Shown: positions 1 to 37,325 of the stretch, piece after piece | Layout: each line of letters starts with the position of its first letter | Position numbering within the stretch: the stretch's first letter is position 1 | Virus record (IMG/VR): IMGVR_UViG_3300030419_004185 | Coordinates: 1-37,325 of that record | Source of the DNA: a virus | Reading direction: 5' to 3' (one strand) | DNA length: 37,325 bases | Translations under genes and position numbers: made by a program | Notes under the pieces: generated by a model | Databases searched by the model: none | Seen by the model: only the letters and a program-made list of their open reading frames with translations | What the model was told of the DNA's origin: nothing

Positions 1-1
1 C

Positions 2-61
2 CAAAAAGAATTTGATATGGAAAGTCACGACCAAATGTTTAATGTCAAAGGAGAGTATTAA
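2..61 (+). CDS. C-terminal end of an upstream gene (partial)
   Basis: An open frame enters from the left edge and stops at TAA 59-61, giving about 19 residues ending in V-K-G-E-Y. The stop lies 12 bases before the next start, the same tight spacing as the other genes here, so this is probably the tail of a real gene. It is too short to recognise a family. Confidence 0.5.
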   Translation, partial: QKEFDMESHDQMFNVKGEY

Positions 62-73
62 GGAGAGATTACA

Positions 74-346
74 ATGACTGATGAATGGAAGTATATTTTA
101 AAAGCGAATAAATTAGATAGAGTGAAGGCGGCGATTAGAAGTATTGGTAGTGTAGCAGGAAAACTATTATTTATTGGTTTTCTAATTATTTCTGCTCCTA
201 TTGCTCAACCCCATTTATACCTAGCGTGGAAATACAGTAAAGAAGACAGGGAAAGAGCGATAGAAGCAGCAAAAAATGCTAGTCCAGAACAAATAAAAGA
301 AATGGAAGGTATTATTAGTCGGTATAATTTAGATAGTGAAGAGTGA
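74..346 (+). CDS. Small tagged membrane protein, unknown function
   Basis: 90 aa, not recognised. The N-terminus MTDEWKYILK is a slightly extended form of the W-x-x-I-L-K tag found on many proteins in this window. Residues about 29-55 (V-A-G-K-L-L-F-I-G-F-L-I-I-S...) form one hydrophobic, probably membrane-spanning segment, followed by a charged helical tail (K-E-D-R-E-R-A-I-E-A-A-K). The start is chosen from GGAGAG about 9 bases upstream. It nearly touches the next gene, which carries the same tag. By inference it is a virion-associated or inner-membrane-interacting protein; the coding call is firm, the role unknown. Confidence 0.75.
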   Translation: MTDEWKYILKANKLDRVKAAIRSIGSVAGKLLFIGFLIISAPIAQPHLYLAWKYSKEDRERAIEAAKNASPEQIKEMEGIISRYNLDSEE

Positions 347-351
347 TTACA

Positions 352-564
352 ATGAGTTGGAAAAATATATTAAAAAATATACCTATGTCAGAACAAGGTA
401 AATGGACAAAGGAAAATTCTATGTTAAGTTTAGAAGAAGTGGGAGATAAAGAATTAATGGCTGTTGGTTGGATTAAAAAACCATCGGGTGAAAAAGTAAC
501 TGTTTATGATAATAAGGACTTTAATGCCCCGTTTCCATTCGTAATAAAAGAAGAGTGGGATTAA
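352..564 (+). CDS. Small tagged protein, unknown function
   Basis: 70 aa from the ATG at 352. An in-frame ATG lies at 343, but the GTGATT motif just before 352 and the resulting N-terminus MSWKNILKN, which matches the recurring tag exactly, favour the later start. The rest is short and mixed (E-V-G-D-K-E-L-M-A-V-G-W-I-K-K, then V-T-V-Y-D-N-K) and suggests a small alpha/beta fold with no known motif. It sits between two other unknowns in a tight operon. Confidence 0.7.
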   Translation: MSWKNILKNIPMSEQGKWTKENSMLSLEEVGDKELMAVGWIKKPSGEKVTVYDNKDFNAPFPFVIKEEWD

Positions 565-565
565 A

Positions 566-1228
566 ATGAGTAAGAAAACTCGCAAGCATTGTCGCCTTTG
601 CCAACATAGTCAAAGAGAAGAATTAGAAGAATCAATTAATTCTTTATCAATGACTCCTGATGAATTAGATAAAAAAATGGGTTGGCCTTCTGGAGCAACA
701 AGTCGCCATATGAGAAACCATGTTAGCGAGTATGAAGAAAAATCAAATCCAAAATGTAAATTATGTACTCATCCTTCAAGAGATATTTTTGAACAAGGGC
801 TATCTTCTGGAGATTTAAAAACATCTGTTTTAGCAGACACTTTAGGTACAACTAAAGAACAATTACAATTACACATGAAAAGCCACCTTCAACCATTGGT
901 ACAGAAATCTGCCGCAGCACTTTTAGCAAAGAAAGAGATTGATGAGATTGATGTTCTTTCTAATAATATTAAAAGATTAGATGTTAAACTTGATTTGTTA
1001 TTTGAAGAAGAGAACTTAGATTCTAAACAAATTGAATCACTAACTAAACTTGCAAGAGAAGTTAGAGAGAGTCTAAAATACCTTATGGAATTTAAAGGAA
1101 AACTTGTGCATAAAAGACAGGATACTATTATTGTTGCTCAAATGCAAATTGTCAAAGAGGTTTTGGCTCAACAGCATCCGACAGTTTGGTTAGATGTTAA
1201 AAATGAAATGGAGAGGAAATTACAATGA
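566..1228 (+). CDS. Double zinc-finger DNA-binding protein, candidate small terminase subunit
   Basis: 220 aa. Residues 1-60 and 60-110 are two copies of one module: C-x2-C at the start (C-R-L-C and C-K-L-C), a helical stretch (R-E-E-L-E-E-S-I / R-D-I-F-E-Q-G-L), a helix-turn-helix-like segment, then H-M-x-x-H (R-H-M-R-N-H / L-H-M-K-S-H-L). Single copies of this C-x2-C...H-x3-H helix-turn-helix layout are common in phage proteins encoded near terminase genes. The remainder is a long helical region (about 115-220) ending in E-R-K-L-Q. A small-terminase role is an inference from module type and genome region; the large subunit is 9 kb downstream, so a regulator is also possible. Confidence 0.65.
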   Translation: MSKKTRKHCRLCQHSQREELEESINSLSMTPDELDKKMGWPSGATSRHMRNHVSEYEEKSNPKCKLCTHPSRDIFEQGLSSGDLKTSVLADTLGTTKEQLQLHMKSHLQPLVQKSAAALLAKKEIDEIDVLSNNIKRLDVKLDLLFEEENLDSKQIESLTKLAREVRESLKYLMEFKGKLVHKRQDTIIVAQMQIVKEVLAQQHPTVWLDVKNEMERKLQ

Positions 1229-1479
1229 CTTGGCAACTCATCCTTAAAAGTGCTGAAAAACAATGGCAACAAATAATAGATGCAGTTAAGGATGATAAAT
1301 TACCAATAGGAGATGAGTTTGCAAAGTATTCTCAACTTGAAAATGATAATAGAAAAATGGTTGATTATTGGTTAAAACAAGGTATGGGTGCAGATGTTTC
1401 TAAGAGAATGAAATGTATGAGAGAAATTAGAACAGAAATGTTAAAAACTAATAATTTTAGATTTTGGGCTAGTGAATAA
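1225..1479 (+). CDS. Small tagged helical protein, unknown
   Basis: 84 aa, starting with an ATGA overlap on the preceding stop, a sign of translational coupling; GAGAGGAAA lies about 6 bases upstream. The N-terminus MTWQLILKSAEKQWQQII carries the W-x-x-I-L-K tag. The body is a predicted all-helical, charged protein (V-K-D-D-K-L-P-I-G-D-E-F...; M-R-E-I-R-T-E-M). No family was recognised. Belonging to the tagged set suggests an internal or scaffold-associated virion protein (inference). Confidence 0.7.
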   Translation: MTWQLILKSAEKQWQQIIDAVKDDKLPIGDEFAKYSQLENDNRKMVDYWLKQGMGADVSKRMKCMREIRTEMLKTNNFRFWASE

Positions 1480-1492
1480 AGGAGGGGTTAAA

Positions 1493-3544
1493 ATGAATTG
1501 GATGGAAGTGTTAAAAATAGATTTAACCCTACCAAATAAAAGAAGCCAATGGTTAGAGAAATTAGAGAATGTGGCGGGTGCAGAAAGTTGGGCAAAAACT
1601 CTTGATATGTATAAAGATTCTAAAGATAAAAAATTAAGAATAAATAATTATCAAGACTTTAAAGAACAAGTTAATTCTTGGGGTTCTAATTCAAATAATG
1701 TAGTGATTTCATTAACTCCTTTAATAGATAAGAAATATGATTCTTATGATGAGCAAGAAGAAATTAAAGATACTATTGAAGAAAGTTGGAATAAAATTTA
1801 CCCAACATTAACTTCTTTTATTAGGGTTAGAGATAAGGGTAGAATTAAGGGTGCAACTAAAGGAAGGAAAGAAAGAAGTGATACTCTAAAAAGATTATTT
1901 AAAGATGCAGAAGAAAATATAAATGCGGAAAGATTTGTTGATTGGGCAGAATTAGCAAAGTATTTTAAATTAATATATCCTAGAGAAAGTAAGAATAAAA
2001 TAAACAGATTTATTAATGTGTTTTTAGGTGAAAAAACTAAAGAAACTATTTTTAATCATGCTCCTAAAGATTGGCCTTATAAACACTATTTTAAAACTAA
2101 AACATTAAAAGATGAAGAAGGGCAAGAATATGTTAAAGACTTAGAAGATTTTACTTTAACAGATATTGATATCAATAAAGCAGTAGAATATATAAAAAAA
2201 TATAGCGAGTTAAAGCGTAAAAGAAAATTAAGATATAATTTAAAACCCATGTGGATTGCCGAACTTAGCCGAGGACTTCAATTTGAAGGTAAATCCCAAA
2301 GATGGACAAATAAATTATTTATTGAGTTGTTACAAACTGATGATATAGATACTGAGGTTTATATGAAAAGATGGTTAGAAAATATTAAAAGAAAATATTC
2401 TATAAGACTTGATAAATTAAAGGAATCTTATCTAGAACAATCATGGTCTAAAAAAGAAGGCACTAATCAAAGATTTACAGGTTATGTTGATGATGCTTTT
2501 GAAGGAAGCAAAGAAGAATATTTTAGAAGTGTGGGGAGAGATTTAGAAACAAGTAAAGAAAGAGGTGGGCAATTAGAAAATTGGATAGATTGGAGGAATA
2601 AAAAAATTCAATCTATAACTGACTCCATAGGTAAGATTCCTAAAACCTTTGTTGATTGGGTTGGGGAAATAAACCGTGACTTAGATGGTTCTTCTTCTAC
2701 CGCTAATAGTAAAAAGGCCGTGAAAGAGATGGAAGAAATTTTCGGCGAAGAAGAAATGGAAGAATATAAACAAACTATGAGTCTAAAAGATTTCTTTGGT
2801 TTTACTAATAGGCAAAGTGCGCCTCACCCAATGAATGAAGAAAAGACCTTAACATTTTTTTCTCCACCTGCAACACTTAATTCAGAAGGAAATCTTAACG
2901 CTTATTCTGATATAGTTACTAAAATCTTTAATGAAGGAGTTGTTGAAGAAAGAGAAAAGTATGATAATTTGCTAGATATATATGACGATTATGAAATAAG
3001 GGCGCACGAATTGGGTCAATCAATACCTGAAGATATTTTTGGCGAACAAACTTCAACTAAAGGTATAGGTGGAGCAACTAAAAATTTCACTACTAGCACA
3101 CAAAAAACTTTAGCATATACTATTTATGATATGATTCTTTCTGATAGAACTATACAAGATACTATTATTGTTGAAACTGCTCAAAAATATAGAGGAACAG
3201 ATGTTAATTTTTTGGAGGCTCTTAGATTACTTAGAAAGATAGATGTTGTGTTTAATATAAATCAGTTTATGCCTACAGTTAAAAGATTGCAATCAAAGTT
3301 ATCTTCAGAAAACTATGATGATTTAAAACAGAAAATTAAAAACGGAGAGCAAATTTTAAAAGACGAAATTATTGATATGGAGAAAGGTATTGATTTACTA
3401 TTGGTAAAAATTAAACCTGTTGTTATAGATTTAGTAAAGAAAAAATTATTGACTATAATACAAAATCAAAGACATTACCAAGCAGAAGTTAATCATAATA
3501 TTATGGATGAATTAGTTAAAGAAGGATTTATTAGGAGGCAGTAA
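1493..3544 (+). CDS. Large tagged helical protein, unknown (683 aa)
   Basis: 683 aa from the ATG at 1493, chosen because GGAGGGG lies 6 bases upstream and the N-terminus becomes MNWMEVLKIDL, a tag variant; the frame is open further upstream only with a poorer start. The protein is charged and largely helical, with Trp/Tyr-rich stretches in the first half and F-G-E-Q-T-S-T-K-G-I-G-G around residues 518-529. The C-terminal 200 residues look like long helices (K-I-K-N-G-E-Q-I-L-K-D-E-I-I-D-M-E-K). No enzymatic motif is visible. The next gene shares an F-G-E-Q-T segment, so the two may be partners or distant relatives. Its position in the structural block suggests a virion component; the function is not known. 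Confidence 0.7.
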   Translation: MNWMEVLKIDLTLPNKRSQWLEKLENVAGAESWAKTLDMYKDSKDKKLRINNYQDFKEQVNSWGSNSNNVVISLTPLIDKKYDSYDEQEEIKDTIEESWNKIYPTLTSFIRVRDKGRIKGATKGRKERSDTLKRLFKDAEENINAERFVDWAELAKYFKLIYPRESKNKINRFINVFLGEKTKETIFNHAPKDWPYKHYFKTKTLKDEEGQEYVKDLEDFTLTDIDINKAVEYIKKYSELKRKRKLRYNLKPMWIAELSRGLQFEGKSQRWTNKLFIELLQTDDIDTEVYMKRWLENIKRKYSIRLDKLKESYLEQSWSKKEGTNQRFTGYVDDAFEGSKEEYFRSVGRDLETSKERGGQLENWIDWRNKKIQSITDSIGKIPKTFVDWVGEINRDLDGSSSTANSKKAVKEMEEIFGEEEMEEYKQTMSLKDFFGFTNRQSAPHPMNEEKTLTFFSPPATLNSEGNLNAYSDIVTKIFNEGVVEEREKYDNLLDIYDDYEIRAHELGQSIPEDIFGEQTSTKGIGGATKNFTTSTQKTLAYTIYDMILSDRTIQDTIIVETAQKYRGTDVNFLEALRLLRKIDVVFNINQFMPTVKRLQSKLSSENYDDLKQKIKNGEQILKDEIIDMEKGIDLLLVKIKPVVIDLVKKKLLTIIQNQRHYQAEVNHNIMDELVKEGFIRRQ

Positions 3545-3546
3545 AT

Positions 3547-6042
3547 ATGGTAGATAAAGGAAAGATTGAAGATTTTAAGAGAAAATATATTAATGAAGGC
3601 ATTAATCAAGGGAATGTTAGAAAAGTAAGAAAAGAAATAAAAAGAGAATTACTATCCCTTACAAGCGAAGAAGAAATGGATAGAATATGGGAAGAAATAG
3701 AAGCCGCAGGAAAAGAAGCAGAAAAGGGTGTTGAAGGAATTGGTGGGGCGGAAGTTAAACTTAAAGAATTGAATGCAAATATAGATAAGGCACTCAAAGG
3801 AGTTATAGTTCATAAAAAGGGAGAAGGGCGACCTATTAGTTTAGCAACTAAACATTTATCAAATTTAGATTTAGATACAGTTACTCTAAAACCCGGAATA
3901 GATAAGGGAAAATATGATTCTTTTATTGGAGTCATTAATGGTCTTATTATTCAAGGTAAAAAAGTTGAGTTACCTAACATATCTAAATTAGAAGATGTGT
4001 TGGATATAGTTTCTAGACAATGGGCAAATAAATCCAGCGCACAAGATATAAACACAATTGTTGCAAGGTCAAGTGATATTTTTGATGAAATTGTTGGTGC
4101 TGATATTAAATATGCTCAAGATAGAAAGGGCATTTATCGTTATTGGAAAGGTATATCAGAAAAATATGATAGATTAAGTGATGCTCTTGAGAAACTAAAA
4201 GAGGTAGTAAAAGAAGATGATTTTGAAGATGCTTTTGATGTTAAAGATAAAATCATGAATTTGAAATTACCTGAAGATTATGTTGTAAATATTAAGCCGT
4301 TTAAAATGAGGTTAGACCGACCAGAAATTAGAATAATAAAATTCCTTAAAATGTTAAGTCCTAAAGCAAAAGGATATGGTTTTGGTGAGCAAACTGCATT
4401 TGAAGCAGGAACTTCTTATTCTGAAAGAGGAGAATATTATACTACTCTTCAACAACCTAGAAGTAAAACTAGAGAATTAGGTGGAAAAGAAGGAGAAGTT
4501 TTAAGTGAAAAATCTTTAGAATTTGCTGACTTGGTTACAGAAGGATATGTAGATGCTATTCTTTGGTGGGCAATTAAAGAAGAGATTTTAGACATTCCCG
4601 TTGTTATGGTTGATGCCTTTGAAAAGGAATGGGAAACATTAACTGGAGAAGAATTACTTTCAGAAATTGTTACTGAAGATATAGAAGGAAAGTTAAGTGC
4701 TGTTCTTTCAAAATTAAAGGCGGATTCTCCTGAAGCAAATAAAGTAGAAAAAGTCCTAGAAGAATTATCAGATGTTGCTGGTGATAAATCTACTGTATCT
4801 TATTTACCTGCTAGTGATTGGTTAAAAGAGATTGACGGTTTGAATATAATTCCTTTATTAGATAGAATAGAAAGAGGTACAGGTAAATTCTTTAATGAGT
4901 TATCTGAAATTTTTATTGAAAATATTGGGCAACTTCCTGTATCAATGCCTCCAAATTGGCCTAAGTATAGAGGAAGGCATGGTGGAACACCCGCCACTTT
5001 TGGATTTAAAACAGGCTTATATCCTAAGCCAGAACCTAAAGGATTAAAGAAACCTAGAGCGCAAAGTGGTATTCCTTCTAAAACAAGAACCTTTGATAAT
5101 AAAGAGTTTGTTAATGCCCAAGAGAACTTCTTTAAGGCTATTAGTGATTATTACTGGAAACCTTTGGCTAGAAGTGGAAGGCATTTTATTGAAGGAGAAA
5201 AACCTAGATTTATTGACGATGTTAAAGGGGAGTTTCCTTACAGGGTTCTTAGATTTAATTTTGGTGATATTCCAGAAGTTAAGGCTCAAAGAAAACTGTT
5301 AGTAGGTGCGGCAGACAATCTTAAAATTAATGATTTAAGAAGAATAAAGGATTATTTGAGTGCTTCCACAAGTGAGAAAATTACTGAAGGGGTTCATGTA
5401 TATATTCAGAATGTAGAAAGGGTAGTTAGAAGTTTAAATAAAATATTTGATGATAGTGATAAAGAAAATAAACTTTGGGGAGCCGGTAAAATAGGTAGGG
5501 CTTTGAAACGCTCTTTAAGTGAAGTTAGACTTGATGAATTAGATTATTTTGGTAAGCCGTTAGAGCCTCTTTACGATAAATATGAAGATACGATTAAAGA
5601 AGTTGGAGGTGAAGAAGAACTTCCTATATATTCTTTAAGAACATTATTAACTGATATTAATTTACAAAACATACTTCGTTCAAAAGAAAGGTTTATGGAA
5701 AAGAAAGACTTTAAACAACTACAAGACTTAATTGAATCAATTGTTGATTTAACTGACCCTGAAAGGCATAATAAAGATAATGAGGTAAATAAAGCAATAT
5801 TAAAAGTTTATGATTCAATAAGAAAAATGCAAAATAAACCTATTTACTATGATACAATGTATTTAGAAGATATTAATACTATGGATTATATTGTTACTAA
5901 AATGGAAAAGGAATTTAAGTTAGATATAACTTCTCTAGAAATAAATGAGATTGTTAAATCTTTAGATTCTATTAATAATTTATCTAAAAAGTATGGTATT
6001 AATGAAGAAGCAGTTTATATTATTAAAGGGCTATGTAGATAA
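3547..6042 (+). CDS. Large helical protein, unknown (831 aa)
   Basis: 831 aa, beginning right after the previous stop, with GGAGG 11 bases before the ATG. It lacks the N-terminal tag (MVDKGKIEDFKRKYI). Charged helical segments dominate at residues 1-80 and 560-831. A central region near 270-310 contains Y-G-F-G-E-Q-T-A-F-E-A-G-T-S-Y-S-E-R-G-E, followed by a Pro/Gly-rich part around 470-510 (P-P-N-W-P-K-Y-R-G-R-H-G-G-T-P). No catalytic signature was recognised. With the 683-aa neighbour it makes up about 4.5 kb of structural-module sequence with no identifiable family. Confidence 0.7.
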   Translation: MVDKGKIEDFKRKYINEGINQGNVRKVRKEIKRELLSLTSEEEMDRIWEEIEAAGKEAEKGVEGIGGAEVKLKELNANIDKALKGVIVHKKGEGRPISLATKHLSNLDLDTVTLKPGIDKGKYDSFIGVINGLIIQGKKVELPNISKLEDVLDIVSRQWANKSSAQDINTIVARSSDIFDEIVGADIKYAQDRKGIYRYWKGISEKYDRLSDALEKLKEVVKEDDFEDAFDVKDKIMNLKLPEDYVVNIKPFKMRLDRPEIRIIKFLKMLSPKAKGYGFGEQTAFEAGTSYSERGEYYTTLQQPRSKTRELGGKEGEVLSEKSLEFADLVTEGYVDAILWWAIKEEILDIPVVMVDAFEKEWETLTGEELLSEIVTEDIEGKLSAVLSKLKADSPEANKVEKVLEELSDVAGDKSTVSYLPASDWLKEIDGLNIIPLLDRIERGTGKFFNELSEIFIENIGQLPVSMPPNWPKYRGRHGGTPATFGFKTGLYPKPEPKGLKKPRAQSGIPSKTRTFDNKEFVNAQENFFKAISDYYWKPLARSGRHFIEGEKPRFIDDVKGEFPYRVLRFNFGDIPEVKAQRKLLVGAADNLKINDLRRIKDYLSASTSEKITEGVHVYIQNVERVVRSLNKIFDDSDKENKLWGAGKIGRALKRSLSEVRLDELDYFGKPLEPLYDKYEDTIKEVGGEEELPIYSLRTLLTDINLQNILRSKERFMEKKDFKQLQDLIESIVDLTDPERHNKDNEVNKAILKVYDSIRKMQNKPIYYDTMYLEDINTMDYIVTKMEKEFKLDITSLEINEIVKSLDSINNLSKKYGINEEAVYIIKGLCR

Positions 6043-6054
6043 GGAGTGAGAATA

Positions 6055-6294
6055 ATGTCGTGGGAAAAAATTTTAAAAATTTCAGATGAGCACCTTAAAA
6101 ATGCTGTAAAGGAGGTTTTTTCTGAGGCCAAAAATAATGTTGATGCTGAAAGGGTTTTGAATAGATTATTTGGTAAAGATAGGGTTAAACCTTTTATTTC
6201 TGACTATTATAAAGATATAAGAGAACAAAGAAGTCATGGTAAAGTAATTGAAGGCGGGGCATCTAAAGGTTTTACGCATCAAAGGGGGAGATAA
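6055..6294 (+). CDS. Small tagged protein, unknown
   Basis: 79 aa from the ATG at 6055, which follows AAGGAGTGAG by 4-5 bases; the earlier in-frame start at 6046 falls inside that ribosome site. The N-terminus MSWEKILKISDE is a canonical tag. The body is helical (H-L-K-N-A-V-K-E-V-F-S-E-A-K) and ends in a basic, Gly-rich tail (G-G-A-S-K-G-F-T-H-Q-R-G-R). The last codons contain GGGGGAG, which serves as the ribosome site of the next gene. Function unknown. Confidence 0.7.
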   Translation: MSWEKILKISDEHLKNAVKEVFSEAKNNVDAERVLNRLFGKDRVKPFISDYYKDIREQRSHGKVIEGGASKGFTHQRGR

Positions 6295-6295
6295 A

Positions 6296-7342
6296 ATGTC
6301 ATGGAATAAAATATTAAAAAATGATAAATTTGATGAAAAGGCAAGTTATGGCATATCTTTAGATGCTATAAAAGATTTAGATTGGATAAATCATATGAGA
6401 AAAATACTTAGTGTTAGAGGGTTTGAAAATTTAACCAATGCCGCAATTGAAGATGCGGCTTTAGCATTTATGGTTTTATTTGAAGAATTGTTAGAAGAAA
6501 CAGGATATGAACAAAAGGTTAAAGAAAGTGAAGAACGGTTTTCTGAAGCAGCAAGAAGTTTTCATGGTGAAAAAGATATTAGCAAACCAACAGGAGGCAA
6601 AGTTGGAAGAGGAATGTATCCTAAAAGGCATGAACAAACATTAAAGGCTATTAATAGAATAATTCAATCTATTTTACAAGATTTAATTATTATGATTCAT
6701 AAGGCTTGGGATAATCAACTATTAAGTGAAGAAGATGAAGAAATGTTAGAAGAAGCCTTAGAAGATAAAAGATTAGATGATTCTGAAATTGAAGAAATAT
6801 TTAATTTGAAAAATTTTAAGGAAAATTGTGTAAGATTTACAAATAAGGCTATTAAAAGAATAGGTGAAAGTTTAAATTTAGATAATGATATGCCATTAAA
6901 TAGTCAAAAGATTGCTACAAAAATTATAGAAAATAATAACTTTAAAAGTTGGGTTGCTCATTGTTATACTTTAAGTAGTATGAAAATTCAACTTGGTATA
7001 ACTAGAGAATTAGGTGATGAAAGAGAACAGGTGTTTGGAGATATTCTTACTGAAGAAGAAAAAAGATATTTAGAATCAATTGATGAAGGTGGTAAAGAAA
7101 TTAATATTGGCCCATTTAGTCTAGGTAGAACTGGAGCACAAATTGACCCAAAAACAGGGATTCCTCAAAAAACTGCTAGAGGAGAGGATATTATTTATCC
7201 TCAAGGAAGAGAATTTCCTGAAGGTTGGCAAAAAGAAATGAAAATGGATGACGGTGAATTTAAGAAAGCGTGGGATATTATTAAAAAAGGCCGTTGTAAA
7301 GGTTGTAGGCCAACAAAAGGAATTTTAAATGAGTATTGGTGA
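6296..7342 (+). CDS. Tagged helical protein, unknown (348 aa)
   Basis: 348 aa. The start at 6296 is preferred over the longer frame from 6248 because GGGGGAG lies 5 bases upstream and the product then begins with the tag MSWNKILKNDKF. The protein is helical and acidic (E-E-D-E-E-M-L-E-E-A-L-E-D around 145-160), with a short Gly/Pro-rich linker near residue 100 (S-K-P-T-G-G-K-V-G-R-G-M) and a C-terminal G-R-C-K-G-C-R-P knuckle-like C-x2-C. Its end overlaps the likely ribosome site of the GNAT gene. No family recognised; virion-internal role inferred from the tag. Confidence 0.7.
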   Translation: MSWNKILKNDKFDEKASYGISLDAIKDLDWINHMRKILSVRGFENLTNAAIEDAALAFMVLFEELLEETGYEQKVKESEERFSEAARSFHGEKDISKPTGGKVGRGMYPKRHEQTLKAINRIIQSILQDLIIMIHKAWDNQLLSEEDEEMLEEALEDKRLDDSEIEEIFNLKNFKENCVRFTNKAIKRIGESLNLDNDMPLNSQKIATKIIENNNFKSWVAHCYTLSSMKIQLGITRELGDEREQVFGDILTEEEKRYLESIDEGGKEINIGPFSLGRTGAQIDPKTGIPQKTARGEDIIYPQGREFPEGWQKEMKMDDGEFKKAWDIIKKGRCKGCRPTKGILNEYW

Positions 7343-7347
7343 TTTAC

Positions 7348-7923
7348 TTGAGATACCAAGAGATGCCATATTCTGCCCTTTCTAAAGAGTGGGAGTTAGC
7401 GTATAATGAGCCTATTCCTAAAAGAAGAAAAGAACTACAAAGTTGGTATCCTGTTTCTATATATTTGGCGGCTATTGCTCAAAAAGGAGATGTAGATAAT
7501 AAGGGTGAGATTGTTGATGAAGAAAAGCCTGTTGGTTATGTTGCTTATCATCAAGGTGATGGTGTAGTTTTTCTTGGTGATTCTAGAACACATGATGATT
7601 GGGCAAAAATGGGTATTTATAGTGAATTGATAAAAAGAAGAGATAAATTAGTAAGTGGCCCAAAAATAGCAGGACTTAGACCAAAAAGAACACCACTAAA
7701 GGAATATATTAATTTTCAGCAAAGAATGGGTTATACAATAAATCCTAGTGAAGAACAAATTGTTGAACTTTTTGGTGAAAGTTACCCGAAAAAGGTTTTT
7801 GATAAATTTAGAGAAGAATATGAAAATACTGGTAATTCAGCATGGGGAATTAGAAAGTTCCAAGATTCTTTCTCTAAGGCATGGTTAATGTTACTAAAAG
7901 ACTTTGAACCAGCAGGGGAATAA
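7348..7923 (+). CDS. GNAT-family acetyltransferase-like protein
   Basis: 191 aa from a TTG at 7348, preceded by GGTGATT 3-4 bases upstream; an ATG at 7360 is an alternative. The central part resembles the GNAT fold: V-G-Y-V-A-Y-H-Q-G-D-G-V-V-F-L-G (beta 4), then D-D-W-A-K-M-G-I-Y-S-E-L-I-K-R-R, a degenerate acetyl-CoA-binding motif A (usual pattern R/Q-x-x-G-x-G/A), then F-Q-Q-R-M-G-Y-T as the typical late 'GF/GY' strand. It is similar in layout to the second GNAT at 13304. The degraded motif A leaves activity uncertain. The substrate cannot be inferred from sequence. Confidence 0.65.
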   Translation: MRYQEMPYSALSKEWELAYNEPIPKRRKELQSWYPVSIYLAAIAQKGDVDNKGEIVDEEKPVGYVAYHQGDGVVFLGDSRTHDDWAKMGIYSELIKRRDKLVSGPKIAGLRPKRTPLKEYINFQQRMGYTINPSEEQIVELFGESYPKKVFDKFREEYENTGNSAWGIRKFQDSFSKAWLMLLKDFEPAGE

Positions 7924-7924
7924 T

Positions 7925-8551
7925 ATGTTTAATGAGATATGGAAAAAAAATATACTTAAGCCTTCTTCTAAGGTAGGAATATTCAAACCTAAAATGGGAT
8001 TTGAATTAGAAGAAGATGATGATAATTGTAATAGGCAATTAAAAGAATATGCTAATAAAATTAAGAATGTGCGTTTGCCCTTTGAAGATAGTTGGGATAG
8101 TAAAGAAATGGAATATTATAGAGATTTTATGTTTCGCAAAATATTTGATGAAAAAGATGAAAAATCAATATATTTTTCATCGGCAGTTGGAAACCACCGT
8201 GAATTAGCAGTTCAATCTAAAACCCATATATATAATCCTGTACCTGAAAGCGTTGCTTGTGAGACATTAGAAATATTAAAAAAACAGAATATAGGAAGTG
8301 TATTTAAACATAAAGAAATAGATGGGTATGATATTTGGGTTTTTAGTGAAGATAGATACGACCAAAGCATTTTACAAACAATGGTGAAACATAATGATTC
8401 TATACTTATTCAGTTAATTTTAGAGTGTGCAAATACTATATCTATGTTTAAGGCGGGTAAAATGGTTTTTAGTTTTGAAAGGAATGATTTAAATCCGGCT
8501 AGAAATTTTAAGGATGCATCTAGGTATAATTTTAATATTGATTGGAGATAA
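7925..8551 (+). CDS. Tandem paralogue 1, tagged protein with Cys-acidic motif
   Basis: 208 aa from the ATG at 7925. First of four tandem paralogues. It begins MFNEIWKKNILKPSSKVGIF, in which W-K-K-N-I-L-K is the tag with one extra residue, followed by F-K-P-K-M-G-F-E-L-E-E-D-D-D-N-C. Further blocks shared with the next two copies are K-E-Y-A-N-K-I, Y-N-P-V-P-E-S-V-A-C-E-T-L-E-I-L and the C-terminal I-D-W-R. The variable middle suggests diversification. The upstream gene ends 2 bases before this start, with AGCAGGGG upstream. Function unknown; the duplicated, tagged design suggests internal virion proteins or host-directed factors (inference). Confidence 0.7.
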   Translation: MFNEIWKKNILKPSSKVGIFKPKMGFELEEDDDNCNRQLKEYANKIKNVRLPFEDSWDSKEMEYYRDFMFRKIFDEKDEKSIYFSSAVGNHRELAVQSKTHIYNPVPESVACETLEILKKQNIGSVFKHKEIDGYDIWVFSEDRYDQSILQTMVKHNDSILIQLILECANTISMFKAGKMVFSFERNDLNPARNFKDASRYNFNIDWR

Positions 8552-8556
8552 TTAAT

Positions 8557-9162
8557 ATGTTTAATAAGATATGGAAAGAACAAATTGTTCAGCCTACTTC
8601 TAAAGTGGGTGCATTCAAACCTAAACAGGGTTTTGAGTTAGAGGAAGATGAAGATGACGACTGTAATAAAAAGTTACAAGAGTATGCTAACAAATTAAGA
8701 AATATGTCTTTTAAAACTAAAGGAAGTCCTCAATTTAATAGTTATTGGGAAAAGCAAAATGAATCAGGAATAGAAATAGATGAAACTATGGAAATGAAAA
8801 TTAAGGGGTATGAAGAAATAGATTATGGAAACGAAAATACTTATCTACCTTATGGTTGGGAAAGGATTAAGTTTAGATATAATCCTGTTCCTGAAGAAAT
8901 TGCTTGTTTAGCATTAAAATATCTTAAGGAATTAGGGAAAGATTATAGAAAACCCTATATTCTACCATTGTCAAAAGATTATGAATTTCATGCCGATTGG
9001 TCGGAATATGAATTAGGGATGCATGGAGTGAAAACAATGAAAATGTATATAAGACCAACCAACAGTAGAAAATGGGATGAATATTATGTGATATTAAGCC
9101 ACTACATTCACACCGGAGGAACAGTTGGTAATTATGATGAAATAGATATTGATTGGAGATGA
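8557..9162 (+). CDS. Tandem paralogue 2 of the four-copy family
   Basis: 201 aa from the ATG at 8557. N-terminus MFNKIWKEQIVQPTSKVGAF aligns without gaps to its neighbours, followed by F-K-P-K-Q-G-F-E-L-E-E-D-E-D-D-D-C-N-K-K-L-Q-E. It also shares Y-N-P-V-P-E-E-I-A-C-L-A-L-K-Y-L and the terminal I-D-I-D-W-R. The tag is the weaker form W-K-E-Q-I-V-Q. Its ribosome site is the GGAGA inside the last two sense codons (TGG AGA) of the previous copy, so the junction was duplicated with the gene. Function unknown. Confidence 0.7.
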   Translation: MFNKIWKEQIVQPTSKVGAFKPKQGFELEEDEDDDCNKKLQEYANKLRNMSFKTKGSPQFNSYWEKQNESGIEIDETMEMKIKGYEEIDYGNENTYLPYGWERIKFRYNPVPEEIACLALKYLKELGKDYRKPYILPLSKDYEFHADWSEYELGMHGVKTMKMYIRPTNSRKWDEYYVILSHYIHTGGTVGNYDEIDIDWR

Positions 9163-9166
9163 TTTA

Positions 9167-9775
9167 ATGTTTGATGAGATATGGAAAGAACAAATAGTTA
9201 AACCAGTAGGTAAAGTAGGTATATTCAAACCTAAACAGGGTTTTGATTTAGAAGAAGAGGATGATGGTGATTGCAATAAAAAGTTACAAGAGTATGCAAA
9301 TAAAATTAAAAATACCCCATTACCATTAAAAGAATTATGGAATGATAAAGACTTTGAAAATTACAAACCTCTTTTTAATGAAGATTCAAGAATTTTTTCT
9401 TGGGCAAAATCAGAACGCTTTGCGCTCTTTAAGAAGGAGGATGATGATAGTATAAATTTTCATGAATATATTGAGCAAAGAAAAATGTATAAATACAATC
9501 CTATTCCAGAAAATGTTGCTTGTAAATCCCTAGAAATGTTAAAAAACTATGATTTACTACCTACCATTTCTCCCCCTATGGTTGAAGATGAAATGAATGG
9601 TTATAAGATTAGAATTGATGGCTCTACTAATAAGAGAGTAACTTGGTTAGAATTAACGGTATTGTATAAAAAAAGAAGTGTAATTCGCTTAGGGTTAGAA
9701 AGGGACATAACCTTATATGATATCTATTATTATAAAATTTTTGATAAATATGCTTTAGATGTTGATTGGAGATAA
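9167..9775 (+). CDS. Tandem paralogue 3 of the four-copy family
   Basis: 202 aa from the ATG at 9167. It opens MFDEIWKEQIVKPVGKVGIF, with F-K-P-K-Q-G-F-D-L-E-E-E-D-D-G-D-C-N-K-K after it, the block Y-N-P-I-P-E-N-V-A-C-K-S-L-E-M-L in the middle, and L-D-V-D-W-R at the end. It is closest to copy 2 in the first 50 residues. The middle region (about 50-110) differs from both neighbours. The start again follows GGAGAT embedded in the W-R codons of the preceding copy. No known domain was recognised. Confidence 0.7.
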   Translation: MFDEIWKEQIVKPVGKVGIFKPKQGFDLEEEDDGDCNKKLQEYANKIKNTPLPLKELWNDKDFENYKPLFNEDSRIFSWAKSERFALFKKEDDDSINFHEYIEQRKMYKYNPIPENVACKSLEMLKNYDLLPTISPPMVEDEMNGYKIRIDGSTNKRVTWLELTVLYKKRSVIRLGLERDITLYDIYYYKIFDKYALDVDWR

Positions 9776-9779
9776 ACCC

Positions 9780-10046
9780 ATGTTTAATAAAGTGTGGAAA
9801 AAACAAATTGTTCAACCTACCGCAAAAGTAGGTATATTTAAGCCAAAACAAGGATTTGATTTAGAAGATAATGAAGATAATAAATGCTGTGAAGAGGCAA
9901 GAAAAAAATTTCTGGAAACGGGGGCGTGGCATGAATGGCGTGAATGGCCTTGTGAAGAATTATATGATTTTTTAAATCGTTTTCGGCATCGGCCTCTTGA
10001 AAAAGTCATAATTGAAGAATGGGATAGGTGTGAAAATGGAAATTAA
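9780..10046 (+). CDS. Tandem paralogue 4, short or truncated copy
   Basis: 88 aa from the ATG at 9780. The first 35 residues (MFNKVWKKQIVQPTAKVGIF, then F-K-P-K-Q-G-F-D-L-E-D) match the other three copies, but the conserved Cys block is altered to N-K-C-C-E-E-A-R and the Y-N-P-x-P block and D-W-R end are absent. Instead it carries a Trp/His-rich stretch (W-H-E-W-R-E-W-P-C-E-E-L). It overlaps the terminase start by 11 bases. It may be a truncated copy, or the conserved N-terminal module fused to a different payload, which would fit a sorting-signal model. Confidence 0.65.
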   Translation: MFNKVWKKQIVQPTAKVGIFKPKQGFDLEDNEDNKCCEEARKKFLETGAWHEWREWPCEELYDFLNRFRHRPLEKVIIEEWDRCENGN

Positions 10047-11478
10047 TGAATTAGACTTCTCCGCAGAAATGGATATGGAATTATCCAAAACTTCATTTCC
10101 ATATTTCTTTCAACAAGTATTAGGATATGATTTTACTCCATTTCATGAAGAATGGCTAGAACTTCTCAACACAACTAATCGGTCTGTAATTATTTGTAGC
10201 CGTGACCACGGAAAATCAGTATTTATGCACTCTTGGGTAGTTTGGAATCTAGTATTTCAGCCGCCTCCTTATCAAATGATATACATATCTTCTAACCATA
10301 AACAGACTATGGTACATATGAGAGATATTGATAAATTATTTAATAAACCCCAATTAAAGCATTTAAAGCCGTCAAGGGGTTGGGCATTAGGAAACATTAC
10401 TTTAACAAACGGTAATTCAATTCTTGAGCGTTCAGTCGGGTCACAGATTCGTGGGCTTCACCCTCAAGAAATTGTTATTGACGACCCTTTGAAAGAGTTT
10501 AGTTTAGCCGCAATCAAAAAGGTTACAGATTGGTTCTTTGGTGATATGATTCCAACTCTTCACCATACAGCCTCATTAAGAATGATTGGTACTCCTTTTA
10601 CATATACTGATATTTTCACTCAACTTGAAGAAAATGAGGCTTATACTGTTACAAAATACCCTTGTATTAATCAACTCAATGAACCGTTATGGCCGGAGCG
10701 TTGGGATTATGAAGCATTAATGCAAAGAAAGTCCGAAGTAGGCTCATTAAAATTTACAAGAGAATATATGTGTATTCCTATTTCAACAGGTACTTCATTA
10801 TTTAATCCTGAACATTTAGGGGCTTGTAAAGAGTTAGGTAAAAAAGACATACTAAGGATGAGAGAAAGGAAGAAAGATGGATTTAAGTATTATGTTGGGA
10901 TTGACCCTGCTATATCAACTGACGGCGACTACAATGTTATTATTGTATTAGAAGTTGATGAGAATAAAAATAAAAGAATTGTTTTTGTAGATAGACAAAA
11001 AAATGTAGAATTTAGAGAAAACATCAATAAAGTAAAATTAATAGGGCAAATGTTTAGACCAGAAGCAATATTTTTAGAAACAAATAATTTCGCTAAATCC
11101 TTTACTCAAGAATTAAGAAATATTACTGACTTAAATGTGCATGACTTTACAACAACCCGAAAAAGAAAAGAAGAGATTATTTTGAATTTACAGATGAATA
11201 TTGAGAATCATAAGTTAATTTTCCCTAGAGGAAATGAAGAGAGCAAAAGGGTCACAGATAACATTTTAGAGGAATTATCAATGTTTGCTATCACCGATAC
11301 AGGAAGGTTTGAAGGGGTAGGCGCACACGACGATTTAGTAATGGGGTTGGCATTAGCCAATGCCGCAACACATGAGGCAAATGATTCTTTTATATTATTA
11401 GATGATATAGATATATTTAATCTTAAAGAAGAGCCAAATAATTTAATAGGAGGTGGAATACTTGGTCTTAACTTCTGA
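10036..11478 (+). CDS. terL: Terminase large subunit
   Basis: 480 aa from the ATG at 10036 (GGTG 5 bases upstream; the frame also opens at a TTG at 10012). This is the DNA-packaging motor ATPase and nuclease acting at the portal. ATPase domain: Walker A-like C-S-R-D-H-G-K-S at about 54-61, adenine-binding Q-M-I-Y-I-S-S-N-H-K, Walker B I-V-I-D-D around 146-150, coupling motif M-I-G-T-P-F. RNase H-like nuclease domain: G-I-D-P-A-I with D290, F-L-E-T-N-N with E348, and G-A-H-D-D-L-V-M-G-L-A-L-A with D432/D433. All key residues are present and the length is typical. The next gene starts within its last codons. Confidence 0.95.
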   Translation: MEINELDFSAEMDMELSKTSFPYFFQQVLGYDFTPFHEEWLELLNTTNRSVIICSRDHGKSVFMHSWVVWNLVFQPPPYQMIYISSNHKQTMVHMRDIDKLFNKPQLKHLKPSRGWALGNITLTNGNSILERSVGSQIRGLHPQEIVIDDPLKEFSLAAIKKVTDWFFGDMIPTLHHTASLRMIGTPFTYTDIFTQLEENEAYTVTKYPCINQLNEPLWPERWDYEALMQRKSEVGSLKFTREYMCIPISTGTSLFNPEHLGACKELGKKDILRMRERKKDGFKYYVGIDPAISTDGDYNVIIVLEVDENKNKRIVFVDRQKNVEFRENINKVKLIGQMFRPEAIFLETNNFAKSFTQELRNITDLNVHDFTTTRKRKEEIILNLQMNIENHKLIFPRGNEESKRVTDNILEELSMFAITDTGRFEGVGAHDDLVMGLALANAATHEANDSFILLDDIDIFNLKEEPNNLIGGGILGLNF

Positions 11479-13291
11479 ATCTCTTCGTGAAACTGCAAAT
11501 GAGTTGGAAACTCTTGAAGATGAGCAAAATAAACTTATATCAGAAATGGGAGTTGATGTTCCTACTTCTGATAAAATTGAATTGTCTTGGTTAAATAATC
11601 AAAATATTATGGATGAGCATGAATTAGTTAGAAATATGTCAATAGAATTTAAAACTAATCTTTCAGAAACTAAGAAGATGTTAGAAGCCTTTCCAAAAGA
11701 ATATTTAGTTGATGGGGATGACATTTCTAGTGTGGTTAAAAGTTTAAGGAAATATAGAAGAACTTTGAAAGGAGATAATAAAATAGAATTAACTAAAGGA
11801 ATAGATACTTTAATTACAGCATATTCTAGTCATTTAGATGATTGTATTAAATCTATATATTGGTTAAATAAATATGAGACTCCTCTTAGAAAAATGAATT
11901 TTACAGAACAGGATTTAAAAAAGATTCATTCAGTAAAAGATTATGATAACAGGATGAAACTTGTAGATATTCTTTGTAAATATTGGGAATCCGAACTTGA
12001 ATTAAAACAACTAGACTATTCTAAGGAATATAGTGTTTTACATAAAGAAATGTCATCAGCAAAAAGAGAGTTTAGGAGTTTTATTAAAAATATTTCTCAT
12101 CAATCTATAAGGAAAAACATTTCAGAATCAATGAATGATTTTATAATTAAGTCTGTTTGTGACAGTCCCGGAATTTCTGCTAGACAAATTCATGAAAAAA
12201 TGGATAGTGGTCTTTTTAAGAGGGCATCACCTCAAATTATTTCTAAAGCAGCAGATAAATTGGGTATAACTAATATAGATGGTTCTTATTTTAAATTAAA
12301 TGATGATATTAAGAAAGACCTATACGCTTATACTGCTGCTTTTATTGATTCAGATGGATATATTACTGTAGATAAAAATTATAACCCAAGAGTCGGTTTA
12401 GTAGCGACAGGGGATAGAGGAAAGGCATTCATGATTGAAATTCAGAAAGCGTTAGGTGTGGGTAAATTACACCTTGACCAAAAATCTCCCCAAAATACTA
12501 GACCTGTTAATAGATTAAATTTTTATTCTCAAGCAGATGTTACTGAATTGCTTACTAAATGTCGCCCCCATTTTAGGATGAAAGGGAAAAATGCAGACTT
12601 ACTTTTAGAATTAATTCGTATGAAAAAATCCCATAAAAAGGCAGACTGGTATAAAACTCGCTGTGAAGAAATTTTTAAGTTAATGAAATATGAAAACCAT
12701 AAAGATAATGTAGGTTACGATTTTTCTAAATATAATATTGATTTTGAAAATGTTGCTAAATTACATGATAATTGTAAAATGAGTACAATGGATGATTTAG
12801 AATCTATTATTAAAGATGATGTTAATGAGGCGATTGATGAATTAGAAGAGGTGGCTGAAGAATTTGATTTAACAGAAGATGAGTGGTCAAGTGTTGATGA
12901 CGCTTCCGATTATTTATTTGAGCATAAGGTTTTATCTAAGAATAGTGAAGATTTAGGAGAAGTTACAGAATATCATGGGACTTTAAATTTAAAAAAAGTT
13001 TTAGATGAAGGAATTAAAGGCGGTAATGTGAAGGGAAGAAGTAAGCATTGGGTTCCTAAAAAATTAAGAAATGTTGAAAGAATTACATATAGTACAGATA
13101 ATGAAAAAGCCGCATATAATTTTGCTAAAATGAGGGCAGATGATTTAGGTATAGATAAAAAAGATATAGGAGTTATTGGTATTAAAGGTGAAAATTTACC
13201 TAAACCAGAAATTTTAAAAGATGATAATTTTGATGGAATTGTTTATGTTAGAGAAGGTGGAATAGAAAGTAAATATCTAGTTCAGATTTGA
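11462..13291 (+). CDS. LAGLIDADG endonuclease-like / ADP-ribosyltransferase-like fusion protein
   Basis: 609 aa from a TTG at 11462, chosen because AGGAGGTG ends 6 bases upstream; it overlaps the terminase end. Residues 1-220 are helical. About 225-285 look like a winged helix (I-S-A-R-Q-I-H-E-K-M). About 289-410 match a LAGLIDADG homing-endonuclease unit: A-A-F-I-D-S-D-G-Y-I, then G-L-V-A-T-G-D-R-G and a second beta-alpha part. About 500-609 resemble a small ADP-ribosyltransferase fold: E-Y-H-G-T, D-E-G-I, T-Y-S-T-D-N-E-K-A-A-Y-N-F-A-K, ending G-G-I-E-S-K-Y. No intein splice junction motifs are seen, so this is probably a true fusion. Targets are unknown. Confidence 0.7.
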   Translation: MVLTSESLRETANELETLEDEQNKLISEMGVDVPTSDKIELSWLNNQNIMDEHELVRNMSIEFKTNLSETKKMLEAFPKEYLVDGDDISSVVKSLRKYRRTLKGDNKIELTKGIDTLITAYSSHLDDCIKSIYWLNKYETPLRKMNFTEQDLKKIHSVKDYDNRMKLVDILCKYWESELELKQLDYSKEYSVLHKEMSSAKREFRSFIKNISHQSIRKNISESMNDFIIKSVCDSPGISARQIHEKMDSGLFKRASPQIISKAADKLGITNIDGSYFKLNDDIKKDLYAYTAAFIDSDGYITVDKNYNPRVGLVATGDRGKAFMIEIQKALGVGKLHLDQKSPQNTRPVNRLNFYSQADVTELLTKCRPHFRMKGKNADLLLELIRMKKSHKKADWYKTRCEEIFKLMKYENHKDNVGYDFSKYNIDFENVAKLHDNCKMSTMDDLESIIKDDVNEAIDELEEVAEEFDLTEDEWSSVDDASDYLFEHKVLSKNSEDLGEVTEYHGTLNLKKVLDEGIKGGNVKGRSKHWVPKKLRNVERITYSTDNEKAAYNFAKMRADDLGIDKKDIGVIGIKGENLPKPEILKDDNFDGIVYVREGGIESKYLVQI

Positions 13292-13303
13292 ATGGAGGCT
13301 AAT

Positions 13304-13729
13304 ATGATAGTTATTTGTCACGAAGGGGACTTACAAAAAAATTGGCCTAATTTAATAACTATGAAAGAAAAGGGTTATCCAATAACAAATGCTAAATTTT
13401 ATGTTAAATATATTCATGATGAACCCGTTGGACACATTTGTTATAAAGATATGGGAAATTGGTATTTTATAGGTAACTCATATATTAAAGAACAATATAG
13501 AGGACAAGGAATATATAATGAACTAATGGAAAAAAGAAATAGTGATTTAAAAAATAAAACTAAAATTGCAATTTTAATACCTATAGAAAATAGTGAATTA
13601 AGTAGATTAGAAAATAGGATATCTAAAAGGAATTATGTTAAGGTTGATGGTTTTTCAGATTTATATGGAACTATGTCTTTTATAGATTATATGAAATTTA
13701 GAAAATACAATTTATGGAAACTGGAGTGA
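13304..13729 (+). CDS. GNAT-family acetyltransferase
   Basis: 141 aa from the ATG at 13304, with GGAGG 5 bases upstream. A clear GNAT layout: V-G-H-I-C-Y-K-D-M-G-N-W-Y-F-I-G-N-S (beta strands), then the acetyl-CoA motif A E-Q-Y-R-G-Q-G-I-Y-N-E-L-M-E-K-R, then A-I-L-I-P-I-E-N-S and a late R-N-Y-V-K-V-D-G strand. It has an intact R-G-Q-G, unlike the GNAT at 7348, and the two look like divergent paralogues. It lies between the endonuclease/transferase fusion and the portal gene. A virion or host protein could be the substrate; the sequence does not say which. Confidence 0.8.
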   Translation: MIVICHEGDLQKNWPNLITMKEKGYPITNAKFYVKYIHDEPVGHICYKDMGNWYFIGNSYIKEQYRGQGIYNELMEKRNSDLKNKTKIAILIPIENSELSRLENRISKRNYVKVDGFSDLYGTMSFIDYMKFRKYNLWKLE

Positions 13730-13733
13730 TAAT

Positions 13734-15368
13734 ATGGTAGAAAAGAGAAGATTTTCAATAAGAAATTTTTTAAGGCGTAGGACTCCAACTCCCGGAGATA
13801 GGAAAGTATTCCAAATGGGAATACAAGAAAAAGAATCCGGAATGTATATGACTACTCCTTTATTATATAATATTGCAACACAGTCAGTAATTACTAGGAC
13901 TTGCACAACTCAACTTAAAAATGAAGTATTTAGAAGAGGTTATGATTGGAAAAAGAGTTTTTCCATGAAATGTAACAAATGCGGTAAAGAACACGAAAAC
14001 GATGTTGAAAGATGTGCCACTTGTGGGACAGATTCTTTAAGAAAGCCAGATGAAAAACAATTATTTTATGCTAAAAACTTTTTAGATGGATATGTTAATG
14101 AGTCTAATCAAATGTTGGTTGATGTTTTAAAAGAATTAGAAGATGATTTGAATATTATTGATGATGCTTACATTATTTTAGTTAAAGAATATTATTTAGA
14201 CGGTAATGGTGAAATAAAACTACATAGAATTAAAGAAGTATATAGGGGCGACCCTTGTACTATGGCTATTTATGCTGATGAAGATGGAACAAGAGGGACA
14301 ACAGGATTCACTTCTTTGAATGATAGAAGTTTCTTATCAGATGACCCGTTTGAATGTCATCCTGAAACTCATGAAAAGTTACACCCTGTTCATTATGTTA
14401 ATAGAGTAAATGGTGAAGAACAATACTTTGTTAAGGGAGAAGTGTTACATTTTAGTAAATATGCTCCCTCAAGGTTATATGGTCAATCTCCTGTATTGAC
14501 TTTATTTAATCACATAACTACTTTAATTGCTATGGAAAATTATGTGAATACTTCTTATACTAAGAGTCGTATGCCTAAAGGTTTGCTTGCTGTTCAAACT
14601 AGAAACATGGAATCAATGAAAACCTTTTGGAGAGCAGTAAAGGAAAAGATGGAAGAAGATAAACACTTTATTCCTGTTATGGGAATTGAAGCCGATAATG
14701 GTAAAGGTTCAATTGAATGGATTAAGTTTATGGATTCATTGAAAGAGATGGATTATGTTGCTGTTAAAGAGGATTTAAGAGATAGAATTGCAGCGTTCTA
14801 TGGTGTAAGTAAAATTTTCATGGCAGATAATTCTGCTAGTGGCGGATTAAATAATGAAGGTATGCAAATACTTGTTACAAATCGTGCTGTTGAAATGGCA
14901 CAAAATGTGTATAATAAGTATGTATTTCCGTGGCTAATTAATGAGTTTGGGATTACTGATTGGAAATTAATTTTGCCTCCATCTGAAGAAGAAGATGAGA
15001 TTGCTATTATGCGTAAGCGTGAGATTGAAGTTAATGTTGCTGCATCTATCAAAAATCTTGGTTTTGATATTGATATGAATGAAGAAGGGGAATTTACTTT
15101 TAAGAAAATTGTTGAAGAAAAGGCTGAAAAACCGAAAGAAGATGAGAAAATTGAAAATGACCCATATGCAGGAACTAATGTTGATGCTAGTCAATTAGGT
15201 CAATTACAAGAACAATCTTTAATGGGGGATAAACCTTCTCCTGAAGGCGGAGGTGCTAAAAGGAACAAGCCTAGTATGAGCGTGGGGCCAGATAAGCGAA
15301 ATACAGGATTACCGCAAGAGGCGGGAAATCAGAATATAGATAGAAGAACAGAAAGTAGGGTTGGTTAA
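13734..15368 (+). CDS. Portal protein with an inserted zinc ribbon
   Basis: 544 aa. The portal forms the dodecameric ring at the capsid vertex for packaging and tail joining. Evidence: position after the terminase, typical length, and portal-like segments: V-L-H-F-S-K-Y-A-P-S-R-L-Y-G-Q-S-P-V-L (wing/stem), R-D-R-I-A-A-F-Y-G-V-S-K-I-F-M, and a Pro/Glu-rich disordered C-terminal tail (about 465-544). A zinc ribbon with C-N-K-C-G at about 80-84 and C-A-T-C-G at 94-98 is inserted in the N-terminal part; this is unusual for bacterial phage portals. GGAGTGAT precedes the ATG. Confidence 0.9.
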   Translation: MVEKRRFSIRNFLRRRTPTPGDRKVFQMGIQEKESGMYMTTPLLYNIATQSVITRTCTTQLKNEVFRRGYDWKKSFSMKCNKCGKEHENDVERCATCGTDSLRKPDEKQLFYAKNFLDGYVNESNQMLVDVLKELEDDLNIIDDAYIILVKEYYLDGNGEIKLHRIKEVYRGDPCTMAIYADEDGTRGTTGFTSLNDRSFLSDDPFECHPETHEKLHPVHYVNRVNGEEQYFVKGEVLHFSKYAPSRLYGQSPVLTLFNHITTLIAMENYVNTSYTKSRMPKGLLAVQTRNMESMKTFWRAVKEKMEEDKHFIPVMGIEADNGKGSIEWIKFMDSLKEMDYVAVKEDLRDRIAAFYGVSKIFMADNSASGGLNNEGMQILVTNRAVEMAQNVYNKYVFPWLINEFGITDWKLILPPSEEEDEIAIMRKREIEVNVAASIKNLGFDIDMNEEGEFTFKKIVEEKAEKPKEDEKIENDPYAGTNVDASQLGQLQEQSLMGDKPSPEGGGAKRNKPSMSVGPDKRNTGLPQEAGNQNIDRRTESRVG

Positions 15369-15369
15369 A

Positions 15370-15840
15370 ATGAGTTGGTGGAATATTATTAAACAAGGTC
15401 AAACTTTAGATGTTGGTCTTTCTAATCCTACATCTTTAAAAGAAGGAGAAGAATATTCAAAACGATTAAATTCCCCATCATTTAGACATTTACGACAAAG
15501 GGTTCCTGAAACTGATTTTAGATATAAAGAAGGACAACAAACTCTAAATCAAAATACACCAACTCAAACTGTTCAAGATGCTGCAACTACAACTGCTCTT
15601 GAATCTCAAGCCCAAGAATTAGAACAACAACAATTAAGTGATGATGCTGCTTCTGATGTAGGTGAAGTAATTAGTCGTATTAAACAACAGTTGGCTAGAC
15701 CACCACAAGGAGCAAAAGGAGTAAGAGCACTTCCCATTGTAGAAAAACTAATAACCGCTACTCAAACCCCAACAGATTTTAGAGATTCAGTAAAAGAAGT
15801 TGTTAGAGAATTAAAATTATTAGAGCCTACGGCAGTATAA
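15370..15840 (+). CDS. Tagged Gln-rich protein, unknown
   Basis: 156 aa from the ATG at 15370, after GGTTGGTTAAA; an upstream frame exists but ignores this start. N-terminus MSWWNIIKQGQ carries the tag as W-W-N-I-I-K. The middle is low-complexity and Gln/Thr/Ala-rich (T-P-T-Q-T-V-Q-D-A-A-T-T; E-L-E-Q-Q-Q-L), the C-terminal part helical (V-K-E-V-V-R-E-L-K-L-L-E). Directly downstream of the portal, so a head-internal or scaffold helper is plausible. No family was recognised. Confidence 0.7.
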   Translation: MSWWNIIKQGQTLDVGLSNPTSLKEGEEYSKRLNSPSFRHLRQRVPETDFRYKEGQQTLNQNTPTQTVQDAATTTALESQAQELEQQQLSDDAASDVGEVISRIKQQLARPPQGAKGVRALPIVEKLITATQTPTDFRDSVKEVVRELKLLEPTAV

Positions 15841-15857
15841 TAAATGGAGGTAATAAA

Positions 15858-16076
15858 ATGGATAGACAAGAAATTGCGAAAATTAGAAGAGAATTGCAAA
15901 AGACTGAAAGAGCATTAGGTTTGGTTGAAAAACCTAAAAAGGAAGTAAGTAAAAATCTTACTCCTGTTTCTTTACCAGATAAGGAGAAATATCTAAGAGA
16001 AAGGCCAGAAGCCGCAGATATACCAAATGTAATTCATTTGCCTAAAAAGCAAAAAAGAAGTGAAAATAAGTGGTGA
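15858..16076 (+). CDS. Small basic helical protein, unknown
   Basis: 72 aa with a strong GGAGGT ribosome site 7 bases before the ATG. Starts MDRQEIAKIRRELQKTERAL, a charged amphipathic helix, followed by a Lys/Pro-rich, probably flexible tail (K-P-K-K-E-V-S-K...; L-P-K-K-Q-K-R-S-E-N-K-W). No tag and no recognised domain. It could be a small scaffold or DNA-associated protein, but nothing in the sequence settles this. Confidence 0.6.
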   Translation: MDRQEIAKIRRELQKTERALGLVEKPKKEVSKNLTPVSLPDKEKYLRERPEAADIPNVIHLPKKQKRSENKW

Positions 16077-16081
16077 TTGAT

Positions 16082-18838
16082 ATGACTTTACTTAAGGCTT
16101 ATTTATCGGGTACTAATGACCCGTTTGTTTTAGCCAAAGTTTTCTTAGAAGAAGAGTTGTTAAAATCTGCTGGTGATGTTAATATAATAATTAGGGAAAA
16201 GTTAGGTTGGGATTGGCAAGAAGAATTTGAATCTGCTAAGACTAGAATCGGTACTTTAATTGAAGATTTAAAATTGGCTAGATTAAATATTACTAATAAC
16301 AAAAAGATGTTAAGGAAATTAAAAACTTTATTAGGTCAAGAAATACCCGAATGGCTACAAAGTGATGAGGAAGTTTCTATAAGTGGTGAGTGGAGAAATC
16401 TTTCTACTGAAAAATTGGAACAAGGTGTAGAAACAGTAACCAATAGATTAGGTGAATTTGAAAAAGAATCAAAAGAAATCATGCAAACAATCAAAGATGC
16501 TAAAATCAAATTGGAAAACATTAAAGAAAAAAGAGATATTGTAACTAAAGAAATAACTAAAACTATAAAAGAAGGAGGATTAACATGGGAAGAGTTACAA
16601 GACCCTTCAGAGATTGATAGTGAAGATGAAGAAATAGATGTTAAAAAAATAAACTTTTTAATACATAAATTAGGTTTAGAACTACTTGAACAAGAAAAGA
16701 AAGATATTGAACTTTTCGGCGATGAACTTGCAGAAATTATGGCTGTAGAAACTCCTGAAGAAATTATTGATATAATAGAAGAAAGAGATAGAGAAATGGG
16801 TAAAGCAAAAAAACCTAATGTAAAAGTTAATATATGGGAAAAGGCAGAAAAAAGGATTTTGGAGAAACTTAATGCTATAGTGTATGAATCTACTGGAGGA
16901 GAAAAAGTTGGACAAGGTAAATCTCATCCTTATTATAAAAAACAAAAATATACTAGAAAACTCAATGAACTTAAATCTAGAATTAAATCTAGTAAGAAAG
17001 AATTAGATAAAATAGGTGATATTCCTAAAATTACTAGCCAGTATTGGGAAAGTCTTGAGCAAAAAGTAAAGACACCTGTTAAAGATAAGACATCTGTTAA
17101 ATATAAGAAAACTCCTGAAAAATTTATTTCTCCTAGTTTTGAAAGTGAAACTTTCTGGGAGGCTTTTATGGATGGCAGTTCAACTAAAAATTTAGGTAAT
17201 AAAGCACAATTTAAAAAAGTATTATTAAATTTTCTACATCAATACGAAGCATCTAATGAAAAAGGACTTCAAGAAAAACCTAAACCTGTTATGGGTGATT
17301 CTTTTGGTATAAATGTTGATACAGATAAGGGTAATGAAAATATACAAGATGATAGATATGTTAGATTAGAAAATTTAAAAACCTTAAGAGATATTTTTGA
17401 AGAATTTGGCGGAGATTTAAAAAATAGCAGGAGTGTTTCTTATATTTTAGAAGTTATAAATAAAGAAATTACTAGAGAAGATAAATTAGTTAATCCTACT
17501 CGTAAAAAAGAAAAATCTTTTATTGATAAATCATTTGATAATTTTAATTCTTTACTTAATAAAAGTTATAATTTAGTAAGATATTATGATGGGGGAGAAT
17601 ATCCTGAAGAATTTATTAAAAACATTTCTACTCTTGTGTCAAGTGGCATGACTTTTGATATTTTGGAAGATTTATCTGAAGGCAAATCTCCTGAAAAATA
17701 TGGAGGAATAAGTGTAGAGTTAAGTAAAAATCGTTTAAATACTTTGAAAAGAAAATTAAATTCAAAAAGTAGAAATGGTAAAACTTTATTATTCCATATT
17801 AAAAATGTTTGGGATAGTGAAGAAGTTAGTAATTACGGTAAAATAGATAAAGAATCTTTAGAAGCACTTAATGATGGGATAAAGTTAATGGAAGATGAAT
17901 TAAGTAGATTAAGATTAAAAAGAAAACGCCCCGGAAAAATTACTGAAAGACCCCTTGATAGTGAAAAAACAATAGAGGTTTTAAATAAACTATTAAAATT
18001 TCTTGAAAAAGTAGAAGATAAAGTTGATGACGAATTAACATCAGAAGAGTTATTAGAATTAAGTAAAGAATATAAATCATTAGGTACTGAATATCAAAGT
18101 TTAATACTAAATACTAAACATACTCCTACTAAAAATCAAATGGCAAGAACCTTTAATAAAATTAATAATACAATTAAGAAAATTTTCGGAGGGTCAGCAT
18201 TAAGTTCTGCATTAGAACCTTTATCAGAAACTCACCAAACCATGCCTCATAAAAGATATGAATCTTTAAGTAAATTAGTATTTACTTTAAGAGATGAAAT
18301 TGATGGTTGGGTAAAAGGTACAAATCCTAAATTCTTAAATAAAGATGGAAAACCGTGGTCAGAAAAACAAGTTAGAGAATATATTGATTTAATGATACCT
18401 CCTGCTGACTCTTCTCTTTTAGACCCTAGACTTCATGGCGACTACAAACCTACTGTTTTGGCTAAAATAAAGAGGCAAAGGGCTGGACTAATTAATAAAA
18501 TATTAAAAGGTAAATTAACTGATTTAAGCCAAAGTTTCACCGAGGATGATTTAAATTGGATTTATACTCAAACTGGTCGCTTTAAGGTTCCTAAAGGAAA
18601 ACCAAAAGAAATGTTGGGTAGATATGAAGATGAAACAAGAACAGGTGGAGCATTTAGTCCAACTGATGAAACTTTAGAATCAGATGAATTAACTTCTGCT
18701 CAAGCAAAAGAATTATTCGGTGAAAAGTATTCAGAAGGATATGAAGAAACCGGAGATACTGTAAAAGATAGAGCAGATGAAAAAAGAAGAGAAAGAGAAA
18801 GAGAAGATGCATGGGAAAAAGAAAGGAGTGGTGAATAA
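16082..18838 (+). CDS. Very long coiled-coil protein, unknown (918 aa)
   Basis: 918 aa from the ATG at 16082; GGTGATT sits 4-5 bases upstream, so the GTG at 16070 is disfavoured. Starts MTLLKAYLSGTNDPFVLAKV. Long charged heptad-like stretches occur at about 50-175 (K-E-S-K-E-I-M-Q-T-I-K-D-A-K-I-K-L-E-N-I) and at several later sites. Around 720-830 is a more compact part (L-V-F-T-L-R-D-E-I-D-G-W-V-K-G). The C-terminus is an R/E-rich helix (E-K-R-R-E-R-E-R-E-D-A-W-E-K-E-R). No enzyme motif was recognised. Placed between portal and protease, it may be an internal or portal-associated structural protein (inference). Confidence 0.7.
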   Translation: MTLLKAYLSGTNDPFVLAKVFLEEELLKSAGDVNIIIREKLGWDWQEEFESAKTRIGTLIEDLKLARLNITNNKKMLRKLKTLLGQEIPEWLQSDEEVSISGEWRNLSTEKLEQGVETVTNRLGEFEKESKEIMQTIKDAKIKLENIKEKRDIVTKEITKTIKEGGLTWEELQDPSEIDSEDEEIDVKKINFLIHKLGLELLEQEKKDIELFGDELAEIMAVETPEEIIDIIEERDREMGKAKKPNVKVNIWEKAEKRILEKLNAIVYESTGGEKVGQGKSHPYYKKQKYTRKLNELKSRIKSSKKELDKIGDIPKITSQYWESLEQKVKTPVKDKTSVKYKKTPEKFISPSFESETFWEAFMDGSSTKNLGNKAQFKKVLLNFLHQYEASNEKGLQEKPKPVMGDSFGINVDTDKGNENIQDDRYVRLENLKTLRDIFEEFGGDLKNSRSVSYILEVINKEITREDKLVNPTRKKEKSFIDKSFDNFNSLLNKSYNLVRYYDGGEYPEEFIKNISTLVSSGMTFDILEDLSEGKSPEKYGGISVELSKNRLNTLKRKLNSKSRNGKTLLFHIKNVWDSEEVSNYGKIDKESLEALNDGIKLMEDELSRLRLKRKRPGKITERPLDSEKTIEVLNKLLKFLEKVEDKVDDELTSEELLELSKEYKSLGTEYQSLILNTKHTPTKNQMARTFNKINNTIKKIFGGSALSSALEPLSETHQTMPHKRYESLSKLVFTLRDEIDGWVKGTNPKFLNKDGKPWSEKQVREYIDLMIPPADSSLLDPRLHGDYKPTVLAKIKRQRAGLINKILKGKLTDLSQSFTEDDLNWIYTQTGRFKVPKGKPKEMLGRYEDETRTGGAFSPTDETLESDELTSAQAKELFGEKYSEGYEETGDTVKDRADEKRREREREDAWEKERSGE

Positions 18839-19171
18839 ATGGATTGGTATGACATAATTAAAGAAGATAGTCCTGTTCTTAGGACTTTATCTCAAAAGGA
18901 AAGAAAACACTTAAAGAAAACTTTAGAGGCCGCAGAACCATCTGAATATTTCGGTCAAGACTTTACTAAAATGGGAGAATTAATAGAATTAATGCAAGAA
19001 TTAGATTTAGTAAAGGGAGATAAAAAAATGGCTAAGAAGATGAAATCTTTATCTGAAAATAATGTTGATGTTGTGGCTAGTGCTGCAAAATTAAGAAAAG
19101 AATATGAAAATACATATAGGGAGTTAAGAGAAATAATATACCCAAAAAGTAGGGGGCTTAGAAAAAAATGA
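18839..19171 (+). CDS. Small tagged helical protein, unknown
   Basis: 110 aa; the ATG follows the previous stop directly, with GGAGTGGTGAAT overlapping that gene's end as its ribosome site. N-terminus MDWYDIIKEDS is the tag as W-Y-D-I-I-K. The rest is helical and charged (L-S-Q-K-E-R-K-H-L-K-K-T-L-E; M-A-K-K-M-K-S-L-S-E-N) with a basic end (P-K-S-R-G-L-R-K-K). No family recognised. The stop overlaps the next ATG (ATGA). Confidence 0.7.
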   Translation: MDWYDIIKEDSPVLRTLSQKERKHLKKTLEAAEPSEYFGQDFTKMGELIELMQELDLVKGDKKMAKKMKSLSENNVDVVASAAKLRKEYENTYRELREIIYPKSRGLRKK

Positions 19172-19413
19172 CAGAAGAAAATGAAATTAAAAATGAGACA
19201 CTAGAAATTTTAAAGATTTTAGTGGAGAAAATTGAGAACTTAGAAAAGACCGTGTATAATGACGATAATGTTTTAATGAAAGCAGGTTTTGTCACTACTA
19301 CTAGTCCAACACCTAAAATGTCGGTTAATGGAGGGAATATTCCTGATGCTGACATGATTTCAAAAATGAGTTGGGAAGATATTAATAAATACATGGATAA
19401 AATGGGGGCTTAA
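19168..19413 (+). CDS. Small coiled-coil protein with C-terminal M-S-W motif
   Basis: 81 aa, ATGA-coupled to the preceding gene. Residues 1-33 form a leucine-heptad helix (E-T-L-E-I-L-K-I-L-V-E-K-I-E-N-L). A Ser/Thr/Pro-rich linker follows, and the C-terminus is I-S-K-M-S-W-E-D-I-N-K-Y-M-D-K-M. This last segment aligns with the C-terminus of the protease/scaffold protein (I-A-K-M-D-W-N-E-L-H-L-A-V) and resembles the N-terminal tag of other proteins. A scaffold-like or adaptor role is inferred. Confidence 0.65.
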   Translation: MTEENEIKNETLEILKILVEKIENLEKTVYNDDNVLMKAGFVTTTSPTPKMSVNGGNIPDADMISKMSWEDINKYMDKMGA

Positions 19414-19415
19414 AA

Positions 19416-20006
19416 ATGGATGCTGAAGAAATAACTAAAAAACTAAAAGAACTTAGAGCAAATGTTTATGATTCGGCTCATTCAAGTGAAGATAAAAGTG
19501 TTCTTCAATTGCCAGATGATAGCATGGTTCCTTTATTAGAAGATACTTCTGGTGAAGATGTTAAATTAGAAAGAACTAAAGGAGAAAAAGTAACTACCCC
19601 TAAAACATTGAGTAGGACTACTTCTATGGATGGTGGAAAAGGAGCAGATAAGGAAATTTATATTAATGATGCTTCATTAAAAGCACCAACAATTGATGAC
19701 CTTCAAAATAAATTGGATGATTTAAAAAAAACACATACTTGGTATGAAGATGAATCATTAGTAAGAGATATTAAAATAAAATTAAGTGAGTTTAGTAGAA
19801 CCGCAAAAGATAAAAGTATAAGAGATTTTTTTAAAAAACTTCTAAATGATGTAAAATGGTTTGAACACTCATTATTGGATGGTTTATCTATGGAGAGTAG
19901 CCGTCAAAGTAGTTTAGCAGATAAAGATTATGCTCAAGGACAGGGTGAATTAGAATCAACATTAGGAGATAATGCTCCTGAATGGCGTTCTGGGCCAAAG
20001 ATGTAA
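19416..20006 (+). CDS. Unknown protein (196 aa)
   Basis: 196 aa starting 2 bases after the previous stop. Begins MDAEEITKKLKELRANVYDS, a helix, followed by a polar, probably disordered part (about 45-85, K-G-E-K-V-T-T-P-K-T-L-S-R-T-T-S) and a helical C-terminal domain with W-Y-E-D-E-S and D-V-K-W-F-E-H. No recognisable family and no tag. Its place just before the ligase-containing gene in the head module suggests an assembly or virion-internal protein, unproven. Confidence 0.6.
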   Translation: MDAEEITKKLKELRANVYDSAHSSEDKSVLQLPDDSMVPLLEDTSGEDVKLERTKGEKVTTPKTLSRTTSMDGGKGADKEIYINDASLKAPTIDDLQNKLDDLKKTHTWYEDESLVRDIKIKLSEFSRTAKDKSIRDFFKKLLNDVKWFEHSLLDGLSMESSRQSSLADKDYAQGQGELESTLGDNAPEWRSGPKM

Positions 20007-20018
20007 AATGGTGAATAA

Positions 20019-22547
20019 ATGCCAATAAGCGGTCTTGCTTTTGAAAAGAAGAAAAATCCTTTATCTAGGCGCATTATGCGTCTTTTTGAAGATACTAGGG
20101 TAGCCTATCTTTCTGCTAAACAAGACCCTAAAAGTTATGGTAAAGATTGGGAAAAAATGGTTAATAGATTAAGAAATATGTATGATGACCTTGATGACCT
20201 TGCTAGAGATTTGAAGGAAGTAATACATCAAAAAGATTTAGAATCAAGTGATGCGGTAAATATTGAATCTGCTACTGCTTCTGCTATTTTTAATGGTATA
20301 AAAGAATTAAGATATAATTCAGAAAATGTTCAAGACCCATTTAGTAAAAAATATGGAGAAAAGGTATTAGAAACTTTAATGGAAAATAAAGAAATTCTTG
20401 CTGTTTTTATTCATTGGGCTTTAAGAAAGGATAAAAAACCGCTTTCAGATGATTTTTGGGAAAAGTACCTGCCAAAAGGTGACCAAATAACAGGGGGTCA
20501 TATCGGACTTGACCTACCTAGTAAGGACATACCCTCCTATATTATTGAACATTATGGTAATGATAAAAATTCGCAAGGGGTTAAAGGCAAAGTTAAGGGT
20601 GCTTTGACCTTATTAAAGGATATATATGTTAATTATTTCTCCGAAGCCGAGTGGGAGCAGTTGCTCGGATTAGAGATTTCTAAATCAGATGAAAAAGAGG
20701 AAAAGGCTAATATTGATTTTATAACTCCTAATAAACCAATGTATAGAATATTTGATATAGATGATATTGAGGAATTAAGGGGCTTTACTGGAGAATGGGT
20801 TGTTCAAGAAAAATATGATGGTATGAGAATACAGATTCATAAGATAGATAATAAAGTTAAAATCTATTCATATAATGGTAAGGATATTACAGATAAATGT
20901 CCTGAGCAAGTTAAAATAATGAAGGCTAAAAAGTTTGGCGAGTGTATTCTTGATGCTGAATTATTACTCTTTGATGGGGATAAACCATTACATAGGGCAA
21001 AGGTTGTTGCTAGAATATTTAAGGATAAAAAATCAGATTTTGAATTAAAGGCTCATGTGTTTGATATACTTAGACATAATGAAAAAGATATGACAGATGA
21101 ACCTCTTAGAGAAAGAATACAAACTCTTTTCCAAAATTATTCAATTCATTCTGAAGAGTTGTTGCAGTTTCCATCTAAGAAAGACACAAGAATTGCAGAT
21201 AATTTGAAAGATGTAGAAAATTATGCTAAAGAAATTATGAAAATACCAACAGCAGAAGGTGTTGTTCTTAAAGATATTGAATCAACTTATATTAAAGGTG
21301 CAAGAAAAAATCCTAAATGGATTAAGTGGAAAAAATTTGTTGATTTAGATTTAATTGTTTTGGATAAGAAAACTACTAAGGATGGTCTTAATTCTTATAC
21401 TCTTGGTTCTGGGCCTTTAAAATTAGAAGAGGCTAGAAAATTAGAAAGTAAAAAAATTGATGATAGATATTATCTAAATGTAGGTAAAGCCCTAAATACT
21501 AAAGTTGATGTTGATATAGGAAAAATAGTTAGAGTTAAAGTGGATGAAGTAAAGAAAAATAGTAAAGGTCAATATAGAGTATATTCCGCTAAAGTTATTG
21601 AAATTCCTGAAGTAACTGAGCCAGATAAATTAGTTACTCTTGAGTTTTTATCTTCTAATGGTACTATGGATAATAAATATAAAGCAAAAGCATTTAAGAA
21701 ATCTATAGTAATTACAGATGATATTCATGGAACAGCAGAAGTTATTATTAAGACTGATTTTGACGGCTTTACTATTTACGGATTTAAAGATAATAATTTA
21801 ATGGCTAAAAATGCTTTAGTGGATTTAGATTTCTTAAAAGAAGAAATTGGGGAATTATTAAAAGCAAAGAAAGGGAAACTTAGAGTTTCTATTAAAAACT
21901 TTATACAGAATACTCCTGATAATGTAGCCAATATTAATGAAATATTAGAGTTTGTTAAAGAAAATCATAACGATTTATTTCAAGAAGTTTTTAATGGTGA
22001 TAGTAAAAAATTAAAAAATCATTTAATGAATGAAGCAAATGATATTTCTTATTCCGGTAATAATGAATTTTCAGGTATGGAAAATGTACTTGAAAAAGAA
22101 GATAATTATAAAACTCCTGAACAATATCGTCATGGTAAATTTAAATTATATTTAAGAGAAGATGATAACTTATCTTTAACTTTTCTTTTAGATGATGTTA
22201 AATTTGGTTGGGAAATTAAAATTGAAAGTATTGATGATGTATTTGACTTATTTGGTAAAGCAGGGAAATATCCTGCACAGGTACAAAAAACAGTTTCAAG
22301 GGAAAAATTAGTTGATGAAGGAGATGTTAAGTTAGGTGTCCAAAGACACGGTTATCATGAATATTTCTTAAATGGGGATAAATTTGAAACTAAGTTGCAT
22401 TTAAGAGTTGTTCCTTTAGATGAAAAGAAACAATGGATTGCATTTTCAAGTTTTACTAAAGAACCCGTTGAACCTAAATCAGATGATGGAATATGGGATA
22501 TAAGGGAAGATAAGAATAAAGATTTGTCCTTTACTTCATTAGATTAG
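20019..22547 (+). CDS. ATP-dependent DNA ligase core in a large multidomain protein
   Basis: 842 aa; GGTGAAT lies 2-3 bases before the ATG. Joins DNA nicks through a lysine-AMP intermediate if active. Nucleotidyltransferase motifs are clear: motif I E-K-Y-D-G-M-R with K265, motif III D-A-E-L-L-L-F-D, motif IV E-G-V-V-L-K-D, motif V P-K-W-I-K-W-K-K; an OB-like part follows (I-G-K-I-V-R-V-K-V-D-E-V). Residues 1-240 are helical and may replace the usual DNA-binding domain. About 545-842 are an additional, partly beta-rich region (R-H-G-Y-H-E-Y-F-L, then L-H-L-R-V-V) that only faintly recalls the LigD phosphoesterase domain. Location among head genes rather than replication genes is odd. Confidence 0.85.
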   Translation: MPISGLAFEKKKNPLSRRIMRLFEDTRVAYLSAKQDPKSYGKDWEKMVNRLRNMYDDLDDLARDLKEVIHQKDLESSDAVNIESATASAIFNGIKELRYNSENVQDPFSKKYGEKVLETLMENKEILAVFIHWALRKDKKPLSDDFWEKYLPKGDQITGGHIGLDLPSKDIPSYIIEHYGNDKNSQGVKGKVKGALTLLKDIYVNYFSEAEWEQLLGLEISKSDEKEEKANIDFITPNKPMYRIFDIDDIEELRGFTGEWVVQEKYDGMRIQIHKIDNKVKIYSYNGKDITDKCPEQVKIMKAKKFGECILDAELLLFDGDKPLHRAKVVARIFKDKKSDFELKAHVFDILRHNEKDMTDEPLRERIQTLFQNYSIHSEELLQFPSKKDTRIADNLKDVENYAKEIMKIPTAEGVVLKDIESTYIKGARKNPKWIKWKKFVDLDLIVLDKKTTKDGLNSYTLGSGPLKLEEARKLESKKIDDRYYLNVGKALNTKVDVDIGKIVRVKVDEVKKNSKGQYRVYSAKVIEIPEVTEPDKLVTLEFLSSNGTMDNKYKAKAFKKSIVITDDIHGTAEVIIKTDFDGFTIYGFKDNNLMAKNALVDLDFLKEEIGELLKAKKGKLRVSIKNFIQNTPDNVANINEILEFVKENHNDLFQEVFNGDSKKLKNHLMNEANDISYSGNNEFSGMENVLEKEDNYKTPEQYRHGKFKLYLREDDNLSLTFLLDDVKFGWEIKIESIDDVFDLFGKAGKYPAQVQKTVSREKLVDEGDVKLGVQRHGYHEYFLNGDKFETKLHLRVVPLDEKKQWIAFSSFTKEPVEPKSDDGIWDIREDKNKDLSFTSLD

Positions 22548-22553
22548 TTTCCC

Positions 22554-22561
22554 TTTATATA
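22554..22561 (+). promoter_or_regulatory. Candidate archaeal TATA box before the protease gene
   Basis: TTTATATA lies in one of the few intergenic gaps, 31 bases before the GTG at 22585, which would place transcription start at or near the start codon. The window is very AT-rich, so a chance match is likely enough that confidence is low. Confidence 0.3.
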
Positions 22562-22584
22562 GATAGAATGGGATGGTGGGAATA

Positions 22585-24027
22585 GTGAGTGAAGCAACCT
22601 CAATAAGAACAGTAAATTCAGGTATTAATCACGATTTTAAAATATTAAAAAGTCATGATTTACATATCGGTGGTTATGCTTCAATTGAAATAGTAGATAA
22701 ACAAAATGATTTAATTACTTTAGAGGCATTAAATGAAGCAGTTAAAAAATTTATGAAAGAACCTAAATATAGAAATGTAATGACAAATCATTCAAATGTT
22801 CAAGTTGGAGAAGTAGTAAAAGAATATAGAGATAATTCAGGAAGGCTTTGGAAAACTGATGTTGATGATGTAGGATTTTTTGTAGTAATTAAATTAAGAA
22901 GTGATATAGAAAAAGCAAAAGAAGTTTCAAGAGAAATTAGAAAAGGTAGTCTTAGGTCTTTTAGTATTGGTGGTCAAGCATTAGAAAAAAGAAAAAGAAA
23001 TAATGAAGATTTAGGCGATTATAACGAAATTTCAAAATTAGAATTACATGAAATAACAATTTGTGAAAAAGGAATTAACCCAGAAGCAAAATTTGATATA
23101 TTAAAAATGGAGAAAAACAATATGAGCGAAATTAGCGAAGCAATAAATGAATTAGGTGTTTTATTAAAAAGCATTAAAGAAAATAAAATTGAAAAATTAA
23201 GTCCCGAAGCAGAAAAGAGATTAAGAGCAGCAGGAGAATTATCTGGGCCATTAGATGAAGTTGAAGGTCAATTTCCCGAAGACCCTGACGCAACCCTTCC
23301 ACAAAAACAAAGAGATTTATTGCCAGAAGAATTAGAATTAGAAGCAGGGCAATTAGCAAGAGAAAAAAGTATAGAAGAAGAATTTCCAGAAGAAGAAATG
23401 GGAATTGGAGAAGATGAAAAATTAGATTCCAGTAATAATACAGGTGAAAAAATGGCAGAAGAATATTTAGATGCAGAAAATGACGAAGCAGATGATTTAG
23501 AATTGTCTGACTTTGAGAACACAGAAAAGAGTAAGCCGGATTTGGCAACAGGTCAAGTTGAAGCAGGTGAAGCAGGTGAAGTAATACATGATGGAACCGC
23601 TAAACCAAAGCATGACCAAATTAAAGTTGTTAAAAATGTTTGGAATGGGGATACTAAAGGATTAGACTTATCTCCTGAAAATCTTGAAAAAGCATATGCT
23701 GAATTTAAGGCAGAACAAATGGAAAAACTTGCTTATGAGGACATTAAGCGTTCTTTTGAACAGAGATTTAACCGAGAAGTTGCTGTAAAAGAAGATGCAA
23801 TTGCAAAGTCAGAATATGACCCAAGAATTGAGGTTAATGAATTAAAGAAACAATTCGGTGAATTATTAGATACTATCAAGAATGATGCTGAAATGACTTT
23901 TACAAAGCAGCAAGAGGCAGCAGTAGCAAATCAAGTAAATGTTCCAACATATGATGAAATTGCTAAAATGGATTGGAATGAATTACATTTAGCAGTACAA
24001 GAATTGGAGGAAAAAAGCGGTCTTTGA
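22585..24027 (+). CDS. Prohead protease fused to scaffold region (XkdF-like)
   Basis: 480 aa from GTG 22585 (an ATG at 22573 would add 4 residues; GGTGGG lies between the two). The protease part, about 10-180, resembles XkdF-type phage serine proteases: G-G-Y-A-S-I-E-I-V-D-K-Q-N-D-L-I, candidate His in V-M-T-N-H-S-N-V-Q-V-G, candidate Ser in L-R-S-F-S-I-G-G-Q, then L-H-E-I-T-I-C-E-K-G. Residues about 190-440 are acidic and helical, as expected for a fused scaffold. The C-terminus K-M-D-W-N-E-L-H-L-A-V-Q-E-L matches a small neighbour's end. It would shape the prohead and cleave internal proteins. The major capsid gene follows directly. Confidence 0.85.
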   Translation: MSEATSIRTVNSGINHDFKILKSHDLHIGGYASIEIVDKQNDLITLEALNEAVKKFMKEPKYRNVMTNHSNVQVGEVVKEYRDNSGRLWKTDVDDVGFFVVIKLRSDIEKAKEVSREIRKGSLRSFSIGGQALEKRKRNNEDLGDYNEISKLELHEITICEKGINPEAKFDILKMEKNNMSEISEAINELGVLLKSIKENKIEKLSPEAEKRLRAAGELSGPLDEVEGQFPEDPDATLPQKQRDLLPEELELEAGQLAREKSIEEEFPEEEMGIGEDEKLDSSNNTGEKMAEEYLDAENDEADDLELSDFENTEKSKPDLATGQVEAGEAGEVIHDGTAKPKHDQIKVVKNVWNGDTKGLDLSPENLEKAYAEFKAEQMEKLAYEDIKRSFEQRFNREVAVKEDAIAKSEYDPRIEVNELKKQFGELLDTIKNDAEMTFTKQQEAAVANQVNVPTYDEIAKMDWNELHLAVQELEEKSGL

Positions 24028-24038
24028 GTCCGTTTTTT
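24012..24038 (+). terminator. Hairpin with T-run just before the capsid gene
   Basis: A nine-pair stem (one G-T wobble) forms between AAAAAGCGG (24012-24020) and CCGTTTTTT (24030-24038), with a 9-base loop holding the protease stop codon. The T-run resembles an intrinsic or archaeal U-rich terminator. The 25-base gap to the capsid start makes it a candidate attenuator or RNA processing site. Confidence 0.5.
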
Positions 24039-24043
24039 AAATA
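24036..24043 (+). promoter_or_regulatory. Candidate TATA-like element before the capsid gene
   Basis: TTTAAATA sits 28 bases before the capsid ATG and overlaps the T-run of the preceding hairpin. At this distance transcription would begin at about the start codon, which conflicts with the clear GGTGATT ribosome site, so this may be coincidence. Confidence 0.2.
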
Positions 24044-24063
24044 AATGAAAAAGGTGATTAAAA

Positions 24064-25416
24064 ATGACAAAATATATTAACACAATTAAGGATTTAGAAG
24101 CGGCTACATACGGTCGCTACGGAAATGATGCAATTTTGAAGGGTGCTGGTGCTGTTGCAAGTATTAACTCTGGTTTCCTTCATGACGGAGCAATGAGTTT
24201 AGCAGGTACAGCCGCAGGGCCAAATCTATCTTCACTATATAACATGGTTTATGGGCAGAAAGTTTGGTCAATGATTAATCAAGAAATTAACCCATTAAGT
24301 GTTTTACCTAAAAGACCATATACAAGTAGTGGTTGGAGAGTTATGACAAAAAGGCCAATTGGCGGTTCAAGTGCTGCTTTTGGTTTAGGTACAACTGCTT
24401 ATTCAGCAGGTTCAGCGTTAGATGCTCCAAATGCTGATGAAATTGGTGGTGTGGATGAAAATCACGCATTGGCTTCAACAGGATTAAATGCAATTGCGCC
24501 AGAATACACTACACTTTATATGTCACCAAAGACTGTTGCACATCAGTTTGATTATTCAGAATTAGCAGCAGAAATGGCTAAAATTGATGATGGTGTTGGC
24601 GACCTTCGTTCTCTAATTAGAGAAGATATGGGTAAATTACACGCAGAAGTACAATCAGTAATGGCTGTAATGCCTCTTGAGAATTATGATACAAGTGGTT
24701 ATGATTCAATTGAGCGTAATTATACTTCATTAATGAAGATTGTAGCATCAAGTCAAGAAATGGAGGCTATGGTTGATGCTTCTATGTTAAATGCTTCTTC
24801 AAGCAGTACAGGTGGATTAATCACACAATTAAGCCAAATTTACGGTAATGATAGTCGTGATTTAGTTGCTAATGCATATAATGAGTCTTTTATGGATTCA
24901 GTAATTGATTATGGGTCAGGATATGCCGCAGGTAATGTTAGAGCATTAACTACTACTTTACTAAATAACATGATTCAAAACCTACGAACCAATGGTGGTA
25001 CTCCAAAGGTTATTTTAACTGGTTACGATACAATTCAGACAATTGCTGATTTACTACAAAGCCAAGAAAGATTCCTTGAGAGAAAAGAAGTTATTCCAAC
25101 CCATCAAGGTGTAAAAGGTGTAAAAGGCCGTGAAGTTGGTTTTAGAGTAGCAACATACTTTGATATACCTTTAATCCCTTGTAAGGATATGCCATCAACA
25201 GGACAAGGAACCACAAAAGTTAGTGATTTACTGTTCTTAGATACAGACCATTTATGGCTTGCAGTTATGAAACCAACTCAATACTTTGAAGATGGTATTA
25301 ATCATGGAAACCCATTCGGTGTCGGTAGTCTTGGAAACAGGGGTCTATTCCGAACAATGGGAGAATTGGGCTGTACCTTCTTTAAGGGTCAAGGTAAAAT
25401 TACTAATATACAGTAA
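24064..25416 (+). CDS. Major capsid protein (HK97-type)
   Basis: 450 aa, GGTGATT 6 bases before the ATG. Called from its position right after the protease/scaffold, typical length, and capsid-like composition: Y-N-M-V-Y-G-Q-K-V-W-S-M-I-N (N-arm/E-loop region), G-W-R-V-M-T-K-R-P, L-R-S-L-I-R-E-D-M-G-K-L-H-A-E-V (long spine-helix region), P-K-V-I-L-T-G-Y-D-T-I-Q and V-A-T-Y-F-D-I-P-L-I-P in the A-domain. Codon use is more GC-rich and uniform than in neighbours, as expected for a highly expressed gene. Hairpins flank it on both sides. No fold signature is absolute, so the fold assignment rests on context. Confidence 0.85.
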   Translation: MTKYINTIKDLEAATYGRYGNDAILKGAGAVASINSGFLHDGAMSLAGTAAGPNLSSLYNMVYGQKVWSMINQEINPLSVLPKRPYTSSGWRVMTKRPIGGSSAAFGLGTTAYSAGSALDAPNADEIGGVDENHALASTGLNAIAPEYTTLYMSPKTVAHQFDYSELAAEMAKIDDGVGDLRSLIREDMGKLHAEVQSVMAVMPLENYDTSGYDSIERNYTSLMKIVASSQEMEAMVDASMLNASSSSTGGLITQLSQIYGNDSRDLVANAYNESFMDSVIDYGSGYAAGNVRALTTTLLNNMIQNLRTNGGTPKVILTGYDTIQTIADLLQSQERFLERKEVIPTHQGVKGVKGREVGFRVATYFDIPLIPCKDMPSTGQGTTKVSDLLFLDTDHLWLAVMKPTQYFEDGINHGNPFGVGSLGNRGLFRTMGELGCTFFKGQGKITNIQ

Positions 25417-25437
25417 TTTTTTACTTGACTAAAAAAT
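25416..25437 (+). terminator. A/T inverted repeat just after the capsid gene
   Basis: ATTTTTTA (25416-25423) and TAAAAAAT (25430-25437) are perfect reverse complements around a 6-base loop, starting at the capsid stop codon. All A/T, so weak as a hairpin, but the T6 run may serve as a termination or end-protection signal. Confidence 0.35.
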
Positions 25438-25450
25438 GGAGTGAATAAAT

Positions 25451-25813
25451 ATGGCACATACAGTAACATTGTTGGCAGACCATAAAGGAGTAACTACTCC
25501 TAAAGTTTCTGGCGACGAATATTATGTTGATGCAGTAGTTGATATTACATCTTATACTGCAAATGGTGAAACTATTAATGCTAGTAGTTTTGGATTAAGT
25601 ACAGTCACTTGTGTAGTAGTATCAGGAATTTCTGTTGATACTATTAGTGGTGGATATGCGGTATCTATGATAGCACCAGAAATTGCTTCAGGAGCAACAG
25701 ATGGTGGTAAATACCATGCTAATTCAAGAACACAATTTCAAATTGTAGCACCAGCAGCAAGCAATACAGATAATATCGCTGAAATCAGATTAAGAGTTTG
25801 GGGACATCTTTGA
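25451..25813 (+). CDS. Probable capsid decoration or minor head protein
   Basis: 120 aa with GGAGTGAAT 5-7 bases before the ATG. Ser/Thr/Val/Gly-rich and beta-strand-like throughout (V-D-A-V-V-D-I-T-S-Y; V-T-C-V-V-V-S-G-I-S; I-A-E-I-R-L-R-V-W-G), with no charged helices, unlike most proteins here. Its place directly after the capsid gene and its small all-beta look suit a decoration/cement protein; this is inference without a recognised family. Confidence 0.65.
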   Translation: MAHTVTLLADHKGVTTPKVSGDEYYVDAVVDITSYTANGETINASSFGLSTVTCVVVSGISVDTISGGYAVSMIAPEIASGATDGGKYHANSRTQFQIVAPAASNTDNIAEIRLRVWGHL

Positions 25814-25829
25814 GGCTTGGTGATTGACT

Positions 25830-26252
25830 TTGGCTAAATTAACTTTAATATCCGAAGTTTCGGGTGGAAGAGTATTAATTAAAGGCTATGGTCATGAACC
25901 TGATAAATTGTTAAAAACTGGAGAAACCCTTGAATGTTTAACTAAAAGGGCAATTCAGTTTATTGGTTGTAAAGACTTTAAAGTAAGTTTTTCTGATAAA
26001 GAATTAGATTCTATAGAAGATAAACAATTGGAAAATTTATTAGAATTAGGACAATTTAGCGGTGTTGATGAACTTAGAAAGCATTATTCTGTTAAGAAAT
26101 CAAAAGTATCTAATGTTATATCTAAAGCGACCGAAATAGTTAAGCCAACTATTAAGGAAACTAAAGATGAAACTAAAGATGAAACTAAAGTTGAAGAAAG
26201 TTTAGAGGAAAACACTTCGGATGAGGCTAATTTAGCCGATGATTCCGAGTGA
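25830..26252 (+). CDS. Small head-module protein with acidic-basic C-terminal tail
   Basis: 140 aa from a TTG at 25830 after GGTGATT (4 bases upstream); an earlier TTG at 25824 overlaps that site. Residues 1-60 look like a compact alpha/beta domain (K-L-T-L-I-S-E-V-S-G-G-R-V-L-I-K-G-Y-G). The tail is low-complexity with the repeat K-D-E-T-K-D-E-T-K and an acidic end (A-D-D-S-E). No family recognised. A minor head or connector-associated protein is possible. Confidence 0.6.
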   Translation: MAKLTLISEVSGGRVLIKGYGHEPDKLLKTGETLECLTKRAIQFIGCKDFKVSFSDKELDSIEDKQLENLLELGQFSGVDELRKHYSVKKSKVSNVISKATEIVKPTIKETKDETKDETKVEESLEENTSDEANLADDSE

Positions 26253-26268
26253 TTCCGCTATCTTTATA

Positions 26269-26307
26269 GGGGGTTCTCCCCTCTTCGCTAATGAAGGGTA
26301 TTACCCT
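26269..26307 (+). other. Two short hairpins in the gap before the beta-rich virion gene
   Basis: In the 74-base gap, GGGG-TTCT-CCCC (26270-26281) and AGGGT-ATT-ACCCT (26295-26307) form two consecutive hairpins in an otherwise AT-rich region. No T-run follows, so they are more likely RNA-stability or processing elements than terminators. Confidence 0.45.
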
Positions 26308-26326
26308 AATGTAAATAGGTGTTAAA

Positions 26327-26665
26327 ATGAGTTTAAGTGGATGCAGAAGTAGTGGTTTATTAACTACAACAGATACAACAGTTTTTAGTGGAAGATGTAA
26401 ATTAGTCAGTATTCATGGCTATAATGCCCATGCAACAGCAGTTAGTACAGTAACTATATATGATAATATCGCTTCAAGTGGTAAAGTTGTGGCTAAATTT
26501 GTTTTACCCGCTTTAAGAGGGGATGGTGTTGATGGGAGTGGTGATGCTACTTATAGCCCAACTGCTGTTTCACTTGAATTTGATATGCATGGGGTTATTT
26601 GTCATACAGGTTTAAGATTTACATTTAGTGGTGGAACGCCTAATGTAACAATAGAATATGCTTAA
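26327..26665 (+). CDS. Probable small beta-rich virion protein
   Basis: 112 aa; GGTGTTAAAA precedes the ATG. Beta-strand pattern throughout: L-V-S-I-H-G-Y-N-A-H-A, V-S-T-V-T-I-Y-D-N, V-V-A-K-F-V-L-P, V-S-L-E-F-D-M-H-G-V, L-R-F-T-F-S-G-G, N-V-T-I-E-Y-A. This jelly-roll-like pattern suggests a decoration or spike-type protein on the capsid. Separated from the previous gene by a 74-base gap with two hairpins. No family name can be given. Confidence 0.65.
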   Translation: MSLSGCRSSGLLTTTDTTVFSGRCKLVSIHGYNAHATAVSTVTIYDNIASSGKVVAKFVLPALRGDGVDGSGDATYSPTAVSLEFDMHGVICHTGLRFTFSGGTPNVTIEYA

Positions 26666-26675
26666 GGTGATTAAA

Positions 26676-27047
26676 ATGGCGGCAATAAATAAAGATACAA
26701 GATTAGTAATGACAATTCTTTTTGTGGGTTGTTGTAGTGGATTAAATGTGTATTTCTATGCTAATTACGGAATGGAATTACCGTGGTCAGCATTTAGTCA
26801 TGCAATATTATTTACATTAATAACTATTGGAGGAATAATGGGTATTAAAGCCTTTATGGACTTAGTTATGAATGAAAGAATGGAATTATGGTTATTAGAC
26901 CGAAAAATTAAATTTTATTGGGAAAAAACACAAAGAGATGAACAACAAAAACAAAGAATTATGGAAAGTATGAGGCAATATAAAGTACCAATGTATGCAA
27001 CACCTAATGATGAATTACCTCCTGAATTTTTAGAACAATTGCAATAG
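26676..27047 (+). CDS. Small membrane protein with two transmembrane segments
   Basis: 123 aa from the ATG at 26676, with GGTGATT 4-5 bases upstream (the frame also opens at 26658). Hydrophobic segments at about 9-30 (L-V-M-T-I-L-F-V-G-C-C-S-G-L) and 42-63 (A-I-L-F-T-L-I-T-I-G-G-I-M-G-I) are probably transmembrane, followed by a charged helix (E-K-T-Q-R-D-E-Q-Q-K-Q-R) and a Pro-rich end. First of three consecutive genes encoding membrane segments, the third being the GTPase. A membrane platform for the GTPase is inferred. Confidence 0.7.
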   Translation: MAAINKDTRLVMTILFVGCCSGLNVYFYANYGMELPWSAFSHAILFTLITIGGIMGIKAFMDLVMNERMELWLLDRKIKFYWEKTQRDEQQKQRIMESMRQYKVPMYATPNDELPPEFLEQLQ

Positions 27048-27055
27048 GTGATTAA

Positions 27056-27274
27056 TTGGGTTGGTTTCCTAATGTTTTAAGTGCAGATGATAGCACTATT
27101 GCTTATGATATGACTAGAGCGCATTCAGCCGATATTTGGTTTTTAAAACTTAGGGCTTGGACATGGGGAATAACTGCTACTGTTGCCGCATTATGTATTG
27201 GTAATATAGCAGGGGTTTTTGGAATTAATATTTTTGGAATGTTATTTGAAATAATATCAGAAATTGTTTGGTAA
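27056..27274 (+). CDS. Small membrane protein next to the GTPase
   Basis: 72 aa from a TTG at 27056, supported by GGTGATTAA directly upstream. Residues 1-33 are polar/amphipathic (W-F-P-N-V-L-S-A-D-D-S); 33-72 are hydrophobic and could form one long or two short membrane helices (W-G-I-T-A-T-V-A-A-L-C-I-G-N; G-M-L-F-E-I-I-S-E-I). The coding call rests on the ribosome site and tight spacing. It likely works with the membrane protein before it and the GTPase after it. Confidence 0.65.
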   Translation: MGWFPNVLSADDSTIAYDMTRAHSADIWFLKLRAWTWGITATVAALCIGNIAGVFGINIFGMLFEIISEIVW

Positions 27275-27294
27275 ATTTAAATTGGTGTTTTCAT

Positions 27295-27963
27295 GTGTCT
27301 TTTCTTGCAGGTTTCGCAGTATTCTTCGCAGAAGTAGGTTTAGCAGTTTATAATAGGGTTCATGCTCATCAATTTGGAATATATGGTGCAGGAAAAGTTG
27401 GAAAAACAACATTACATAGACAATTAAGAACCAGAGGAGAAGTACCAGATATTAAAAGAAGAACAGTCGGAATTGAAAAACCAACTAGAAAAGTAGTCAA
27501 AATAGAGGGAGATTTAAAAACATTGAAAGCAGCAGATGTTGGAGGACAAAGCCAATATTGGAATTTATGGAAACAAGATATTAGAAAAAGAAAAGTTGAA
27601 TATATTATTTTTATGGTGGATGATAGACACTTACAGGAAAAATATAATCTTGATAATCAATTAGCATGGACATATTTAATAGATTTAATTACTGATACTC
27701 ATTGGAGAGATGGTAAAAAAAATAAGAAAAAGAAAATGTCAGATTATCCAAAAGCAATAGGAATATGGGCAAATAAGTTTGATATATGGGGTAAAAAATA
27801 TGAATATGATACAATTGAAAGTCATCCTATATTTGAACCGTTTAGGCTTGGTATTCAACAATTAAATGAAATAGGTATTCCGGTGCATAAATATATTGTA
27901 AGTGCAAAATCAGATTCAGAAATGGTATATCGTGGTGTAATGACAATGATTAAGGATTATTAG
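27295..27963 (+). CDS. Membrane-anchored Arf/G-alpha-like small GTPase
   Basis: 222 aa from GTG 27295 (GGTG 7 bases upstream; a TTG at 27268 would add 9 residues). Residues 2-20 are a hydrophobic anchor (F-L-A-G-F-A-V-F-F-A-E-V-G-L). All five G motifs are present: P-loop G31-A-G-K-V-G-K-T38, switch Thr T57, D81-V-G-G-Q85 of the Arf/G-alpha type, N160-K-F-D163, and S203-A-K205. The D-V-G-G-Q form separates it from Ras/Rab types (D-T-A-G-Q). Q85, the usual catalytic glutamine, is kept. Such GTPases act as nucleotide-controlled switches on membranes. Preceded by two membrane-protein genes and followed by a tagged gene. A role in a tailed virus structural module is unexpected and not known to me. 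Confidence 0.9.
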   Translation: MSFLAGFAVFFAEVGLAVYNRVHAHQFGIYGAGKVGKTTLHRQLRTRGEVPDIKRRTVGIEKPTRKVVKIEGDLKTLKAADVGGQSQYWNLWKQDIRKRKVEYIIFMVDDRHLQEKYNLDNQLAWTYLIDLITDTHWRDGKKNKKKKMSDYPKAIGIWANKFDIWGKKYEYDTIESHPIFEPFRLGIQQLNEIGIPVHKYIVSAKSDSEMVYRGVMTMIKDY

Positions 27964-27972
27964 GTGGTTATT

Positions 27973-28314
27973 ATGGATTGGAAAAAAATATTAAAACAAA
28001 CGCCAGCAATTCCACCAAAACTTGTGACAGATGTAGAAAGAGTTCAAAATGAAATAGGAACCCTTGAATCACAGATTGATAATCTTAATAATCCTCAATT
28101 AGAGAAATTATACGACCAACTAATAAACACAATGAATAGTATAGAAAATATAGTAATTGGGGAAAATAGTGATTTTAATAAGCCTAGTGATTTTAATAAG
28201 CCTAGTGATTTTAACAAACCCCAAACAGGTACAACACAAACTTCCCCTAATTGGGAGGGTTGGGAACAAGTTCAAATTGCTGATGATGGTAGGGTTATAG
28301 GTGGTTCTTCATGA
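27973..28314 (+). CDS. Tagged protein with three six-residue repeats
   Basis: 113 aa from the ATG at 27973 (AGGTGG 7 bases upstream). N-terminus MDWKKILKQTP is a canonical tag, followed by a coiled-coil helix (V-E-R-V-Q-N-E-I-G-T-L-E-S-Q-I), three perfect S-D-F-N-K-P repeats (about 66-83), and a short Trp-containing end (N-W-E-G-W-E-Q-V-Q). Its stop overlaps the next ATG. Being the only tagged gene beside the GTPase, it could link the GTPase cluster to the capsid interior; this is speculation. Confidence 0.7.
   Translation: MDWKKILKQTPAIPPKLVTDVERVQNEIGTLESQIDNLNNPQLEKLYDQLINTMNSIENIVIGENSDFNKPSDFNKPSDFNKPQTGTTQTSPNWEGWEQVQIADDGRVIGGSS
28168..28221 (+). repeat. Three 18-bp in-frame tandem repeats
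   Basis: Copies at 28168-28185, 28186-28203 and 28204-28221. The first two are identical at the DNA level (agtgattttaataagcct); the third has synonymous changes. They encode S-D-F-N-K-P three times and extend a flexible linker in the tagged protein. Confidence 0.8.
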
Positions 28315-28940
28315 TTCAAGGTTTTAATCCCGGTTTAATTGGTAATCCTTCTAATACTAATCCTTTTTCTACTCATAAAGTATCTTCAAGAGCAGCAGGG
28401 CCAGTAATTCCTTATGAATATAAAGAATTAAGGGCTAAAAAACAATTAAAAGAAATTCGTAAGGTTCTTTTACCAGAAAAGAAGAAGTTTTTATTTATTA
28501 GATTTGGGTATAAATTTAATTTACGCCACCGTTGCGTAGTTTGTGGTTCTCAACAAGAATGGGATTTATCAGACCCAATGCGGCCACCTTTACCATTATC
28601 TAATGTAAATAAAGGCAGACCACTACAAGGAACATATTGCCCAAAACATTCAGGATTTTTTAAACAAATGGAAATGTTAGAACAACAAATATTAGCAGAA
28701 CAACATGGATTAGAATTTCGCTCTTTTGTACCAAAACCAAAACTACCAACTTTAAAAAGAGGGCCATTAACACACTTAAATCAAAGTGATATGGCTTCTT
28801 TAATTTCTATGGGGTGGGTAATAGAACCACCAAAAGGAACAAAAGAAAACCCGTTAGAACAATATACTAGACTAATGGTTGATATACAGGGTAAATTATC
28901 CCAAGCACAAAAAATAATACCAATGATTGAAGGTGAATGA
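28311..28940 (+). CDS. Zinc-binding protein, unknown
   Basis: 209 aa, starting at an ATGA overlap. A zinc site is likely: R-C-V-V-C-G-S around 76-82 and Y-C-P-K-H around 113-117, one C-x2-C and one C-x2-H. The N-terminal 30 residues are Pro/Gly/Asn-rich and flexible. The C-terminal part is helical (L-E-Q-Y-T-R-L-M-V-D-I-Q-G-K). No enzymatic motif. Its C-terminal GGTGAA provides the next gene's ribosome site. Function unknown. Confidence 0.65.
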   Translation: MIQGFNPGLIGNPSNTNPFSTHKVSSRAAGPVIPYEYKELRAKKQLKEIRKVLLPEKKKFLFIRFGYKFNLRHRCVVCGSQQEWDLSDPMRPPLPLSNVNKGRPLQGTYCPKHSGFFKQMEMLEQQILAEQHGLEFRSFVPKPKLPTLKRGPLTHLNQSDMASLISMGWVIEPPKGTKENPLEQYTRLMVDIQGKLSQAQKIIPMIEGE

Positions 28941-28942
28941 AA

Positions 28943-29596
28943 ATGGCAAATAAATATTTAACGGCAATTGATAATACGCAACAGCAGAATTTTAAGGCAG
29001 TAAATAACCTTTTAACTTTGCAAGAAAACCATGTTGAAGAATTTTTTCAATATCATGGTGAAGAATTTGTTACATCAATTGCATTAATGATTGAAGATAT
29101 AGTACAAAAAGTAGTTAGTGAGATGTTATCTAAATTAGAGTTCTCAATAGATACAGCAGCAAATCACATTACTTTACAACAAGAATGTCTTTCTAATTAT
29201 AGAACAATTACAGAAGAAAATATACAGTTAGATATACAAAAAATACTTAATAACGCAGTTAATAATGAAGTGGTTTTACAGCGTAAAATGGCTAAACAAC
29301 AATATCTTGAAAGTCAAGGATTTGCCCCACAAACAACCGGCGCACAGGCTCAAAATCAACCTATGATGGGGGCTATGGGTGCAGGTGCTATTGGCGGCGT
29401 AGGAGGTGCTACTGTTGGTCTGAATCAAGGAATGCAGACTGGTTATCCGGTTCCACCGTCAGGATATGACCAAATGAATAACCCTTATTGGATAGACCCT
29501 CAAACCGGACAAATAACTTATTCTCCGCCAAGTGGCGGTTTAGGATTAATGTCAAAAGCAACTAAAGTCGCTGCATGGGCTAAATGGCTTGCTTAA
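28943..29596 (+). CDS. Helical protein with Gly/Ala-rich segment, unknown
   Basis: 217 aa from the ATG at 28943 (GGTGAATG upstream; an ATG at 28937 overlaps that site). Residues 1-115 are helical with a heptad pattern (M-L-S-K-L-E-F-S-I-D; I-Q-L-D-I-Q-K-I-L-N). Around 140-165 is a Gly/Ala/Met-rich segment (G-A-M-G-A-G-A-I-G-G-V-G-G-A), then a Pro/Tyr-rich linker and a hydrophobic end (G-L-G-L-M-S-K-A-T-K-V-A-A-W). The Gly-rich segment could interact with membranes. Function unknown; it closes the GTPase cluster. Confidence 0.65.
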   Translation: MANKYLTAIDNTQQQNFKAVNNLLTLQENHVEEFFQYHGEEFVTSIALMIEDIVQKVVSEMLSKLEFSIDTAANHITLQQECLSNYRTITEENIQLDIQKILNNAVNNEVVLQRKMAKQQYLESQGFAPQTTGAQAQNQPMMGAMGAGAIGGVGGATVGLNQGMQTGYPVPPSGYDQMNNPYWIDPQTGQITYSPPSGGLGLMSKATKVAAWAKWLA

Positions 29597-29619
29597 ATTA
29601 AGTGAGGGGGTAATATGTT

Positions 29620-31281
29620 ATGGTTGATAAAAGGTTTTATTGGCCTGAAAAAAATACAGATGGGAGTATTGGTTCTAATTCAGATATTATCACTTTAAGT
29701 GATAGTTATATTAAAAATACTCTTGGTCAGTTTATTTTAAACCCATATAATAGACAAAATGCTGAAATTGTCCCAGAAAGAATAGAAGATATAGAAGATA
29801 ACACTAAGAGAGAAATTAACTGGGATGAAGAAAAGAAAAGTTGGTTTGAAACTGCTGTTAAAGAGGCATATCAATCACTTTTATCTTCCGACCTTGATGG
29901 GTTGGTGGAAGATTATTTCCCTACAGATAAAGTTTCTTGGGTAGAAGAATTATTTTTAGAAGATATGGATATGAAATTAAGAGATTTTAAAGATGAGTCA
30001 AAAGTTAAACAATGGATTGGAGAACTACATGAATTTGGTGAAACAGATTTATCTGTAAAACAGAGAAAATTAATTAATAATAATTATGAGATGAGCCAAA
30101 AAGAATTTTTTGATAAAGAAGCATTTGAGGAACCTTCTGCTTCATTTGATAAAGAAAGAGGAATAACAGTCAAACTTAAGATAGACCATAGAGAAGGTAA
30201 AATCCCTAAAAAAATTGTAAAAGATGCTTGGCCTAATGCAGAAATAGTAATAGATGACCATCAAGGAAATAGAAGATATAAATATCAAAAAGAAAAAGGA
30301 GATATTACATCTGATGTTTGGTATAGAGATAAAACTGAGCCTCAAGAATTAACTGTTCCAGATTATGAAACTTATAGGGAATTAATTGAAGCAAGAGAAA
30401 AATTAAATCCTTGGGATGATGATTATGGTAAAGTTATTGAAGTTCCTACAAAGAAAATTAAAAATCCTTTTGCTGGAGAACCAATGGACACTCCTAGACA
30501 AGAAAGGGAATTAGAAAGAATTGGTGCGGAATGGCATGAAACTCTAAGAGAAGGTTACAAATATTTACCTGAAAAATGGAAAAAGCAGTTAAAAGGAAGA
30601 AAATTATGGACAGATAGTAAAAATATAAAAGATTTAATTAGACAACAAGGGCCACTTTTAGATGCCCATACAGAAAAATATAGAAGAAAAAGCCAAGAAC
30701 AGTCATTAGAGTTACTTGGTAAATTAGATGAAAAACATAGTTTAAAAATGAATAAACAAGATGCTATGTTAATATTAGCAATTAGTTCAAATTATTATGA
30801 AAATAAAGAAGAAAATTATTCTAAATTAATAGAAGTATTTAATAGATATATTAAAAATGGTAAAATTTTTGATATGATTAAAGATAAAATTGAGTTATCA
30901 CCAATAAATTTTTCATTATATACAGTAACATTTTATATTAAAAGCCCTGAAATGTTAGAAGAATATGGCATACATCAAGGCCATGTATGGATGCCTATGG
31001 ATATTATTGTTGAAGGTAATAAAAAAATATCTTTAGTAGATTTATATAAAGTTGCTAAAAAACCAACTTTTGAATTTAAAGAAGGGGAAAAGATTGAAAA
31101 GCCTAAATTTATATCAAAACCTAGAGGAAAAGCCGGAAGTACGGGGCAACCATTAACAGCCGCAGGAATTAAAGATTATTCTCCAAAGGCAGGATTTAAT
31201 GAGGCCAGAAATTATTTAAAAAATTTAATACAAAATGGTATTAGAGAGTTAGAAAGTTCTGCTCCATATTTAGGAGGTTAA
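29620..31281 (+). CDS. Unknown structural-module protein (553 aa)
   Basis: 553 aa; GAGGGGGT lies about 8 bases before the ATG, and a shifted ATG at 29615 is out of frame. The protein is charged and mixed alpha/beta, with a Lys/Glu-rich helical core and a probable compact domain at about 355-490 (M-L-I-L-A-I-S-S-N-Y; F-S-L-Y-T-V-T-F-Y-I-K-S). The C-terminal 50 residues are Pro/Gly-rich then helical, ending P-Y-L-G-G. No family was recognised. It lies directly before the head-tail adaptor. Confidence 0.65.
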   Translation: MVDKRFYWPEKNTDGSIGSNSDIITLSDSYIKNTLGQFILNPYNRQNAEIVPERIEDIEDNTKREINWDEEKKSWFETAVKEAYQSLLSSDLDGLVEDYFPTDKVSWVEELFLEDMDMKLRDFKDESKVKQWIGELHEFGETDLSVKQRKLINNNYEMSQKEFFDKEAFEEPSASFDKERGITVKLKIDHREGKIPKKIVKDAWPNAEIVIDDHQGNRRYKYQKEKGDITSDVWYRDKTEPQELTVPDYETYRELIEAREKLNPWDDDYGKVIEVPTKKIKNPFAGEPMDTPRQERELERIGAEWHETLREGYKYLPEKWKKQLKGRKLWTDSKNIKDLIRQQGPLLDAHTEKYRRKSQEQSLELLGKLDEKHSLKMNKQDAMLILAISSNYYENKEENYSKLIEVFNRYIKNGKIFDMIKDKIELSPINFSLYTVTFYIKSPEMLEEYGIHQGHVWMPMDIIVEGNKKISLVDLYKVAKKPTFEFKEGEKIEKPKFISKPRGKAGSTGQPLTAAGIKDYSPKAGFNEARNYLKNLIQNGIRELESSAPYLGG

Positions 31282-31285
31282 TAAT

Positions 31286-32362
31286 ATGGCTAAATATTAT
31301 TCTCCTTCTGATTATACTGCTATTGCTCCTAATTATGCTAATGGTGAAGGCTATTATACTAATGTGGATTTAGTTGCTGATTTATTACAAATACCTTCTT
31401 TTACTGGTTCTACTAATCCAACAGAAGGACAAGTTGGAGCATATATTAAAAGAATAGAAGATTATATTGATACTAAAACTGGAGTATCATATAGACCAAT
31501 AACTTATATTGATGAATATCATGATTTTGATTTTAGGGGAGGAAAATACCCTAGATTTTGGTCTGATTATGTGGGTTTTGTTCAATTAAATAATCCTCAT
31601 ATTCAAAAGGTATTAAAATTAGAAGTTTGGCAAGGTAGTTCTTGGACTGAATTAGCATCAGCAGTTGCTTCTGTAACTGTTGCTACTGATAATACTAATA
31701 GAGCAGTAACTAGCACGATAACTTTAGGATTACCTGATGGTACAACAATTGTTTTAGATAACGGTACTTTAAATACTCATTTTAATAATAATTTTGGGCC
31801 AAAAACTACTGCTCAAGAAATTGTATATCTAATTAATGAGGTATTTCCTACTAATACATCTTCTGTAACAGGGGCTACTGCTGCTAAAACAGAAGCAGGT
31901 TCTCCTTCAAAATATTTTTACGCTACTGTTGATTCAGAAAATCAAAATAAAGTAGTGATTACTTCATTATTATCTGGAGAAGATGGTTCAAATTGTACTA
32001 TTGCTGTTACCGGAACAGGTTTAAGTAAAACAGATTTTACTGATAAAGAAGATATGGCTAGATTAGGTAATTGGTGGAAATCTGATAGAGAAGGGAGAAT
32101 TTTCTTTAGAACAGAATTTCCTTATTTACATAGAAATTCAGTAAGAGTAACTTATATTGCTGGTAATCCTAGAGTTCCGGGAATTATTAGTGATGCCGCA
32201 ACTAAATTAGCGGCTTGTGAAATTTTAAGAGCAGATGACCAAACAGTTTTAATTGCTGATACGGGTGCTAGTATTGACATTAAAAGTAAATACGATTTAT
32301 TAAAAAAGGAAGCAGAAGATTTACTTAACTTAGGAAAAGAAACTGTATTTTTACTTGATTGA
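31286..32362 (+). CDS. Head-tail adaptor-like protein with an inserted domain
   Basis: 358 aa; GGAGG about 7 bases upstream. The N-terminal 120 and C-terminal 105 residues resemble HK97 gp6-type connectors: A-Y-I-K-R-I-E-D-Y-I-D-T-K-T-G early, then S-V-R-V-T-Y-I-A-G-N-P-R-V-P-G-I and S-D-A-A-T-K-L-A-A-C-E-I-L-R near the end. Usual members are about 100-200 aa; here residues about 121-255 are a Thr/Ser/Val-rich beta-like insertion, possibly surface-exposed. The place between head genes and tail completion fits. Confidence 0.75.
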   Translation: MAKYYSPSDYTAIAPNYANGEGYYTNVDLVADLLQIPSFTGSTNPTEGQVGAYIKRIEDYIDTKTGVSYRPITYIDEYHDFDFRGGKYPRFWSDYVGFVQLNNPHIQKVLKLEVWQGSSWTELASAVASVTVATDNTNRAVTSTITLGLPDGTTIVLDNGTLNTHFNNNFGPKTTAQEIVYLINEVFPTNTSSVTGATAAKTEAGSPSKYFYATVDSENQNKVVITSLLSGEDGSNCTIAVTGTGLSKTDFTDKEDMARLGNWWKSDREGRIFFRTEFPYLHRNSVRVTYIAGNPRVPGIISDAATKLAACEILRADDQTVLIADTGASIDIKSKYDLLKKEAEDLLNLGKETVFLLD

Positions 32363-32371
32363 GGAATAATA

Positions 32372-32590
32372 ATGTCTGAACTTCAAAAATTTTTAAATAA
32401 ATTTAGAAATAACAAAAAACTTTTTGATGAATTATATCGGACTGAATTAGAAAAAGAAAAGCACATTCAAGAATTATTTCCTGCATATTCTATTGATGAT
32501 AAACAAGAACTTTTAGATATAGTTATAAAGAAAATGGAAGAAAAAATAACAAAAGAACTTGAAGAAGCATTCATGAAAGATATGGGGTGA
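32372..32590 (+). CDS. Small helical protein between connector and tail genes
   Basis: 72 aa with GAGGAATAATA before the ATG. Almost entirely predicted helix (L-Q-K-F-L-N-K-F-R-N-N-K-K; I-V-I-K-K-M-E-E-K-I-T-K-E-L-E). No family recognised. Located between the adaptor and tail-completion-like genes, so a small connector or assembly factor is possible. Confidence 0.65.
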   Translation: MSELQKFLNKFRNNKKLFDELYRTELEKEKHIQELFPAYSIDDKQELLDIVIKKMEEKITKELEEAFMKDMG

Positions 32591-32594
32591 TATT

Positions 32595-33173
32595 TTGGAT
32601 AATACTACTTATTTAGTAACTTTATTAAATCCCGCAGCAGTTACAGGTGGCTCAATTACTCCTTCAACTTTTACTAGCGGCGAAGATACTCTTAATAATA
32701 ATTGGGCGGGTTCAGCAGAAGCAGTATTAGGGAGCAGTTATTCATCTTTAATAGGAACGCCAACAATAATTGATATTAGAAATATGACAAAAAATAGAGC
32801 AAGTAGATATGATTTATCATCTGGAGATTTAATTATTGTTTCAGAAAGTGGGTATAATATGGATTATCCTACAATTAGTTGGGATATTAGAGATGAAGTA
32901 TATACGATGACAATAGATTTAAGAACTATTCAAGATGAAAGGGCAGGAACAGATGCAAACTTTGGCCGTGATAGATTAGAAAGGCTTTTTAATGTAGTCC
33001 GTCATAGGTTGGAGCAGAATAGGAAGGGAGCGACAATTACGATTAGTAGCGATTCATTAAAAATGAATCAATTATTTTTAAATTCCAGAACTGAAGCAAA
33101 TGATAGAAATAAACGCTTGTTCGGATATAAATTAACTGTTGAAATGAAAAAATATGCAGTTGCAATACCTTAA
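32595..33173 (+). CDS. Tail completion/terminator-like protein
   Basis: 192 aa from a TTG at 32595, with GGGGTGAT 4-5 bases upstream. Its second half fits tail-completion proteins that cap the tube at the neck: W-D-I-R-D-E-V-Y-T-M-T-I-D-L-R-T, R-L-E-R-L-F-N-V-V-R-H-R-L-E-Q-N, then F-G-Y-K-L-T-V-E-M-K-K-Y. The Thr/Ser/Gly-rich first 60 residues look like a beta extension. Position between the adaptor and the tail tube supports the call; the sequence motif alone is not decisive. Confidence 0.65.
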   Translation: MDNTTYLVTLLNPAAVTGGSITPSTFTSGEDTLNNNWAGSAEAVLGSSYSSLIGTPTIIDIRNMTKNRASRYDLSSGDLIIVSESGYNMDYPTISWDIRDEVYTMTIDLRTIQDERAGTDANFGRDRLERLFNVVRHRLEQNRKGATITISSDSLKMNQLFLNSRTEANDRNKRLFGYKLTVEMKKYAVAIP

Positions 33174-33185
33174 GTATGTAAGTAA

Positions 33186-33227
33186 AGGTAAAAAATAAAA
33201 GTTAAAAAATAAAAGGTGAAAAATAAA
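33186..33227 (+). repeat. Three 14-bp tandem repeats before the tail tube gene
   Basis: Three adjacent copies with an exact 14-base period: AGGTAAAAAATAAA (33186-33199), AGTTAAAAAATAAA (33200-33213), AGGTGAAAAATAAA (33214-33227). The third contains the GGTGA ribosome site and abuts the ATG. The copies look like a duplicated ribosome-site/A-rich leader. Confidence 0.7.
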
Positions 33228-34844
33228 ATGTCAGCAGAAGATATATTTTTAGGAAGTCAGGCGAGTTTAACACTTATACCTGAAGTGGATTTATACATAC
33301 CATTAGACCATAGTAATAGTTCGGGTAGTATAGTAAGAGCGCACGATGATTGGGAAGCACATTTTTTGATGGTTAATGATTTATATGTAGGTTGTACTGT
33401 TGAATTATATGCAACAGGCGCACCAACAACTGTTATTTCTACCCACACTATTACTACTAATGATGAAAAAGATTTGACATTATCACCTGCTCCTAGAACA
33501 ATTGTTTCCGGTGATTTCATTCATATTAGAGGATATGGTGCGCCTTGTGTTGGTGAAAAAAGTGATACCACAAAAAGACTTAATGCAGATAATTGGTTAG
33601 GTTTAGTAGAAACCGCAACATTTCCTAATTTAGAAGTTGAAATGAAACAGTTAAATTTAGCATTAGGTGGAACAAGAAACTTTACTCATCAATACAAAGG
33701 TATTGAAACTGCATCGGGTGGAAATATAAATTTAGTTGCTAATCATGGGGCTTGGCTTTATTATGCTTTAGGAAAATGCACAGAAATTACTGCTACTTTT
33801 GGAAATCCTTCAGGCCGTTCTCCTACTGATTTACTAAATGCTCATGGAACACCTACTGTTGATGATAGACGCCATGTTTATCTTGAATCAGCAAATTCTA
33901 CCGGAGAACACACAGTTTCTACTTTTATAGAACAAGGGCCAATTTTCTATAAAACAGCGAGAGCGTCTAATACTTTAGTTCCCCCGATTCTTCATGGATT
34001 TGATAATGCAGCAGGTTCAGAATTATTGAATAGAACAACATCAACTGCTACTGCATTAAGTAATGCAATTACATATAAGTTTGAAGAAGCAAATGGGGAA
34101 AAATTACCTTCCTTTGCTTTAGAACAAACTATGGCTAAATCTAGCACATTGACTACCAATACTGCTTCTGATTCAGAAGATACTACATTTGTTAGAATAG
34201 CAACAGGTAATAGAGTAAATACTCTTACAATGACGGCTAATGAAAATGAAGAAGTTAAGATGACTCTTGATTTAAATTCAAGAACAATTAAAACTTTAGA
34301 ACAAGATGAAAACTATGAGGCAAGAGGCGGAATATCAGATAATAGTCAATTATTTAACTTTGAACAGGCTAACGATTCAAGCACCACAGATAAAGACCCT
34401 GAATTTTTAGAACCATTTTTCTTCTCAAGCGGTTTGTTTAGCATATTTGGGCAACAGTTTTTGAAAGTTACAAATCTAACATTGACAATAAATAACAATC
34501 TACAAGATAAGAGATTTATTGGTATTGGGAATAAATCAATTAAAGATGCTATTCCGGCACAAAGGCAATACGAAGTTTCTTTTACTGCTTTGGTGACTGA
34601 TGATAAATTATTTGAAGAATTATTAAATCAAACACAAATTGATGATACTGCCTCTACTCTCCTTACTTTACAATTTGATAAAGACAATGGCGAACAAATA
34701 CTAATGAAGTTCCAAGACTACTATTTAAGTGCGGCTAATTTTACTATACCTGAAGATAAAGGGCCAATAACAGTTGAAGGAACAGTTATGCCTAGAACAT
34801 TAAACTCTTGTACTGTTAAAACACATTGGGTTCTTCAAGGGTGA
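33228..34844 (+). CDS. Major tail tube protein
   Basis: 538 aa from the ATG at 33228, with GGTGA 8 bases upstream; the GTG at 33216 is within that site. Beta-rich, Thr/Asn/Ser-rich. The last 150 residues resemble tail tube proteins: L-K-V-T-N-L-T-L-T-I-N-N-N-L, R-Q-Y-E-V-S-F-T-A-L-V-T-D-D, then K-F-Q-D-Y-Y-L-S-A-A-N-F and G-P-I-T-V-E-G-T-V-M-P-R. It is longer than common siphovirus tube proteins, so it may include extra surface domains (about 90-400). Directly followed by the chaperone frameshift pair and the tape measure, the canonical order. Confidence 0.85.
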   Translation: MSAEDIFLGSQASLTLIPEVDLYIPLDHSNSSGSIVRAHDDWEAHFLMVNDLYVGCTVELYATGAPTTVISTHTITTNDEKDLTLSPAPRTIVSGDFIHIRGYGAPCVGEKSDTTKRLNADNWLGLVETATFPNLEVEMKQLNLALGGTRNFTHQYKGIETASGGNINLVANHGAWLYYALGKCTEITATFGNPSGRSPTDLLNAHGTPTVDDRRHVYLESANSTGEHTVSTFIEQGPIFYKTARASNTLVPPILHGFDNAAGSELLNRTTSTATALSNAITYKFEEANGEKLPSFALEQTMAKSSTLTTNTASDSEDTTFVRIATGNRVNTLTMTANENEEVKMTLDLNSRTIKTLEQDENYEARGGISDNSQLFNFEQANDSSTTDKDPEFLEPFFFSSGLFSIFGQQFLKVTNLTLTINNNLQDKRFIGIGNKSIKDAIPAQRQYEVSFTALVTDDKLFEELLNQTQIDDTASTLLTLQFDKDNGEQILMKFQDYYLSAANFTIPEDKGPITVEGTVMPRTLNSCTVKTHWVLQG

Positions 34845-34848
34845 TTAA

Positions 34849-34962
34849 ATGAATAAGCGAGAAAAAGGAAAATTAGTTTTAGAGCGACAACAGAAGAAAA
34901 AACCTTTAATTAAGAAAAAGAAAACTACTCCTAAGAAAGTAGTAAAAGAAGAAGAGGAGTAA
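34849..34962 (+). CDS. Very small Lys-rich protein (37 aa)
   Basis: 37 aa, with GGTGATTAA ending directly before the ATG. Composition is extreme: 15 lysines, a basic middle (K-K-K-P-L-I-K-K-K-K) and an acidic end (E-E-E-E). No homologue recognised. The good ribosome site and tight placement between tail tube and chaperone genes support a real gene; it could bind nucleic acid or act as an assembly peptide. Confidence 0.6.
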   Translation: MNKREKGKLVLERQQKKKPLIKKKKTTPKKVVKEEEE

Positions 34963-34969
34963 ATCAGAT

Positions 34970-35001
34970 TCCACCATGTATGTATGTAAATGGTAGGTGG
35001 A
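34970..35001 (+). promoter_or_regulatory. Hairpin that would hide the chaperone ribosome site
   Basis: TCCACC (34970-34975) is the exact reverse complement of GGTGGA (34996-35001), with a 20-base loop. The right arm is the presumed Shine-Dalgarno of the chaperone gene starting at 35011, so pairing would block it. The stem is only 6-7 bp, so it would tune, not abolish, translation. Confidence 0.4.
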
Positions 35002-35010
35002 GATGAAAAA

Positions 35011-35400
35011 ATGTTTGAAGAAAAAACAATAGTAGGAAATAAAAATGACTTGTTTGTACCGAATGAGAGCCAACTGCATTATATTAAAGTAGCAGAAGAT
35101 AAAGACGAATACTTGAAAGTCTGGGTTAAAGAACCTACATGGCTTCAAGTTGAACAGGCTTTAAATTCGGTATTAAAATTAGATGCAAAAAGACAAGATG
35201 TTGATATTGATTTAAATGCAATGTATAGATATTGCGTTGAAAATTTTATTGATAAAACTGAACCTTCTCTAAGTTCAGTTGATTTGTTAAGACTCACGCC
35301 CTATGTGGGCAATCAATTAAAAGAAATTCTCCCAAATCCTCTTACGAGTATGCAGGGGGATGAAGAAAAAAACGAAGATTTAGAGATGCAGTTAGAGTAG
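35011..35400 (+). CDS. Tail assembly chaperone, short product (gpG-like)
   Basis: 129 aa from the ATG at 35011, chosen over 34990 because AGGTGGAGA lies just upstream and inside the longer frame. It lies between tail tube and tape measure, the place of lambda gpG-type chaperones that bind the tape measure during tail assembly. Content fits: V-W-V-K-E-P-T-W-L-Q-V-E-Q-A-L, then Y-R-Y-C-V-E-N-F-I-D-K-T. The frame ends at TAG 35398-35400, but a slippery heptamer at 35367-35373 allows a longer product. Confidence 0.8.
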   Translation: MFEEKTIVGNKNDLFVPNESQLHYIKVAEDKDEYLKVWVKEPTWLQVEQALNSVLKLDAKRQDVDIDLNAMYRYCVENFIDKTEPSLSSVDLLRLTPYVGNQLKEILPNPLTSMQGDEEKNEDLEMQLE

Positions 35401-35588
35401 GGTCAAAAGACCCTAAAATTGCTTCTCTAATCGTTGTTTATTCTTTAGCACAAGCGTTTAAAATAAGCCCTTTAGAAGTATATAAAATGCCAGCAAATTT
35501 AGTTATGGATATGTTAAATATTCATGGAGAAGTTGAAAAATATAAACAAGAATTAATGGATAAAGAAATGAAAAAAGTAAAAAAGTAA
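35011..35588 (+). CDS. Tail assembly chaperone, -1 frameshift fusion (gpGT-like)
   Basis: A frame in -1 register runs from a stop at 35361 to TAA 35586-35588 and has no ATG before 35487, so it needs the upstream gene. Slipping at A-AAA-AAC (35367-35373) fuses 121 residues of the chaperone to 71 more (R-R-F-R-D-A-V-R-V-G-S-K-D-P-K-I, V-Y-S-L-A-Q-A-F-K-I-S-P), total about 192 aa. This matches the G/GT arrangement of siphovirus-type tails. Independent initiation at 35487 would give only 33 aa and lacks a good ribosome site. Confidence 0.8.
35367..35373 (+). promoter_or_regulatory. -1 ribosomal frameshift slippery heptamer A-AAA-AAC
   Basis: In the chaperone frame, codons GAA AAA AAC give the classic X-XXY-YYZ pattern. 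The -1 frame is open across the site and continues 213 bases past the zero-frame heptamer. It lies 25 bases before a perfect hairpin. Confidence 0.8.
35398..35415 (+). other. Perfect 7-bp hairpin over the chaperone stop codon
   Basis: TAGGGTC-AAAA-GACCCTA is a perfect inverted repeat with a 4-base loop; its left arm starts with the zero-frame TAG stop. It starts 25 bases after the slippery site, farther than the usual 5-9, so a role in frameshifting is uncertain. Confidence 0.5.
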
Positions 35589-35615
35589 AATAGTTTTTAG
35601 TGGAGGTGAAAAGAT

Positions 35616-37325
35616 ATGGCATCAATTGAATCAGATTATGATGTCCTACTTAAAAGGCGTTTGGAGAAGATTGAACAATTAAAAACAACTACAATAGATT
35701 ATGTTAAAATAACTAAATCTTTTAGTGATGCTTTAAAACCCCTACTTGATATGCAAAAAAAGCAAGATAAAAGTGCTAAAGAACAAATAAAAAACCAAAA
35801 AACTTTAATTGCCCAAAATGCAGAAGAAGTAATAGGATTAACAGAATTACAAGATAGATTAATTTCTGTAAATCAAGTTACTAAAGATATGCAAAAAACT
35901 ACACTAGAAAACATTTCTAGTTCTAAAGCATGGACAGCCGCCTCAAGAATATTATCCGGTTCTGGGCTTTGGAGGATTCAAAACCGAGTTAGAGCAGTAG
36001 TAGATGTTTTTGCTATTCTAGAAAAAAGAAAATTAGAAGATATATCCAGAACAAAGGAACAATCTAAAGTGTTAAGAGATTTCAGCGAACTACAAGACGA
36101 ACAAATAAGAATCCATAAATTATATGAGAAAACTCAACAATCAGTAACTAAGGGTGAAAAATGGTCAGCAATGGTCTTAGATAATAAACTCAAAAAGAAT
36201 TTTGAAAGTTATGCTTTAAATAGAAAACTGGGGATTCAACATGAGGATGCAGTAAAATTATTAGAAAAAGAATTAATAACAACTAAAGAATTAATTAAAT
36301 CGCAAGAAAAGAAAATAATGGGTTCAGAAATAGGTAGAGAAATCGGTGCTAAAAAAGTATCAATACGCCATGCTTTTGAAGAAGGTGATATGGGAGAATG
36401 GTTCAAACTTCAAAAGGAATTAAAGGTACTTCAAGCAAGAAGATGGAAACAATTATTAACATTTGAAAAAACTAGAGAAAAACTATCTAAATGGTTTAAA
36501 AAGAATGACAAAATGATTGGTAGAAAAGTAGCCATAATAGCATTGAAATCTTTAATGATATTAGGAGTAATTCTTGGTACGCTTATTGCTATAACAGGAC
36601 TTATTGCTTTATTTAAAGAATTTAAAGATGGATTTGGTTGGATATGGTCAGGGTTTGCTTATTTGATTGAAGGCGGGATATGGCTTATTAAAGATGGTTT
36701 AAGTAGAATAACGGGTGGTTTTGAAGGTATAGTTAAAGGTCTTTTTGAAGGGGATATTTGGAAAGTATTGAAAGGATTTGGTTCTATTCTTCTAGGTATT
36801 GGTGAAGTTCTTTGGGGTGTTATTTATACAGTTATCGTTGGTTTTATTGGTGGAATATTTACATTATTAACAGGGGTATTTGCAGATATTTGGCTTAAAG
36901 GTGAAAACTGGTTGGCTAATATTATGGGTACTATAGCAATAATACTTACAATAATAACTGCTGTTGCAATTGCTGTTGCAGTAATTCCTTTATTACCGGG
37001 TTTATTAGCAATTGCTGTTGGTGCGGCAATTATAGGAGTTGCAGCATTAATAATAACACAAATTGGTAAATGGGTTAAAAAAATTCCCGGATTTGCAGAT
37101 GGTGGAGTTTCAACAGGAGGATTAGCAGTTGTTGGAGAAAGAGGGCCAGAATTAGTTAATTTACCATCGGGTGCAAGAGTTCATAGTAATAGTGATTCTA
37201 GAAAAATGGTTGGTGGTTCAAGCGTAACTAATAATATAACTGTAAATGTTCAAGGAAGAATAGGTGCATCTGACGCAGAAGTAAGAGATATGGCCGCTAA
37301 AATAGGTAAAATGATTGGATTAGAA
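35616..37325 (+). CDS. Tail tape measure protein (partial, open at window end)
   Basis: 570 codons, no stop before the window ends; GGAGGTGA 6 bases before the ATG. Sets tail length and helps DNA exit. Residues 1-300 are charged coiled coil (L-K-R-R-L-E-K-I-E-Q; D-M-Q-K-K-Q-D-K-S-A-K). About 305-335, 385-420 and 430-480 are hydrophobic (L-M-I-L-G-V-I-L-G-T-L-I-A). Around 494-530 is the frequent tape-measure segment F-A-D-G-G-V-S-T-G-G-L-A-V-V-G-E-R-G-P-E, then L-P-S-G-A-R-V. At about 0.15 nm per residue this portion alone suggests a tail of about 85 nm or more. Confidence 0.9.
   Translation, partial: MASIESDYDVLLKRRLEKIEQLKTTTIDYVKITKSFSDALKPLLDMQKKQDKSAKEQIKNQKTLIAQNAEEVIGLTELQDRLISVNQVTKDMQKTTLENISSSKAWTAASRILSGSGLWRIQNRVRAVVDVFAILEKRKLEDISRTKEQSKVLRDFSELQDEQIRIHKLYEKTQQSVTKGEKWSAMVLDNKLKKNFESYALNRKLGIQHEDAVKLLEKELITTKELIKSQEKKIMGSEIGREIGAKKVSIRHAFEEGDMGEWFKLQKELKVLQARRWKQLLTFEKTREKLSKWFKKNDKMIGRKVAIIALKSLMILGVILGTLIAITGLIALFKEFKDGFGWIWSGFAYLIEGGIWLIKDGLSRITGGFEGIVKGLFEGDIWKVLKGFGSILLGIGEVLWGVIYTVIVGFIGGIFTLLTGVFADIWLKGENWLANIMGTIAIILTIITAVAIAVAVIPLLPGLLAIAVGAAIIGVAALIITQIGKWVKKIPGFADGGVSTGGLAVVGERGPELVNLPSGARVHSNSDSRKMVGGSSVTNNITVNVQGRIGASDAEVRDMAAKIGKMIGLE

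Follow-up and report, generated by a model that had tools for sequence, protein, structure and literature searches.

What function is served by a short motif that opens a whole series of otherwise unrelated proteins in one virus? The question arises from a 37,325-nt stretch of IMG/VR DNA (the window), in which nine proteins of very different length begin in the same way. Magroviruses are uncultured viruses of abundant ocean archaea, and comparison of the major capsid protein (MCP) and of the morphogenesis module identifies the window as a magrovirus fragment. It contains a magrovirus-type morphogenesis module together with an untagged MCP (SU10_MCP, 24064..25416; Pfam PF17236, E 1.7e-9; all window coordinates are on the plus strand) that has many close marine relatives, being 60-77% identical to its counterparts in dozens of IMG/VR contigs. 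In larger relatives of 86-96 kb, PolB lies on the strand opposite to the morphogenesis genes, a layout described for the Apasviridae (PMC12999244). The window thus belongs to the Magrovirales, a placement at order level that was made against IMG/VR contigs.

The tag and its carriers in the window

The initial annotation had reported the motif on at least nine proteins, and all nine tags that it listed are present at their ATGs. The carriers are proteins of 90 aa (74..346, MTDEWKYILK), 70 aa counted from the ATG (352..564, MSWKNILK), 84 aa (1225..1479, MTWQLILK), 683 aa (1493..3544, MNWMEVLK; without match in Pfam and PHROG searches), 79 aa (6055..6294, MSWEKILK), 348 aa (6296..7342, MSWNKILK), 156 aa (15370..15840, MSWWNIIK) and 113 aa (27973..28314, MDWKKILK), and a tagged helical protein, p18839 (18839..19171), that is conserved in 89 loci. 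Among window ORFs of at least 60 aa, the pattern W..[ILVM][ILVMA][KRQ] occurs 14 times, and nine of these matches are the tagged N-termini; shuffling each N-terminus gave a mean expectation of 0.13, with a maximum of three in 2000 shuffles. Nine is a lower bound, since relaxed forms of the tag such as WKETLK, WFDTLK and WKNELK are also present.

The tryptophan of p18839 is retained at the N-terminus in 38 of 38 aligned homologues, and the tag stays first where an EF-hand or a Cys-rich insert comes after it. Structure prediction gives a helical protein in which the tag forms a separate short helix, predicted with low confidence, and no fold relatives were found among viral models.

Four paralogues at 7925-10046 form an array in which a variant of the tag is found (7925..8551, MFNEIWK; 8557..9162, MFNKIWK; 9167..9775, MFDEIWK; 9780..10046, MFNKVWK). 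The presence of a variant had been recognized correctly, but its earlier reading as I-W-K-x-x-I-[LV] is replaced here by M-F-x-x-[IV]-W-K, which fits better. Judged from the residues, this form is better read as the same tag with F replacing W and W replacing L. Look-alike arrays elsewhere, built from the tag, a linker and an acidic EEDDDC-like stretch, contain the W form.

Spread and portability among magroviruses

Across related contigs the tag approximates MSWEDILK, an eight-residue peptide with the consensus M-[STND]-W-x-[DEN]-[IV]-[LI]-K. It is found on 773 unique proteins that fall into 410 body clusters, with about 6 to 30 tagged proteins per virus, and 143 cluster representatives align only at M1, W3 and K8 of the tag. 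Eight near-complete relatives contain 116 N-terminal matches among 1040 genes, compared with a mean of 2.0 and a maximum of 8 after shuffling; at control positions in the same genes, there is one match in mid-protein 16-residue windows and there are six in C-terminal ones.

The tag is also confined to one class of genes. With strand roles set by the positions of PolB and MCP, 115 of 535 genes on the morphogenesis strand of these eight relatives are tagged compared with 1 of 505 on the replication strand (Fisher p 5e-35); equal frequency in non-structural genes, named in the initial annotation as the outcome that would overturn its interpretation, was therefore not observed. Upstream of terminase 75 of 220 genes are tagged, as against 0 of 47 after the tail marker. 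The Leu, Ile and Lys codons of the tag vary freely among synonyms, which indicates that selection acts at the protein level.

The same N-terminal motif was not found in HCTV-1, whose MCP is 25% identical, or in Methanofastidiosa vir519, so that the tag is so far a magrovirus trait. A search of 84,980 prokaryote species genomes for exact MSWEDILK returned no archaeal match and no repeats within one contig; the 19 single, scattered bacterial matches compare with roughly 6 expected by a rough estimate. One MSWEDILK match on an 84-kb contig (G035) is attributed to chance, as the contig has neither a magrovirus core gene nor a tag series. No description of the tag was found in the magrovirus literature consulted, which did not extend to Zhou 2023 or, in full text, to Philosof 2017 and Prabhu 2025.

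Tagged bodies include a CCA-adding enzyme, in which both ends are tagged, a 2H-type phosphodiesterase, and HExxH and EF-hand proteins, and NCBIfam matches to 136 tagged representatives are mostly of coiled-coil type. In acetyltransferases the motif differs in position and presence. An acetyltransferase-like window protein (7336..7923; weak GNAT match, E 0.05) has the motif at its C-terminal end (KAWLMLLKDFEPAGE), and a GNAT acetyltransferase at 13292..13729 (Pfam PF00583, E 4e-6) is untagged. The tag is N-terminal in four relatives (L161, L196, L207 and L201) and C-terminal in two (L167 and L140), while L177, like the window protein at 13292, lacks it. This distribution marks the tag as a portable linear motif.

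A further body, the YHGT domain, is tagged in L155:12095-12478 and L231:2317-2700 and occurs without the tag at the end of window ORF 11453. Its interpretation as a T4 Alt-like ADP-ribosyltransferase is unsupported, with no Pfam match, no fold match, no phage relative and an AlphaFold pLDDT of 46, although the swap between tagged and untagged forms stands.

C-terminal copies and a proposed loading mechanism

The initial annotation described the tag as an N-terminal feature of unrelated bodies. The unrelatedness of the bodies extends far beyond what was reported, but the restriction to N-termini is incorrect: besides the protein at 7336, window ORFs 19168 and 22573 also contain C-terminal copies. 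The latter (22573..24027) encodes an S78 prohead protease fused to a scaffold region (Pfam PF04586, E 3e-10) with the C-terminal motif IAKMDWNELHLAVQELEEKSGL; the former (19168..19413) encodes p19168, a small head protein, probably coiled-coil, with the C-terminal motif ISKMSWEDINKYMDKMGA. Both end in a common motif, KM[SDE]W.[DE][ILV][HN], that had escaped the earlier reading and is present in 78 distinct protease-scaffold sequences and 65 of p19168. The 57 occurrences of M[SDETN]W.[DE][ILV] across nine genomes divide into 42 near N-termini, 14 at C-termini and one internal, and all 14 C-terminal ones are in the protease-scaffold and p19168. The scaffold tail has [HN] at the position of the tag's L and usually lacks K; the two motifs are thus similar, not identical.

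The shared tail, together with the movement of the tag between unrelated bodies and between termini, adds to the case for capsid targeting. From these sequence patterns and by analogy with known viruses, we consider it likely that the tag is a portable docking peptide that loads proteins into the magrovirus prohead by mimicking the scaffold tail. Like the C-termini of herpesvirus scaffolds, the tail would bind the inner face of the capsid shell, with the MCP (24064..25416) as the putative docking partner of both tail and tag, although the tag could bind scaffold or portal instead. Tagged proteins would then co-assemble in the prohead core, be retained in the head when the scaffold is removed and the DNA packaged, and pass into the host along with the DNA; presence in the virion and injection are expected under this mechanism. 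The prohead protease may trim the tag, although no common site of processing stood out. Enzymes among them (tRNA CCA-adding enzyme, 2H-type phosphodiesterase, acetyltransferases and metallopeptidase-like proteins) may act early in infection. We also lean, with some reserve, towards a broader proposal, in which, throughout this dominant group of marine archaeal viruses, the scaffold-tail mimic is a general cargo-loading code that each virus fuses to a fast-changing set of some 6 to 30 proteins packed for injection. That set would probably include tRNA-repair-type enzymes, acetyltransferases and metallopeptidase-like proteins.

The clustering of tagged genes upstream of terminase and around the portal would also be expected if a different assembly hub, such as the portal vertex, the terminase complex or the scaffold core itself, were the destination and the carriers of the tag were assembly factors or vertex components rather than interior cargo. 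T4 internal proteins bind the core and not the shell (PMC9026906), p18839 is tagged, conserved and helical, and some tagged bodies may indeed be assembly factors, because many are without known function. However, the hundreds of poorly conserved bodies, enzymes among them, resemble cargo, and the motif copies a protease-scaffold tail whose herpesvirus analogue contacts the capsid protein. We therefore regard such a hub as an unlikely explanation.

It is improbable that the tag docks proteins onto a late-expressed hub elsewhere than in the virion, whether viral or host, such as an assembly site at the membrane. Such sites do exist, since maturing T4 proheads are released from the membrane (PMC9026906), and the W and aliphatic residues of the tag could contact lipid. 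Yet the hydrophobic part spans a single helical turn (W0, I3, L4), short for a membrane anchor and thus disfavouring a membrane helix, no hydrophobic position is conserved after position 5, and a protein pocket is suggested by the scaffold tail and by the copies of the tag at C-termini and internal positions. Least probable is a signal at the DNA or mRNA level, such as a translation start enhancer, or a relic of recent duplication of one tagged ancestral gene. Many tags do follow a purine-rich stretch that resembles a ribosome-binding site, and some arrays, such as that at 7925-10046, are true paralogues; but the free synonymous variation and the C-terminal tags rule out a translation signal, the tag stays terminal ahead of inserts, and some of the 410 body clusters have unrelated known folds.

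Significance and comparison with known systems

If loading by scaffold-tail mimicry is correct, a one-line sequence rule would predict which magrovirus proteins of unknown function are carried in the virion and are the first to enter the host. The internal proteome of these uncultured viruses could then be listed from sequence, and the tag would be a portable signal for loading. Packaged CCA-adding enzyme, phosphodiesterase and acetyltransferase would be candidate factors that control the archaeal host early or counter its defences. Copying of a scaffold tail would also emerge as a possible origin of cargo tags. The known capsid targeting signals of T4 and P1 serve a handful of proteins, whereas the magrovirus tag spans 410 body clusters.

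In T4, internal proteins have an N-terminal targeting peptide, and Alt undergoes processing at each of its ends (PMC9026906). As with the T4 signal (CTS) of IPI-III and Alt, the magrovirus tag is a short terminal peptide common to several proteins of unrelated body, it is carried by genes of head assembly and not of replication, the virus encodes a prohead protease, cargo varies between relatives, and one enzyme is tagged at both termini. The magrovirus tag differs in being a motif of its own that is also C-terminal, occurs in hundreds of families and matches the C-terminal tail of the scaffold/protease, in a virus whose MCP is of an archaeal-virus (SU10/HCTV-1-like) lineage. The T4-like reading of the initial annotation thus holds as a functional parallel, by analogy, with a different sequence.

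In phage P1, N-terminal residues likewise direct a large internal protein, DarB, to the capsid, the first 30 being sufficient for packaging, but the Dar N-termini are without a shared consensus (PMC9024508), in contrast to the strict consensus across hundreds of magrovirus proteins. Closer to the C-terminal copies are herpesvirus UL26/UL26.5, where the protease-scaffold and a scaffold protein distinct from it have an MCP-binding C-terminus in common (PMC12474303). The magrovirus protease-scaffold and p19168 are alike in sharing a conserved C-terminal motif, although p19168 has its own gene and is not produced in frame from that of the protease. To our knowledge, herpesviruses do not copy the scaffold tail onto cargo.

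Loading by a terminal peptide is also found in encapsulins, in which a short terminal peptide loads enzymes into an HK97-type shell, much as proposed here for magroviruses. Encapsulins, however, are cellular compartments with one or few cargoes, whereas magroviruses have a scaffold, a protease, a portal and a terminase.

An N-terminal tag on morphogenesis genes

All nine N-terminal tags claimed in the initial annotation (starts at 74, 352, 1225, 1493, 6055, 6296, 15370, 18839 and 27973) are present in the window, compared with 0.13 matches in shuffled sequences. Across eight relatives, 116 of the 1,040 genes match at the N-terminus, a count slightly inflated because the start adjoining the tag was chosen where starts were ambiguous; shuffling gave 2.0 matches, and mid-protein and C-terminal windows gave 1 and 6. 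More weight can be placed on the strand and mid-protein controls. The 773 unique tagged proteins form 410 body clusters, and in two representative sets (n = 143 and n = 136) only the tag's M, W and K are conserved, within a consensus of M-[STN]-W-x-[DNE]-[IV]-[LI]-K. One N-terminus carries a tandem tag, MSWQDILKIDITMNWQDVIK (related locus L119, 5883-6134, contig G009).

By the initial annotation's own criterion, equal frequency in non-structural genes would refute the proposed packaging role; instead, 115 of the 535 morphogenesis-strand genes are tagged and 1 of the 505 on the replication strand (Fisher p 5e-35). Morphogenesis-strand tags are concentrated upstream of the terminase (75/220 genes) and recur in the portal-to-protease interval and around the GTPase gene. 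None of the 47 genes downstream of the tail marker gene is tagged, nor are the window's terminase, portal and major capsid protein (MCP; 24064-25416, +). In the genomes compared, the tag is restricted to this module.

At the aliphatic positions, the 591 unique tag DNAs vary widely in their Leu, Ile and Val codons, and both Lys codons occur. In the helical head protein p18839 (18839-19171, +), the tag W is kept in 38/38 homologues and the following residues vary; where an insert separates tag and body, either EF-hand (L025, L037) or Cys-rich (L064), the tag still comes first. AlphaFold models the p18839 tag, with low confidence, as a separate short helix preceding a helical body. As judged from sequence, the tag is under protein-level selection.

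Tagged proteins and tag exchange

One tagged body is a CCA-adding tRNA nucleotidyltransferase, with relatives in the PDB (E 1.8e-21) and a Pfam match; it is tagged at both ends. Immediately upstream on the same contig, a tagged protein matches the tRNA ligase cyclic phosphodiesterase domain with a score above the Pfam cut-off (E 2e-6). In L145 (6432-8100, -), the tagged enzyme and the tagged 2H-type (tRNA ligase phosphodiesterase) protein look like a packaged tRNA-repair pair. Also tagged are a pentapeptide-repeat protein (Pfam), EF-hand proteins (weak matches), several HExxH-bearing families, assigned by motif only with no supporting match in the Pfam search, and a Cys-rich protein. In Actinomycetia phage DSL-LC01, the gene for a relative of this Cys-rich protein immediately precedes that of the capsid maturation protease.

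The clearest example of tag swapping is provided by the acetyltransferases, which are untagged in the window (13292; Pfam GNAT E 4e-6) and L177, C-terminally tagged in L167 and L140 (Pfam GNAT), and N-terminally tagged in L161, L196, L207 and L201, relatives joined by tblastn and alignment that alone give no GNAT call in Pfam. The window ORF at 7336 likewise ends in a tag copy. These arrangements indicate that the tag is portable between proteins.

The 612-residue product of 11453-13291 combines a LAGLIDADG-like stretch (AYTAAFIDSDGYITV) with a C-terminal YHGT domain, neither supported in the Pfam search; L155 and L231 encode the YHGT domain as a separate, tagged protein. Arrays of tagged paralogues occur at 7925-10046 and in contigs G013, G015, G024 and G031, linked to each other by eye. 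Each paralogue comprises a tag, a variable linker, an acidic EEDDDC-like stretch and a divergent body; viruses differ in how many copies they have and in the form of the tag.

The virus and its relatives

The 37.3-kb record encodes terminase, portal, S78 prohead protease, SU10-type MCP, minor tail protein and DNA ligase. Its MCP shares 60-77% identity with those of dozens of IMG/VR contigs and 25% with the Haloarcula virus HCTV-1 protein. Near-complete relatives span 86-96 kb and have PolB and MCP on opposite strands, fitting the published description of Poseidoniales magroviruses (PMC12999244). Contig G036 (L132, 184,733 bases), with two terminase genes about 90 kb apart (73% and 70% identical to the window terminase), is likely two joined virus genomes or a double-length assembly.

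The tag was looked for and found absent in HCTV-1 and Methanofastidiosa virus vir519, the frequency of exact MSWEDILK in prokaryote genomes is close to that expected by chance, and magrovirus core genes are present on most of the IMG/VR contigs that carry it; as far as tested, the tag is therefore a magrovirus trait. The contigs that depart from this core-gene pattern are G035 (84 kb, a single match) and fragments that yielded no terminase; one such fragment, G031, still has a series of tags.

The 842-residue ATP-dependent DNA ligase (20019-22547), untagged within the head module, is possibly a packaged ligase; relatives encode another ligase on their replication strand. The small GTPase (27268-27963), unusual for a tailed virus, matches the Ras/Arf type (Pfam Ras E 1.2e-5) and has a DVGGQ motif and a hydrophobic N-terminus ahead; 75 fetched loci keep it between their head and tail genes, and a PDB sequence search gave no match. 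The Cys/His-rich product of 566-1228, kept in 54 loci upstream of the terminase, is by position a candidate small terminase subunit.

Scaffold tails and known packaging signals

The tag matches scaffold tails: M-[SDET]-W-x-[DE]-[ILV] lies about 13-20 residues before the end of the protease-scaffold proteins compared (22573-24027, +, in the window) and of nearly all homologues of the small head protein p19168 (19168-19413, +). Among 57 occurrences of M[SDETN]W.[DE][ILV] in nine genomes, 42 are near N-termini, 1 is internal and 14 are C-terminal, the last exclusively in protease-scaffold or p19168. In vir519, the gene immediately upstream of that for the MCP (vir519_00022; L269, 11851-14250) specifies a protein ending in GKMTTEEIERQFGGE, which resembles the magrovirus scaffold tail without its W.

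In the simplest model, tagged proteins would mimic the scaffold C-terminal tail and enter the prohead with the scaffold. The tag would bind the capsid interior, and its carriers would stay in the head after maturation, to be injected and act early in the host.

In herpesviruses, a common C-terminus attaches the protease-scaffold and a shorter scaffold to the capsid protein, and this C-terminus is cleaved by the protease (PMC12474303); the magrovirus protease-scaffold and p19168 likewise share a tail motif. The role proposed for the tag resembles those of the P1 DarB signal (PMC9024508) and of the capsid targeting sequence of T4 (PMC9026906), a likeness in function. Compared with these two signals, the breadth of the magrovirus tag and its match to scaffold tails are new to us.
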